Of a stretch of DNA of 64,000 nucleotides, positions 1 to 64,000 are shown piece after piece (position 1 is the stretch's first letter; every line of letters begins with the position of its first letter). This stretch comes from Dendrophyllia cribrosa (Eukaryota > Cnidaria > Anthozoa > Scleractinia > Dendrophylliidae), in assembly GCA_024195265.1 (NCBI GenBank), contig JAJLRJ010000004.1, positions 4,023,659 through 4,087,658 of the forward strand, given 5' to 3'. A program made the translations under genes and the position numbers. The notes under the pieces are model-generated. The model worked only from the letters and a program-made list of their open reading frames with translations, searched no databases and was not told the origin of the DNA.

Positions 1-158
1 TATTATATTTGTTTTTTATTTATTTCTCTTTAAAATATTTTTTGGTTAGTTAGTTATTTTCATCTTTTTTTTATAAATTGTTATAACTTTTAATGTTCCG
101 GAATGTTCCGGATTGTTCCGGAATGTTCCGTGTTCATGGTTTTATCGACGCTCGTTAA

Positions 159-533
159 CCCTATTCGGCCTGGGGGGGGGGGGGGGGGGGGGGGGGCACA
201 AAGTGCCGCCCTAACTTTCAACATTCATAACTTTTTAAATATGTATTCAAACGCCATCAAACTTTGTGACTTTTCCTAAAATTTATCTGGCAACAATTTC
301 ATGTGACAATTTTTTGCTCACGTGACTTGATGTTTCCATGGCAACACGATTTTGACAGCCATGTTTTTTGAAATTTGCATATTTATACCTTTGAATGAAG
401 AAAAACAATGTTTATTGGTATAACCTTTGTATTTTTACGTCATTTAGCGTTTATTTATTGGTTTTGATTAATGTTCTTGAAGTTGCCCCCTCCCAGGCCC
501 AGGAACTTAAAAAAAAGCCCAGGCTGAATAGGT
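159..533. mobile_element. TTAA-flanked CCC-type MITE
   Basis: The sequence TTAA at 155-158 is followed by CCCTATTCGGCCTGGG, and the near inverse CCCAGGCTGAATAGG precedes TTAA at 534-537. A TTAA duplication with CCC termini is the signature of piggyBac-type non-autonomous elements. The interior holds a 25-base poly-G run (172-196). A 67-codon frame at 395-598 overlaps the right end and shows no recognisable domain; I do not call it a gene. Confidence 0.6.
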
Positions 534-598
534 TTAATACGGACTGTTTCCGTAGTCCCTTCGATGTCCTTATTAAAGGCGTTCGTACAAGCATTTAA

Positions 599-1380
599 TT
601 TTTTCCGACTGAGGCACTAAGTGTTTTAATTCGCCTCATGCTAGCTATGACCCTGATTTATTTAGTGTCTAGACTAACTATCTTCTGTAGTAAGCCGTTC
701 CAAACGAACAGACAAGTAGGGTATGCTTAATTTAAATGTGTATAATCTCCAAAAATTTGTAGTTGTACAAATTTCACACTAATGGACATATTGTTGAGCA
801 TGTCGAGATTGTGTGATAGAGGTTAAGGGTAATTTTGACCCATACTTCCTTTCGGTCTTAGCGCTTATGTGTACTATAGTTCACGTATACTGTATACAAA
901 GCACTGCTTTTGCTGCTTTTGATCTTGCAAACTGACGAGTAAGCAGTAAAGGAAACTGGAAATGCGTTTTAAATGGTAAGTTCAGCCGTTTATAATATCA
1001 TCAGATTGTCCGATAACTATGCAAGCTTCGTTACTTTTTGCTTTCGAATCCGTCGGTGACCCAGGAAGTTAACTCTTTCTTGTTCGACAAACGTTATAGT
1101 GGCCTACCTTTGTTTTAAGTTGGGAAGTTTTCGTTTTTTCAATCGTTCGTGGGACTTTGGTGTGTTTCACGTTGGTTTCACTTTGATTGAATTATGAACA
1201 AATCAATGAAATCAAATTCGATTTCAATGTTTGGACATACTTAGTTTTGAGCCGCAAAAGACAAGTCTGCTTGAGAGAAACACAATTGAAATTAGTTAAT
1301 CTTTTTTTTAAATTGCGTTTTTATCCCTGTAGCCGGTAGAATGGTAAAGTGAATGTAGGAAACACGTTTGTATTCACTAG
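599..1380. other. no gene seen
   Basis: This stretch is AT-rich, has no open frame of useful length on either strand and shows no clear repeat boundary. I see nothing in it that I can name. Confidence 0.5.
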
Positions 1381-1385
1381 GTGTG

Positions 1386-1635
1386 GTTTTCACTGCGACG
1401 GAGTCGTAGTCGGAGTCGTAAGAGCGCTTTCGACCTAGTGAAAATCGAAAATCGGAGTCGTAATCGAAGTCATAAGCTCGACGGAATCGGAGTCGAAAGA
1501 ATCAGAACGGTTCCATTTTCTTCCGATTCCACTTATGACTCCGTAATCTTCTTCCTATTCCGTCGGTTTGATTTTCACTACATCGTAACGCTCTGCGCCG
1601 CTTCTGACTCTGACTCTGTCGAAAGTGAAAAAGAG
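1386..1635. repeat. hairpin MITE rich in GAGTCG units
   Basis: Both ends read TTTTCAC inward, and the two halves are imperfect inverted copies built from repeated GAGTCG/GACTC units. The whole 250 bp can fold on itself. It has no coding capacity. Open frames across it are by-products of the repeat. Confidence 0.55.
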
Positions 1636-1804
1636 CCTTAAAACAAAAGAAATCCACTTTACATTTATATTTACATTTATTGCCTTGTAACATCACAAAG
1701 TGACATACGTGCAAGCTTCCACAAAAAAAAAGATGAAGAAAGAAGTCAACTAAAAATTAAATACAGAAGTAAATAGAAAAAGGCTTAAATAAAATGGAAT
1801 AAAA

Positions 1805-2228
1805 TTACAACGAAAAAATGTGATCAGAGATGGTGGTCTTGAATTTTGTGACGGAGTCTATCGATAAATAATCAGATGGAAGACTGTTCCAGTCAGTGAT
1901 AGTTCTCAGCCAGAAACTATATTTATAAGTGTCACAGGGTGTCTGGAGAGGAATAAATTTTAACGGATGCCGATGATCAGTCACGCAGCCCTCTTCTCTC
2001 GTATACATTCCTGTTACAAAGCGTGCTGCTCTTCGTTCGTTCGAGCCAGTTCTTTTGATATGCTCTATAAAGAACCCATACCGTGCGGTCATATTCCAAT
2101 GTTGGTCTCACTAAAGATTTGTAAGCCTGGTCCTTAACTTTCTGTGGGAAAAGATGTAGATTACTCTTAATAAAGCCAAGGATCTCATTGGCTTTATTCT
2201 TGATGTTGACGATGTGTGGGTAATAGGT
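1805..2228 (-). pseudogene. LINE reverse transcriptase, C-terminal fragment
   Basis: On the minus strand the translation of 2200-2100 reads NKANEILGFIKSN and AYKSLVRPTLEY, and the following frame ends with RAARFV, TGMY, FFxRTxxDWNSLP-type residues. This is the conserved tail after the RT domain of CR1/Jockey-like LINEs. The two parts are in different frames and there is no catalytic core, so it is a truncated, dead 3' fragment. Its minus orientation is opposite to the larger LINE in this window, so it is a separate insertion. Confidence 0.75.
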
Positions 2229-2386
2229 CCATGATAACCGTCACGAATATAGGGCCTCCTACACATTATCATGACCATATTGTAGAATATTTAACGTACT
2301 CGTAGTACCTGTAGTACTTGTAGTACCTGTAGTACTTGTAGTACCTGTAGTACCTATAGTACCTGTAGTACTCGTAGTACCTGTAG
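2229..2386 (-). repeat. GTAGTACCT microsatellite plus 60-80 bp flank, inverted copy
   Basis: About 11 copies of a 9-base GTAGTACCT-like unit (2299-2386) adjoin a flank (2229-2298). Together they are the reverse complement of 35045-35405. The two copies point away from the LINE lying between them, so they form an inverted bracket around it. Confidence 0.8.
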
Positions 2387-2885
2387 ATGATCTTGGTCAA
2401 AAGAAAAAAGCCGGATTCAAGCCATCGTCTATGGTCGACATGAAACCATGTGAAGATCTCCATCGTTATCTGGTCGACAAATTTCACTCCTCGACTAAAT
2501 CGAAAACAGTTTTCTTCGAGAAAATCGATTTATCCACCTACAAACCCACGGCGAAAGTGGCATCCTTTATAACATCGGAGGATCGTCTGCTGTTATGGAT
2601 CAAAACCTTTATAGTACGCTACTTCGAACATTTAAACACCATGGGATATCGTGTTACGTGGCAAGAACAAGAATCGTACAGTTGCGCAACCAAGAGCGAC
2701 AAAATTACCCTGCATATTTATGCCGTAGAAGATAACGATGAAGATCAACCAGAACTAATCACTATTTCTATCTTTATTTCTACTGGTTGAATAATGATTC
2801 AAGGGAAGAAATTCGCCGAGTGGAGCGGAGACGAATTTCCGGAGCTGTTATCAATCGTAAACAGTCTTGAGTCTTCAGGTAACCC
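2387..2885 (+). pseudogene. LINE ORF1, 5' part
   Basis: The frame starting at 2431 runs through one in-frame TGA (2788-2790) to 2885, where a DNA transposon interrupts it. After removal of the transposon and one copy of its TAG duplication, the same frame continues from 9002 without a break, which ties this segment to the ORF1 of the LINE at 9.0-10.8 kb. The N-terminal part has a pattern (F-STG, I-QGKK, W, EFPEL) that I have seen in other multicopy invertebrate ORFs. No function is known to me. The 5' end of the LINE abuts the microsatellite. Confidence 0.75.
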
Positions 2886-2888
2886 TAG

Positions 2889-3230
2889 TAGTCCATCAGC
2901 TAGGGTGGTTGTATGGCTCACTTAAGGGGAACAAACAAAACTTGTACAATCTTAATCTTTGACTATTAAGCATCATAAAAATGTGTGATAGCAAGGATAG
3001 AACGGTAGCTTTCACTTTGTAAATCGAGTTTTAAATTTGCCCCTCATACCCTCCTTTTGGCCGCCATCTTGGATTTCTAAAAAACCTTTAAAAAATGTTA
3101 TTCTTTCTTAAATGCACACGATCTTTTGCCTAGACGTATATTTGGAATAATACGTATCTGAGATATTATTTCAGCATTGTTTACGGTTATTCAAGTTATA
3201 ATGACGTCATAAATGACGTCACAGTGACCG
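2889..3230 (+). repeat. left terminal inverted repeat of XPG-nuclease transposon 1
   Basis: It matches the reverse complement of 8645-8998 in blocks: the outer 13 bp, then a strongly conserved block at 2910-3078 (GGCTCACTTAAGGGGAAC, GACTATTAAGCATCAT, GGCCGCCATCTTGGA), then a TGACGTCA-rich block near 3200-3230. Confidence 0.85.
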
Positions 3231-3735
3231 CCATTTTGTTTTCTAGCCTGTGTATTCAACCGGTATCTCAATCATCTGAAATAACTAAATTACCATAAAG
3301 GCGCTCTACATCACAATGAAAAACGCGCTTAAAGCCATTGCTAACGTCTTTTTCTATGTTTAGTTACGCATACAACGCCATGCATTATTATATCAGAAAT
3401 TAGAGTAGATAACTAGGTCCACACTTCAGTCTAGAGCTCGTTTGAGTTCAGAAGCGCCACGATCGTATAACGTCCTTCTTCACTGCTGTCACTTGCATAT
3501 GGGATCTATAACATAAATATACGTTCATGTCATGTACTGCTTTTGCGTCTTGAACAAAGTAGCTGAAAAAAGAAAAACGTTCATACGCACGAGTTTCAGA
3601 AAGCTTATACAAAACGTATCCCGTCAAGAGGGATCTTGCTATATCGAACGTGAAGAAAGACACAACAAAAGGTAATAACTATCTTTCTGTTCGCCATTCC
3701 AAGTGACCCACACCTTGTGAACGTACTTACCCGTA

Positions 3736-6700
3736 TCAATCTTCTACATCTTCAGAGTCACTATCCCCACTCTCATACTGAACACCATCATCAGTTGCCA
3801 TATTGTCACACTGGATACTGCACATGTCAGTGCACTTCAGACCCGCCTTCAAGCAGCAGCAGTTCTCGACCGTGCATGCTCTCTTGCACGTACAGGAGAG
3901 TAGTTCCAGGACCTCTTCTGGAGCCGGCTTAGATCCAAGCCACATAAATTCCACGACGTTAGAGGTATTGTCTACTTCCCAGCCGTGCCCATGAGGGGAG
4001 GGGATTACCGGAAGTGGAAAGATGGCTCTTCTCCAGATAGCTGCTTGATAATTCGCTCTTGTAACGTGAAGTCGTAGAGATGACTCGCATGGTGGCAGAG
4101 CCTCTGGCTCGACTTTCCCGCCTCTAGCGCAGTGGATCTCATAGCGCAGCACATCCACGCTCTGGCACTTCTTCCCGTACAGCTGACACACGAGTGCCTC
4201 CGTATCTTTAAAGGTCTCCTCAGATACAACCCACTCCTCCCCGATACTCGCCATAGCTCGGACGTACCTTTCATTGCGTTGGAGAAGCTGGACTGCTTTC
4301 CACTTCCCTTTACCAGAGAAGGCAGAGATGGTATCACAGCCTGTGATCGCGTGTACGCCGATTAGGGCTTTCATGAAGCAGTGCTTGTCAATGCCTGGGT
4401 CGAGTTGCTTCTCCAAGCTGTTAACAACTATAGAAAGTTCTATTATCCTGGTCTTCGCGCCTCTTCCTTTCTTCATGTAGCACTTTCCAAGGTTTCGGCT
4501 ATGGGCAAGCAGTAGGACAAAGACGTCAGTGTCATCGGAGTGGATGACGCACGTGCCTCCCGCGTGCTGAGCATGGAGAACCATGCGTGTATCAGCCTCT
4601 TCGTGATTACACTCTAGCTCAGGAACAGGGTCGCATGTGGCTGCGTCTAGTCGCCAGCACTGATCTTCGGTTGTCACGTACATGATCCGGTTGCCGAGCC
4701 TGCCTCTGAATGCTTCTGTCTTCCACTGTGACACGAGGAATTTGACGATCTCAGGCTTGTTTGCGGTGACACTGAGCAGCTTGTTCCATGACTTCACCGT
4801 ATAGGCAGGGAGTATGTTCTTGTATTGTACACCGTCAGAGGTAGACACTCTTTTCAATCTTTCGACATTCTTGATTGATACCTCGCGATACACGTCGAAC
4901 ACAACATCTACACGCCTGCTGCCAGTGCTCGTCACCACCTCAAACACTTTCTCAGCGACCACAAGGAACGTAGCTCCAGAGGGGATCTTCAACTTCTGCA
5001 AGACTGCCATTCCATCGAAAATGCTGGTTGCGTTCTCTGAGTATTTCTCGGTGACTGTGATGCGTCGCTCTAACTGTTGGGAAAGTTTGGCTTTGCTTGT
5101 CTTTCGCGGGAGTCCATAAGGATCGGCAAGAGACCAAGGAAGAGGACCAAGAGGATAGGTGAAAACAACTTTCATGTCAATGTGACGAAACTGTCCGAGA
5201 AGTGCCATCCGAGCAAATACATCACGATCCATACGAAGAGGAAGTACTAGATCCTTGTTGCGAACCTTACGAACAGCCTTCAGATCCTTAAAAGACTTCA
5301 GCTTGGCTTTCTTCAATGGATCGAAGTAGTCTGAAGTGGGATTGGCTGAGCAACGGTTCACTACAAAGTCATTCGCTGCCTGCTTTCCCTTGCTCTTGGC
5401 CTGCAGTAAGTCATCACTTACTTCTGCTGTCGCTTCGATACCCGTGGACAAGCTCGTGAATGCTGCATCTTGTTTCCATGGATTGGTGAATACATCCTCA
5501 AGCAGATCCACCAGCTTTCCTACGGCTTTGTTGTCTTCTTTAATGCGTGCTGGAGCCAACTCCTTATGGGTGTAGGTCTGGGATAAAGTAATGGACAAAT
5601 GCTCGCGAAGAAGCTTCCTGTACACACCACGCCTTGTGTCATTGAGCACCCATCTCTGAGTCGCGGCAAAATTAGCACTAAACCCGATGTAGCCTCCTCC
5701 CGTCTTGCAGTCGCGATTAATGGTGTTCTCAATGGTCTTGTCAGCTTCATTTCGTCCAAAAGGATTACGGCCCCCCATCTGAACGGAAAATTGGCCTCTG
5801 TTGAAGGCTGCGTAAACCTCCGGCATTCTGACAGACAGATGACGCATGTCGTTCAGAAATGGGATGAGATAGCGCGCGTAGTTTTGGCGATCATACGCAA
5901 ATGCCCATGGAATCACCTCCTCGATGCATGACAGGTACAACTCCCAGCTACCAGTGCGCGACGCGTAGATGAGGTTCAGCATCAGCTCGCACAGCTCCAA
6001 ATACGAGAGCCAGAACCTCCCTAAGTTTGAGCCTTTCTCCTTCATTTCCTGTACATAGACATGGAACTGCTCTCCAAACTCGCGGAACTCGCGGCTGTTC
6101 ATCGCTCGCTCAAACTCTTCTTGGTTCAGTTCTAGTTTCAGCCGTTCCAAGTTCAAGGTCGGCAATGACTGGACTGAAGACTCAAACTCTTTCAAGAGCA
6201 ATCTCATGAGGGCTTCATACACACATTTATGAAGACGCACCGCTCGATTGTACTGTTTTCCATTTAGAGCCTTATCCACTGAACCCTCTGCCACAACATC
6301 GCTCTGGACAGCTAGTTCTCTAAGCCCTGCATCCCCGAATCGGCTTCCGATGACCCCTAAGAGCATTAGCAACAAATGAAAACCTCCCATCATTATGACT
6401 AGGCCAACGAATAGCTCCTTGTGTTTCCAGTAAACCTCCATGGCCTTGGCATAAAAAGCCTGATCAAAAACACAAACAACAGCATTCAACTGCAGCCGAT
6501 CTTTTATCTCACACCCTCGAGACAGCACCTCGTACGCGGTCTTCAGGTCAGTGGCAGGAGAGTCTATAGTGTCCAAATAACTAATTGTACTCTCCACAAC
6601 CACAACACGATCGCGGACTTTAATGTTAAAGCCAGTCCACCCAGGCACTAGCAATAATGGGTGCGTTTCGAGCTTTCTGACCTCGAGCCATACGAGGTAG

Positions 6701-6849
6701 CGCAATGTCAGTTCCTTTGCTTTGTCAATATAAGAAGAACTTACTCCGAGGTTTTGAACGTGCAGCAGTTCCCCTGGCCCCTCCCGTTTTCCGCCGTAGT
6801 ACTCGGGGATCTCTCTAGTCACCACAGTCGCTGGTAGGGATCTCCTGCA
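3736..6849 (-). CDS. XPG/FEN-like nuclease protein of the transposon, C-terminal portion
   Basis: This is about 1037 codons, in frame with the ORF ending at 6850 and separated from it only by one TAA (6850-6852). Near residue 770 it has HEEADTRMVLHAQ, then HSDDTDVFVLLL, then ITGCDTISAFSGKGKWKA. The order E-x-A-D, D-x-D, G-C-D with a following GKGK helix matches the I-domain of XPG/FEN nucleases (EAD, DxD, SGCDY, GIG). The C-terminus carries a cysteine cluster (CTCKRAC, CCCLKAGLKCTDMC) likely to bind zinc, and ends in an acidic tail. Function in transposition is inferred from its position as the only long frame in the element. No ATG is needed if the upstream frame is continuous. It could also be a second protein expressed separately. 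Confidence 0.7.
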   Translation of the reverse strand, partial: CRRSLPATVVTREIPEYYGGKREGPGELLHVQNLGVSSSYIDKAKELTLRYLVWLEVRKLETHPLLLVPGWTGFNIKVRDRVVVVESTISYLDTIDSPATDLKTAYEVLSRGCEIKDRLQLNAVVCVFDQAFYAKAMEVYWKHKELFVGLVIMMGGFHLLLMLLGVIGSRFGDAGLRELAVQSDVVAEGSVDKALNGKQYNRAVRLHKCVYEALMRLLLKEFESSVQSLPTLNLERLKLELNQEEFERAMNSREFREFGEQFHVYVQEMKEKGSNLGRFWLSYLELCELMLNLIYASRTGSWELYLSCIEEVIPWAFAYDRQNYARYLIPFLNDMRHLSVRMPEVYAAFNRGQFSVQMGGRNPFGRNEADKTIENTINRDCKTGGGYIGFSANFAATQRWVLNDTRRGVYRKLLREHLSITLSQTYTHKELAPARIKEDNKAVGKLVDLLEDVFTNPWKQDAAFTSLSTGIEATAEVSDDLLQAKSKGKQAANDFVVNRCSANPTSDYFDPLKKAKLKSFKDLKAVRKVRNKDLVLPLRMDRDVFARMALLGQFRHIDMKVVFTYPLGPLPWSLADPYGLPRKTSKAKLSQQLERRITVTEKYSENATSIFDGMAVLQKLKIPSGATFLVVAEKVFEVVTSTGSRRVDVVFDVYREVSIKNVERLKRVSTSDGVQYKNILPAYTVKSWNKLLSVTANKPEIVKFLVSQWKTEAFRGRLGNRIMYVTTEDQCWRLDAATCDPVPELECNHEEADTRMVLHAQHAGGTCVIHSDDTDVFVLLLAHSRNLGKCYMKKGRGAKTRIIELSIVVNSLEKQLDPGIDKHCFMKALIGVHAITGCDTISAFSGKGKWKAVQLLQRNERYVRAMASIGEEWVVSEETFKDTEALVCQLYGKKCQSVDVLRYEIHCARGGKVEPEALPPCESSLRLHVTRANYQAAIWRRAIFPLPVIPSPHGHGWEVDNTSNVVEFMWLGSKPAPEEVLELLSCTCKRACTVENCCCLKAGLKCTDMCSIQCDNMATDDGVQYESGDSDSEDVED

Positions 6850-8391
6850 TTACTTCGCTACTGGTGGTGCGTAGTCTTGGTCATCTGACTCGTCTCCGCT
6901 CTCTCTCTCATTTCTCTCCGTGACGAGGATGGAGTTCACGCGATGGGATGTTCCAGACCCACTCAGTGTACACTCTAGGTTATCAATGTTATCCGCCACC
7001 ATCAGGGCGACAGTGGACCTGGACTCTTCCTGCATTACACTGGCCGGAATGACGACTCGGTTTTCTCGTTGCTCGTTGATAACTTCTAACGCATACTCGG
7101 TCTCAATCTCTTCTACTAGGTCGTAACTTACGCCATGGCCGTACTTATTGATAAGCTTCACAATCTCTGTGTTATTACACAGGGCCTTCACAACAGAAGG
7201 AAATAACACGCTTTTTGGAGTTCTCACAACTCCATTTGTAACAGAAAAAACAATATCTTGTGCGAAAGATTCTTTCAGCCTTATTGTTCTCTCTGTACTG
7301 CTGCTCTCACTGTCGAGTGATTTCCCAGAAATAAGCACAGTCAAAAAGACGTCGAGTAGATGTGGAATATAGTCATTAGTTCTACTTGGTTTCAATTCAT
7401 CCTCTTTAGGCGGCCAAGACATCTGCGGGTTAAGATCTTTTATTTCATTGTTAATTAATCGTGCAGTTTTTATCACATCCTTTTCGTCATCACTCCTGGG
7501 ACCTTTTAGCGACTCTAGCTCGGTTTTGAGCTCAAAGAAATCCAGGACGGCTTTGTCTTTCGGTAATGTGTTTGGATACATTAACACCTTGTTATACTGG
7601 TAAGTGATAAAATTAATTTCCGGAAACATGTTTGACAGCTTTCGCATGAGGTTCTTTTTGTGTGATTCTGGTACAGTTGCTCCTAGTTCACTAGCTTTGT
7701 TCAGAAACAGTTCTTTCGCAACTTTATATTCGATTACTTCAGGGTAGGCAATCAAATCTTCGCACAAACAGTACACAGCTTCATAAACTGGTTGTAATGG
7801 GCAATCTGTTTCATCCGACCTTTGACCTTCGTTTGTATTGGAATAAATTATTCTTACGAAACTTTTGTAGCAAGAAGCGTGATACTTCGCTTCGCTAGAA
7901 ATGAGATCTTTTGCACATATTCCAATCACATCCCGAGCTACCTCACTCATAGCAGTGTTTTGTTGTACATGAAGAGAAGCACATGCTCTTACCGTTTCAT
8001 CGGCGCGCAATTCCTGCACACTGTGTAGCTTCTCTCTGGTCTTCGTGTTTGGCTTGTACTTTGACGTTTTACAAAACAAACATTGATCTGGCAGAATCGC
8101 TGAGCTTGGCTGATTTCCTTCTCTAGAGCTTCTCCTAGGTGCACGTCCAGTTGCCGCATCATCAGATGGTTTGTTAGCGACCTGCAAATCTCTCTTGTTG
8201 GTGAACTCGGCTCGGCAATTGCGATGATATTTGATGGGATTTTCGGGGAATTCGCTTTCAGTTGAAGCCTCCAAAATTGGTTTGTGATTCCGGATCGCGG
8301 CAGCACGGTATAAGGTTGTCCATGAAGATATATCTCTGCACTGGGCTAGCTTTGAATCCGAACAACCGCATATAATGCATTCGTCTGCCAT
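6850..8391 (-). CDS. C2HC-module N-terminal portion of the transposon protein
   Basis: This frame of 513 residues starts at an ATG (8389-8391). It holds two similar modules: CIICGC followed by YHRNCRAEF, and CLFCKT followed by YHASCYKSF. Each is C-x2-C plus H-x3-C, a likely zinc-binding unit, and the same two modules open the related copy at 38109. The frame ends at a TAA directly before the nuclease portion, in the same frame and 25 bases ahead of any candidate internal start. Either this copy has one nonsense mutation in a protein of about 1550 residues, or two proteins are made. The sequence is otherwise fully open, so the copy looks young. Confidence 0.7.
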   Translation of the reverse strand: MADECIICGCSDSKLAQCRDISSWTTLYRAAAIRNHKPILEASTESEFPENPIKYHRNCRAEFTNKRDLQVANKPSDDAATGRAPRRSSREGNQPSSAILPDQCLFCKTSKYKPNTKTREKLHSVQELRADETVRACASLHVQQNTAMSEVARDVIGICAKDLISSEAKYHASCYKSFVRIIYSNTNEGQRSDETDCPLQPVYEAVYCLCEDLIAYPEVIEYKVAKELFLNKASELGATVPESHKKNLMRKLSNMFPEINFITYQYNKVLMYPNTLPKDKAVLDFFELKTELESLKGPRSDDEKDVIKTARLINNEIKDLNPQMSWPPKEDELKPSRTNDYIPHLLDVFLTVLISGKSLDSESSSTERTIRLKESFAQDIVFSVTNGVVRTPKSVLFPSVVKALCNNTEIVKLINKYGHGVSYDLVEEIETEYALEVINEQRENRVVIPASVMQEESRSTVALMVADNIDNLECTLSGSGTSHRVNSILVTERNERESGDESDDQDYAPPVAK

Positions 8392-8644
8392 TGATCATGT
8401 TGCAGAAGTAATACTTTCACTTTCGCAGCGGGGCGAAAAAAATGTTCGTGAGACCACGTGTTTGGGAACTGGGGTTGGGGGTAGGAAACAGGCAATTGTT
8501 TTGAGGGGGCTTTATTCAACACACTTGCAATGTATGCAATATATTTCATCTACTTGCTCTCTTTTCTGAAATAATTGTGAAAACCCCACAAAGGTTTTTT
8601 TGCAATGATTTTAAGTGCAAACTGGTGATATTGTGACCAATAAT

Positions 8645-8998
8645 CAGGCATTGTGACGTCACATATGACGTCACCTAGTTATAATTCAAGCACTAGAATA
8701 GACGGAAATCATGTTTGTAGTTACAGTACGTTCTAAATTTGCGTTTGAAACGTGATTCGTTCCATTAAGAGAATACAAGCAACTTTGTAGCCTTCCCAAA
8801 AAGTCCAAGATGGCGGCCAAAAGGAGGGTTTGAGGGGCAAATTTAAAATTCGATTTCCAAAGTGAAAGCTACCGTTCTATCCTTGCTATCATACATTTTT
8901 ATGATGCTTAATAGTCAAAAATTAAGATAAGACATATTTCGGCTGTTCCCCTCAAGTGAGCCATAAACCCAAATTTTCGGATCTCAGCTGATGGACTA
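8645..8998 (-). repeat. right terminal inverted repeat of XPG-nuclease transposon 1
   Basis: Inverse of 2889-3230. The conserved block contains CCAAGATGGCGGCCAAAAG (8808 onward) and ATGATGCTTAATAGTC. The outermost bases are AGCTGATGGACTA. Confidence 0.85.
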
Positions 8999-9001
8999 TA
9001 G

Positions 9002-10803
9002 CTCAAAGAACATTTCTTTGTTTCTTAGGGGCTCATCAAATTTCTTTACAAAGTGTGAAGGCTCTGAAACAGAGGAACTCAACGACATTACTGCTAAAGA
9101 GGATGTTGTGCACGTCAATGAAATCTCAGATGTGACAGAAACATCCAGCGTGGACAAAGGAACTACAGAAACTATCCGGATGTCACAACATATTGAGCCT
9201 CTCTCCCTCACACCAAGTAGATTAAATACATTGGCTACTTTGCGAAACACAGTCGGATTTACGCAGTTTAAGATAACACACACGGGTAACATCGAACAAC
9301 TAAAGGACAAAACTGTCCAGCAAGACCATCTTCTCAAAGTACAAAAAACAACCCTAGGAGGTTTTGCTGACGACTTGGCAAACAATAACAAGCTGCTAAA
9401 TGAAGAACTACAAAAACACGCCGCTCTTATCACAAAATTACAGGACGAAAACCAGGCATCACAGAAGAAACACGCAAAACTATCGGAAGATAATGTAGCC
9501 ATGAAAAGAAAACAAAGCCTACTGGAAGCAGAAGTCGCGTTTCTTAAAGATCAGGTTAAAGCCCTTTGGGAGAAATTGAACGTACACCTACCGGAAAAAG
9601 CCATTATGACTGATACGTCGAGCCAGACTTCCCCCAGCGTAGAGGACGACGGCATAATTTGCGCAACGAATAAAGAATTTGAAAATCCGACTTCTACACC
9701 GGCATGCGCTCAATGGAAAGAAGACGAATTGCTCGTTGTGAATCTACCAACATCTAACTCTTTCTCTCTCCTCCAAGAACCCCCCACAAAACCTCTTGAA
9801 AATGGCAAACAAGACAAGCCAAAGACAGCTAATCCCGAACACCCTACTACGTCCTCTGCTAACAACAACAACACTCGTTCTAATGAAGTGATCTTCCTAT
9901 GTGATTCTAATGGAAAGTTTTTGGACACAAGACAAATGTTTTCATCGAAACACGAAGTCAAGTACATCAGAGCACCACTGATTCAACACGCAAGATCCTA
10001 CTTACAAAATGACGTTCGACTCCTCCTCAATTGATCATACTGCACACGGGAACAAACGACCTTGAGAGAACTAATTCCCCTGAAGAACTTATCTCTAACA
10101 TTTTAATATTGATTACTGAGGCTTCCACAAAATTCCCATCAAGCAAGATATTATTCTCAACACTTCTTCCCCGCAACGACATCCCAACACCGATAATCAA
10201 CACAATAATGATCAATTAATTAATAGCTGCTCAAGAGTACCCAACGTGCAGTTCATTAAACACGACAACCTGTTCGCGGATCAACTCAATATTCTCCACG
10301 ATAACAAGCACATTCTAAAACGACACATAGGGCTTTTCGCCAAAAATCAGAAAGACGCCATTCACGGCCGTATCCGACCAAGAACGACAACATCTTTAAA
10401 TGCCCCGCCAATCCAAAGAGCATCACCAAATCAACCGACATCTTCCCAAGGTCCCAAAACAGTGTTGCGGCATGCATCATACAGCAATGCTGTCAAGAAC
10501 ACACTAACCTGGCCTTACCACCTTCAAACGCAACCTCCGCCCGTACCACTTGCCACACCACAACTACAGCAACGGATACCCCCAGCACCACACCAAACTG
10601 CACCGCATCAAATGCTCCCACATGCTGCGAAACCGCTAAAGCAACAGATACCCCCCACCCCACCAAAAAGTACATCATATGCGCATCCCAACGCACCGCA
10701 TCAAACGCTTGCACATGCTGAAAAAATGGAAACTGCCCGTGAAGAGACACCGATACCTCAGGAAATCATATCCTTCCTGCGATTTGTAAAACCATTTCTA
10801 TAA
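9002..10803 (+). pseudogene. LINE ORF1, main part: coiled coil and SGNH esterase
   Basis: The frame from 2885 resumes here. It carries a long coiled coil (about 9290-9580, heptads of L, K, E), then a linker, then VIFLCDSNGKFLD and, in the next frame, IIILHTGTNDLE. Those are the D-S and G-T-N-D blocks of SGNH/GDSL hydrolases. The ORF1 proteins of CR1/L2-group LINEs are known to carry such an esterase. The frame shifts at about 10034 and again near 10219-10246. A proline/glutamine-rich tail ends at 10803. The protein would bind LINE RNA and lipid-like substrates in the family, but this copy cannot make it intact. Confidence 0.8.
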
Positions 10804-10914
10804 TTAACCATGCAATCTGATTTGAACATTAGTTACTTAATTTAGTAGGATAAATTTTATACCAGTATAATGAGTAAATCTACTAAGTAATTTAGCAATC
10901 TAACATTGGTACCA

Positions 10915-11190
10915 AAGACCACCCCGATATTTCAAGCAACCTGTCCTTTTGCGCTTGGAATATCAACGGACTATCTTCCAAATACCTTGGAAACAAGTAC
11001 CAAAGTATTGATTTTTTGAGCGTTGTTGATAATTCTGATTTTATCGTACTAACCGAAATTGGCAATTGCTCTGATTTGGAAATAGCCGGATATAAATCTT
11101 TTGTTCAATGTTCCACTCCTAACCAGTCGAGAAAAGGTGGTCGGAACTCTGGAGGAATAGCTTTATTACTCGTGGCGAAGCACACGAGTT
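10915..11190 (+). pseudogene. LINE ORF2 endonuclease, first half
   Basis: The translation contains FCAWNINGL, then DFIVLTEI and SGGIALL, matching the first blocks of the APE-type endonuclease (N and E catalytic residues) of non-LTR retrotransposons. The domain breaks off at about 11190 and resumes at about 12800, on the far side of a 1.6-kb insertion. Confidence 0.8.
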
Positions 11191-11953
11191 GTAAATCTGG
11201 CTTTGACTTTTCTTGTTTTTTTTTTCGTGTCACATTAGCGCATGCAAATTTATGCATGCATATTTTAGTTTATGTCGACGACTATATGGCTTTCAGCCAT
11301 GAAATACATACCGCAGAATTTCTCCGTGTGTTGACAGTGACAAGCAAAGTAAAGAACTACAGCGTACAATTGCACGTTTTCAAGACAATGCAAGGCGTTC
11401 ATGGATGGATAGGACCGTTTGATATTATTCCTGTGGGATTTTTGATCCGGCAAGTTTTGTGTTTTATATAACTTGCAATTTGCTTAGCGATCGAGCTTTG
11501 AAGTGTCGGCTACTGAATGTAGTGAATGTAGTGTAGTCTTACTTTTAAACCCGTGTATACACGCAAGCATAATGCACGGGTTTTCGGAAACGGTGACTAA
11601 ATAAAATTCTCTCACTCACTCACTCGCTCCTCAATTCCATCAGCTGTAAACTTCGTGAGTATTAAATGCTTTGTTACGAATACGTTTCGTAACAAGAACA
11701 ACGTGAATCCAACGATAACAATAATTAATTTGATTTATACGAATATAAACAACAATAAGCTTAAAGATTTTTCGCATTTGGAGTTTTTAGTGCAACGTTA
11801 AAATCTATTTAAAAGGATTTTTCAACCGAGACACGCGTTTTGATGCGTATCTACCTTAAAGGGACACTGTCACGAGGGCGCATGCGCGGGTTTTTCGAAT
11901 CGAAACTTGAAAAGTTCAACCTGAATTTTTCAAGTTGAACCGTCAATTTCAAA

Positions 11954-12202
11954 ATGGCGTCGACTAGTGGTGGCGGTGGATGGAAAAGAACCAATTCGGG
12001 ACGGAAGAGGAAGTTCGAGGATCAAGCAGAATATAAGATAGCGTGGTCTAGAAACCTCAAACGAATATATTTGGAAAATCGGATATTTAGGTCGTGGCTT
12101 CAGGCTAAATTCGATGCCGGGTATGAAGCTTCCAGTGACAGCGACTTCGTCGCCCATTTGTTGTCGTTGGAATATCGTCGAAGGTATGCTATGTTTTCAT
12201 GA
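11954..12202 (+). other. exon-like ORF fragment
   Basis: An 82-residue frame has a basic start and the pattern YKIAWSRNLKRIYLE then HLLSLEYRRR. It lies shortly after AAAGGGACACTGTCAC preceded by TTA, which resembles the left end of a TTAA-type element. It could be the first coding exon of such an element whose remainder is missing. I do not recognise a function. Confidence 0.35.
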
Positions 12203-12264
12203 CTTTGGCTTCAGTTTGCCCTCCTCAGGACGAGTGGCTCCTTGACGGAACCAAAAAAATGATG

Positions 12265-12360
12265 AGCCTACGACACGAGGTATTCCCAGGCGGTCACCCA
12301 TCCAAGTACTAACCTCGCCCGACAGGGCTTAACTTCGGTGACCGGACGAGAACCGGCGCA
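12265..12360 (-). rRNA. 5S rRNA-like sequence, 3' four-fifths
   Basis: The reverse strand reads TCTCGTCCGGTCACCGAAGT, then AAGCCCTGTCGGGCGAGG, then TTAGTACTTGGATGGGTGAC and CGCCTGGGAATACCTCGTG. These are the box A, intermediate and box C regions of 5S rRNA and its 3' arm. The first 20-25 bases of a normal 5S gene are not recognisable. A full 5S gene is about 120 bp, so this is a truncated copy or the head of a 5S-derived SINE. The pol III internal control region is complete, so transcription is possible. Confidence 0.8.
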
Positions 12361-12420
12361 TGTCAACCCTTGACAGTCTCCGTTTAAAATAATAAAATTT
12401 AAACATTGTCGAATAAGTGT

Positions 12421-12490
12421 TCTTCGACAGCGCAGTGGGTAGATGTTTTGCCTCAGCCCCGGACGGCCCAGGTTCAAGTCACGTTCGAGA
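12421..12490 (+). repeat. tRNA-like (SINE-type) sequence
   Basis: A box A-like stretch (GCGCAGTGGGTAGATG, 12430) and a box B-like stretch (GGTTCAAGTC, 12471) are about 40 bases apart, as in tRNA-derived SINEs. A long T-run follows at 12494. It points away from the 5S-like piece 60 bp to its left. I could not fold a convincing cloverleaf by eye. Confidence 0.5.
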
Positions 12491-12799
12491 CATTTTTTTT
12501 TTTTTTTTTGTCCTTTTTTTTTTTCCTTCCTTCGGACTGGACATTATGAAAGTGATGTTCTGTTTGTTTTTTCCCGTTCGTCAAAAATCCTTACGTTTAT
12601 CTTTTTTTTTAAATATCGAACCGTGTCAGTGTGAAAACGTAAGCTTACGGCAATATTGCGTTACGCGTTCGCATTTCTTCTACACGGGTTGTCTCTTAGG
12701 AGCCTTTGATTAGACATAATTTTAAGCTTCTGTTTCTCCGTAAAAGCACTCAAAACACACGGGAAACACTGCTGCAATAATTTAAAGACGACACGAGTT

Positions 12800-13460
12800 C
12801 AAGCTGTGTACAGCTTCTTGTTTTACAAAAACAAACTCCATAAAAATATTTCAATCACGAAAACAACTCAAAATTTTTTATGGTTCAAAATCGAGAAAAG
12901 TTTCTTAAATTCGGAGAAGGATATTTATGTTTGCGGGGTGTATATACCTCCGTGTAACTCAAAATATTTCGATCTCGAAATTTTTGATCAGCTGGAGCAA
13001 GACATAGTACACTGTTTTACAACAGGATCAGTAATTCTTATGGGGGATTTTAATTCAAGAACCGGAAAATACTCCGATACTGTCTCACAAGGGGGAAACA
13101 GCATAATTACTAATGATCAGTCGGAATCAGCTTTTCAACCAGCCCGAAGAAATAGTTTTGATAATGTATTAAATAGTCATGGGAAAAAACTATTAGAAGT
13201 TTGCAAAAACCTTGATCTAAGAATAGTTAATGGCAGAGTCAATGGAGATACCCTAGGCAGACCCACTTTTCATGGAAAAAACGGGACAAGCGTTATTGAT
13301 CACATAATATGCGATCAGTGCACATTTCTAAACGTTGCCAATTTTGTTGTTAAACAGCCGTCCTACTTGTCGGACCACAGTGCCATTGTAGCATGGTTGA
13401 ATCTTAACACCAGCTTACCAGCAAGCGAAACCCAAACTTCAACCTCCACCAATAGATTAA
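12800..13460 (+). pseudogene. LINE ORF2 endonuclease, second half
   Basis: The frame contains YVCGVYIPP, VILMGDFNSRTG, GRPTFHG and SVIDHIICD ending in YLSDHSAIV. These are the GDFN, IDH/D and SDH blocks of the APE-type endonuclease that nicks target DNA in non-LTR retrotransposons. The coding sequence is lost after 13460, before any reverse transcriptase motif. The RT part appears 20 kb away at 33415, with roughly 1 kb of linker missing. Confidence 0.85.
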
Positions 13461-14575
13461 TAAGTCTGCCACGCCATACTCATAAAACCTGTGCCCGCAT
13501 TTTTCATGGTCATGGCTAGCGGAATGTTTCGCGGGCGCGCCGTGTTCCCGAGCTCCGCAGTCGCGCAGGACTAGCTAGCTCGCGGGCGCGTATGACGTCG
13601 CAAAACATGCGCGTATAACGCCACACGCGCGGCTACACAGCCGTCAGCTCGGAAAACACTTTTCAAAGTTTTAAAAAAGTTGGATCTTTCGCAGTGTTTA
13701 GCTGAGCAGTAAAGTCGTTGTTTCCCTGCATTTTTTCGCGGTTTGCTACTCAAGACAGGGATACTAATTAAGGGGTACTCAGAAGCCGCTTTAGTGGAAA
13801 AAGAAGAGCTTTCAGGGATAAAATCTTGCCGCGAGGAACCCTCATACGTTTTTATCAATGCAGGAGCAATGCTGGGAGATGCCTTGTTTTTATTACGGAT
13901 TTCAGAACCGAAGAAGCGGAGTTTTAACGAATTTCCAAGCAGTCCAGTGACTTAAAGGTAAAACAAATTACATTTTTCGATGGGAATTTATGTTGATATC
14001 AATTTTTGATTGACTTTTTCTTTGTGTTCTCTTAAGTTTTGGAGACATGTTTATGAAACGTGCTCAAATTAAGTCGTGTTGTTATCTTGAATTTCATCGA
14101 GGACAGCTCTGCCTTGATGCGTTATAAATAGTACGTGTTTTGCTTTTAAACATAAACTAATGGAGATTTGAATAAAATTTTGCGAAAGAAGATTGTGTTG
14201 TCCATTTTTATGTGTTTGTTCATTCATTACAGAGATTGAAAACCGATTTTATGTAAACAAAACAAGACTTAGATTTTATACTCGCGTCGCCTTATGCAAA
14301 TATGCCTTTTGTTTATTTTTGCAATTTTGATTTCCAAATCAGTTTCGCGGGCATTTTTTGACAAGCAACAACTGTATTTTCGGAAAATAGTCGTAATAGT
14401 TATTCTAGACGGAGAAAAAGTTGTTTTTGTGAACCTTTGTACGGTCTAAATGTACTGTGCAGACGGTCGGGTAATACTGTTTTTGAGAATTGCTAAAATT
14501 GAAAAATAGCCCGGTCGTCAATATGAATCTTAATTCTTGTGCTTCCGACCTTTCACCTATTAGTTAAGTTCCATC
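13461..14575. other. no recognised gene; CpG-rich start
   Basis: At 13510-13640 the DNA is rich in CG (GCGGGCGCGCC, GCGCGTATAACGCC), unlike the surrounding AT-rich sequence, as at a promoter or element end. A 70-residue frame at 13743-13955 has no recognisable domain. The rest is AT-rich and non-coding. Confidence 0.4.
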
Positions 14576-14960
14576 TTAGGGACGGACCATTAGATTTTTG
14601 AGGGGGGGGGGGGGGGGGGGGGGGGGGGTGGGCAAATACCAAAAAAAAATTCGAGCACGGCCTTGAACTGCAAAAAAATATCGTGCAAAACAATACCCCC
14701 AGAAAAAAAAATTCCTGCAAAGCTTTATATTTTTAGAACAATATTTTATATCCAGGAGCAGATGGTCAGAACACAAATAAATCACACTGACGTTGTAGAA
14801 TGTTAGCAACTTATGAGCGCATGGGGAGGATCAAATGTTCTATCTTTTCATTGGCTTGTTTAGTTTAGCCAATAACAATGGTTTATTTTTGACCCGACGT
14901 AAGTTGTGTTTCTTTGTAGGCTTTTTAGCTGATTTCATAAGCATGTAAGATATTTTCTGA

Positions 14961-14966
14961 CACAAG
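14961..14966 (+). repeat. 6-bp target duplication, left (CACAAG)
   Basis: CACAAG lies directly outside the left end of the Polinton and is repeated at 32037-32042. Polintons characteristically make 6-bp duplications. Confidence 0.95.
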
Positions 14967-15255
14967 AGTAGTTAGTAGAGAGGGAGTCAAATACGGTTTT
15001 TTGACCCGATTTCCAATTTGTTGCGCCGATAATCAATTTTTTCTCACTTCGCTCGAAAAAATTGCTTATCGGCGAAACAAATTGGAAATCGGCTCAAAAA
15101 ACCGTATTTGACGTCCCTCTCTACTAACTACTCTGTATAACCGGCCTCAAACCCTCGTAAGAGGAGCTAAAGGCGTTTTCCCCGAGCCCACCCGCAACGG
15201 CAAGCGAGGCATCACCAATTGAAGAAACAACATCCCTCCATATATGGCACAACCC
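14967..15255 (+). repeat. left TIR of the Polinton, with terminal foldback
   Basis: It is the inverse of 31749-32036 with only one T-run length difference noticed. The outermost 166 bp (14967-15132) is itself a near-perfect inverted repeat: AGTAGTTAGTAGAGAGGGA at the outside is mirrored by TCCCTCTCTACTAACTACT at 15114-15132, with a loop around 15040-15055 and a handful of mismatches. The inner part holds a CCAATTGAAGAAA box and CCATATATGG, which together resemble the element's own promoters. Confidence 0.95.
15215..15247 (+). promoter_or_regulatory. TIR-borne early-type promoter candidate
   Basis: CCAATTGAAGAAA (15215-15227) is followed after 10 bases by CCATATATGG (15238-15247). The same unit lies in the right TIR. 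The ATG at 15244 opens a short frame in phase with the PolB start at 15316. Confidence 0.55.
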
Positions 15256-15279
15256 TCTCAACGACCAAGCGGGGCATCA

Positions 15280-15315
15280 CCAATTGAAGAAATTAAAAAC
15301 CCTTATATATACGCA
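15280..15315 (+). promoter_or_regulatory. early-type promoter of PolB
   Basis: CCAATTGAAGAAA (15280-15292), 11 bases, TATATATAC (15304-15312), 3 bases, then ATG at 15316. The arrangement repeats upstream of the exonuclease and the 150-residue zinc-binding gene and fixes the PolB start. Confidence 0.7.
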
Positions 15316-18300
15316 ATGCCACAACCCCGGCGAAGACGGCGTGATGACGATCAACGCGAGCTGATTGCCTGGCTGGACGAACAGGCACGAAATCTCGGAT
15401 TTTCAACAATTTATTCAACTCTATGATCGGGTTGATCAATGGGTTGAACAAGGCAGACGAACATTCCGGTTTCGCTTTGTAAACAATCTCGAAAATTCTC
15501 TTGTCGCCAGAATTTTGAACAAAATCAAGCAACATGTTCACACACGCCACACAATCAACTTACGCTTCACATTCGAGTTACGAAGCACTGAAACCGAGGA
15601 GTTGAGAATGTTTTATCAAAACAACCACAACAGTCGTTGGCTATCCACTCTTTCCGAGACACGACAGTGGCTGCAAGCTCAGGAAGAGCTTCGTCTTCAA
15701 AACGCAAGACTCAACAGACCTGACACCAAATGGGTTTACGAGCGCACTGCCCTGCTTGATGTCAAAGTCGTGTTGGATCGGCAACCCTTGCAAATAGGGC
15801 TCGGGCGGCTTCCTGATTGGATTCGCAACAAAAGAGAAGTCATTGCTCTTGACACTTTCAACGACAATCTTTGTCTCTTTCGTTGCTTGGCTGTCCATCG
15901 AGGAGCTCGTAGAGATTTCAACACTCGCAGATCCAGAGAACTTGCGGAAAGCTTCTTCGCAGTTTATCCGGGGCTTCGAGGCCAGCTAAATTTGCAGCAC
16001 TTCTCCAAAATCGAAAGGCATTTCAAGCAAGGAATTGCCGCATATCTTGTTCACCGCAATGGTGACTTCACTTTATCTCACACTCCTGTGAATTACGACA
16101 AGGTGGGCACTCCAACCATGACTGTCGGTATTCATGAGGGCCACTCCTTCTTGATCACCAATATCAATAAAGTCACAAACAATTACACTTGTGGCGAGTG
16201 TGGCGGGAGGTTCACACGGGCTGATAACTTGAAGCGCCACTCCAAGACGTGTACTCGTGGCCAAACCAAAATCGACTGCCCTGGGAAACGTATCCTCCCT
16301 CCGGAGTCAGCTTTTGAGAAAGCCTTTTACCCAGAAGGAGGTTTCGGTGTCAAGGGTGTGTGCTGGCTGGAGTGGGAGGCGAAACAGGCCGGTATTCACA
16401 TCCACCATCACAGATGCGGGCATGGCGGTGAGAGTTATATTTGTGGGGCCCCAGTCGATGGCTATCACCCAGAAAGCAAGACAGTTTTTCAGTTCCACGG
16501 CTGTCACTGGCACGGTTGTGTGGAATGTTACCCCGAGGGAACGAGGGACGAAGCAGTTCATGTTGACCGAAGGGGCAACACAATCACAAGGACGATTGCT
16601 TACCAAAAGACTCTGCAACGAACTCAGTTTCTTCAAGACGCCGGGTACACCGTGGTGGAACGGTGGGAGCATGAACGGCCTGCCCCCTGGTGGAATGATC
16701 GTTGCCCACAGAAAATAAACAAAACATATCCCCACGCGATCGTCTATGACTTCGAAGCGTACCAGGACAAGACCAAGGCAGCTCGTCCGACACACGATCT
16801 CTCTTATGAAAGCGAGCATGTGCCAATCTCAGTCTCCATTGCCGACACGTTGAATCCTGAGCCTGAGTACATTTGCTCCAAAGATCCTGACGAGCTTATC
16901 AGGCTGTTTTATGCCTCCCTGGAGCGGCGAAGCGCAGCCATCCGAGAAGACGTGGCTGTAAAATACATGCCTCCAGACCTTGAGAATCTTCCTGAGAAGC
17001 AACTCAAACTCATCGACAAATGGTGCAACCAAGTGCCTGTGGTCGGCTTCAACTCAGGCCATTACGATCTCAAGCTTATCCGCAAGTACTTTGTTACTCA
17101 TCTCGCTGGCGAGAACGAGGTCTTCGCCGCGGAGAAAGAGGGGCGCATCATGTTCATCAACACCCCCAGCTACAAGTTCTTGGACATCATGAATTATTTG
17201 GCCCCAGGCATCACGTACGACAAGTGGGTCAAGACGTATGGAGCGACACAGACCAAGTCCTGGCTTCCATACGAGTGGTTTGACAGCGCTGACAAGCTGG
17301 ATTACCCGGGGCTTCCTCCATACGAGCGCTGGTACTCACAACTCAAAAAGGCCTTCGTTATTTCTCCCGAGGAGCACAAAGAATGCAATCGCATCTTCCA
17401 CGAGAAAGGTATGAAGAAATTCGGAGACTGGCTTGAGCATTATAACAATCTCGACGTGGCTCCATTCCTCGAAGCTCTCCAAACGATGAAGGGGTTTTAC
17501 ACGGGTCTCGGAGTTGACATCTTCAAAGACGCGGTCTCCTTGCCAGGCGTATCAATGCAATACGTCTTGCGAGGCTCATTGAGAGGTCGCAATGCTCCAG
17601 CCCTATACGCCCCCGGACCAGAAGCTTACGCCATGCTGAAGGGGGCTGTGGTTGGCGGGCCAAGCCTAGTCTTCACCCGCAAACACGTAAGCGGCGAAAC
17701 CCGTATCCGTTCTCACAAATACGGCGACTTAGCGCGCATCACGAAACGGATTGTGGGGTTCGATGCTAACTCCCTTTACCCAAGCACGATGCTGCAGAAG
17801 ATGCCTTGTGGTAAAGAGAAGGTTGTGCATTACGATGCTCCGGAGCAGGCGGCGAGAGCTCTTGAAATGAATCTGAGGCTGCATACAGGCGGACGGTTCG
17901 GGTTTGCGGAAGTGGACATCGAAGTCCCCCAAGTGTTGTGGGAGCAGTTCGAAGAGTTTCCCCCGCTCTTCATCAACCAAGCAGTGCCTGACGAATTTGT
18001 TCCATAGCACATGCGCGATTACCTCCAAGAAAGTGGTCGAACCCGCTTTCCCGACCAGAAAAAGCTTCTGGGTGTGTTGTCAGCGAAAAAGATGCTGATC
18101 TACGCCCCCCTCTTGAAGTGGTATCTCAACATCGGGCTTAAGATCACGGCAGTCTATCGCACGATCGATTACATGCACCAAAAGCTCTTCGACTGGTTCG
18201 TTCGCGAGGTCGCCGACAACCGAAGGAAAGGCGACGCTGACAAGGATAAGGCCCTGCTTGCTGAAGTGTTCAAGCTCCTTGGCAACAGCGCTTACGGCAA

Positions 18301-19036
18301 GTTCATCGAAGCAGTGGAGCGCCAGACAAGAACGTTGTACACAATTGACGAGGATGAGGTCGACAAGCATCTCCGCTCACCCTTGTTCGATGACCTCGAA
18401 GAGATTGGAGCTGCTTACAAGATCGAGCTGCGCAAGCAAAAGGTCACAATCGACCGTCCCTTTCAAGTGGGCATTGTTGTGTATCAACTTGCCAAACTTC
18501 GCATGTTGGAGTTCTATTACGACTTCCTAGATTACTTCATCGACAGGCGCGACTTCGAGCTCATCCAGATGGACACGGACAGCATGTACTTCGCTCTTGC
18601 TCACGACACTCTGGAAGAGGCCGTTCGTCCTGAACTTCGCGCCCAGTTCGAGGCGGAGAAGAAGAATTGGTTGGCGTGGGACAAGTGGAGTGGCAGAGAG
18701 CCTGGTTTGTTCAAGCTTGAGAAGGAAGGCACACGGGCCATCGCCCTGTGCAGCAAGTGTTATTTCGTCGAAAACCAGGCTAGCGGTGAGGCCAAGATGT
18801 CCTCCAAGGGCGTCAACAAGAAGCAGAACGAGCTTCGCTGGGAAAGGTACGAAAGAGCCCTGCAAGGGGGCCGGGACATGGCCACCAACAGGGGCTTCCG
18901 AATGCACAACGGTGCCATGTTCACTTACGAGCAGCACAAGCTGGGCCTCTCTGCTTATTACGACAAGCGTTGGGTTCTGCCAGACGGCATCCACACAGAA
19001 CCAATCGAGTTTCACAACCCAGCTGGAGGCAACTGA
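15316..19036 (+). pseudogene. polB: protein-primed family B DNA polymerase (PolB), broken
   Basis: PolB replicates the linear Polinton genome from protein-primed ends. The start at 15316 follows a TATATATAC box. A frame change at about 15390-15410 separates the first 30 codons (basic RRRRR) from the main frame. An OTU-like block (NDNLCLFRCLAVH, GHSFLITN) and a C2H2 finger (about 16191-16253) precede a nuclease-like segment (VDGYHPESK, FHGCHWHGC). Exo I has DFE at 16748 and Exo II has FNSGHYD near 17050. Polymerase motif A is DANSLYPS at 17762, motif B GNSAYG near 18280, and motif C MDTDSMY at 18572. An in-frame TAG at 18005-18007 falls between motifs A and B and splits the palm. The 3' end overlaps the convergent integrase by 25 bp. 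Total length is about 1240 codons, normal for Polintons. Confidence 0.95.
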
Positions 19037-20001
19037 GTGCCCGGTGGCACAACCATCAGCTCTTCACGAACAAACCCTCTCTTAGGGCCATCGTAGAGAT
19101 AATACACGACAGGGGCATCTGGCCTTGTGACAACCTTCTCAATGTTGTAGACCTTCAAAGACCAGATCGGGTCAGTCGCACGCCTCCCGCCCCCTTCCAG
19201 TTCACCAGGCTGGTACAGATATCTCACACTCGCCCGTGGTGGGAGCTTTTTCTCCTTCTCCCCAACTGGCCTAGCATATGGTGTCGCAGGCTTGGCAGAA
19301 ACGGCTTTCTCTTTGATTGCTTGAGCGGGCTTCTTGCCAGTGAGTCTTGTTACTTCATTGTTCAAGGCCGAGACAACATCTGGCAGCCTTTTGACCCATG
19401 CAGTCGAACGGCCAGAGGGCATATTCATTTCAACGGCATACTGATAAACAAACAGTCTTTCAGCCAGGGTTCGGTTGAATCTCTCCACAATTGCTTGGTC
19501 TCTGTGGATATCAACCCGTCCGCGGCGAATGACCGTTTTGTTGTTTTCCATTATCTTAGTCACAGCCCCCATAAACTCTTTCCCAGGGTCAACTTGCAAG
19601 AGTTGAGGCCATTTCAAAGGCCCACGTCTGTAAATCTTTTGAAATGCCCTTGAGACTTCTTCAGACTCTTTCGAAGTCAGAGGCTCTGCTGCTTTGTATC
19701 GGCTAGCCACATCCACAAGGGTTAATGCGTATTTGTAAACCTTTCTCCCGCGTGGAAGTTTGTCGTGTGGCAGGAAGAGAAGATCTGCTTGATGCACTGC
19801 ATTGGGTCTAGAGACATCAAACTTGGGTCGAGGGATAGCGCGTGGCGCTGGGAGGTAAACTTGCCAAAGGGCTTGTTTGACCAGCCATTTCTTTGCGACA
19901 TCATCAGAGACCTTGGCCGCAGCAGCTAGCTTTTTCACAGCGGCAAGCCCTTTCCAATACCCTTTCGGGCTGTAATAGATCTTTGAGAGTTTCGCCTCCA
20001 T
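19012..20001 (-). CDS. int: retroviral-type DDE integrase
   Basis: This intact 329-residue protein inserts the element and makes the 6-bp duplication. The core has HQAD (D73), LLQVDPGKEF (D138) and DQAIVERFN (E173), with 34 residues between D138 and E173, close to the classic D,D-35-E. An N-terminal basic helical part precedes it. A C-terminal beta-rich segment ending GFVREELMVV resembles the chromo/SH3-like tail of Polinton integrases. The start at 20001 lies 13 bases from GTATATAC (20015-20022). The gene overlaps the end of PolB tail to tail. It has only the TATA-type box and no CCAATTGAAG box, like the virion genes. Confidence 0.95.
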   Translation of the reverse strand: MEAKLSKIYYSPKGYWKGLAAVKKLAAAAKVSDDVAKKWLVKQALWQVYLPAPRAIPRPKFDVSRPNAVHQADLLFLPHDKLPRGRKVYKYALTLVDVASRYKAAEPLTSKESEEVSRAFQKIYRRGPLKWPQLLQVDPGKEFMGAVTKIMENNKTVIRRGRVDIHRDQAIVERFNRTLAERLFVYQYAVEMNMPSGRSTAWVKRLPDVVSALNNEVTRLTGKKPAQAIKEKAVSAKPATPYARPVGEKEKKLPPRASVRYLYQPGELEGGGRRATDPIWSLKVYNIEKVVTRPDAPVVYYLYDGPKRGFVREELMVVPPGTQLPPAGL

Positions 20002-20043
20002 AGGGGTGCGCGTGGTATATACTTATGTATTGTGTTGTTTTGT

Positions 20044-20481
20044 TTACAGAAAGCGATAAGCCGCATACCCACCCGCAAGCAGGGTGCCTCCAATGAACGC
20101 AAGTTCGCCATTCTTCTGTTGTGTGCTGGGCTTGTAGAAGTCCGAGAAGACAGGCTCTTTGTTGTCTTTTATTTGTTTATCTGGTTGCGTTTGATGCATT
20201 TGGTTATGCAAGATTAGGGCTTGGTCAGTGGTTTGGAAGTTTTTGCTAGCTTGGTGTTCCTTCCGATCGTTGGCTGCAATCCAGTCGAGGAGCTTGGTGC
20301 GGTCCTTCTGATATTTGGCGTAAGCCGCTTGGTATTGTTCCAGGGCGTGGTCATGTCGGATTTTCTCATCCATTGCCGCCTTGCCGTTATCACCAGACAG
20401 ATATTTTGCGAGATAATTGCCGCCCGTGAAAGCGGCCGCATTGAGAACAGCGCCAAGGGCCATTATTGCAATCGAGGCCAT
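20044..20481 (-). CDS. conserved Polinton small protein with DFYKPS-QKNGEL motif
   Basis: 145 residues. An N-terminal hydrophobic stretch (MASIAIMALGAVLNAAAF) is followed by a charged helical region (HDHALEQYQAAYAKYQKDR, LLDWI), then FSDFYKPSTQQKNGELAFI and a C-terminal membrane-like segment. I recognise SDFY-PS-QKNGEL as a recurrent Polinton signature, but its function is unknown to me; a virion or membrane role is likely. The start at 20481 is 3 bases from GTATACATAT (20485-20494). A second ATG at 20463 is possible. Confidence 0.75.
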   Translation of the reverse strand: MASIAIMALGAVLNAAAFTGGNYLAKYLSGDNGKAAMDEKIRHDHALEQYQAAYAKYQKDRTKLLDWIAANDRKEHQASKNFQTTDQALILHNQMHQTQPDKQIKDNKEPVFSDFYKPSTQQKNGELAFIGGTLLAGGYAAYRFL

Positions 20482-20498
20482 TGTGTATACATATGGTT

Positions 20499-20720
20499 TT
20501 ACAATTTGTCTGGGTGGATTTTCTGGTCATCGAGATATTTCTTGAGTGCGAGGGTGCCGGCCATGACCGCGGTGAATTTGACGTAATTCATCAAGCTGGC
20601 ACTGGGGTCTGCGGTGAAGTTCTCTTTGATGGTCTTTTTACCAATCCACCCAAGCCCGGCGACAAGGCCGGTGATTGTTGCGGCGTCGAGGATGGCCTTC
20701 ACAAGTTTGTTGTCAGACAT
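20499..20720 (-). CDS. small conserved Polinton membrane protein
   Basis: 73 residues: a hydrophobic helix (ITGLVAGLGWIGKK), then KENFTADPS and MNYVKFTAVMAGTLALKKYL. The GLGWIGKK and NYVKFT pattern recurs in Polintons. Function is unknown. A GTATACATATGA box at 20733 lies 12 bases from the start. It sits in a tight head-to-tail minus-strand series where each gene has its own box. Confidence 0.7.
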   Translation of the reverse strand: MSDNKLVKAILDAATITGLVAGLGWIGKKTIKENFTADPSASLMNYVKFTAVMAGTLALKKYLDDQKIHPDKL

Positions 20721-20748
20721 GGTTTGTGCCCAGTATACATATGATTTT

Positions 20749-20967
20749 TTATTTTTCTGACTCGACCTCGACCTCGACCTCGACCTCGACCTCGACCTCG
20801 ACCTCGACCTCGACCTCGACCTCGGGCTCGGGCTCGGGCTCAGGCTCGTTGTGTCTGTCCCTTAACACGAGGTAAATTGTTTTTAAGGAGCACACGGTAT
20901 TTCCATACCAAAGAATAATCAGGCTTCCGATTACAACAGCATCCACCACATTCCGGAAAAAACCCAT
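20749..20967 (-). CDS. small membrane protein with acidic Glu-Pro/Glu-Val tail
   Basis: 72 residues. One membrane segment (VVDAVVIGSLIILWYG) is followed by a basic loop and a C-terminal tail of EP then EV dipeptides. The tail is written by a perfect hexanucleotide repeat GAGGTC (about ten units, 20763-20822 on the opposite strand), so its length is likely to vary between copies. The start is 6 bases from GTATATATATGA (20974). I do not recognise a function. Confidence 0.65.
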   Translation of the reverse strand: MGFFRNVVDAVVIGSLIILWYGNTVCSLKTIYLVLRDRHNEPEPEPEPEVEVEVEVEVEVEVEVEVEVESEK

Positions 20968-20993
20968 GGTGCAGTATATATATGATTTTTTTT

Positions 20994-21482
20994 TTATTCC
21001 ATATTTTTTATTCCTTGTCTTATTGGAATTCTAGATGGGGGTGTTGCTGGTGGTGTGGCTTCTGGTGTGGCTTCTGGTGTAGCTTCTGGTGTGGCTGGTG
21101 CTGGTGTGTTTGATTTGCGTCCAAGCCTTTGCATTATGGCTTCGCGCTGATAATAAACACCAGCAGCAGATACAACCAACCCTGCAACCCCCAGAATGTA
21201 AATGATTGAGTTGCTGTTGCTGTCACTTGGTGTGCCACTTGTTGCACCCCCCGTTGTGTCACTTGTTGCCCCACTTGTTGATGGTGCAGGCTTTTCTGCT
21301 TGCGCCTTTTTCTTTGCTTCTCGGGCCATGCGGTTGCGTTCTGCTAGCCTTTTGCCAGAAGCAACGCGGCCGGGGTTCTTTTCTGTTGCAGGCTTTGTTT
21401 TTGGAGCCTCAGAGGTAACCCGTGCAGGTGTTGGAGTTGGAGTTGGAGTTTCTTCAGGGATCGTCTCGAGTGGTGTGGCCAT
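20994..21482 (-). CDS. conserved Polinton protein, basic region plus membrane helix
   Basis: 162 residues from the ATG at 21482, chosen because GTATATATGTGA lies 3 bases upstream; the frame is open further to 21566. A Pro/Thr-rich start precedes KNPGRVASGKRLAERNRMAR, a basic motif common in Polintons. A Ser/Thr/Gly linker, a membrane helix (IIYILGVAGLVVSAAGVYY) and a second Pro-rich repeat (TPEA units) follow. It is probably a virion-associated DNA- or membrane-binding protein. That is an inference. Confidence 0.7.
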   Translation of the reverse strand: MATPLETIPEETPTPTPTPARVTSEAPKTKPATEKNPGRVASGKRLAERNRMAREAKKKAQAEKPAPSTSGATSDTTGGATSGTPSDSNSNSIIYILGVAGLVVSAAGVYYQREAIMQRLGRKSNTPAPATPEATPEATPEATPPATPPSRIPIRQGIKNME

Positions 21483-21562
21483 CCTGTATATATGTGATTT
21501 TTTATTTTTATCTTGTGACCATGTGTGGTGCCAGATTGCTGACAGGTTGCTGCCAGGTTTCT

Positions 21563-22171
21563 TCAAGGTTTCTGCGAGGTCGCCACAGGTCCCAACCCAA
21601 CTTCATCAAGTCCCTCAAGTGGATAGCCTTCACTGTCCCTGGTTGGATGTGTGGCTGGTGGTTCCAATTCTATCAAATCAGGCTCTCGTTCAAACTTGAT
21701 GTGTTTTGTTGTGATGAGAGCAGCATTGGCAATCGCCAGCCATCGTCCGCATCGCACGGCAATAGCCCCAGCAAGATTTGACAGCTCCTGGTTGATTATG
21801 TAGTCGTTCTTGAGTTCTTTCTGCAATTCCACCACATCATCAACCGGGACCACCATGCCAACGCCTTTGGATATTAGCATGATGCCAGAATCAACTAGGG
21901 ATTCGGTCGTCTTGTTGCCAACGTAGGCCTCGTACCGTTTGCAGTACTTGTCAACGTCCTTGTCTGACAACCGCTTGACATGCTCATGTGTCAGCTGCAC
22001 GCCGATGGCTTCTTTAGCCTTGCCAGTTGAAACAAGGATTGCCAGCTTCTCACGTTTGGCAGGAATGTCATTGTCACACACTAACCCTGTGGGAGGTGCG
22101 GCACCAGGGGTTGCCTCCAGCATCTGCATTACTTCGTCAAAAACGGCCTGGTCTTCAGCAGCTTCAGCCAT
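21563..22171 (-). CDS. conserved Polinton protein, unknown function
   Basis: 202 residues with an acidic start, then LTHEHVKRLSDKDVDKYCKR and YEAYVGNKTTESLVDS, then a hydrophobic stretch and LAIANAALITTKH. I recognise the pattern as shared among Polintons. No catalytic motif is visible. The box GTATACATATGTG (22178) is 6 bases from the start. Its position between small virion-type genes and the ATPase suggests a structural or assembly role. Confidence 0.7.
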   Translation of the reverse strand: MAEAAEDQAVFDEVMQMLEATPGAAPPTGLVCDNDIPAKREKLAILVSTGKAKEAIGVQLTHEHVKRLSDKDVDKYCKRYEAYVGNKTTESLVDSGIMLISKGVGMVVPVDDVVELQKELKNDYIINQELSNLAGAIAVRCGRWLAIANAALITTKHIKFEREPDLIELEPPATHPTRDSEGYPLEGLDEVGLGPVATSQKP

Positions 22172-22192
22172 CAGGGGGTATACATATGTGTT

Positions 22193-22432
22193 TTATTTTT
22201 CAATAATTCTCTTGATGTCTGGCAAAAGAGTTTCAATCTCTCTTACCACCCCCGCCATGGTGTCTGGCATAGAGGTCAACCGCAATGGATATCTGTTAAG
22301 AAGCATGAGACGCAGATCTTCCTCACCAGCGGCTTTGATAATTTTGTTTTGCGCCTCAAGTGTGTGTTTGTGCAATTCATCCAAAAGCTGTGAAAGCACA
22401 CACAGTTTGTGAAGACTGGTTGGCGCATTCAT
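22193..22432 (-). CDS. small helical Polinton protein
   Basis: 79 residues from the ATG at 22432, which lies 7 bases from GTATATATATG (22440); an alternative ATG at 22438 gives 81. The frame is open further upstream across the neighbouring ATPase tail, but the box position argues against that start. The sequence is helical and Leu-rich (VLSQLLDELHKHTLEAQ, ETLLPDIKRIIEK). I do not recognise it. Confidence 0.55.
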   Translation of the reverse strand: MNAPTSLHKLCVLSQLLDELHKHTLEAQNKIIKAAGEEDLRLMLLNRYPLRLTSMPDTMAGVVREIETLLPDIKRIIEK

Positions 22433-22484
22433 GGTCATGGTATATATATGAGCCGTATATTTGTGTGGCTGTGTGTGCCCGTGT

Positions 22485-23084
22485 TTAAATCTTGTACTCA
22501 ATTCCATACGGGCGCCTAAGAGAGAAAACCAGGTGGGAGAACTTGCGGGCTTTGAGCCTTGTGATAAACTCTTTGTACTCCTCGTGGGAGAGCTCGCCGG
22601 CATAATCTTCGAATATGGCTTTGGTTGTCTTGCTGGAGGGTGTGTAAAAGAGAACAATCGCTGCAATGTTGTCTCGATATGGCTTTGCAATGCTGGTGAT
22701 CTGCTGGGTCAAGACCCACACGGATATACCGTCATGCCTTGCGCTTAACCCCAGATTGACCAGCTGGCCCGTGCGGCCTTTGACATCTTTGGAGGCGGCG
22801 CAGTCATCGAGAATGAATAAAGTGTTGGTGCATGCGAAAAAGAAGCTCGCCAGCCTCAACCAGTCTTCGATCTCGTGCTGTTGGCAGACAATCACGAAGA
22901 TGTGTGGATCGCGGTCCACGAAGCCATCGTATGTCTTGTTCTTAACAAATGTGGGGCAGAATAAAACGATGTAATCAAAACAACCCCGGAAGGCCCCCAC
23001 CAGTTGGGAGAGGAGATACTGTGTCTTGCCAGAGTTAGTTGGGCCCACGATTAGTGCATTGAATGGCAGCTTTCTTGGGTCCAT
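22485..23084 (-). CDS. genome-packaging ATPase (FtsK/HerA, A32-like)
   Basis: 199 residues from the ATG at 23084. Walker A is GPTNSGKT (14-21), Walker B LFILDD (89-94), and the conserved sensor-like VWVLTQQ is at 123-129. The family pumps viral DNA into capsids. No plain ATG-proximal TATATAC box precedes it, only a weaker TATATTAG at 23094-23101. The frame is closed by a stop just upstream of the start. An overlapping frame (23035-23229) has the strong box, so either the two are separate genes or a one-base change has cut off an N-terminal extension. Confidence 0.9.
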   Translation of the reverse strand: MDPRKLPFNALIVGPTNSGKTQYLLSQLVGAFRGCFDYIVLFCPTFVKNKTYDGFVDRDPHIFVIVCQQHEIEDWLRLASFFFACTNTLFILDDCAASKDVKGRTGQLVNLGLSARHDGISVWVLTQQITSIAKPYRDNIAAIVLFYTPSSKTTKAIFEDYAGELSHEEYKEFITRLKARKFSHLVFSLRRPYGIEYKI

Positions 23085-23229
23085 AACCAACGCCTATATT
23101 AGTTGGTTTGCAAACTGGCGGGGAGGGGGCCTTTGCCAGAAGTCTTTGTATTTCATTGTGTGATAATGGTCTGGTGGATGGCAGGGGAGCCGGCTTGGCA
23201 TAGAAGTTGATCTTGTTTCTTGTGGCCAT
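23035..23229 (-). CDS. 64-residue ORF overlapping the ATPase start
   Basis: It begins MATRNKINFYAKPAPLP one base from GTATATAAATG (23231), the usual placement of a start in this element. It runs into the ATPase gene in another frame for 50 bases. It could be the original N-terminus of the ATPase, now shifted out of frame, or a small independent gene. The sequence alone does not decide. Confidence 0.5.
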   Translation of the reverse strand: MATRNKINFYAKPAPLPSTRPLSHNEIQRLLAKAPSPPVCKPTNIGVGYGPKKAAIQCTNRGPN

Positions 23230-23267
23230 GGTATATAAATGCGTGTGCGTTGTTCATGTGCGCGTGT

Positions 23268-24518
23268 TCAGTAAAATATTTCTGCCAACTGTCTGTCCAT
23301 TATGTTCATCTGCGCGTCTGAGATGGTGAAGATGTGGCAGAGGGCGTTCCCCGATCCAGAGCCGGCTCTTTCGATCTCTAGCTGCACGTCGTCGTGTGTG
23401 TTGGTGAGCCGCTGTCCACTCCCGTGCAGAGATGTGTCGGCCATGGACCGCAGGTCGATCCAGAGGCCAAACTTGTTGCCTGTGAGGTATTTGTTCAAGT
23501 CCATGTTAGGCCTGCCGTCTGTGTGCGGGTTGAAATGCCTGGTTAGCTCCCGCCACATGTCTGTGCCAGATATGCCTTCGTTATAAACACGGTTCGGCAC
23601 GCCGTTGACCGTGACTTTCACCCGTGTGATGTCGGGGTTGAAATAGGCCTCTGAGTCCCGGGCGCCAGCCGTGTAAGGGTTGATGAACAGCAACAGGATG
23701 CCCTTGAGCGACCGCCGCTGCGGGTTGATCGTAAGATTAATCCGAGTGTCGCCGCTCTTTGAGAAGGGGTGGACCCGATCTCGCATTACCAAGTCGTAAG
23801 CGAACTCCTTGCCGGTGGTGTAAGTGGTCATTGCTTCGTCAGCCAACACCTTGCTTCTGACGGTCTCGTACTCCAGCTGGATGTTTTCCAGTTTGTAAAC
23901 GAGCTTGCTTGTGTCAGAGCCCCGAACAACTTGGTTTGCTGGCGCGAGGGTCAGCTCGAAGACCAGATCGTTATATAGAGCTTGAGGGTACAGAGCCCCA
24001 TGGTCAGTCAAGATCTGGTGGTCGAGCTTGATGCGATACTTATTCTTGTAAATTGTCTCCAGCTTGTTCTCCGCATCCACCCCGGAGGTCTTTTTGTCGC
24101 CGGCGCCAGAGCGAATCCGGCACAAATCCACGGTCTGGATGCCGTCGAGCATCATGTTGTCCCGCTCTCCTGTGGTTTTGAAGAGATCTTCGAAGATCTT
24201 GTAGATGTCGTACCCCACCGTGTCCTGGAGAGTTGTGGCCGCAAACTTGACAACGAGCCTGTCGACCAGGGCCCGAGAAACGTTCTGCACGAGATAATTG
24301 TTTGCATGCCCACCGGTCAGGCTGATGTTGAATACCAGTGCGAGTGAGCCGGACAAGATGACATCGTGCTCGCCCAGCTTGGGGACAGAGACATAAAGGG
24401 GCTCCCCTGGGTTGGCGGCTGCCGGGTTGAACGTGATGCGCTTGACGGTCCTCTCTGCCTTCATTGCGCGCAATATCTTCTCGCTGTGTGTTGAGAGTTG
24501 GTTCGGCTGCACAGCCAT
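23268..24518 (-). CDS. double-jelly-roll major capsid protein
   Basis: Intact, 416 residues. I recognise the Polinton major capsid pattern: LVVKFAATTLQDTVGYDIYK, SGAGDKKTS, YRIKLDHQILTDHG, LVFELTLAP in the first half; RRSLKGILLLFINPYTAGAR, TVNGVPNRVY and FGLWIDLRS, HGSGQRL in the second. Two similar beta-rich halves form the trimeric hexon-like capsomer of this virus lineage. The start at 24518 is 2 bases from GTATATATTTG. It shares a 43-bp divergent promoter with the 485-residue gene. Confidence 0.9.
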   Translation of the reverse strand: MAVQPNQLSTHSEKILRAMKAERTVKRITFNPAAANPGEPLYVSVPKLGEHDVILSGSLALVFNISLTGGHANNYLVQNVSRALVDRLVVKFAATTLQDTVGYDIYKIFEDLFKTTGERDNMMLDGIQTVDLCRIRSGAGDKKTSGVDAENKLETIYKNKYRIKLDHQILTDHGALYPQALYNDLVFELTLAPANQVVRGSDTSKLVYKLENIQLEYETVRSKVLADEAMTTYTTGKEFAYDLVMRDRVHPFSKSGDTRINLTINPQRRSLKGILLLFINPYTAGARDSEAYFNPDITRVKVTVNGVPNRVYNEGISGTDMWRELTRHFNPHTDGRPNMDLNKYLTGNKFGLWIDLRSMADTSLHGSGQRLTNTHDDVQLEIERAGSGSGNALCHIFTISDAQMNIMDRQLAEIFY

Positions 24519-24561
24519 GGGTATATATTTGTGTTTTTAAAATTATATTTATATACCCACG
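24519..24561. promoter_or_regulatory. 43-bp bidirectional promoter, capsid / coiled-coil gene
   Basis: GGGTATATAT next to the capsid start is mirrored by ATATACCC next to the opposite start, with an AT-rich centre (TTTTTAAAATTATATTT). Each box lies 2-5 bases from its ATG, so leaders must be almost absent if the boxes act as TATA elements. Confidence 0.6.
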
Positions 24562-26019
24562 ATGGCTGAAGGTGGATATGATATACCTGGTGATAATGAG
24601 AATCCTTGGGTTGACTGGAACATAGACCACGATGATGACGACGACGAACAAGAAGTTGACACAACAACACCAATTCAACCAGACGATGCATCCACCCCAT
24701 ACCACGGCAGCGAAGAAAGGCAACCTTATCGACCAGGTGCTGACAAATCCACTCCATACCATGGCGGTGAACAGCATGAAATGCCTACAATGCCTACTGA
24801 GCACAGTGGTCTGCCAGGTGATCCTGGCACCGTCCCTCTGCTTGGAGACTTCTCAGACGCAACTGATAAAGCAGAGAGAATCGATAAAGCCATGGACTGG
24901 ATCAAAGGGAAGTTTCCAAAAGTAAACATCCCGAAATTACCCCCAATTGGTTTTGGTAAAAAACCAGCAAATTCTGGCAAAATAGTTTCCCTTGGGCCAA
25001 AGGGCGGCGAATCTCTTATTTTCAAGCAAGATGGGAGCTTTCTTAAATCGTTCACAGACAAGTTCAAAACAGCCCTTGGCCCAAGCGCTGAAGAGCTTGT
25101 CTATGAAGAAAATGCATCAATAAGGGAAGAAAGGCAAAGATTGAAGGAGACAGAAAAACAACTGAAGGAGGATGAAAGGGCTGCTGTGAAAAAACAACAA
25201 GCAGCAAATGAGGTGCAAAACCTCAGAAACAGAATTGAGCAAACTCAAACGAGGAGGGGGACTCTGGAGCAGGAACACGGTTCAGTCGTTGAAAATCAAG
25301 CCGAGATAGACCGCCTAAAACTGCTGGAAAAAAATCTTCAACGAGATCTTGAAAACCAGAAAAAAGAATTAGCGGCCCTGCAAAAAATACAAAAACGAAC
25401 AGACAAAGAACGCGCCCAAGTACAGGCAAAGGTTGACAAAGCCAGAACACGCCTTTCTGCTATGGTGAAGGAAAGAAATGAAGTTGAAGCAGGGCTAAAC
25501 TCAACTAAACCCCTTGATGAGTTAAACGAAAGAGAAGCCGAGCTTGAACGACAGAACGCTGAAGACAGGCGCGTCATAGAGGATGAGAACACGTCTCCCT
25601 CTGACAGAGCAGCCGCGGAAGACCGGGTTGCCGAGCGAGAAGAAGAGCTGGAAAGGCTCCGGCCACAGGTTCAAGAAAGGGAAAACGCCCTGTCTTTGAG
25701 AGAGAGGGTCAGAGAAATCTTCAAGAAATACGGGTGGACCCTGCAAGCGATTGTTCTGGCAGCTGGCATCACCATCAGCGCTGTTGTACTCGCCACCTTG
25801 AACGGCCTGGCAAAGGCCACCAAGGCTATTGGCAATGGGCTTAAAGAGCTTGGCAAAAAGGCAGCCATCGCCCTGCCTGGCCTCATTGGCACAATTGTGA
25901 GCTTCATCTTCAAAACAGCTGGGTCGGTAATCTCCTTTCTGGGCGAACACGCCTGGCTGCTCATCCTTGCCGTGGTGGCCTTCCTTGTTGAAAGGATCAC
26001 CAAGCGTTCGAAGTCTTGA
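24562..26019 (+). CDS. coiled-coil protein with C-terminal membrane helices
   Basis: 485 residues. An acidic start (DDDDDE) and a repeat of STPYHG precede a domain to about residue 180. A long charged coiled coil (about 185-385) follows. The last 95 residues hold KKYGWTLQAIVLAAGITISA, then GTIVSFIFKTAGSVISFLGEH and AWLLILAVVAFLVERI. I recognise this hydrophobic C-terminus as highly conserved in invertebrate Polintons. A role in the virion membrane or entry is plausible but unproven. TATATAC at 24550-24556 lies 5 bases from the start. It converges on the large protein gene to its right. Confidence 0.8.
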   Translation: MAEGGYDIPGDNENPWVDWNIDHDDDDDEQEVDTTTPIQPDDASTPYHGSEERQPYRPGADKSTPYHGGEQHEMPTMPTEHSGLPGDPGTVPLLGDFSDATDKAERIDKAMDWIKGKFPKVNIPKLPPIGFGKKPANSGKIVSLGPKGGESLIFKQDGSFLKSFTDKFKTALGPSAEELVYEENASIREERQRLKETEKQLKEDERAAVKKQQAANEVQNLRNRIEQTQTRRGTLEQEHGSVVENQAEIDRLKLLEKNLQRDLENQKKELAALQKIQKRTDKERAQVQAKVDKARTRLSAMVKERNEVEAGLNSTKPLDELNEREAELERQNAEDRRVIEDENTSPSDRAAAEDRVAEREEELERLRPQVQERENALSLRERVREIFKKYGWTLQAIVLAAGITISAVVLATLNGLAKATKAIGNGLKELGKKAAIALPGLIGTIVSFIFKTAGSVISFLGEHAWLLILAVVAFLVERITKRSKS

Positions 26020-26092
26020 ACACTGTTTTGTTCGCTAAAATTTGGAGCACTCAGTGGAGCGGAAAAATTGCCAGGCCACCATTGATTTTCGG

Positions 26093-27913
26093 CTACCTCA
26101 ACCAAACGAAAAGCCCTGCCAAAGCAACCGCGCCAACAGCAACGACTGCCTTGGAGACGTGATGCGGGTCGGGCTGTGGCTCGGGTGCGGGGGTTGGTGC
26201 TGGTTGTGGTGCGGGTGTGGGAGCTGGTTGTGGTGTGGTCCTTGGTTTGGACGCAATGCCCTGTGCTTGTGTGGCCTGTGTATGTATCGGGTTTGATGGG
26301 TGGCTGTTTGGTGGATTAATCTTTGTTGGTCCACCGTCCATGGGGCGAAGGGAGGCTTTTTTCGTGTCAAGATTAACACCACTGTTCACGCCCAGCTTCA
26401 TCCCTTGCGTTGCCTCCTGCAGATTGTTGTTATACCCGATCACGCTCTCTGTGTTGATAATCATGCGCGAGGGCATGAGCCAGCTTCCGGGCGCTGTCGC
26501 AAAGTCCAGGCGAACTTTCGTTGCTTGGATGGCAAGCTGGTATCGCTGTACGCTTGTTGAGATGTCGTTCAGGATTATGGCCTCCTCTAGATGGGTGAGG
26601 AATACTCTCTGCGTTTCGAAAGCCCAGCCTCCTCTTCCAATGATGCTGCTGCGGGTTTTGGCCTGTGAACCAAGAATGCAGTACACAAAGGCCTCGATTG
26701 ATTGGTTCATACGCGCGAGCCCTGGTTGTGTTAGCCCCTGTGCGTAATTTGGCACAAAGTGCTCGAACTGGGTGTCCGCCCCTTGATCGTTACGAACGTA
26801 AGTTATTCCATTGGCTTTAAAGTTGGGGTCTTTTCTGTCAGTGACGCGCTCATCATCGAACAGAGCTAGATCAGAGTCTGGATAAGTGTAATCGGTAGAG
26901 ATGGGGCCCTCTCCATAAGCCCAAATGTAGACATTCCCTAGACCGTGGTTCTTGCCGTATGTATAACGGAAGTCAGAACTGGGGTCGATACCGAACTCGA
27001 TGCAAAGCTTCTTGTACGCGTCGATGTTGTATTTGTTGTCTTTCTGGTTAAATGGAGGGTCGTCTGGCAAAGCACTCACGCTTTGTTCCCCACCCATCTG
27101 GTAGAGTATTCGCCTTGTTGTGAAATAAACGTGAAACCGGTAAAACGACCGTAGCTGTGTGGTTAGAGATAGACTGGAGTTCTTATCGAATAGAATGTCA
27201 CGCGAGATTCCACAGCCAGTTGTTGCACACCACAGGGCGAAGGAGAGTTGTTGCGGCCAAAAACTCATATGAGGGCCACCCATCCACTTTCGGCCGTATT
27301 TGGCGGTTGTTAAGGATATCTGCGTGTCCCTGAATATATTTCTGTATTTAGTTGTGAAATACTCAGTTGGAGTGACGTAAATCCTTTGCTCTTTGTCATT
27401 CAAGATTGCGCCAATCATCATGTCTTTGTCTATTGTTGTGTCGAAAGCAATGGCCGGGATTGATGACATTTTTTGACCCAGCGATAACTGATAAGGGAAA
27501 CCGCCGTCATAATGAAGGCCAAGAGCATCTCTTTCAGCGCCAGTCCAATCTTTGTGGGGCATTTCTGTGATTAGCCCCCACGAGCCAGGGGCCTTTTTGT
27601 AAAGCACTTCTCCTGTGGCTGTTTTGTGGTCGGCACCATACTCTACTTGCACTTCAAAATGGGACATATCGGCGCGAGGGAAACGCTTTTTGAAGTCTGA
27701 GAGCGCCTTGGCCTTGGCCGCGGCCTAGAGCTTGGCAGCCTCCGGCGAATTCAACCAAGCAATTTCAGGATCAGGGGGTGGTGGCTTATATGGAGGATGG
27801 CTATTGACGTTTAGGTTTGAATTAAAAGGGGGTGGGGGCCCGTAATTGTGGCCACCGATGGAGATGCCAAGATTTGAATTAGGATTAAATCCACCAGGCC
27901 GTCTGCCAAACAT
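26093..27913 (-). pseudogene. large conserved Polinton protein (about 606 residues), broken by TAG
   Basis: The start at 27913 is 4 bases from GTATATAATTA (27918). The first 62 codons are Gly/Asn/Pro-rich (PPYKPPPPDPE). A TAG at 27725-27727 interrupts, and the same frame continues to 26093. The main part has MSFWPQQLSFALWCATTGCG, a pattern I recognise from other invertebrate Polintons, and a Pro/Gln/Ala repeat before a C-terminal membrane anchor (VVAVGAVALAGLFVW). It is probably a virion component. The exact role is unknown to me. Confidence 0.8.
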
Positions 27914-27958
27914 GATTGTATATAATTATAATTATAAAATGTTATTATATACACCATC
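27914..27958. promoter_or_regulatory. 45-bp bidirectional promoter, large protein / small capsid gene
   Basis: GATTGTATATAATTATAA on one side and GTTATTATATACACCATC on the other place a TATATA box 4 and 6 bases from the two start codons. It repeats the design of the 24519-24561 spacer. Confidence 0.6.
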
Positions 27959-28641
27959 ATGGTTGTGTTAACAATCGTCACACATTCGAACCCTCACACG
28001 ATCTATTTTGACCACCCACTGCCGAAACCGAGTTATATCCGTCTTGTTTCTTGCTCAATTTTCAACTCGTGGAATACTTTGAAGCAAAGAGGAGAGATAA
28101 CATTGTTCAAAAATAAAAATGGGAGTAATACAGGAACTGTCAGAAGACTTCTCCCAGGCCATTACACCATTGGGTCTTTAGCAAAAGAATTAGAAAACGT
28201 ATTCGGTGGTCCCAATGTTAATTATAAATTATCAACTGAGACAAACACGCCACTGGGGTCGATGATCATTTTCAAAGGATACCCAGAAGAAGTGAAACTA
28301 GACCATGATCTATCTGTATTGCTTGGTATAAGCCCTAAATTAATATTTCCAACAACTTTCGTCAAGCGTTTAAGGGCACCAAGCACTTACTTCATCCACT
28401 GTGATCTGGTTGATAAAGAACTGAACTTACTCAATGGTAAGCCTTCGACAGTTTTGGCGCGCTTCGACATTCGTGGAAAGCCCTTTGAGAAGGTGTTTTA
28501 CGAGACAACACAACAGAACGTCTTGCGCGACGTCTCGTCTGTGATTATGTTAACTCTATCACGCTGACAGTGAGGGATGAGAACAATGCCCTCTTCAACT
28601 TCAATGACGCGCCCTTAGAATTTGAAGTTGAGTTAAATTAA
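27959..28641 (+). pseudogene. small jelly-roll-like (penton/minor) capsid protein, frameshifted
   Basis: The first frame ends at 28567. A shift of one base at about 28540 leads into a frame that ends at 28641 and carries the expected C-terminal strand (FNFNDAPLEFEVELN). Conserved residues include YFIHCDLVDKE and STVLARFDIRGKPFEKVFYE. I recognise the family from invertebrate Polintons and place it as the minor capsid (vertex) candidate by size and beta content. TATATAC at 27946-27952 lies 6 bases from the start. Confidence 0.75.
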
Positions 28642-28665
28642 AAAATCATATATATACCCCACGCA

Positions 28666-29349
28666 ATGAGTTCTGCCAATGTGCTTCCATCGGCCCCCGA
28701 ATACAGCGAGACACAACAGCTATACCCCATGCGTGAGATCGCTCAAGTTAATGCAGAAGACTTCAGGCTCAAAAAGATATCTGACTTGCTGAAGGAGTTG
28801 TCTGACGAAGCCGAGCATTACAGACAAGTCGCAAAGAAATACAAACGAACCCAATCATTGGTTCATTACTCGGCGGTTGGACTTCGGTCGCTTTCTGTTG
28901 GGCTTTCATCAGGAGCCCTTGCCACTGCATTGACTGGATTCGGAATTGTTGCAAGTCCAGCACTTGCGGGCATCGCAACCATCTGTGGACTGTCCTCTGT
29001 TGGCTTCGCAGCTGCTAACAAGCGATTGGAGCGAAAAGTGGCCAAACACGAGAATATCAACACACTGGCCCTGGCTAAACGCAACTCTGTCTATGAACTG
29101 GTCTCAAAGGCTCTGGAAGACAAGAGGATCAGTGATGCAGAATTCACCATAATTACTCGTGAGGTGGAAAAATATCACGAACTCAAAGCTGCAATCAGGG
29201 ATGGTGTTAAGGCTAAAAAAAATGTTGGCACTCAAACACAAGCGCCAGACCTCGAGAAACTCAAAAAGGAACTTCGCAAGGAAGTCAAAGAAGAGTTGCA
29301 AAAAAAGATACTTCTCGCCGCATCCTCCAAATCCGATTTGAGAGATTAA
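28666..29349 (+). CDS. conserved Polinton protein with Gly/Ala-rich hydrophobic core
   Basis: 227 residues, intact. A helical start leads to EHYRQVAKKYKRTQSLVHYS, then a Gly/Ala/Ser-rich double hydrophobic segment (about 70-120: SVGLSSGALATALTGFGIVA), then KHENINTLALAKRNSV and a charged C-terminal coiled coil. The pattern is common in invertebrate Polintons. A membrane-active or virion role is inferred. CATATATATAC (28648-28657), preceded by AAAAAAT, lies 8 bases from the ATG. Confidence 0.7.
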   Translation: MSSANVLPSAPEYSETQQLYPMREIAQVNAEDFRLKKISDLLKELSDEAEHYRQVAKKYKRTQSLVHYSAVGLRSLSVGLSSGALATALTGFGIVASPALAGIATICGLSSVGFAAANKRLERKVAKHENINTLALAKRNSVYELVSKALEDKRISDAEFTIITREVEKYHELKAAIRDGVKAKKNVGTQTQAPDLEKLKKELRKEVKEELQKKILLAASSKSDLRD

Positions 29350-29394
29350 ACTCTGGCTTTAATCTCTACATTTCTAAAGAAAAATCATTTGCAC

Positions 29395-29428
29395 CCAATT
29401 GAATACACAACTAGGCTGTTTACAAACC
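29395..29428 (+). promoter_or_regulatory. early-type promoter candidate of the VLTF3-like gene
   Basis: CCAATTGAATACA (29395-29407), 10 bases, GTTTACA (29418-29424), then ATG at 29429. The first nine bases and the spacing match the PolB promoter; the TATA part is degenerate. Confidence 0.45.
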
Positions 29429-30118
29429 ATGGAGAAGTTCGCCGAACAACTGGCTGATGTTCGGGCCTTGGACACTAAAGGCGAATACACAACCAAACTC
29501 TATGAGCTGGAGAAAGAATACAAATTCATCCTCCTGCGCTCACTCGAAAGCTACACCAAGGAAATACTGCGTTCAAACCTGTCAGAACGCCTTCATATCA
29601 TCAAGGAGTGTCTTTCTCCCGGGGCACAATACCCTCCACACTTACCTTTCACCCTTCGGAATGAAAGGCTAGAAGCTTGCCAAAACTGCAAAGGCAAATT
29701 AAACCTCAGGATGTTTTCATCAGAACTTTGCTGTGAGGGCTGCGGTCTCTTAGAACCCTTGGATGGTGTGACCTTCGATTACAACGGGCTCTATGGTGGT
29801 GATTACACAATTACCAAAAAAAGAATGACCACCAAACATTACAACTTCAAAAGCTATCTCAACAAACATCTGAAAATTTGTGAACGCCACGTCTGCTTGT
29901 CCAATGATCAAATACAACATGCAAATGATTCTTTCAAATCCATCGAAGAATATCTCCCAAAAAGAATCTCCATGCCCTTTGTGGCCCAGAAAATCTTGAT
30001 TGCGATAAATGGGCCACAACGGCTTGTCAATTACTTCTGGCTGCAAGTTCCAGAAAAATCAATGTGGAAGCACAAAGAAAGCTGGAGGCTCACGTTTGAA
30101 AAGATGAGGGGCGTTTAG
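29429..30118 (+). CDS. VLTF3-like zinc-ribbon late transcription factor
   Basis: 229 residues from the first ATG. A zinc ribbon is formed by CQNC (84-87) and CCEGCG (101-106). It is followed by a region (YTITKKRMTTKHYNFKSYL) resembling the YxRxxHF part of poxvirus/NCLDV late factor 3, which Polinton-like viruses also carry. It would direct expression of the virion genes. It overlaps the convergent 150-residue gene by 4 bases. The identification rests on the ribbon, the size and the downstream block. Confidence 0.65.
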   Translation: MEKFAEQLADVRALDTKGEYTTKLYELEKEYKFILLRSLESYTKEILRSNLSERLHIIKECLSPGAQYPPHLPFTLRNERLEACQNCKGKLNLRMFSSELCCEGCGLLEPLDGVTFDYNGLYGGDYTITKKRMTTKHYNFKSYLNKHLKICERHVCLSNDQIQHANDSFKSIEEYLPKRISMPFVAQKILIAINGPQRLVNYFWLQVPEKSMWKHKESWRLTFEKMRGV

Positions 30119-30567
30119 CTTGCAAGCCCATAAAAACTTTCGTGAGCACTTGGCCCGTCATCGTCTTCCTCGGCATCGCTGCCATTGCTCGTGTTCTGCA
30201 ATTCCAGCTGTAAGCATCTAGAAAATGACAAGCCAGGGCAAATAGCTCTGTGTATGCCCATGTCCTCTTCTGGCGATAAGTATTCTTGGCATTCATCACA
30301 TGTTTGTGAGGTGAATATAGGGAAACAACAATCGTACCGCCAGTGATAATGATTTTTTATCGCACGGCAAACAGATTTCATCCTGTGTTGATGAAGGGCC
30401 CTGGCAGCCAAGTCACGCTGGATACTCCTTTCAACCAGTTCAAGGATGTAATCCTTGATCATGTCTGGTAAGTAGTCCCAATGGGATTGACCAAAAGACA
30501 GCAACCATTTGCCGAAGTAGTCTTGATTCTTTGGATTGAAGTCAAGTCCTTGTGCCGTCATTGCCAT
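30115..30567 (-). CDS. zinc-binding ORF downstream of the exonuclease
   Basis: 150 residues. A helical half (GKWLLSFGQSHWDYLPDMI) is followed by DCCFPIFTSQTCDECQEYL and HRAICPG, giving C-C, C-x2-C and H-x3-C pairs that could bind zinc. The end is acidic (DAEEDDDG). It overlaps the last 10 bases of the exonuclease frame and has its own CCAATTGGAGAAA plus GTATAC element, so it belongs with the early-type genes. I do not recognise the family. Confidence 0.6.
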   Translation of the reverse strand: MAMTAQGLDFNPKNQDYFGKWLLSFGQSHWDYLPDMIKDYILELVERSIQRDLAARALHQHRMKSVCRAIKNHYHWRYDCCFPIFTSQTCDECQEYLSPEEDMGIHRAICPGLSFSRCLQLELQNTSNGSDAEEDDDGPSAHESFYGLAS

Positions 30568-31691
30568 GTTGGTTTGGTATACGGGTGATGGTATTTCTCC
30601 AATTGGCTCAACTTTGAGAGTAAGAAGGCTTCCGCAACTGCACTGTCATCAGCTAAATTGTTTGGAACAGTTTTGACGGGGGTGGTTTGTTTTTGTTTTG
30701 ACAAATTTTCATGGAAGCTGTTGACAGATTCCATAATGCTATCCAAGAAGTTTGGTTGTTTTGTTTCCCAAATTTCTGTTATGTCCAGCAGCTTCCATGC
30801 GAAGAAGGCTACTGCCTTGTAATAGTTTGGGAGCCAATCATCTTCACTGAATGTAGTTCTGCCTATGATTTTCAAAAAACTTAAATCGCCAAATTTCTGG
30901 TCCTCATCATATGTCATACGAAACCATTTTCCGCTACACAAGATATCTCCCGATGAAATTCCTCTCATAATTTTTTCGAACATTGCTGCTGATTTTGTTG
31001 CGCCAAGGTTAAGTAGTTTTGTTTGGCCTGGAAATAGTTTTTGTTTGCAAGATAGAATGTAAATACCACAGGCGAGTGCTGATGGGTTTTTTGTTCTGTG
31101 TACAACCCCCTTGTTTAGCAAAGAATTGTGTTCAAGGCTAAGGCCAAGCTGCTTCAAAGAACACATTCTGAAATAGGCATCGACAAACAAACCTTTGTTA
31201 ACTCTCTCACCGCTGAGAGCAAGACCGGTTTGTATTTAGTCACGGTATTGTTTAGGAATTTTATTGGCTGTCATCTTTCTGGTATAAGGACACTTGAACT
31301 CTAACAAGACAATCGTCTTGTCTTTGTGTGAGAAGTATCCGTCTGGACTGCAAGTGACCTTCCCAAAGAGAGTGTGATCCTTTGCAAGATTTAGAGAGCC
31401 CTTAAATCCAACAACTTTGACAGAATGTTTCTTCTCAAAGTATTCACGGACTAGAGGCTCAAATAATGTGCCCCAAACGCAGGCCACATTGTTGCTCATA
31501 TTGATTGGCTTTACTTTTTTGCGAATTAGGCTCGACTGGCTCTCAAATGGCGAAGATCCTGTCAAGGCAGAGATCTCCGATGCACCGAGTGTGGTTTGTC
31601 TGGCTTTGACCCATTCTTCGCTCTTTTGGATCAGGCCTGTTTCACGCGATTTCAGGAATCTCTTGAAAGCTTTCACGTTTGCCATTGCCAT
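30558..31691 (-). pseudogene. YqaJ-type viral exonuclease/recombinase, broken by TAA
   Basis: The family resects DNA ends for recombination and replication. From the ATG at 31691 the protein has GASEISALTGSSPF, VWGTLFEPL (E79), CSPDGYF (D117) and LLEFKCP (E131, K133), the D...ExK nuclease core. A TAA at 31236-31238 stops it after 151 residues. The same frame continues for 225 codons to 30558 with the expected downstream block (KGLFVDAYFRMCSL). The start is fixed by GTATATATAC (31699-31708). An open extension reaches 31760 in the TIR. Confidence 0.85.
30568..30606 (-). promoter_or_regulatory. early-type promoter of the 150-residue gene
   Basis: On the minus strand CCAATTGGAGAAA (30606-30594) is followed after 11 bases by GTATAC (30582-30577) and after 9 more by ATG. 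It lies inside the exonuclease coding sequence, one base different from the PolB box and with the same spacing. Confidence 0.6.
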
Positions 31692-31731
31692 GTTGGGGGT
31701 ATATATACAGTGTTTACGTTTCTTCAATTGG
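31692..31731 (-). promoter_or_regulatory. early-type promoter of the exonuclease
   Basis: On the minus strand CCAATTGAAGAAA (31731-31719), 10 bases, GTATATATAC (31708-31699), 7 bases, ATG (31691). It mirrors the PolB promoter at the other end of the element. Confidence 0.7.
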
Positions 31732-31748
31732 CTATACCAGGCCGGTGT

Positions 31749-32036
31749 GGGTTGTGCCATATATGGAGGGATGTTGTTTCTTCAATTGGTGATGCCTCGC
31801 TTGCCGTTGCGGGTGGGCTCGGGGAAAACGCCTTTAGCTCCTCTTACGAGGGTTTGAGGCCGGTTATACAGAGTAGTTAGTAGAGAGGGACGTCAAATAC
31901 GGTTTTTTGAGCCGATTTCCAATTTGTTTCGCCGATAAGCAATTTTTTCGAGCGAAGTGAGAAAAATTGATTATCGGCGCAACAAATTGGAAATCGGGTC
32001 AAAAAACCGTATTTGACTCCCTCTCTACTAACTACT
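31749..32036 (-). repeat. right TIR of the Polinton, with terminal foldback
   Basis: Inverse of 14967-15255. It also carries CCAATTGAAGAAA and CCATATATGG, with an ATG at 31760 that is in phase with the exonuclease. Confidence 0.95.
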
Positions 32037-32042
32037 CACAAG
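32037..32042 (+). repeat. 6-bp target duplication, right (CACAAG)
   Basis: Exact copy of 14961-14966. Confidence 0.95.
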
Positions 32043-33300
32043 GAATGGCTCTTTTATAGTTGTACAGTGGAATTGTAGGTACATGTATATCTCAATGGAT
32101 GAGAAATTCTTTGTTTATGTGTTGTACAACAAGCTTGTAATTGCAAGGGCGGCGCTACCGGTGGGGCATTTGCCCCAACATCTTTCGACAGCTCAAAATG
32201 GCGGTGGGCGGAGATGAATAGTGTAGCAACATCCTTTGACCAGATCTGATGACGGGGCGCTTTAATGCATTAGAGTTTGCAAGATAAATATTCCGTTAAT
32301 AAATCAAAAGCCTACAATTTTAGCATCGGAGATATTGTGACTGACTTTAGACTGGAGATTGGATATTGTGAACCAAGCATTTCAATACCCCTTGAGTTAC
32401 TCGGACGTCAGCTACCGGACTCCAGCTACCGACAAATCCATCAAACAAATCCATCAATGCTGTGAGTTAGCGCTCGGCCTCTGCCCTAAGAAGGCTCAAG
32501 ACATATCTACAAACTAACTATGTCACAAGAAAGATTAAATCATTGCATTATCCAGACATTGCATTAACTGACAAATTGAACATGGCTGATATTGGAAATC
32601 AGTTTCTTTCTGTCTCCAATGACAGAGAAAATCGCTTTGGAAAATTCGTTTCCAAAGCCTTCCCATACTGAAAAGAATTGACAGAGAATATTCGAGTGAC
32701 AGTCGAATTTACTTCGAACAAACAACCAAAATGGAGTTACGCCCAAGTTTCAGAAAGTGTTTCGTGTACATGTACTTTTCATGAGAATTAAACTGAACTC
32801 AAAGCTGGCTTTGGAAACTGTTTCTCCGGTCTCGAGAACGCTGGAAATAGCATTTCAGAGAGTTTCATTTCAAAAATTTCCCGGGGGAGCATGCCCCCAG
32901 ACCCCCCTAGAAGCTGTGCCTCGCGCCTTCGGCGCTAGGCACAGGACATTCGCCCCACCAACATTATATTTCCGGCACCCCCCCTGTAATTGTAAGATGG
33001 TTGGGTGTACTACGATGGGCTGTGGAAGCGACATCAACAGGGGCTGGTGTAAAGAAAATTGTAGGGGCAGTTACAACACCGCGGCCAGGCTTCATGCCGG
33101 TCAAGCTGTGTTACATCAGATCTGACTTGCTATAGTATTCCTGTCTCTAGTATGGCCTTTCTAGTATTCCTAACACGTAGATGTGTCAGGCATTAAAACA
33201 TATAGACTCGCAAAAAAATATCATGCAAGCTTATCATGCCAAAAAGAAAAATCCTGCACAGTCTCGAGCGTAGAAAAAAATATCCTGCACCAAAAAATTG
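32043..33300. other. right arm of the GGGACGGACC element, no gene
   Basis: No frame here has a recognisable domain; the 122-residue frame at 32757-33125 is unsupported. The arm ends in AAAAAAATATC-TGCA repeats and a 30-base C-run that mirror the left arm near 14600-14720. Confidence 0.5.
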
Positions 33301-33414
33301 CCCACCCCCCCCCCCCCCCCCCCCCCCCCCCCTCAAAAATCTAATGGTCCGTCCCTTAGTTAAGCTTGTTCAGAGGGCGCCGCTGTTAGGCTAAGCCTAA
33401 CTATATATATTAGA

Positions 33415-34908
33415 TAAATATGTCCACTACCATAAGGAAAAAGTCTATGCTTGTTTCGTAGATTTTCGTAAAGCTTTCGACTCTGTTTGGCACGAGGGAT
33501 TGTTTAACAAGCTGCTCAAAATCAACATAGGACATGATCAAAAGCCTTTATTGCAATTCTACATGTTCCATAAGAATCGGAGAAAAAAAAACTCGATCTT
33601 TCTCATACTCAAGAGGTGTACGTCAAGGATGTATTTTAAGTCCTCTTTTATTTAACCTCTATATAAACAATTTGCCGTATTCATTCGAAAACACGCTGTC
33701 TGATCCATTTGTTCTTCCAAATGGAACAAAAATTAATTCACTAATGTATGCAGATGATTTGATCATCCTATCAAGATCCAAAACAGGATTACAAAACTGT
33801 TTAAACACTCTCTCTTCATACTGTAAAACATGGATGCTAAAAGTCAATACCAAGAAAACAAAAATAATGTATTCCAAAAACGCCCAAGGAAATCCGTTGA
33901 CATCAACTTCAACATAGGCACCGAGCCAATTGAAATTGTTCAAGAATACACCTATTTAGGTACACGTTTAACTCCAACGGGAAATTTTACTCTTGCAGTC
34001 GAACACTTAAAAGAAAAAGCCCTGCACGCCTTTTCTAGTATACGAAAACGTACATTTCTCAATAGACTATAGACTTAATCCCAATACCGCATCCCAGATT
34101 TTTGACACAATGATATTTCCGATCTTAAGCTACAACAGTGAGATATGGGGGATGTACACTAAGCAGAACTTTAAAACAGGGATAGTTCCCCGATAGAAAA
34201 AATTCATCTCAAATTTTGTAAACACTACTTAGAAGTAAACAATAAGGCATCTAACGTAGCTTGCAGAGCCGAACTTGGAAGATTACCGTTAATAATCCCA
34301 ATTAATCAGAAAATTATGAAATATTTTGTTTATCTAAACAACAAAGATAATGACTCTATAGTCAAACAATCTTTCCTCATGTCAAATAATTTACATTTTA
34401 TCAATAACTCCGGATTTTATTCCAATTTAATGAACTTGATAGAACAATATCATCTATCCAATTCAGATCCTGAATCCTTAGATAATGATAGAATTAGGCG
34501 ATATACAACTAATATGAAAGAGAAATATATATCCTTTTGGCGACATAGCCTTGAACATTCAAAGAAATTAGAATTTTATAAAGTTTTTAAAGATGAATAC
34601 TTTACATCTGATTATTTAAACCAGCTAAGAAACTTGAATGAAAGACGAAATTTAGTGAAGTTTAGAGTAAGTAATCACAAACTTATGATTGAAGTTAAGG
34701 TCGATATCAAACCGATCATATGCCCAGAGAAACTAGATTATACCCATTGTGTAAATCAAATCAAGTAGAAAATGAAACTCATTTCTTGTTGCAATGTAGC
34801 AAATACTCTCTGCAGAGGCAGACATTCTTAAATCGAATCAATGAAATAATACCTGACATCGAAAGAAAATCAACCTCAGAAAGTATAAAACTTCTCATGA
34901 ACTCGTGA
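33415..34908 (+). pseudogene. LINE reverse transcriptase and C-terminal domain, broken
   Basis: RT motifs appear in order: VYACFVDFRKAFDSVWH, SYSRGVRQGCILSPLLFNLY, MYADDLIILS and TYLGTRLTPTG. The YADD aspartates are intact. Frameshifts occur near 33530, 33900, 34070 and 34760. The C-terminal part ends with a CxxC...H...C-like piece near 34800. It lies on the same strand as the ORF1/endonuclease at 2.4-13.5 kb and probably belongs to the same LINE, from which roughly 1 kb of linker is missing. Confidence 0.85.
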
Positions 34909-35036
34909 TACATTGTTATTATCAAGTGAAAGTGATGTAACTTAAGTTCATTAGCATAATATTAGAGTACTATTAGTCTTGTTTTGTTATTAATTGCTAT
35001 AAATATGCTTTTGCAATACTGTAAAATCTTGCGGTC

Positions 35037-35405
35037 ATGCAAATAAAGCAATTTACTACTACTACAAGTACTACAGGTACTACAGGTACTACAGGCACTA
35101 CAAGTACTACAGGTACTACGAGTACTACAGGTGCTACAGGTACTACAGGTACTACAGGTACCACGAGTACTACAGGTACTACAAGTACTACAGGTACTAC
35201 GAGTACTACAGGTACTACAGGTACTACAGGTACTACAAGTACTACAAGTACTACAGGTACTACGAGTACTACAGGTACTACAAGTACTACAGGTACTACG
35301 AGTACTACAGGTACTACAGGTACTACGAGTACGTTAAATATACTACAATATGGTCATGATAGTGTGTAGGAGGCGCTACATTCGTGACGGTTATCATGGA
35401 CCTAT
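35037..35405 (+). repeat. LINE 3' tail with ACTACAGGT microsatellite and flank
   Basis: ATGCAAATAAAGCAATTTAC at the LINE end runs into about 32 units of a 9-base ACTACAGGT/ACTACGAGT repeat (to about 35335). A 70-bp flank (to 35405) follows and is shared, inverted, with 2229-2298. Protein-like frames over the repeat are artefacts. Confidence 0.8.
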
Positions 35406-35410
35406 TACCG

Positions 35411-35677
35411 ATGTGTGTCTTCCAGTTTAAATTTTCTGTTAGTTACCCTAAGATATGGTTGGTGGTCAACAGCTTCCAAAGTCTGACTGAGCATGGAGTA
35501 GGAATAATTAATCATTTTCTTTCTGGAAGGCTCACCAAGGTTTGATTCGGGCATTTATTATATAAAGACCCAAAACATCGGAGATTGAATCCACTGATCT
35601 GTAGGAGACGAATATACAGGTAAACTTATAAACCAAAGAAATGTCGACTTTTTACGGTAAAGAACCAAATTTAGTGG
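35411..35677. other. no gene seen
   Basis: Short unannotated AT-rich stretch without a frame or repeat boundary that I can name. Confidence 0.4.
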
Positions 35678-35740
35678 ATGCGCCGTGGTCCAATGGTTAG
35701 CGCGTCAGACTTTAAACGTGTTCGAGCCTGGTCTCTGCGG
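35678..35740 (+). repeat. tRNA-derived SINE head
   Basis: TGGTCCAATGGTTAGCGCG (box A) and GTTCGAGCCTGG (box B) are spaced as in tRNA-derived SINEs. The acceptor arm is not paired, so it is not a functional tRNA gene. Confidence 0.55.
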
Positions 35741-35986
35741 TCGTAATGTTTCCTTAGACAAGAGCATCCCATCCAGGAGGAGCAGTTGTAAGGAGGAATT
35801 TGGCAATATTGACGAGATTTTTATGCATTTGGAAATGTTGAGTTGATAAATAACGTTATATTCATTTTCGCCGGTAGTATTTAGCTTACATTACGCATTG
35901 TTGCACTTGAAGTTGAAGTGCCATTGCTTAGAATTCAGCTTTTCAAGTTACGCAGTGCTCTTTAGCTTTTTCGCTGCGTGGATTAA

Positions 35987-36520
35987 CCCTCGGACGTACA
36001 AGGGGGAGGGGGGCAGGGGATGGGTGTCCCCCTTTAAGGTTTTCTCCTATATTTTCAAGACCATTTATGATTAGCACATGTCGTTTTTAGTTGCTGTTCG
36101 TTTGTCCTAGAGACACATTTTGGTAAAGTTTGACGACAACCGGTTGCTATGGTAACGAAGTATGATAAAATGAGGTCAAGCCATTTTAAAATAAAAATGC
36201 GTGTTTTTACCTACCAAAAGCATCAGAATATTTAAATTGTATGTCATTTTGCAACTCTAGCAAACAATATTATTTTGCAATTTCCGCATTTTCCCGATAA
36301 ATTTGTATTTTTAGTAAAATCCACGATGGCGGCCATATTAGTGGCCATTTTGGATGACGTCACGGACCTTCAGCAGCGCCACAACCCATAATAATTTACC
36401 TTATCGTATAGAGCACATCGCGGTCTATCTATTAAAAGTAAAATATTTCCAAAATATTGCAACATCGCAAAAACCTAAGGGGGGGGGGGGGGGGGGGGGG
36501 TTTGCGTGTACGTCCGAGGG
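35987..36520. mobile_element. TTAA-flanked CCCTCGGACGTACA MITE
   Basis: TTAA (35983-35986) then CCCTCGGACGTACA, and the inverse TGTACGTCCGAGGG followed by TTAA (36521-36524). It is a non-autonomous piggyBac-type element with a G-run (36480-36500) just inside its right end. Confidence 0.85.
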
Positions 36521-36524
36521 TTAA

Positions 36525-36914
36525 ACCAAGTTCGTTGTGTTTACATTTGTCCGCATTCAGCCGTAAAGATTTTGCTTAGCATTCGCTTTATTGTTGTTCT
36601 TTGTTCTATTTATCAAATAATCATCTTCTAAAAATTAAGCCACAGGGTCTTGTATTCATGACAAAAACTTAAGTGTTTTGAACTTAAAAAAACGGTCGTG
36701 CTTATATCGTTACTAAAATGCATTACCTTCCGAACAATAGCTACATTTATGAGTTTAATTTATCGTTGTTAATTAGCTTCCTTCCACAGCTCCACAACTT
36801 CACAACTCCTAGAAATTCTGAGTCTAATTGTTACATTCTCAGACCGATAACTGAATACGCCAAAGGTAGCTTACACTACAGGGGATCTGTTCTGTGAACA
36901 AGATCCCCTTAGTA
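36525..36914. other. no gene; small palindrome
   Basis: GGGGATCT at 36881 and AGATCCCC at 36901 form a short hairpin next to the left end of the following transposon. Nothing else is recognisable. Confidence 0.45.
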
Positions 36915-38108
36915 TAGTCCAGCTGCTAACGACCAAAAAATGGTCGAATTGTTCACTTTTTGATAAAAGCATGAAACTTTGCCAGATTACTAACAACCCT
37001 ATGGTGAACATTTTCAGATATGGAGCCAGCCCAAATTAATTACCAGAGCTTGGTACTGCGCATGTCCCAAATCACAACTGCATGAAAACGAAGCTCAGAC
37101 AAATAGTCCGATATTTTGCAGTATTCTTTTATTCTAAGCGAGCACTTTGTATTGGTTGAGAGACTAGTTGGTTCTTTGTCTCTCAGGAAGTTATTTTTGG
37201 TCACGTGACATGTCACGTGACCAGTCACATAACTAGTAATGGATATTTTGAGGAGCAAAAAGTGACTATAAACACTTCAAATTCTCAGAACTTTAATAAT
37301 ATCGAAGAAAAACATTAAAACATATATTTTGCAACTTTTCTCAAAATTTACTTGGCAACAATTCATTCCCATTTGTCTAAGGAATTTAATGGCCAAACGG
37401 ACATTGGACCAAGATGTCAAGATGTCATTTAAAAGTATATGTAATCCCCATACAACTTATAACATCACGAAACCTATTCGCGAAGAAGGCAGGTTTGGAA
37501 AAACAATTTATTCTCCAAGTTCCAATCTTGTAGTTTTGAAGTTGTTGATATTGTGAAGATGGAGTTAGGACCTCCCGGCCTAAAGACTAAGAAAAACTCA
37601 GAAAAAATAGGCTTCAATATTCGGAATTATCACTGTTTTTAAATCATGTCAATATTAATTGATCCTGTTTAAATATTTTCTAATTTTGAAATACAGTATA
37701 TATCACCAGTAAAAATCTTTTGATTCTACGGATTCGGCTAAGAAAGAGAGGCGGCCCTGGGGATGAAAATGATATTTAATTGATTAGAAACTGGGAACTA
37801 GCATCTAGGCTGCGCGCGGTTTTTAATATGGCCGCCTCCATGGGAACTTGCAGTCATTCTAGGTAAGTAACTTTTTTTACATGAACCTTTTAGTTCCTTC
37901 TTTGAATACATATAATTTAGAAAGCAAATAGTTTTAGAGTAATAAGAAATATAAGAAAACGAGCAAAACAAAAGGCTAACAGAAATTTCAAGCAGTAAAT
38001 TATATAAAACGTAATCGATCGATAATAAAGCTGTAATTAATCATTGTTGTAATCCCGTAAAATTTCAGTTGATAATGGGCTCCTGTTGGAACTTAATAAC
38101 TGTATACC

Positions 38109-38529
38109 ATGGATTGGAGGTATTGCATCATCTGTCAAAAGCCGGCAATAGAACATTTACAGTGTCCTGCGAGTTCAAAAAGAAAAGACAGTGGTGTCGG
38201 TTACAAGTCCTTTGCAAATAATTTCAAGGAATTTAACAGTCTTGGCATGTTGCCATTAGACATAAACATTAATTTGTTCGATGAAGGTAGAGGCATTGAG
38301 CAAACGCTAGTTGATCATAAGGCAGTGTGGCATAAATACTGCAGATATCGTTTCAGCAATACAAAGTTAAACCGTGCAAAAAAGAGAAAGGTAGCCGAAG
38401 CGTCGGTAGATGAAACTGGTAGCCCTGTTAAGGCAAGGCGATCAAGTATAAAGGCAGCTAGTATTAAAGATCACTGCTTTTTCTGTGAGCAATCTGACAA
38501 CCAATCAGATCTTCAACAAGCTGAAACCC
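38109..38529 (+). pseudogene. C2HC/XPG-like transposon protein, 5' exon-like part
   Basis: The frame starts MDWRYCIICQK and shows WHKYCRYRFSNTK, then CFFCEQ, i.e. the first module and the start of the second, as in copy 1. It is cut at codon TTAA (38530) by a transposon. The second half of the second module (YHAACLVSLYNRAR) lies beyond it at about 43430, in a frame that rejoins once the insert is removed. Confidence 0.85.
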
Positions 38530-38762
38530 TTAAAGTGTATATGACACGAATTTTTTTTTTGCTGTTTTCGGTTCTTTGAAATGTATAAAAAAATGTTCTG
38601 AAATAAAAATGTGTCAAAAAGATTTAAAAAACCCTTTTTTTCGCCCTCAAAACACGCGTATGTTGACTTCAAAAGTGTCCTCCCGAGCGCGCGGCCAAAA
38701 TGTCATGTGACTTGCTTGTGTGACGTCATGTGACGTAGAATGATTTGACTCGTAGCACAAAA

Positions 38763-38984
38763 TATATACTCCATGGAGGTTTTTAATTATATGCACACAA
38801 AACTATCCGGCATTTATTTAGGGTTAAAAACTCATTTTAAAATGGTTAGCTTTTATTTACTGTTATGGGTAGTGATATCCATAACAGTAAATAAAAGCTA
38901 ACCATTTCAAAATGAGTTTTTAACCCTAAATAAATGCCGGATAGTTTTGTGTGCATATAATTAAAAACCTCCATGGAGTATATA
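38763..38984. repeat. 222-bp near-perfect palindrome
   Basis: TATATACTCCATGGAGG at one end is mirrored at the other. Both arms contain ACAAAACTATCCGGCATTTA, and the centre is near 38873. It lies just inside the left end of the TTAA element and upstream of the THAP start. It could form a cruciform or hairpin. Confidence 0.9.
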
Positions 38985-38998
38985 CCGCCATTGGTAAA

Positions 38999-39320
38999 AA
39001 TGGCAGCAAGAGAGAAGAATGACGGGAGATATTGTGTGGCCGGAGCGCCAAACATTGAAAGCTGTAAAAATACTAGCTATACACAAGGCATTTCGATGCA
39101 TCTCTTTCCAACAAGGGCCTTCAGTGAGGGCGAAAATGGCTGAAATTCATCCGGCGGCACCACATCGATTTCGGCGAGCCGATCAACAGGTTTTGAGCCT
39201 AGTTGTTTTGAAAACATCCTGGCATTTCCATTGGGCTATAAAAGGAAACGAAACCTAATCACGGGCTCCATTCCTACAAAAGACACCGTCCTGCCCGAAG
39301 GTTCACAAAGTTTTGAGTGA
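38999..39320 (+). pseudogene. THAP zinc-finger remnant
   Basis: From the ATG at 39001 the frame reads YCVAGAPNIESCKNTSY, then GISMHLFP, the C-x-C and FP parts of a THAP DNA-binding domain. After a frame change the later part FEPSCF, KRNLITGSIPT matches the C-terminal THAP residues. The domain is split by a stop and frameshift and cannot fold. Confidence 0.6.
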
Positions 39321-42300
39321 ACGGAGAAAGTGACAAGTAAGCGATTTTCATTTGTTTACAATAATCTTATTCATACGTAGCTTACACGTGAGAATTTCAT
39401 GCGAGAATGTGTGAAGTCAAACTGTATTTGGATTGTATACATTTATGCCTATAACTAATGATTTTAAAGTGAATATGACACGATTTGTTTTTTGTTATTT
39501 TTGGTTCTTCGAAACATAATTTTGTAAGAATTTCGATGTGCAGTATTCAGTTAAGTTCAGAGCTTTCTCAGCTTATCATCACACGTTATTGTTCAGAACA
39601 ACACAAGAGTAAAATCTTACCCATAGGCTTCAAACTTAATGGGAAGCTATAAAAGTAAAAAGTAGAGATTTATTTTTATGCTCAGAGGTTGATACCTTTA
39701 TAAAACACAATGCTGAAGAAATAATATTTCCTGGAATAGAATTAAATTGATTACAAAATTACAGCTGGAGCAAGGAGCCAATATTGATTGGTCATTGCTG
39801 TACTGTTTATAACTATAGGTGGTTTTCATGTTACGTCATCGCCGCCATGCTGGTGGACATAAACAATAGTTCTGTCATTAGTTTCTTGTTCATCCACCAG
39901 CATTTGTTAGTTTTACTATTGTTATCTATGTCTCTAGAGATTGATTGCAAACCACCTATTACTTTAGAAAAATTTATTATTTTTCCCAAACATCATTCTC
40001 AGCAAATTGTGGTCACCGTGGTGAATCAGTGTTACAGACTTCAACTGAATGAGACAACGTTGCTATGATGAATACATGTAATACTGGCTATGAATAATTG
40101 TTCTTTTTTATGCTTGGTGTGTTGAAATGCTTTCAAAGTTAAGTTAGCAGGTGTTCAGTGTATATTCATTTTTGGGATTTTTGCCCATAATCATTAATTT
40201 TCTTGGCATATTTTGGCAAGTTTGCACTCAATGAAAACCTACAAAGAGATACACAGGTATCAAAGGATGGAAAGCAATATATGCGAGTTACATATCCAAA
40301 ATTTAAATTGGGAGAAGACGTTGTTTGCGAAGTGGTGCGAAGTGGCATGCCCTTCTAGCTCTGTTAAGTCAACATAACAATGACCAAATGAGTGGGTATT
40401 ATGTCCAGATGCTTGAATAAAGAATCTGTGCATTTTTCATTATACTGGAAATTATATTGAAGACATATTCTCACTTGCATCCATCCCCATCTATCATGAT
40501 AATCACAAAAGCATGTGTTATCCAACTACATGTAGCCGAACCGTAGAATGCACTTCTGTTAACCTACAAGCTGGCTGTGAGTGGGTTGGGGCATCTAACA
40601 TGTAAGCTGTTACATGTACTGTCCTAAGTTCACATATCACATAATTTTAGGAAAGAGCTTGTTGTGTTTGTAATGATTCACTTTTTTATTCTACAGAAGC
40701 AGAACAGTCTTCCTTCAACCCACGTGTAGCAGTAACAATACTCAGACCAGAAGTAAAACCTCTTCAAGAAGACCTCCCACTTGCTCAGTATGCAAAAAAA
40801 AACAATGCGTGGTCATAAAGGCCAATGCAAGAAGTAACATGGCCTAAGTTTTGATGACTGTAGACCACTGTTCAGACTTAGCCCCTGAGATAGGACTCAG
40901 TGCCAGGCTGTAAAATAAACTTGGTTCTGCCTTTTAACTTTAAATTGATATTGAGAATTACCATTACATTACCTTTTCAGCTTTGTTTATGTCAATGATC
41001 TAAAAGTTATTCAATCACATACATGTAAATGCATGATGAAATTTGGAAAATCAGTTGTCTTGAGTGACATCACATGGCCTGAAATAGAGTGATTTTCTTA
41101 ATACTGTGAAATAGTTACTAAGCTAGTAGGCACTATTAGACACTAATTCCGTTGTTTTCTTTTGTTTATGTTTTGATAATTTTGGCTAATTTTGATTAAT
41201 TGCTAGACACTGTTTCATGGTCTTAGTAAAATCACTCTAGGGCAACCCAGACTGGATAGGTCTTTAGGACAGATAAAGAATATGGGTCATTGTCCAGATA
41301 TGTAGGTGCTACCCTTACCACCACTTATACTTTGAAATTCTGGAGTGAGGACTCTCCTTGGTGTGCCTTTTCTAGGGTACTGAAGAGGCATCAGTGTTAA
41401 AAAATTATTCCACGCATCTGGGCATGCTGCAGATTATGTAAATATTGTACCATTTGTCTTGCAGTGGAATATACATTTGGAGAATCAAATGCTTACTGAA
41501 ACAAATGAGTCATTTCCATGTTGCCTTTAACCCTTTAAGACCCAATAGTGATCAGCATCAAATTTCTCCTTGTAATATCAATACTTAATCAATCAGAGAG
41601 GTCATGAGAATTAAGGATATCATCATTACTGCAGCAATAAATGTATGGGGACAAGAGAGGAGAATTTGTATTTTGATATTGGGAATTGAAGGCCTGGTTA
41701 ACCTCTATCAGAGTGTGGCCAAGTGCAATATATCAGTTTTCTTTCACATTGTAATAAAACTTATATTTATATGAATTCTGAATGTTCTTGTATTTGGCCT
41801 CGCTTTGAAAAAGAGGCTAAAGGTAACTCAGAAATGGCGATTGGGATCTGATAAATAAAGAAAGATGATAAATATTTTTAAGCTTGGTCCCAAATCTTTC
41901 CCAAATTTGGATTGGTAACAAAATTGGAATTGTAATGCCATACAAGTCATTGCTACTAAAATACTGTGAATACAAAAAATAGAAAAATTAAACAAGTAAA
42001 GGGGCTCTCTGATTAAGATCAATTGAATGTTAGTGGTTTTGCCACCCCCTACCCCCTCACAAATTTGCCTCATAGCAAGATGGACTAAGATAAAAATTGG
42101 TTACATTCACACTCATAATTATTTTGTTGGTCATGACTTTTATTTATTTGGTGGCTCCTAAAAGAGCCATTGGGCCCTGTGTGAGTGCAATGTCTAACAC
42201 CACGGTTAGACCTACAGGTATTTTCAATGTTTCTCTCAATGTTCTCTGTCCTGCAAAGTGGCATATCCAGTTGACTGGTATTTTGTCCTTATGCTATGAT

Positions 42301-42807
42301 AAACACAGGCAGGAAGTGGCCTGGCGTTGTCCCACCCCATGTAGCCACAAAGCCATCGTGTGGTCCATCTGTATGACCAGCTCGTATAAATCTGAAACAG
42401 ACAATTTGTAGACAGTGTACAAGTGTGAGAAACAAAACAAGCGCAAAGACATACAGGTCACTGCAAGTAATCAAACCCATTGTGAAGTGATGCTACTTTT
42501 CGCGCCAAAAAAACATCGAATTGATTCGGGTCAAACAAGTCGCTCGCTATATATTCATGCAGGCTGTCCAACTCGCATTTACTCCAATTCCGCACTCGCT
42601 CCCTATTCTCGTGTACCAAAGTATCCTAGAGTTCCTTAGCAACCCCATCGTTGCAGTGAAAAAATGAGCGACTTCGAGCAAGACAATAGTGAACAAAATG
42701 CGAATCTACGAACTGTAAACAATTCCCCTCATCAAACAAGCTACGACGTACCGGTACGTGTACTTCAGCAGCCGTCAAAATTAGAGGTACTAACCAAAAA
42801 TCAACGC

Positions 42808-43038
42808 TTATAGTTCTTCGTATCTCTCTTCTAAAAAGGTAGGAGTTAGGCCATCAAGGTCTTTTCCTTCCTCGGAGTCTCCATCACCGGCTTCGTGGTC
42901 TACAACTTCAGCGAGTGGTTCGTCTTGATATGGAGTTATTTCGCTTTTTACGACTTCCCATTCTTCTTCCGAACCTTCGCTCGTATCTATACTGTCTGTA
43001 GAATCAGATAAATCGCTGAGTTCTGAATCACTGGACAT
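42808..43038 (-). pseudogene. N-terminal fragment of a P2RX7-like/acidic transposon-associated ORF
   Basis: The frame begins MSSDSELSDLSDSTDSIDTS and is followed by EITPYQDEPLAE and LTPTFLEERYEEL. I recognise the acidic start and PYQ-EP plus L-x-x-RYE pattern as the opening of the cysteine-rich P2RX7-like proteins multicopied in cnidarians. The cysteine domain itself is absent; the frame stops at 42808. Confidence 0.45.
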
Positions 43039-43336
43039 TTTGCTGATGAGATCAGTGGATATTTGTAGACGAGAAAATAGCAGAATTATACCAGAAGTAA
43101 AGTCACAGTAACACAGCAAACAAATCAAGTGACGTCATGTGACGTCACGAGCCTGGCTCGCGTCCTACACTCGTCCCCAGACTCCGGGACATTTTTACTG
43201 GGAAAATTGGAGTTTTTCGACGCCCAAAACTATGGGAAATTTATTTTTTTTACGCATTTCAATTTCAGAACATTTTTTTATACATATCAAAGGACCAAAA
43301 ACAGCAAAAAAAAAATTCATGTCATATACACTTTAA

Positions 43337-46300
43337 GGTGGACAAAAAGGTTAGAGATTGTGCTGTTCTCTTAAATGATGGCAAGCTGATAGCTAAGTTG
43401 TCCGTTGGCGATATGGTGGCACTGGAAGCAAAATACCACGCAGCGTGTCTTGTTTCTTTGTACAATCGGGCAAGAAACCAAAGGTCAGTCACTTTTAAGG
43501 AGTTGAACACCACAATCTCGGATTTAGATGAGCTTGCTTTTGCCCAAGTGGTAGCTCATATCGATGAGAATCTAGAAGGAGGTGAAGACGTTCCTGTGTT
43601 TAAGATGAACGAACTGGCACAATTGTTTTCCTCAAAGCTGGAGGAACAAGAAAACAGCTACCGACACCACAGACATAGCGCCAAATCAGGCATCTCTTAC
43701 AATCGCACAGCTGCTCATTTTCAACAGCATCTCACGCGTTCGTGATCGAAAAGACCCATCTACCACCCATCACACAAGAGAAAAGGAATGCCCCCTTCCC
43801 ATCTATGCAGCTCTGAAAATCCATGGAGCAACAAGGGACAGATCTCTCATAGATGCCTTCTTTAAACTGGGGATATGCATCTCTTACGACCGTGTACTAT
43901 CTATTTCTACAGACATAGCGAACAGTGTGATAGCTCGCTATGAGAGGGAAGGAGTCGTGTGTCCATCCAAGCTGTTAAAGGATTGTTTACTACAGCTGCA
44001 GTGGATAATATTGACCACAATCCAAGTTCGACCACATTCAAAGACTCTTTCCACGGCACTGCTATCTCCCTTGTTCAACATCCAACTACCGACGACAAAG
44101 GAGAGGAAAGGAGCATTGATACATTTGATCCCTCCCAGTCCAATAATTCTAAGAAAGTGGATCAACTTCCATCCTATTACCGTGACGTACCTCCTGTAAC
44201 AGTGCCTTCAGGTGACCTTTGTGCTCCAAAGATATCGGGAAGAATTAAATTTCATCCAGTCGTGTCAGATCGTGGAAAGGAAGAGGAGAAAGACTGGTTG
44301 GATAGCTTAAGTGAACTGCTTTCAAGGAAAGAGCACAACGAACATGGAACTGTGTCTTGGGCAGCATACCGTGCCTTGCAAGCTACTCCGACTCTCCATC
44401 TGCCTGCGATCATCACACTTCTTCCCATGTTTGTAGAGAATGCTCATTCACTGGCAATGGTCAAGCATTCTATGGATGTTGTCAGGGATGCAGTGCACCA
44501 TGTGAATCCATCTCAGATTCCGGTAATTGCCTTCGACCAGCCCTTGTTTGCGCTGGCCAAGCAAATCCAGTGGAGTTTTCCTGCTACCCATGGAGAAAAT
44601 CATTTTGTCGTGATGCTCGGTGGCCTTCACATTGAAATGATAGCCTACAAAGCGCTTGGAAAATGGATGAATGGTAGCGGATGGACGGAAGTTGTTTCTA
44701 CAGCAGGCGTAGCAACTCAAGGCGTGACCGATTCGTTTATCAGTGCAAGCCACCTCACCCGGACAAGACGTGGGCATCAAGTAACAGCTGCCAGTCTTCA
44801 CCATCTACAGCAGAAAGCCTACCAGGAATACGCCTCAACAGCTACTGCAACTGACGGCCAAGACGTGAAATCGTTTGATGAGTGGAAAGAAGAGATGTCA
44901 AAAACTTTTCCACTGTTTCTTTACTGGGATCGCGTTCTCTATTTTGAGGTTTGCTGTTTGCAACTTGTCCGGGCTTTCAGGGAAGCTGACTTTGCTCTCT
45001 ACATTCACGCCCTGACCAAGATCATCCTCTGGATGTTTGCCCTGGACCAGACCCACTATGCAAGGTGGCTTTCTGTTCACATCCGGGACATGTGTGAACT
45101 TCCTGTCCAACACAGAGATGTATTCCAAAAGGTTTTGCGATGGCTCGTTCGTGGTACAAAAGACAGAGAGGCTTTTCTCATCCATCGCTCTAGATCAAGC
45201 CCATGAGCAGCTGCATTCCGAAGTAAAAAGAGAAGGAGGAGCAGTTGGGTTGACCGAGAACCCTGCAGCACTTGCAAGATGGATGGTAGGTGGTCCAGAA
45301 GCTGCACGAATGACCAAAGAATTTGAAGAGTCGACGCCAGAACCAAAGTATCAGCATCATGAACAAACGCCAGCCACACAAGCCGCATTTGCGAAAGACG
45401 TCTTGAACGTTGTTTTATCGTTTGAAGACCTGGGAAATCCTTTCGGTGAAAAGAGTAAAGACCTCATTGCAGTCCATACGAGGGATGTAGCAGACGAAAG
45501 CATCGTTAGCACCGTGCAGAATATTGTATCAATCGGTGAGACCCAATTTAACACCTTTGTTCAGGAACGGTTCATCGACAGGAGCAAACTGATAACGGAC
45601 CTCATCAAAAAGAACCAGTTGCCTACATTCAACACTTCAAGTAAGAAAGTAACGTCGAAGGACAAAGAAAAGATTGGAGCTCTCAAAGACGACTGTGCCC
45701 TTTTCTCTAGGCTTTATATTGCATGCCAGAGCCGCGATGGAAATTTGGAAGAATTTTTCAAGTATGAAAACCAGCCATGGCCACCCTCTCTTTCACACAT
45801 GGGTCAGCTAAGAGAAGGACAAAAGGCAGATCTTGTCAAGTGTCTCAAGGCCGTCGCTACCCCAGTAACAGAGCAGCCAACTCCAGATGCAATGATACTG
45901 GATGGAGCAGTCATCGTTCAGATGCTGCCCCCGGGAACTGCGCGGACTTTCGAAGGGTACTGCCAAACAGTGTTTGGTCCCTACATTGCAAGACAGCTCC
46001 AGTGTGTAAAACGAGTAGATGTGGTGTGGGACGTGTATCGAGCGGGCTCGCTAAAGAAAGCCACGCGTGAAAGAAGAGGCACGGGTCAACGTCGTCAAGT
46101 CACAATGTCAACTCGAATCCCCACAGACTGGAAAGGCTTCCTTCGAAATGACGAGAATAAGACTGAACTGTTTCTTCTTTTAGCAAGCTTCATTGTAACG
46201 ATGACGATACCTGGTAACAAGGAGCTTTACGCCACTTCTGGAGAGAGTGTCTTGTCATCCACCAACAGAGGGGACCTAACAAATCTAGCACCATGCAGTC

Positions 46301-47097
46301 ATGAAGAGGCAGACACGCGACTGATGGTACACGTCTTGGATGCCAGTCTCTGTGGACATCGTAGAATAATGATTAGAACCAACGACACAGACGTGGTTGT
46401 TTTAGCTGTATCCATTGCAAGCACTATCCCAGCAGAGGAACTCTGGGTTGCGTATGGTACAGGAAAGCACTTGTAGAACATTGCGGTCCATACCATTGCT
46501 TCAGCGTTAGGACGCGAGAGAGCTGCAGTTTTGCCAATGTTTCACGCTCTTACTGGGTGCGATACAGTTTCCTTCTTCGCAGGCAGAGGCAAGAAGACAG
46601 CGTGGGACATCTGGGGTGTATTCCCTGAGCTTACAGCTACACTACTAACCCTATCCTCGTTACCTGAAGCGGTCGACGATGCTTGCTTGACTGTGATTGA
46701 ACGATATGTCGTTCTCTTATACGATCGCACAAGTCATCTTACAAAGGTTAATGAGGCGAGACAAGAACTTTTCTCTAAGAAGTCCAGGACCCTGGAAAAA
46801 ATTCCTCCAACCCAAGAGGCACTCCTACAGCACACCAAGCGTTCAGTGTATCAAGGTGGGTACGTTTGGGCCCAAACACTTCTAACGCAGCCAGCTCTTC
46901 CAAGTCCTTCTGAATGGAGATGGCAACATGATGCTACGTCTTGGACTCCAGTGTGGACGACACTGCCACAAATGAAGGACACTTGCTATGAACTCATCCG
47001 CTGCAGCTGCAAGACTGCATGCACAGGTCGCTGTAAGTGTGTGAAGGCAAACTTGGCTTGCACAGGTTTGTGTAACTGTGGCGGTAATTGTGACTAA
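43337..47097 (+). pseudogene. C2HC/XPG-like transposon protein, 3' part
   Basis: The coding sequence resumes after the TTAA insertion. Frame changes occur near 43700, 43960 and 45180, and a TAG lies at 46474-46476. Recognisable blocks are PLPIYAALKIHGATRD, SYDRVLSIST, DNIDHNPSSTT, then the nuclease part EEADTRLMVH, RTNDTDVVVL, HALTGCDTVSFFAGRGKK. A C-terminal cysteine cluster (CSCKTACTGRCKCVKANLAC) ends at 47097. The order of E-x-A-D, N-D-T-D and G-C-D matches copy 1 and XPG/FEN nucleases. Confidence 0.85.
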
Positions 47098-47690
47098 ACA
47101 CGTTTATTACGCGTATGTGTCATTCTTGAAAAACACTTGCCAGTAATTAACTACTAATGAGTGGATTAGGAAAATATCAGACACGAGTAACTAGCAGAAT
47201 CTCAGCAGCTTAGATATGACTGATGTAAAAATTAACTCGAGGAACTGATTCAGTCAGTAGTGGCATGTAGCCAATTAATGTCCAAAGAAGTTTGATTAAA
47301 CAGCATGAAAAAATTGAGGTTTCGTCTTTATTCACGAACCAGTATTAACCATTAAATGTTCACCAAACAGTATAGTCCATACTAAAATCACGCATTCATT
47401 ACCGGTTTTGGTCTGTATTTAGTCACTCTTTATTAGAGTAGTCCAAAGACAACCTGGTATAATTACCACATTAAAATATCGATTTTGATGACAAATATGT
47501 ACCGAAAATGCAATACGAAATTTGAGCCTCGTTTTCATGCAGTCGTGCTTTGGGCAATGCACGGCACGTAAGTCGAGCAGTTAAAAGGCTGGCCCCCTAC
47601 CAGTTGAAATGTTTCTTTTGGAGGCTCGGAGGAAATGCCAGTGCTATACCCCTTACTCCCAACCCCTAAACACACAAAATATTTCATTTA
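47098..47690. other. 3' non-coding part of XPG-nuclease transposon 2
   Basis: No frame or domain. The right inverted repeat region begins after about 47690 with CACGTGACAG-type short palindromes that also occur at 37195-37230. Confidence 0.5.
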
Positions 47691-48020
47691 TTAACAAGTG
47701 GACCTTTCGTGACGTGTCACGTGACAGACATGTGATTGACAGGTCACATGACTAAAACAAAATATTAAGCATGCCAACACAACTATGATTCAACGTCAAA
47801 AGGGTACTTATATAACGAAACTACATTACAAAGTACGATTATTTATCTGAGCCTCGTTTTCATGCAGTTGTGATTTGGGACATGCGCAGTACCAGGCTCT
47901 GGTAATTAATTTGGGCTGGCTCCATATCTAAAAATGTTCACCATAGGGTTGTCAGTAATCTGGCAACGTTTCATGCTTTTATCAAAAAGTGAACAATTTT
48001 GGTCGTTAGCAGCTGGACGA

Positions 48021-48476
48021 TCAGACAGCGGCCCAACATGAATGATTTTAAAACCTCTTTATGTGTGAAAGATTATAATGAAACAATGTTCATTTAAGTT
48101 TTTATAGCATTCTATTCTTACGTGTAATTTAGCTAAGTTTTATAGTTCAATTTTTAGTTTAATGTAGTTTGATAAATCGAAGAAACCTTGATCGTAGTTT
48201 TCATTGTACTTTATCTTTCTTAGTTAAGTACTCTAGTGTAAATTCACACGACTCCTAGGAAGACCATGTAAATATGATACGATTTCGTGTATAAATAAGA
48301 TTGATGATGATGATGATGAAGTTGACACCTTGTTAGTAAATTTATCACATTCTAAGTTATATTTAGCCGAATTATCACGTAGCAAACTGTATAAACATAA
48401 TAGCTGATACTGAATAAGTCAATAATTACATATCGCTAGTACGTGCTGTACAAGTTATCTGCCGACCTTGCAAAGT
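48021..48476. other. possible LINE 3' tail
   Basis: AT-rich sequence without coding frames ends in AAATAAGATTGATGATGATG (48292-48320), as in the 3' ends of some LINEs. I cannot link it to a named element. Confidence 0.35.
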
Positions 48477-49313
48477 GAGCTTAAGCAACCACGACGCCGA
48501 CGCCGATTTCCCATTTGTAAACGGTCGATGCCATTTTTAACGGTCGATGCCATCATTAGCATTCATTAGTAACCAAGCCTTTTTGTAATGGTCGATGCTA
48601 TTTCTCTCTAGTTTATGCCTGGATTGGGACGAAAATAGGCTATCATTATTAGATAAAATTGGGCCTAGGTAAAGCGAATATTAGATCTAAGCTAGATTCG
48701 CGGTTAGGTAAGATTTAGGGTTAGGGTGACCCGTTATTGATATATATCAAGAAAAGCACCTTTTATAATTAAATTTTTCTTGGGTTTGCCGGATCAACCC
48801 AGTGGTCTAGTGGATAAAGGAGAGATGTTAACATGCAGAGGTTCCGGGTTCGATTCTAGGTAATTAATTGCATTTTTCGTTTTCTGATAGAAAAAAAATA
48901 ATTCTAAAATTGGTGAAAATTTTTCTAAGTGTCGCTAAAATGGCATCGACCGTTTACGAAAGGGAAAATTGCGACGCCGACGGCATTGAGAACGGCACAA
49001 AACAATAGGTTTAATGAGCGAAAACAATGCCTCTGCACGTGCGTTTTACATTTTGGTACATTTCTTTCCCTGCAAAACAGCAAAGTCGAATGATTAAATT
49101 ATAGGTTTTGTGGAGAACGTGAACACACGGCGGTTAATTTTCCTTTCTCCATTTGAACTGGAAAGCCATCCCTTCAAAATCAGCTCCTGGACAATCCAGT
49201 CACATTAGACAAACTAAATAAATTGAAGCAACTGCAAAGTAGTCTAAAATAGTGCGAATGTTTTTTTTCAAGTGACGTTTTCCTTGGCGTTGCCGTCATC
49301 GTTGTTTAAGCTC
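48477..49313. mobile_element. MITE with GAGCTTAAGCAAC ends and ACGACGCCGACG repeats
   Basis: GAGCTTAAGCAACCACGACG at 48477 is mirrored by CGTCATCGTTGTTTAAGCTC ending at 49313. Inner inverted segments (AACGGTCGATGCCAT at 48520, ATGGCATCGACCGTTTACGA at 48943) enclose a tRNA-like piece. No coding capacity. Confidence 0.7.
48795..48862 (+). repeat. tRNA-like (SINE-type) sequence
   Basis: CAGTGGTCTAGTGGATAAAG (box A) and CGGGTTCGATTC (box B) are spaced as in tRNA. The ends do not pair clearly, so I call it SINE-like rather than a tRNA gene. Confidence 0.5.
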
Positions 49314-49450
49314 CCTATTGATATATCGCCAGTAGGTGTTCAAAAGCCGCTTGCTGACTCGGCTGTTCTGCTAGTTTTTAGTTTTATCGACTGAGTCGAT
49401 AAGGTAAATTGACCACCGTAAAAAGATTCAAATAGCTGACGTTTCTGACG

Positions 49451-49842
49451 ATGAACCGGGAACTTTTAAATGCACACGCACACGATGTAACACTTGTCCT
49501 TTCATTTAAAATCACTGATCGTTTTACATGCACCTCCGTAAATGTTATCTACTGCAAACATATACTTTTTGCAAAAAGATATACATTGGCGAAACAGAGA
49601 GGAGACTGGGCTACCGTTTTCGTGAACATCTCCGAGACGTTGAAAAAAATGACAAAGACGCATCCAAACCAGCCGCGCGCCATTTTAATCTTACTAACCA
49701 TTCTAAACAACACATGACAATCTGCGGGCTTTCCCTACACCAGGGTAACACAGAAAGCCGTAAAAACCTAGAACAAAAAATCATCTTTCAAATCGGCACT
49801 CTCAAACCCCACGGAATCAACGAACGCTTTTCATTCAACTAA
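49451..49842 (+). pseudogene. Penelope GIY-YIG endonuclease fragment
   Basis: It shows the GIY-YIG region (KIYIGETERRLGYRFREHLR) and the conserved C-terminus ending GTLKPHGINERFSFN. Compared with the copy at 59.9 kb it lacks about 38 bases after CCTTTCAT, and the frame is shifted at the CTGCAAACATA stretch. Confidence 0.8.
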
Positions 49843-49934
49843 TTTACATTTGTTTTCACGTCACCAAATTTCCACCAATAGCGTAGCTCCACCGCTTACT
49901 ATATAAAACCACACACTACCCACAATTCCTTGAT

Positions 49935-49969
49935 TCGCTCCGACGAAGGGCTAGCGCTCGAAACGTCAG
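49935..49969 (+). ncRNA. hammerhead-like motif in the Penelope end (candidate)
   Basis: CCGACGA, a 4-bp stem GGGC/GCTC with loop TAGC, then GAAAC and GTC follow the order of a hammerhead core (CUGANGA, stem II, GAAA). Penelope elements are known to carry hammerheads. The second base of the first box is C rather than U, which should weaken or kill cleavage. Confidence 0.35.
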
Positions 49970-50106
49970 CTATTTGAATCATTTTACGGTGGTCAATTTA
50001 CCTTATCGACTCAGTCGATAAAACTAAATTCTCGTGTTTCATTCCCCCACCGACGCAGCACTACAGTTTCTCTAGAAACTAACCCCATTTATTTGTTCTG
50101 CTAGTT

Positions 50107-50680
50107 GATTGTAGCCGGATTACTTGTAAAAATAGTTTCATGAACAATGGTCGTTCGAGTTAAAAATATGTTTTGTAATTCGCTTAGCTCAAAGGACTTC
50201 TCTTCACACTTTCATTGTACTTCTTTATGTTGAACGCATGTACCTCAGTTTCGTATATAAGAACCTAGTTTGCGAATGTGTATTTCATTACATCTCGATT
50301 ACATATCTGATTGCATCTACGAATCAAGAATAAATGCTGTTGGAACCAAGTCAGAATGCCAACGAGTACTGTTCTAGAAAATTCTCTTAGAAGTATTTTT
50401 GATATAAGAGTTTCAAAGGTTAAGAGGTTACCATTGTTTTGACAGACGTGAGTGCTTGTTTACTTTGAAAGACCGAGCGCTTTCTCGAACGGTTACACAT
50501 TTTAGAAACATATATCGTGCTGTAGAGTTTACCGAAGTCTTGAAAAATCCATTTAAAGTCCACAGATCGGTTTTAATTTTCCATTCTGAGTTTGAAGTCA
50601 AAGACATTGCTTCACTTATTCACGAGATAAAAATGACCACAAAGTGACGTCATATCACTTGACATAGCAACTTCAAGGTC
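50107..50680. other. no gene seen
   Basis: AT-rich, with a 63-residue frame (50456-50647) that has no recognisable domain. Confidence 0.4.
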
Positions 50681-50684
50681 TTAA

Positions 50685-51475
50685 GGTGGCTGAACACAGT
50701 TTGCACGCGCACTTCAATTTCAGCTGCTTACGTGAGTCAGCACGTGCTTAGTTTTGAGAAAAACAACGTGGCGCCTATTCAGCAATCATTTTATTTTGCT
50801 AAGCGTGGATCATGAAAGTGTTGGTTTTCGTCTTAAATTTAAACAATTTGTTGTTCGTAAAAGAGTTTGTTGAATCAATAGATAATTTATAAAACCATTG
50901 AAGAAATACACTGCTTTTTGATCGTTTTTGTCTTTGGATCGAGAACCCAGTCAAATGCAACGCATGCGCAGTTGACCAAAAAATTGTGACTGGATATTTT
51001 AGCGACTTTCCTCGGCAATGTACTGATTTCTACGGAACCACTCGTTAGAATTTCACGAAATTTGGCACGATAATAGTTCCGAATATGCCGAACTCACCTG
51101 CCATCAGAAATTTGAAATCTAACAGAGATTTTTACAAAACGCAAACATATTAAACCACAAATTACGGAAGATCCCTCTGTTAAAATTACATGAGAACAGT
51201 GTTAACATGCGAATATTTTAACGAGTTTACTGGAGGCAAGTTGATGGACAAAATCTAACGACTATATTTTCTGAAAATAAACGAAACCAAATATTGCAGG
51301 CTGATTTACAATCCACCGTGTTGCCATGACAACACCCTAAAAGCTCAACAAAAATAACAAAATATATAGCTTGTTGCTTAATCATATGTCTCGCCAATTT
51401 TGGGCGCCCAGACGTTAGTAGTTTTAAAATGACAATGAATGACGCATAGGTACAGTGAAACTGTGTTCAGCCACC
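50685..51475. mobile_element. TTAA-flanked GGTGGCTGAACACAG MITE
   Basis: TTAA (50681-50684), GGTGGCTGAACACAGTTT at the left end, and the inverse AAACTGTGTTCAGCCACC followed by TTAA (51476-51479). No coding frame. Confidence 0.85.
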
Positions 51476-51479
51476 TTAA

Positions 51480-53879
51480 GGTGTTTCGATACAGTTTTCT
51501 GGAGACCATACCTACATTTTCCAATCGGCTTTTAAGCGGTCTTTTCCAAGTCAGATCAACGTGAAATTTTCACAACTAACTGGTTTTGAATTTAAGTTTG
51601 GCTAAGTATATATTCTGGTAAAATCGATATTACCATGACAACGATAAACAAGAAACTTAGAAATCAGTAAAAGTGAAATTTAGCGCATTGAAAATCTCAC
51701 ATAGACATCTTAAAATATAGTATATGGCATATATATTTTGCAAGAATAAAAAAATATGTATGTTTGATTTCAAATAAATAGCAATAACATTTCAAACCTT
51801 ACTATTTGTGTACTGGTAATAAATTGATGGAGAGATTAACCCTCATACTACCAAGTGGGGTCCAATGGGATCCCAGCTGATAATCAACATTTACCATAGC
51901 TCACATGGTTGGACAATGTGTTCGAGATTTAAGGAATTTGTCTTTATGTATGAGCCACCTTGAATGCAAATATTACTTTTATATTACACGTGGATATGGA
52001 AATGTGGGGCTCATTTTTCTGTTGGGGTCCAAATCGACCCCTGCAACAAAAACAATAGCATCGACAGTGACAACAAAAATAAAAATAAACAAACAAAACC
52101 CAAAAACCGTCAAAACAAATACATTTATGCATCTTATACTACAGTTCATATTTAAAAAGTAGTTACTATGAATCATACTAAATTCTGTGATGGGGTACAA
52201 GCGGACCCCAGCAGTCATGATTTGTACTAAGGTGTTAAAATCACTTAGGAAGCAAGTTTGTCTCTTAACCATATTCTATTAATTGCAAGGAGCAAGGTTT
52301 ATTTGCATTCACAATTTTTTTATTATTATTGAACATAAATTTTCTAAAGGTTGTAAACTATTGTAAAGTTTGTTATACTACTTTTGTTATGGGGTCCGTT
52401 TTGACCCCTGTTGGTATGATTTGTATGCAAAATAAGTTGGTAGTATGAGGGTTAACACTGGTTTTGTGAAATTACTTAATGATAGTGTCAAAAAGTAGCT
52501 TTATGTTATGTTTGTAAACTTTCAAAGTTTTGTTTACTTTCTCTTTTGCGATCTTAAGAACTACCTTTTTTCTAACATCACTTCATGTGCAATTTTTGGG
52601 TAATTTTCGATTTTAATCGTTTTTGCAAAAATCTGAGAAACGGCTCGATGGATTTTTTTAAAACGTTCGCTGCGCATGCTAATCGATGTGCAAAATATTA
52701 TCCGAAAGTTTCATTAGCATTGATTCACTGGAACGCCTTTAAATTTAAAGATGAAGACGACGTACGAACCGGCCAAAAAAATGGCGTTACAAATTCACTT
52801 TTTTAAGTTATGCTTAATAATGATTTCAAATCAATGCGCACTGCATTCCTCCGTGATTTATACATTTCGTTGTGATCTGCTGTGCATCTATTATTATCCA
52901 TATTCGAGCATGATTGTACCTTATTACTCTCCTTCCTACTTTCCAGATTCTCTTAAGTCTTTTTTTAGGATTATTTTGAGCAATAAATGCCCTTTTGCGT
53001 TTTAAAAACGTTTTTACAGCAGACGGTTTGAATGCAAAAGAGAATATATCCAAAGAAATTTGCATCAACGCGAGCATACATTGCAATGTATAAATCACGG
53101 AGGAATGTAGTGCGCACTGATTTGAAATCATTACTGAGCATAACTTAAAAGAAGTGAATTTGTAACGCAAACGTTTTGGCCGCTTCGAACGTCGCGCCCG
53201 TCTTCATCTATAAATTTAAAGGCGTTCCAGTCAATCAATGTCAATGAAACTTTCAGATAATATTTTGCAGATCGGTAAGCATGCGTGGTGAACGTTTTAA
53301 AAAAAATCCATCGAGCCGTTTCTCAGATTTTTGCAAAAGCGATTAAAATCGAAAATTACCCAAAAATTGCACATGAAGCGTTGTTAGGAAAAATGGTAGT
53401 TCTCAAGATCGCAAAAGAGAAAGTAAACAAAACTTTAAAGGTTTACAAACGTAACATCAGGCTACGTTTTGACACTATCATTAAGTAATTTCACAAAACG
53501 AGTGTTAATCTCTCGATCAATTTATCACCAGTACACAAATAGTAAGGTTTGAAATGTTATTGTGATATATTTGAAATCAAACATACAGAATTTTTGTATT
53601 CTTGCAAAATATATATGCCATATACCATATTTTAAGACATCTATGTGGGATTTTCAATGCGAAATCTTAAACGCGCTAAATTTCACTTTTACTGATTTCT
53701 AAGTTTCTTGTTTATCGTCGTCATGGTAATATCGATTTTACCAGAAAATATATCTTGCCACACTTCAATTCAAAACCAGTTAGTGGTGAAAATTTCACGT
53801 TGATCTGACTTGGAGAAGATCGCTTAAAAGCCGATTGAAAAATATAGGTATGGTCTCCAGAAAACTGTATCGAAACACC
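51480..53879. mobile_element. 2.4-kb foldback TTAA element
   Basis: It starts GGTGTTTCGATACAG directly after the TTAA it shares with the MITE on its left and ends CTGTATCGAAACACC before TTAA (53880-53883). The arms are inverted copies of each other for about 900-1000 bp each (for example GGTCTCCAGAAAACTGTATC, ATTTGCAAAAATCTGAGAAAC-like blocks), with a loop near 52870-53080. The left arm holds a nested MITE. Open frames here are mirrored between arms and are not genes. Confidence 0.85.
51840..52451. mobile_element. piggyBac-type MITE nested in the foldback arm
   Basis: TTAA (51836-51839), CCCTCATACTACCAA, and the inverse TTGGTAGTATGAGGG followed by TTAA (52452-52455). The right arm of the foldback is uninterrupted at this place, which proves the insertion. 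The interior repeats TGGGGTCC/GGACCCCA-like segments. Confidence 0.9.
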
Positions 53880-53883
53880 TTAA

Positions 53884-55654
53884 GAGATAGCAACTATAGT
53901 TTATTATTTCAAACAAGAACGATACGAGTTGTGAAACCGAGCTTTAAGCGTGCATAAGAAATTAAGAATTCGAAGCATAGCCAGTAGTGTAACTGCTCCA
54001 CAATCGAAGATTCACTGTGACAATGTAGAATTCATTGACGTCTGTTTATTCTTCATTTTGTAGTTGTAATAAGAGGCTTTTACATATACAGTAGCTGCGA
54101 AAAGTGAAAAAAACATTATCAATATCGTGAAACTGAAAATCAATTTACAACATAAGAAAAAGGAAAATGACGAAACGAAACATATCATGTAAAACGAATT
54201 TACATTATTGCCTGATTTGGCGAGAGTTCCGATCGATAACTATTTTAATTTATTTTCTTTCTTTCAAGTAACAGATCAATGGACATTGCATGTACGAGTG
54301 CCGTTGCGAAAGCCTGATTAAAGGTTTCAAATGACGTAAAAACGAGCGTGACGGATCACCTTGTGTGACCGAAAAAACGAATGTAAAACAAATCATAACA
54401 ATTGGATTAATTATCTTGCCTTAGGGGCAACTACAAGACCCTTAATTCAACTTTATCGTTAAAATCCATCTCTCAAAAAGTGAGCGCGCGGGCGACGATG
54501 GGAAGAGGGAAGACGCAGGAGCCTCTGCCATATAATGTATCCAAGATGGCGCCGGATTTTCGAGGAAAACTGGGGCTAGGGAGCATCCCTCATAAATATT
54601 TAAAATATGGCGGAAAATTTAGTCCAACAAGAAAAGGAATCTTTCCTCCTGTCGATCTGCGCGACCGTTTCAGAAAGCGAAGCAAAGTACTAAGACAGTT
54701 TGTTGTAAATGTTTCCAAGATCACGATCTGGTTAATTTTTTTCGCCGAGGGAACTGTATTAAATCAACATTTTCGAACCATGCATCGAAACACCGCTGTC
54801 GACGTTGTGAGATGCAAGACACTTTTCCAGGATCTTCACGGAAAGGAAACAGCGATTGTCATTGAGCGGTTAAGCAGACATAGTTTACAAACGGTTAGTA
54901 ACCCCTTTCTGCTTAACAGGGGCACGGAACCTAAGCTCATCAATTTTGTTTTAGTAAAACTGAACGAAGAATGAATTTGGTGATTTGTCTATTTCAGCTG
55001 TGCACTAGTGGTGATAGTTATTCGGAGTATAAGGTGAGCTTAGAAGCTCTTAGAAGGTGACGCAGATCTCGAGGAAAAAATTGTTGCCAAAACAAGGAAG
55101 GAAGCGGCAAAACTTTACGATTTGATTGTACACCATGCACTGTGGCAAACTGATGGCTCTTGCATTGGAGACCGACCGACCATGTGTTGTTCGGGTGCAC
55201 GAAGACAACTCAAGTCGACAGAGCTTTTGCACGTGGTTTGCTGGAGACAAAATTTACGTTGAGTGTTTCATTCCGTTCCGAGCAGGAGGTTAAATGAAAA
55301 ATAGTTGTCCTTTATAACCTTTTATATTTGATTAATTGTAACACTGAAATGCAAAATCGCTAAGGTCCTGTTTACATCTTAGACTAACAATATAATACTT
55401 TGAAATAAAGGACAACAATCTTTACCCTCCTGCAGACACTTACAATTACATGTACCCATGCAAACTCCCCCTTATCTGCTAAAAATGTTGCATTCAAAAA
55501 AATGATGCATGAAAATTTACAGTAAATTGTCAGTCAAATGTGTCAAATAATCCGTTTGTGAAATTGCAGTCCTAATTATCAAGACAGCAAATGACACGTC
55601 TGGTCACATTTCATTTCCGTGTAGACGTAAACTATAGGTGCATTTGTTTCCTTA
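53884..55654. other. no recognised gene
   Basis: One frame (ATG 54498 to 54974, about 158 residues, basic, KGIFPPVDLRDRFRKRS) is open, but I see no domain and do not call it a gene. The rest is AT-rich and unannotated. Confidence 0.4.
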
Positions 55655-55655
55655 G

Positions 55656-56196
55656 TGGATTTACCGTCCAAGTACACCCGGATAGTATGAAGTGTGCGAT
55701 GTGCAGGGTAATATTCTTCAAGAGCCAAACAGCTGGTTACTAAGTAAACAAATTAATGTTGGAGACGTTCAAAGAGTAGACGTTACAGTCAGGTATTCTA
55801 TAATACGGCCTTGCTCCACCATACCATCGGTAAACAGGTTTTGCAAAAATTTCTTCAATGTTTATGTTTGGGAATCTGACAATGTGGTCATGTCTGACCA
55901 GATTCCGTATCCTATAAACGACAACAGTTCGTACAGAAGATTTGCCAATATCAGCAGTCAGACAAGTGGCCAAAAAACCTTAACAATACCACTTGGTGGC
56001 TGCAGATCTTTGTTTTCCGTTAAGGTCACTTGCAATGTATGTCCTGGAGAAACGCTTTCCAACAGCTTGGTCGCTCTACCACAAACATTGGCCCCATCAA
56101 ATGACTTACAATGACTTACAATCAATCCAAATTGAGGGAAGTTGTATCGCAGACTCTATGCATGTACAGCCAAAAAACCCTTACGAAGTTGTATAA
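55656..56196 (+). pseudogene. Eph receptor ligand-binding domain exon, broken
   Basis: A good acceptor (TTTGTTTCCTTAG, to 55655) precedes the frame. The translation has YEVCDVQ, NSWLLSKQINVGDVQRVDV, RFCKNFFNVYVWESD, GGCRSLFSVKV, CPGETL and LPQTLAPSND, in the order and spacing of the ephrin-binding domain of Eph receptor tyrosine kinases. A TAG at 55683-55685 precedes the core, and an exact 10-bp tandem duplication (ATGACTTACA, 56101-56120) shifts the frame near the end. No other Eph domain is nearby, so this is an exon of a dead or divergent copy, or a relict. It is the only host-type coding sequence I find in the window. Confidence 0.75.
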
Positions 56197-57806
56197 GCCC
56201 AAGGCTTACAACCGGGATTTTCAGTGTGTTGTAGACCATGTTGTAGGCTATGTTGTGCGACCACAGTCGGTACATAATGCGTGACGGACGATTAAGTCAT
56301 TGGGTAACTATTTTAACTATTGTGTAACCACTTCCCTTGTGGATAAGTTCTTTAATCATTAACGCACTGAACCGTTCACCTTCCATGTTTCGTTTTCCAT
56401 TTTCCTACTCACTGTCTGTGATCTGCACTTTTCGAGGATCCTTTGACAGTTTTAAACTACTTTTGAGCACCAATTGGTAAGTATTCTAGCCTTTTAAGTT
56501 ACGATTGTTCAATAAGGTCAAAATGAAATGATCAAGTTTTGTTTGTTGACCATAGCCGCCTATTATTCAGTCTGTGTATTTTCGTGTATTCCGTTTAATT
56601 GCTACATCTAAACAATTGGTCCGGCTGGTTTGAATGTTGATTCTTTCGCTTTCTTGAAGTCCCAGAAGTGGGAATCTAGACAACAAATTGCAAAGTTTAT
56701 CACTAATTTCCCGGGCAACGAAGAACTGACTGATGCTTTGTTGACTTCGAACTTACAGCAAGTAGGAGTATTCGACTTAATTTGTTGATGATTTTAACGA
56801 AAAAAGTAATAATGAAATACGGCAAGAGACTGAGTTCGCTTTCAAAAAGTAAGGTTAGATAACTGATCGATGTGCCGATGTATATGCATAATCCACGAAC
56901 GCGTTAGCGCCGCTGTTCGTGATGAAGCAGTGCATGTTTATACTGTATTTAAGTGTAGATTAATTTCCTTGCCAAAGGGTTTATCTGGCGAACCGATCAT
57001 GCGGAGATCGATATTAACGTATCCCTTTTTTTGCTGCCGGCTTTAGTAGCGATTGTAGCTTGTTAGAAAGCAGAAGCATTTGAGATCTTAAGCGAGTTTA
57101 GTACAAAGTTAAATTGAAAACCTTCAGGGAGTACGAAATCGCCTGCTGATAAACGGATCATATTTCTCGCGCCGTTAGGTTGCAAACAAAAAGCTTTCTC
57201 GCTAGCTTTTTTCACAACGTGTCACAACGTGTCAGCTTCATCGAGCTGAGAACGTGCCAACTTCATCGTGTACGTGGTTATCTTTCGAAATTTACTTGTG
57301 AACATAGCTTCAATAAAGTATAGATGCCAGCAATGATAAAGCGCTATATTGTGCTGATGTTCTTTTTTTGTATCGCAATGAATGATTTGCCAGTAATCAG
57401 ATCCCTCTGTTATGCGCAAAGGATTCTGGGATCGGCAGGGGGCAAACATTGCAAGTCGCTTGAAGGGAATGTATGGCGAAAAGTTGTTTTGACGTCCAAA
57501 AAGACGATTCTTGAGGGAGTTCGACCCGTTTTCGCCACTATTTTATCAGAAATGGATTTGGACAATGTTGATACGTAAAAAGTGTAAGTTTTAGTTTGAA
57601 TAACCGTGAAATATGTGATAAAATCTACTGATAACCTTTCTTGCTTGCGTAAGAAAAATTGTGAAATTTCCATCGCGTAATGCTCTCGAAATATATCACA
57701 AAGTTAGGTATAAATCGGGAGAAAATAAGTCAATAAACCTTTTTCAGTTGTATCTACGTGTGTACAGAATGCTTTTTGGTTATCTTTTAACTCAGTGATA
57801 CAAATA
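56197..57806. other. no recognised gene
   Basis: AT-rich. A frame at 57324-57578 starts with a hydrophobic, signal-like stretch (RYIVLMFFFCIAMNDLPV), but nothing supports it. The left end of the following transposon should lie in its right part; I could not locate it. Confidence 0.4.
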
Positions 57807-58641
57807 ATGCCTGGTGGCGATCATTGTGCTGTGTGGGGTTGTGATAACGATCGAAGGTACCCAGAGAAGCAAAAAATTCTTCCTCACGTTGGAATATTAA
57901 GATTCTACTCGCCCAGGAATAAGAAAGATGTTTTGTCGTGGGCCAGAGCTATAAATCGTGATCAATTTAAGGTGACAAAGAGTACAAAGGTCTGCCCAAA
58001 TCATTTTGTAAAAGGTTATAGAACTCCTGAATGTCCTACACCAACACTGTACATGAGAGGGTACGACTTGACTAAAACTAAAAGACCTGCTCCAAAGGTC
58101 AGGCCAACAGAAAACAAAACAAAAAATCAAGAAAGCGAAAACACGATGATAGAGCTGATGAAGTTCCAACTAAGAAAGTGCCTCTAGTGGACAACGACGA
58201 GTCACTATTTGGAGAGAATATTGACTTTGAACATCCAGCCTTATTATCTTCTGCAGATACTGTTACTTTTTCTAAAGTTCATAAAGTTCACGCAGAGACA
58301 CAAACGGAGTATAAAAGTCCAAAGAAAGAGAAGAGGGACTATTTTTTTGAGCAAGCAACTTGTCCCAAAAACTGCTATCGATATACAGGTGTCACAAGAT
58401 CTAAGTTTGATTTGCTGTTTGAATTTTTAGAACCAAAGACCCCTGACATCCGTGTCCGGAGGGGTAGTAAAAATACCAAAAAAGGATCAAAAAAACGAGC
58501 AGCTAAAAAAAAGAAGAAGACTGATAATGATGGAGTCCTGACAAAATGGGAACAATTTGTTCTCACTTTAGTGAGAACAAGAAAAGGTTTTGATGTGAAA
58601 TTCCTTGCTGATACTGTTGGCATTAGCCCTTCTCAAAGTGT
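57807..58641 (+). pseudogene. ISL2EU-type transposase, N-terminal part (THAP and HTH)
   Basis: From the ATG at 57807: a THAP finger (CAVWGCDNDR, then FYSP, W, KVCPNHF, PTLYMRGYD). After a frame change near 58170 come an acidic linker, CYRYTGVTRSKFDLLFEFL, a Lys-rich stretch and WEQFVLTLVRTRKGFDVKFL followed by ADTVGISPSQ, the helix-turn-helix of DDE_Tnp_4-type transposases. A Penelope element cuts it at 58642. Family members bind their own ends and move the element by cut and paste. Confidence 0.8.
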
Positions 58642-58756
58642 GGGGTTAGTTTCTAGAGAAACTGTGGTGCTGCGTCGGTGGGGGGATGAAACACGAGAAT
58701 TTAGTTTTATCGACTGAGTCGATAAGGTAAATTGACCACCGTAAAAAGATTCAAAT

Positions 58757-58795
58757 AGCTGACGTTTCGAGCGCTAGCCCTTCGTCGGAGCGAAT
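58757..58795 (-). ncRNA. hammerhead-like motif, left arm (candidate)
   Basis: Inverse of the motif at 60491-60532, with the same C in place of U in the first conserved box. Confidence 0.3.
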
Positions 58796-58886
58796 CAAGG
58801 AATTGTGGGTAGTGTGTGGTTTTATATAGTAAGCGGTGGAGCTACGCTATTGGTGGAAGTTTGGTGACGTGAAAAACAAATGTAGA

Positions 58887-59519
58887 TTAGTTGAATGAAA
58901 AGCGTTCGTTGATTCCGTGGGGTTTGAGAGTGCCGATTTGAAAGATGATTTTTTGTTCTAGGTTTTTACGGCTTTCTGTGTTACCCTGGTGTAGGGAAAG
59001 GCCGCAGATTGTCATGTGTTGTTTAGAATGGTTAGTAAGATTAAAATGGCGCGCGACTGGTTTGGATGCGTCTTTGTCATTTTTTTCAACGTCTCGGAGA
59101 TGTTCACGAAAACGGTCGCCCAGTCTCCTCCCTGTTTCGCCAATGTATATCTTTTTGCAAAAAGTACATGTTATGCAGTAGATAACATTTACGGAGGTGC
59201 ATGTAAAACGATCAGTGATTTTAATAGATCGTTTGGGTCCTGTTATTTTGTCCGCGTTGTGAATGAAAGGACAAGTGTTACATCGTGTGCGTGTGCATTT
59301 GAAAGTTCCCGGTACATCGTCAGATTTCAGTGCGCTCGTAACTAGAAAGTTGCCTATGTTTTTGTCACGTTTGAATGAAATTAGTGGGGGTTGTGAAAAA
59401 ATTCTGCCAGTTTCGGGGTCGTTTTGGAGTAATTTGAAATTTTTTAAAATGATGCTTTTGACTGTGTTGTTGTGTGGGTGGAAAGTGAGGGTGAATGGAA
59501 TTCTCTCGTTCTCTTCCAT
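58887..59519 (-). CDS. Penelope C-terminal GIY-YIG endonuclease, left arm
   Basis: A 210-residue open frame: LTFHPHNNTVKSIILKNFK, NIGNFLVTSALK, RTRCNTCPF, then the GIY-YIG part YCITCTFCKKIYIGETGRRL and GDRFREHL, ending INERFSFN. The endonuclease nicks target DNA for the reverse transcriptase in intact elements. The RT domain is missing here, so the frame is an intact piece of a truncated element. Confidence 0.8.
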   Translation of the reverse strand: MEENERIPFTLTFHPHNNTVKSIILKNFKLLQNDPETGRIFSQPPLISFKRDKNIGNFLVTSALKSDDVPGTFKCTRTRCNTCPFIHNADKITGPKRSIKITDRFTCTSVNVIYCITCTFCKKIYIGETGRRLGDRFREHLRDVEKNDKDASKPVARHFNLTNHSKQHMTICGLSLHQGNTESRKNLEQKIIFQIGTLKPHGINERFSFN

Positions 59520-59520
59520 C

Positions 59521-60396
59521 TGTGGCGATTCCCACAGTTATCTGTTACATTCATCCTCACATCCATCGCACGTTAAAAACGCCATTCCGTATTCTCAATT
59601 TCTCAGACTTCGACGTCTATGTAGTGATGACTCTGATTTTTCCAACAAATCAGAAGAAATGTGCCAGTTTTTCAAGAAACGTGGGTACCCTGACTCTGTT
59701 GTTAATACGGGCCAACAACGTGCACAACAGATCGACAGACAATCAGCACTACAAATGCCACAGATGGAAGAGAACGAGAGAATTCCATTCACCCTCACTT
59801 TCCACCCACACAACAACACAGTCAAAAGCATCATTTTAAAAAATTTCAAATTACTCCAAAACGACCCCGAAACTGGCAGAATTTTTTCACAACCCCCACT
59901 AATTTCATTCAAACGTGACAAAAACATAGGCAACTTTCTAGTTACGAGCGCACTGAAATCTGACGATGTACCGGGAACTTTCAAATGCACACGCACACGA
60001 TGTAACACTTGTCCTTTCATTCACAACGCGGACAAAATAACAGGACCCAAACGATCTATTAAAATCACTGATCGTTTTACATGCACCTCCGTAAATGTTA
60101 TCTACTGCATAACATGTACTTTTTGCAAAAAGATATACATTGGCGAAACAGGGAGGAGACTGAGCGACCGTTTTCGTGAACATCTCCGAGACGTTGAAAA
60201 AAATGACAAAGACGCATCCAAACCAGTCGCGCGCCATTTTAATCTTACTAACCATTCTAAACAACACATGACAATCTGCGGCCTTTCCCTACACCAGGGT
60301 AACACAGAAAGCCGTAAAAACCTAGAACAAAAAATCATCTTTCAAATCGGCACTCTCAAACCCCACGGAATCAACGAACGCTTTTCATTCAACTAA
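59521..60396 (+). CDS. Penelope RT thumb remnant plus GIY-YIG endonuclease, right arm
   Basis: It carries HPSHVKNAIPYSQFLRLRRL, SEEMCQFFKKRGYP (the thumb/linker after the RT) and then the same endonuclease part as the left arm; GRRLSDRFREHL differs by one residue. The polymerase core is absent. The frame is open through the junction into the antisense of the left arm, which is an artefact of the inversion. Confidence 0.8.
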   Translation, partial: CGDSHSYLLHSSSHPSHVKNAIPYSQFLRLRRLCSDDSDFSNKSEEMCQFFKKRGYPDSVVNTGQQRAQQIDRQSALQMPQMEENERIPFTLTFHPHNNTVKSIILKNFKLLQNDPETGRIFSQPPLISFKRDKNIGNFLVTSALKSDDVPGTFKCTRTRCNTCPFIHNADKITGPKRSIKITDRFTCTSVNVIYCITCTFCKKIYIGETGRRLSDRFREHLRDVEKNDKDASKPVARHFNLTNHSKQHMTICGLSLHQGNTESRKNLEQKIIFQIGTLKPHGINERFSFN

Positions 60397-60490
60397 TCTA
60401 CATTTGTTTTTCACGTCACCAAACTTCCACCAATAGCGTAGCTCCACCGCTTACTATATAAAACCACACACTACCCACAATTCCTTGATT

Positions 60491-60532
60491 CGCTCCGACG
60501 AAGGGCTAGCGCTCGAAACGTCAGCTATTTGA
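60491..60532 (+). ncRNA. hammerhead-like motif, right arm (candidate)
   Basis: CGCTCCGACGAAGGGCTAGC followed by GCTCGAAACGTCAGC. The order is box, stem II with TAGC loop, GAAA and GTC, with the same one-base departure as in the other two copies. Confidence 0.35.
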
Positions 60533-60602
60533 ATCTTTTTACGGTGGTCAATTTACCTTATCGACTCAGTCGATAAAACTAAATTCTCGCTTCTCAAAGT
60601 GT

Positions 60603-61242
60603 CCAGAATTTACAATACCTGGATAGCATTTATGTCTCAAGAGCGCTAGCTGTCCTTCTTGGTTCCATGGCCTTCAAGATCAGAACTGAGAAAATCTCTA
60701 CCAAAAAGGTTTCAACAATTCCAGAATGTAAGAATAATACTTGACTGTCTTGAACTTTTTATACAAAAGCCAAAAGTCCCTATAAGTCAACAGATCACAT
60801 GGAGCAATTACAAACATTGGAACACTTTTAAGTTATATTTACTGGTAGGAATAACACCAACTGGTGTCGTTTCATTCCACCACTATGGACAGGATCCATT
60901 AGTGACAAAGAAATTGTGAAGCAAAGTGGACTGCTAAACTTGCTTGAGCAGGGGGATGCAGTCATGGCTGACAAGGGTTTTCTTGTTCGGGATCTTCTTA
61001 CATTTAAAAGACTCTACCTTGTTTCTCCAGCCTACTGTAGAAGAGCTCGCCTGTCAGCAAAAGGGACAACACACACTCGTCGTGTGGCATCATTGCGTAC
61101 TCATGTTGAAAGGAATATTTTAAAATTGAAACAATTTAAAATTATCTCTGGAGTTATACCTCTTCTGCTAAAACCAATGTTGGATATAATTGTTTTTGTT
61201 TGTGCTGCTTTAACTAACTTATGTAAGAGAAGTATAAAGTAA
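60603..61242 (+). pseudogene. ISL2EU-type transposase, catalytic part (DDE)
   Basis: The sequence resumes after the Penelope insertion. Blocks are WPSRSELRKSLPKRF, IILDCLELFI (first D), TWSNYKHWNTFKLYLLVGIT, then, after a frame change, DAVMADKGFLVRDL (second D) and TRRVASLRTHVERNILKLK (E), ending in VCAALTNL. The order is that of the DDE_Tnp_4/IS5-type nuclease. A frameshift near 60900 adds to the damage. Confidence 0.8.
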
Positions 61243-61316
61243 GGTGCAAATGCATAAGTTAAAAAAAAAACTTTTATTGATTTTCTTGATCTCTATGTGC
61301 TTACTGCTTTGTGTGA

Positions 61317-63854
61317 TTACTGTTTACTATGGAAAGCTTCAAGAAGAAAGCAGGGGACTATTTGTTTACAATAAAACTTGAAAACTGTTGCCACAACAGT
61401 TTCCCAAAATTTAACATTAAAATTAATGGTAACTATAAATATGCCTTTACTTGTATATGTAACAAAATCACAGGTTTTTAAACCTGAAACAGCCATGCAA
61501 GTCTGAACTTGAAAGTAATGAATGTGATTTTCATCAAGAAAATACTTTCCATCTTGATCGTTTTTACCACCAATACTGGGTAGCAGGAATGCAATTTTTG
61601 GGTCAAGGTCTTTCCCTTTAAATGGGCATTTGAACTCTACCACTGAAGGGTCACAACACTGGCATTTTCTCATGCCATCAAGACTAGCCCCTATCCAGGA
61701 ATATTGTCTACTTATTAGGAGGCCTGGCTCTTCAAGCTCAAATGAAGAGTGCTGTTTTTCACTTAATTTTGAGTAGAAAAATTTTGCATTCTGCTCTTCT
61801 TTTATCCCATATTTTATGGCTTCAGGATAGACCTGGTTTTCTTCAAACTCTTTTTTGTCAGTGAAATTTTTTACAGTAAGTGATACATAAAGTTTTTTGT
61901 CTTGTATAAAGTGATTTAATTTTTTTACCAGTAACTAAAAGGTGTCTCATCTCGTGCCAGGTTTTGTTCTTGTGTTGTCCCACAGTAGCTTGATTGATTT
62001 CCATTATGTCATTGTCTGAAAATGTCAAGGCTTTCAGAAACTCTTCAGCAAAATTAAACATATTGTTCTCTGAAAGCTTATCACGATTTGCCTTGACATA
62101 CTCTTTAGCTTGTGATGATACATACAGATGTGAAATATTGTGTTCAGACTGTGGAGGAGTGTTTTCAATATCATCAAAGTCATTTGAAGTTGGTAAAAAA
62201 TCAAGAATGCCAGAACAGGGATCTATTTTTCTGAGTTTCTTTGCAAAGTCAATTTTTTCTTGAATAGTTGTTTCCTCTCTATGTTTCAAGGGCCTGGGAT
62301 CAAATGAATCAATCCAGGATTCATCACAGGGGGGGGGGGGGGGGGCACTTTTCTTTTCTTATTCTTTACAGTGCTGTGGGAAATTTTCATTTCTGAAATA
62401 GGGACTGGTTTGTGGGCAAGTGCTGGTTTGGGGTTCCAATAAGCAGACACAGAGGTGACAGACTTTGTTCGATTTGACAAAAAATCATCTAATTCAAACA
62501 AAGTTGCACCTAAATGTCTGCATCCTTGATCTGCTCCACCCTTGCACCTGCAGAATGCAGAGTACACAGACCCATTTGAATCAAGAACAAACCAGAGCCT
62601 GTAAGGCTTTTCACCTTCTTGGGTTTTTTCCTTCTGTGTGGGTATGACCCCAGCTACAAATACAAAAAAAACTACTGCCATCAATGTCTTGTACAGATTT
62701 AAATCCAAGGCTCTGAATATGGCCATTTAAGCAAAGATTATACTCTTCAAACGAGCGCCAGGATGACAGCATGCTTTTGTCATAATCAGTTTTACTCATA
62801 ATTAAATGATTGAAAATGTCCATCAGTCCAAATGGAGGGAGTTGTGAAAAATCATTGGACAATGACGTCATTTGAAAAGGATCAGGGAGTTTTTGTCCAG
62901 CTGGTAAAGTAAGGCGCCTTTGCAAACATGCATCAATGGAATCACTTTCAAAGTCAGGGTCAGTTGGAAGGTTCATACTAGCAATAGCTTTGGCTAACTG
63001 AATAAGTTCAGGTTTGCGGTAAGTGGAGACTTGAACACCTCTAGCAGAAATAAATCTTTTAATTTCTTTCACGTCCACTTTATCAAATTCTTGATCAGTA
63101 GTAGTAGTGGCCTGTTGTGAACATGGTTGATTCATTGTTGTAGGTTTATTTGTAGATGCGAAGGAACTGGTCATAGTAGAAGATGCAGATGGTTGCTTGG
63201 AAGAAGTAGGAGTAGTAGCTGGGGCTGGCTTTTTAACAGGAGATTGTTGCTTGGTGGCAGTAACTTTAGTAGCAGGGGCCGGCTGTTTAACAAAAGCTGA
63301 GGCAGACCCCTTGAAAGTAGTAGGAGTAGTAGATGGGGCTCGTTGTCTAACAGAAGGCTGCTTGGCAGCAGTCAATTTAGCAGCTGGGGCTGGTTGTTTG
63401 TCAGAAGATGGTTGCTTAGTAGCTGCAACTGGCTGCTTGGTGGTTCTAGCTGGTTGTGTAACAGATGTTTGCTTGGCAAGTAAAGGTTTATTAGCTGCGG
63501 CTGGCTGTTTATCCGAAGGTGTTTGCTTAGAAGTAGTAGTTTTTGCAGATCGAGATGGCTTTTTAACCTTTGTTTCAGTATATGAGGATGATGCTTTTGT
63601 ATTGGTACTAGAAGATGTAGAGGTGGCTTGACATGGTTGCTTGGATCCAGTAGCTTTGGTACTTGGAGATGGCAGTTTGACAGAAGGACAAGTTGCGAAT
63701 TTTGTTTATCAGCTGCGGCATATGAATTCCCATTGTTATCTAAATCTATTGAAACAGTGGATGCTGTATTCTCAGGCAGAGGAGCACTACAACAGCTACC
63801 TTGAGGCAGCGGGAGGTTGAAATGGTTTGCTTGAGAATAATCATCATAATACAT
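61317..63854 (-). pseudogene. SWIM-YqaJ protein of the ISL2EU element, frameshifted
   Basis: ISL2EU elements are known to pair a transposase with a YqaJ-type nuclease, and this gene converges on the transposase. Minus-strand order: a Pro/Thr/Lys-rich repeat region (to about 63080), a SAP-like segment (IKRFISARGVQVSTYRKPEL), a SWIM finger (SAFCRCKGGADQGCRHLGAT), a linker, TWHEMRHLLVTGKK, and the nuclease part CDPSVVEFKCPF with HYFQVQTCMAVSG. Frame changes fall near 63690, at an A-run near 62665, at a 17-base G-run (62329-62345) and at a T-run near 61920. Several sit in homopolymers, so some may be sequencing errors. Confidence 0.8.
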
Positions 63855-64000
63855 TAAAGTGATTGGGCACCTACACTGTTTTTTTGTTGTGCTCGAAGAA
63901 AACGAATCAGTGTTGACAATCGGTTTAAAATTGAACCATTTTCTCTGTTTTGTCGAGAAGGTACAAATAGGTCGCTTTAGCAGTGATGCACAACTGAATA
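63855..64000. other. window end, upstream of the SWIM-YqaJ gene
   Basis: No feature seen. The right end of the ISL2EU element is probably outside the window. Confidence 0.4.

Follow-up and report, generated by a model that had tools for sequence, protein, structure and literature searches.

We found that a 13-base box, CCAATTGRAGAAA, precedes a restricted set of Polinton genes in Dendrophyllia cribrosa. It probably serves as the upstream control element of a promoter for early genes; the TATATAC core that follows it is the predicted transcription start rather than a TATA box of RNA polymerase II (Pol II). The box is confined to one class of genes, has the orientation of its gene, keeps its spacing to the core and is conserved across diverged gene types; the core TATATAC is also used by genes that lack the box. 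A promoter code of this kind, readable from sequence, would allow the early and the late genes of each copy to be predicted and would give a clue to the polymerase.

The window, by which we mean the whole analysed stretch of 64,000 nucleotides, contains a decayed Polinton of about 17 kb, and all five exact CCAATTGRAGAAA boxes of the window lie inside it. The element has the type B DNA polymerase, the retrovirus-like integrase and the A32/FtsK-type packaging ATPase of Polinton/Maverick elements, together with terminal inverted repeats (TIRs) and a 6-bp target site duplication, CACAAG, on both sides (14961..14966, read directly, and 32037-32042). The left TIR (14967..15255, +) includes the putative early promoter unit at the inner margin. 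In the inverted-repeat search, which also gave the right TIR (31749..32036, −), its two arms (14966-15041 and 15038-15255) are 100% complementary to the right end. The gene of the polymerase, PolB (15316..19036, +, from the ORF map), is broken, with a frameshift near 15.4 kb and an in-frame TAG at 18005, and DNA_pol_B_2 matches both pieces, one above the cut-off and one just below. The integrase (rve, 19012..20001, −) matches its profile at E 5.8e-7, slightly under the curated cut-off, and the packaging ATPase (Pox_A32-like, 22485..23090, −) matches Pox_A32 at E 6e-14. Two further genes are labelled by position and size. The minor-capsid-position gene (23268..24518, −) has no Pfam match and one weak PHROG match of unknown function. 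The major-capsid-position gene (26093..27913, −; in-frame TAG at 27727) has the right size and place for a double jelly-roll capsid and matches no capsid family. At the right end lie a gene tentatively labelled VLTF3-like (29429..30118, +) on weak profile and fold matches, a gene for a Cys/His-rich protein of 150 residues and no known family, which the earlier note on this DNA had labelled the zinc gene (30115..30567, −), and a YqaJ-type exonuclease (30558..31691, −; YqaJ E 4.8e-16; in-frame TAA at 31238-31236).

The earlier note had described the box before PolB, the exonuclease, the zinc gene and, in weaker form, the VLTF3-like gene, as well as in both TIRs, and we observed all of these sites. 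The box is exact at PolB (CCAATTGAAGAAA, 15280..15292, +), at the exonuclease (CCAATTGAAGAAA, 31719..31731, −) and at the zinc gene (CCAATTGGAGAAA, 30594..30606, −). Exact copies of CCAATTGAAGAAA also stand in the left TIR (15215..15227, +) and, as a copy of this one, in the right TIR (31777..31789, −). The VLTF3-like gene has a variant with 2 mismatches (CCAATTGAATACA, 29395..29407, +), which faces the right end and is preserved in relatives. From the end of the box to the TATA-like core there are 11 nt at PolB (TATATATAC, 15304..15312, +), 11 at the exonuclease (TATATATAC, 31707-31699), 12 at the zinc gene (TATAC, 30581-30577), 11 at the VLTF3-like gene (TTTAC) and 13 in the TIR unit. The core ends 3–9 bases ahead of the ATG (3 nt at PolB, ATG at 15316); the TIR unit differs, as its core TATATG overlaps the ATG at 15244. 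Matches with up to 3 mismatches are at chance level in the window (62 compared to 61.6 expected) and thus the signal is carried by the exact sites. The box is absent from the listed capsid-position, ATPase, integrase and small genes of the window, as had been claimed for the capsid, ATPase and small genes.

The same division holds across gene families. In nine other families (capsid-position, ATPase, integrase and others) the box occurs with at most 2 mismatches in 0/88 copies and with 3 mismatches in 3/88; counted per family, it is found in 4/4 early families (PolB, exonuclease, zinc, VLTF3) and in 0/9 others. A motif-blind count of 6-mers, in which PolB and the major-capsid gene were represented by the window copy alone, recovered CCAATT and CAATTG in 4/4 early families and 0/8 others. 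A TATA-type core lies within 30 nt of the start in 71/73 late-type genes, compared to 4.6 in shuffles. For instance, the boxless integrase has the late-type core GTATATAC, the major-capsid-position gene a TATATAC core and the minor-capsid-position gene TATATAC at 24527-24521. The start of the boxless ATPase is unsettled in the window copy, where a TATATACC-ATG at about 23229 is out of frame with the ORF. Among early-type starts in all, the pattern used found a core in 18/25; it is absent in 5/11 VLTF3 copies. TATATAC was therefore rejected as an early mark, being present in both gene classes, and judging from the sequence the box by itself is the mark of the early class. The earlier note had described box and TATATAC-like box as one unit. 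Its agreement between gene function and promoter class is borne out for the four early families against the nine others; however, the integrase falls among the boxless genes, so that a division into replication and virion genes is too simple.

Across the genome we counted 2334 exact boxes compared to 71 matches to the reversed pattern; the latter count gives an expectation of about 0.007 exact boxes per 64 kb. The box followed by N9-13 and TATATA occurs 1391 times, some sites being counted twice, and its reversed form 0 times. As relatives we compared Polinton copies within the same genome, using a box-blind set of elements picked only by the rank of the minor-capsid-position gene. In this set, the box (at most 2 mismatches) is present at 19/19 early-gene starts covered by the fetched stretches: PolB 10/10, exonuclease 5, zinc gene 3 and VLTF3 1. 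One of these PolB starts (L060) has lost its ATG. A TATA follows 11–13 nt past the box in 18/19 of the starts, a spacing that rests on the fetched loci, and the 19th has CATAC there; at locus L066 a second TATA lies at 0 from the box. The earlier note had proposed the extraction of upstream regions from related elements as a test, and box and spacing do recur before the same genes. Its nearly fixed spacing is upheld; its range of exactly 10–11 bases was slightly too narrow for the 11–13 seen in relatives. The pairwise identity of the box is 0.88 over 11 gene types and that of the upstream flanks 0.25–0.36, where the rows are not independent since the copies have a common ancestry and promoters are able to move with the TIRs. 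Near-identical promoters occur in one PolB type and one exonuclease type. There are also irregular sites: a decayed exonuclease start has a 3-mismatch match only (L032), a 2-mismatch box stands without a recognised gene (L054), and a 1-mismatch box has no gene assigned to it (L057). In IMG/VR, searches via the ATPase, VLTF3 and integrase found no relatives. A pattern scan of IMG/VR gave 7 matching stretches, by pattern match alone.

An ordinary host Pol II promoter is an unlikely alternative. Here, the box would be the site of a host factor (CCAAT/NF-Y, or the E-box CAATTG), TATATAC a TATA box, and transcription nuclear with host machinery alone. The box does begin with CCAAT and contains CANNTG, the elements reside in nuclear chromosomes, and the 17 protein pieces scanned yielded no RNA polymerase family. 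However, a CCAAT box is usually located farther upstream and can have either orientation, and a fixed gap of 11–13 nt would be unusual for it. Furthermore, the late-type core ends 0–12 nt ahead of the start in 71/73 genes, so that a Pol II start 25–30 nt downstream would fall inside the coding sequence. Codons 2–24 after the start show a third-position excess (524/332/1178 differences over ten families), which is absent in p485 (23/14/21, 7 pairs) and weak in VLTF3. This excess supports translation from that ATG and thus a transcription start upstream of it. On these predicted starts, the late-type core is too near the start for a Pol II TATA box; the canonical layout, with TATA 25–30 nt ahead of the start, was not found in this comparison of sequence positions rather than mapped starts. 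The gene ends speak on both sides: AATAAA exceeds expectation past the minor-capsid-position gene (6/12 compared to 2.1), but over all gene ends it is not enriched (10/108 compared to 13.7 in shuffles).

We also considered the poxvirus early terminator TTTTTNT at gene ends. It occurs past 4/4 zinc genes, where it lies on the opposite strand of the VLTF3 coding sequence, past 2/8 major-capsid, 1/11 VLTF3 and 1/9 exonuclease ends, and 0 elsewhere; it was set aside.

It is far less probable that the box belongs to the TIRs as a signal for replication or for recognition of the ends instead of being a promoter. The unit is present in both TIRs, and among the first 100 boxes on C1, 79 are paired with an inward-facing box 10–25 kb away and 10 with an outward-facing one. 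However, in the window the box of the VLTF3-like gene is internal and, like its gene, faces the right end, whereas the neighbouring zinc and exonuclease boxes face the other way; the zinc box lies 1.4 kb inside. An ATG follows 16–33 nt past the box in 49/50 listed units, the exception being an overlapping tandem box (L004). A TIR structure was rejected since the internal VLTF3 and zinc boxes follow the orientation of their genes. Equally improbable is a conserved N-terminal peptide, or a shared piece of coding sequence that was copied from gene to gene. Where tandem units have separate ATGs (8 units), the first ATG does share its reading frame with the second, and the second box is read as peptide. 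In the window, however, the second box is read in different frames (PIEE in PolB, QLKK in the exonuclease), which led us to reject this reading, and in 40/50 units no in-frame ATG occurs in the 300 nt upstream.

If the box is an early promoter element, transcription would start at or just ahead of TATATAC, leaving leaders of roughly 0–20 bases. The box would be bound by a factor that is there when expression begins, and this factor would recruit the polymerase to the initiators of VLTF3 and the replication genes; the VLTF3-like protein might then help to start the remaining genes, whose promoters have TATATAC, often past an A-rich stretch, and no box. The TIRs would repeat the inward-facing early unit at each end of the window Polinton, so that the genes at both termini would be switched on under common control. 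The identity of the VLTF3-like protein is tentative. Pox_VLTF3 matches 3/7 members of its family weakly (best E 0.014) and DUF2535 matches 6/7; in a wider set of 39, Pox_VLTF3 gave no match at E 0.1 and DUF5637 matched 18 (best 1.9e-4). A fold search with a model of pLDDT 68 returned nothing at E 0.001, its top match being an exonuclease (0.012) and its second, also weak, viral VLTF3-like proteins (E 0.025); a PDB search gave one match at E 0.4. For the zinc gene, the protein database contained no homologues at E 0.001. PF04441, the poxvirus early-factor family (VETF D6/A7 type), has 0 matches in the genome, where the controls were equally silent.

Polintons have been proposed to be related to large DNA viruses and to virophages. 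A wider reading, which we regard as speculative, is that Polintons of this lineage use the complete two-class promoter grammar of cytoplasmic large DNA viruses. The polymerase would be of the poxvirus/asfarvirus type and supplied in trans, not host Pol II acting from canonical promoters; the elements would live like virophages, as satellites of a large DNA virus that is as yet unseen, and the terminal repeats would bring early units to both ends. Should the match to the promoters of African swine fever virus (ASFV) and poxviruses, described below, stem from common machinery, chromosomal Polintons would be linked to a helper virus or to a promoter system that they inherited.

When compared with known systems, the box, its gap of 11–13 bases and the TATA appear to resemble the early promoters of ASFV and poxviruses, and the boxless genes their late promoters with a TATA initiator. 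The earlier note had drawn a link to the giant-virus early box from AATTGA; in the accounts compared here, the link to large DNA viruses is stronger than that because spacing and initiator layout match besides part of the core. The layout of NCLDV type, a core about 10–12 nt from a TA-rich initiator-like core, is seen here with 11–13 nt at 18/19 box-blind starts. In the ASFV account, the early motif (EPM) lies 9–10 bp upstream of the start at 36/36 early genes, the initiators are TA(+1)NA (early) and TA(+1)TA (late), and median leaders are 14 nt early and 9 nt late (PMC7163114). As in ASFV, an upstream motif about 10 bp from a TA-rich initiator, at a narrow distance, marks the early genes, and late starts at TATA with leaders of about 10 nt are predicted alike for the Polinton (PMC7163114). 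The ASFV EPM, however, is an AT-rich motif of 19 nt whereas the Polinton box has 13 nt and CC at its start, and the Polinton starts are predicted from the sequence (PMC7163114). ASFV is described as having an RNA polymerase of its own, as well as a capping enzyme and a poly(A) polymerase, whereas no RNA polymerase was seen among the scanned pieces of the 17-kb Polinton.

The poxvirus early core, AAAANTGAAAA, is described at −13 to −25, and the late initiator as TAAAT (PMC5294985). The box resembles AAAANTGAAAA in part, sharing AANTGAA with this TGAA-type core, and the gap size and the predicted late initiator overlapping the start site are also similar; it differs by CCAA in place of the leading A-run, by mostly G at one A position and by TATATAC instead of TAAAT (PMC5294985). 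With the early box of Mimivirus and CroV, AAAATTGA, the box has AATTGA in common; the Mimivirus box is found no more than 150 nt from the start codon (PMC5294985). That account gives no fixed initiator spacing for the Mimivirus box and counts DNA replication among the boxless late genes, whereas here the box marks PolB (PMC5294985). In the open-access literature searched, we found promoter motifs of mavirus-like elements and no promoter code for Polintons of this type. The Mavirus/EMALE promoter motif TCTA is common to CroV late genes and is thus a late-type helper motif, whereas the Polinton has a box of early type and two classes of promoter, and no helper virus was identified for it (PMC8547959). 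In both cases, as far as the source describes Mavirus and EMALEs, a Polinton relative has a promoter motif that matches a large DNA virus (PMC8547959).

We first consider where the box occurs. The earlier note had proposed CCAATTGRAGAAA as an early-type promoter box. All five of its exact sites in the window lie inside the Polinton: one in each terminal inverted repeat (TIR; a single TIR-borne unit), and one each upstream of PolB, the exonuclease and the zinc gene (a 150-residue Cys/His-rich protein). The VLTF3-like gene carries the variant CCAATTGAATACA. Matches at up to three mismatches are at chance level in the window (62 versus 61.6 expected). Genome-wide, the exact box occurs 2334 times compared to 71 for the reversed pattern, and the box followed by TATATA after 9-13 nt occurs 1391 times compared to 0, where sites containing TATATATA may count twice. 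On one contig (C1), TATATA follows 9-13 nt after 59 of the first 100 boxes listed. A partner 10-25 kb away faces the box in 79 cases and points away from it in 10, the arrangement expected if 15-20 kb elements carry an inward-directed promoter near either end.

To compare gene classes, we anchored gene starts by homology in 19 half-elements, which were picked from C1 box sites and are thus biased for end boxes. The box precedes all three PolB starts without mismatches, nine of ten exonuclease starts at 0-1 mismatches (the tenth, a decayed copy, has three) and four of five zinc gene starts at 0-1, the fifth (locus L028) having one mismatch after corrected anchoring. For VLTF3, nine of 11 starts have the box at two mismatches, the tenth at three and the eleventh (L036) at one, again after corrected anchoring. 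Across nine other families, 0/88 copies have the box at ≤2 mismatches and 3/88 at three; the earlier note had reported its absence from the capsid, ATPase and small virion genes checked. In 21 of these 88 rows (ATPase and major capsid), the start was placed using a margin taken from the window copy, and some may therefore miss the exact promoter; in the window, neither the ATPase nor the major-capsid-position gene has the box. The integrase (19012-20001) has a late-type promoter, in contrast to PolB and the exonuclease.

For a box-blind sample, we took elements in order of how closely their minor-capsid-position gene matched, a ranking that makes no use of the box, and retrieved sequence where the two ends were expected from their distances (exonuclease side and PolB side, 10 elements each, nine in common). 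The box was present at 9/9 covered starts on the exonuclease side at ≤2 mismatches (exonuclease five, zinc gene three, VLTF3 one) and at 10/10 PolB starts at ≤1 mismatch, one of which (L060) has lost its ATG. On the exonuclease side, L052 and L054 contain none of the sought genes, L056 stops short of the start, and the exonuclease start of L048 and L051 lies outside the fetched stretch; a box without an assigned gene is found in L054 (two mismatches) and a further one in L057 (one mismatch). The gap from box to TATA is 11-13 nt in 18 of the 19 starts, and the nineteenth has CATAC there.

The box is also conserved between divergent genes. We aligned 11 gene types on the box: five of PolB (those compared share 32-50% identity in the N-terminal protein) and two each of the exonuclease, the zinc gene and VLTF3 (the VLTF3 pair 32-35% identical). 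Pairwise identity is 0.88 over the box, 0.25-0.36 over the 30 preceding bases and 0.45-0.52 over the next 20, and 8/13 box columns are invariant, including AATTG. Promoters are nearly identical between one PolB type and one exonuclease type, and flanks are similar between the two zinc types; thus, the gene types are not fully independent. In a motif-blind count, the top 6-mers were CCAATT and CAATTG, found in 4/4 early families and 0/8 others. We conclude that there is good support for a class-specific promoter element in a Polinton lineage, and we infer that the genes carrying it are expressed early.

Both classes share a TATA-type core, defined as TATAYM or GTATAY at ≤30 nt from the start: 71/73 late-type genes have it (shuffles 4.6), as do 18/25 early-type genes (shuffles 1.6). 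Among the late-type genes, its end lies 0-12 nt ahead of the start. A Pol II TATA box would place the transcription start 25-30 nt downstream, which misfits an ATG 0-12 nt after the core. Over codons 2-24 in ten families, pairs differing by ≤25% have 524, 332 and 1178 differences by codon position, third positions dominating, with the excess absent in family p485 (seven pairs) and weak in VLTF3. This pattern supports translation from the core-proximal ATG, with transcription probably beginning upstream of it. TATATAC would serve as initiator, and a non-host polymerase may carry out transcription. Some genes are tightly packed, the next core lying ≤25 nt past the preceding stop. AATAAA occurs ≤160 nt after the stop in 10/108 gene copies (13.7 in shuffles), and above expectation after one gene (6/12 versus 2.1).

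A candidate factor is the VLTF3-like gene, whose family numbers 319 relatives among public proteins. The connection of this gene to VLTF3 itself is no more than suggestive. Three of seven close members match Pox_VLTF3 (best E 0.014), and none does at E 0.1 in a wider set of 39; there, DUF5637 leads (18/39, best 1.9e-4) and a TFIIB zinc ribbon shows up in six. In a fold search with the VLTF3-like model (pLDDT 68), viral VLTF3 proteins recur as weak matches, none at E 0.001. The variant box of this gene is conserved and would suit an intermediate class.

One Polinton (14967-32036) lies in the window, with TIRs at its ends and, read directly, the 6-bp duplication CACAAG on either side. We identified PolB (DNA_pol_B_2), integrase (rve), a Pox_A32-type ATPase and the YqaJ exonuclease, whereas its capsid-position genes matched no capsid family. 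Several of its genes are broken, with a frameshift near 15.4 kb and an in-frame TAG at 18005 in PolB, an in-frame TAA at 31238-31236 in the exonuclease and a TAG at 27727 in the major-capsid-position gene, so this copy is decayed. Elsewhere in the genome (627 Mb, 22 contigs), PolB and the exonuclease are also present as open copies. The Polinton load is very high: a first look gave 1534 candidates for the minor-capsid-position gene, and the 100 that were scored match at 85-100% identity. Within each TIR lies an inverted repeat of 56-58 bp (95% complementary, 11-14-bp loop; 14986-15112 and 31892-32017). Outside the Polinton, a 109-bp inverted repeat lies at 38763-38984 (98% complementary, 4-bp loop), and a 9-bp tandem array (34997-35374) overlaps the open frame 35037-35369.

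Some early units occur in tandem, 58-78 nt apart (window 15215-15316 and 31789-31691; L001, L017, L042, L059, L065 and L067), with about three independent origins. In these eight, the upstream and downstream ATG share a frame that stays open from one to the other, so that two N-terminal forms of PolB or the exonuclease are possible; a ninth pair (L004) has a single ATG. At the right TIR edge (31749-31760), the PolB-start-like ATGGCACAACCC adjoins the region upstream of the exonuclease. The junction is at GCACAACCC, which L010 and L013 also have, but without the ATG. This looks like a swap of TIR and promoter at short homology. The zinc gene N-terminus (LDFNPKNQDYFGKWL, 30567-30500) resembles that of one PolB type (RLDFNPRNHDYFGNWL; L001, L059), as if the genes had traded promoter and first codons.

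We did not find such a promoter code for Polintons in searches of an open-access library; term searches returned no such motif from the text of a vertebrate Maverick paper (PMC8097293) or of two Polinton-like virus papers (PMC12220804, PMC10120064). Mavirus-like elements use TCTA, a late-type helper motif (PMC8547959). In African swine fever virus, 36/36 early genes were found to have the early motif, 9-10 bp ahead of the start; its initiators are TA(+1)NA for early and TA(+1)TA for late genes, and the leaders have a median length of 14 and 9 nt, respectively (PMC7163114). Poxviruses have the early core AAAANTGAAAA, located at -13 to -25 (PMC5294985). In contrast, no RNA polymerase family was seen among the 17 Polinton protein pieces scanned, and the Polinton box begins with CC, which the viral motifs lack. 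With starts predicted from sequence, the Polinton layout of CCAATTGRAGAAA, 11-13 nt, TATATAC and ATG is of the same kind as the early promoters of African swine fever virus and poxviruses.
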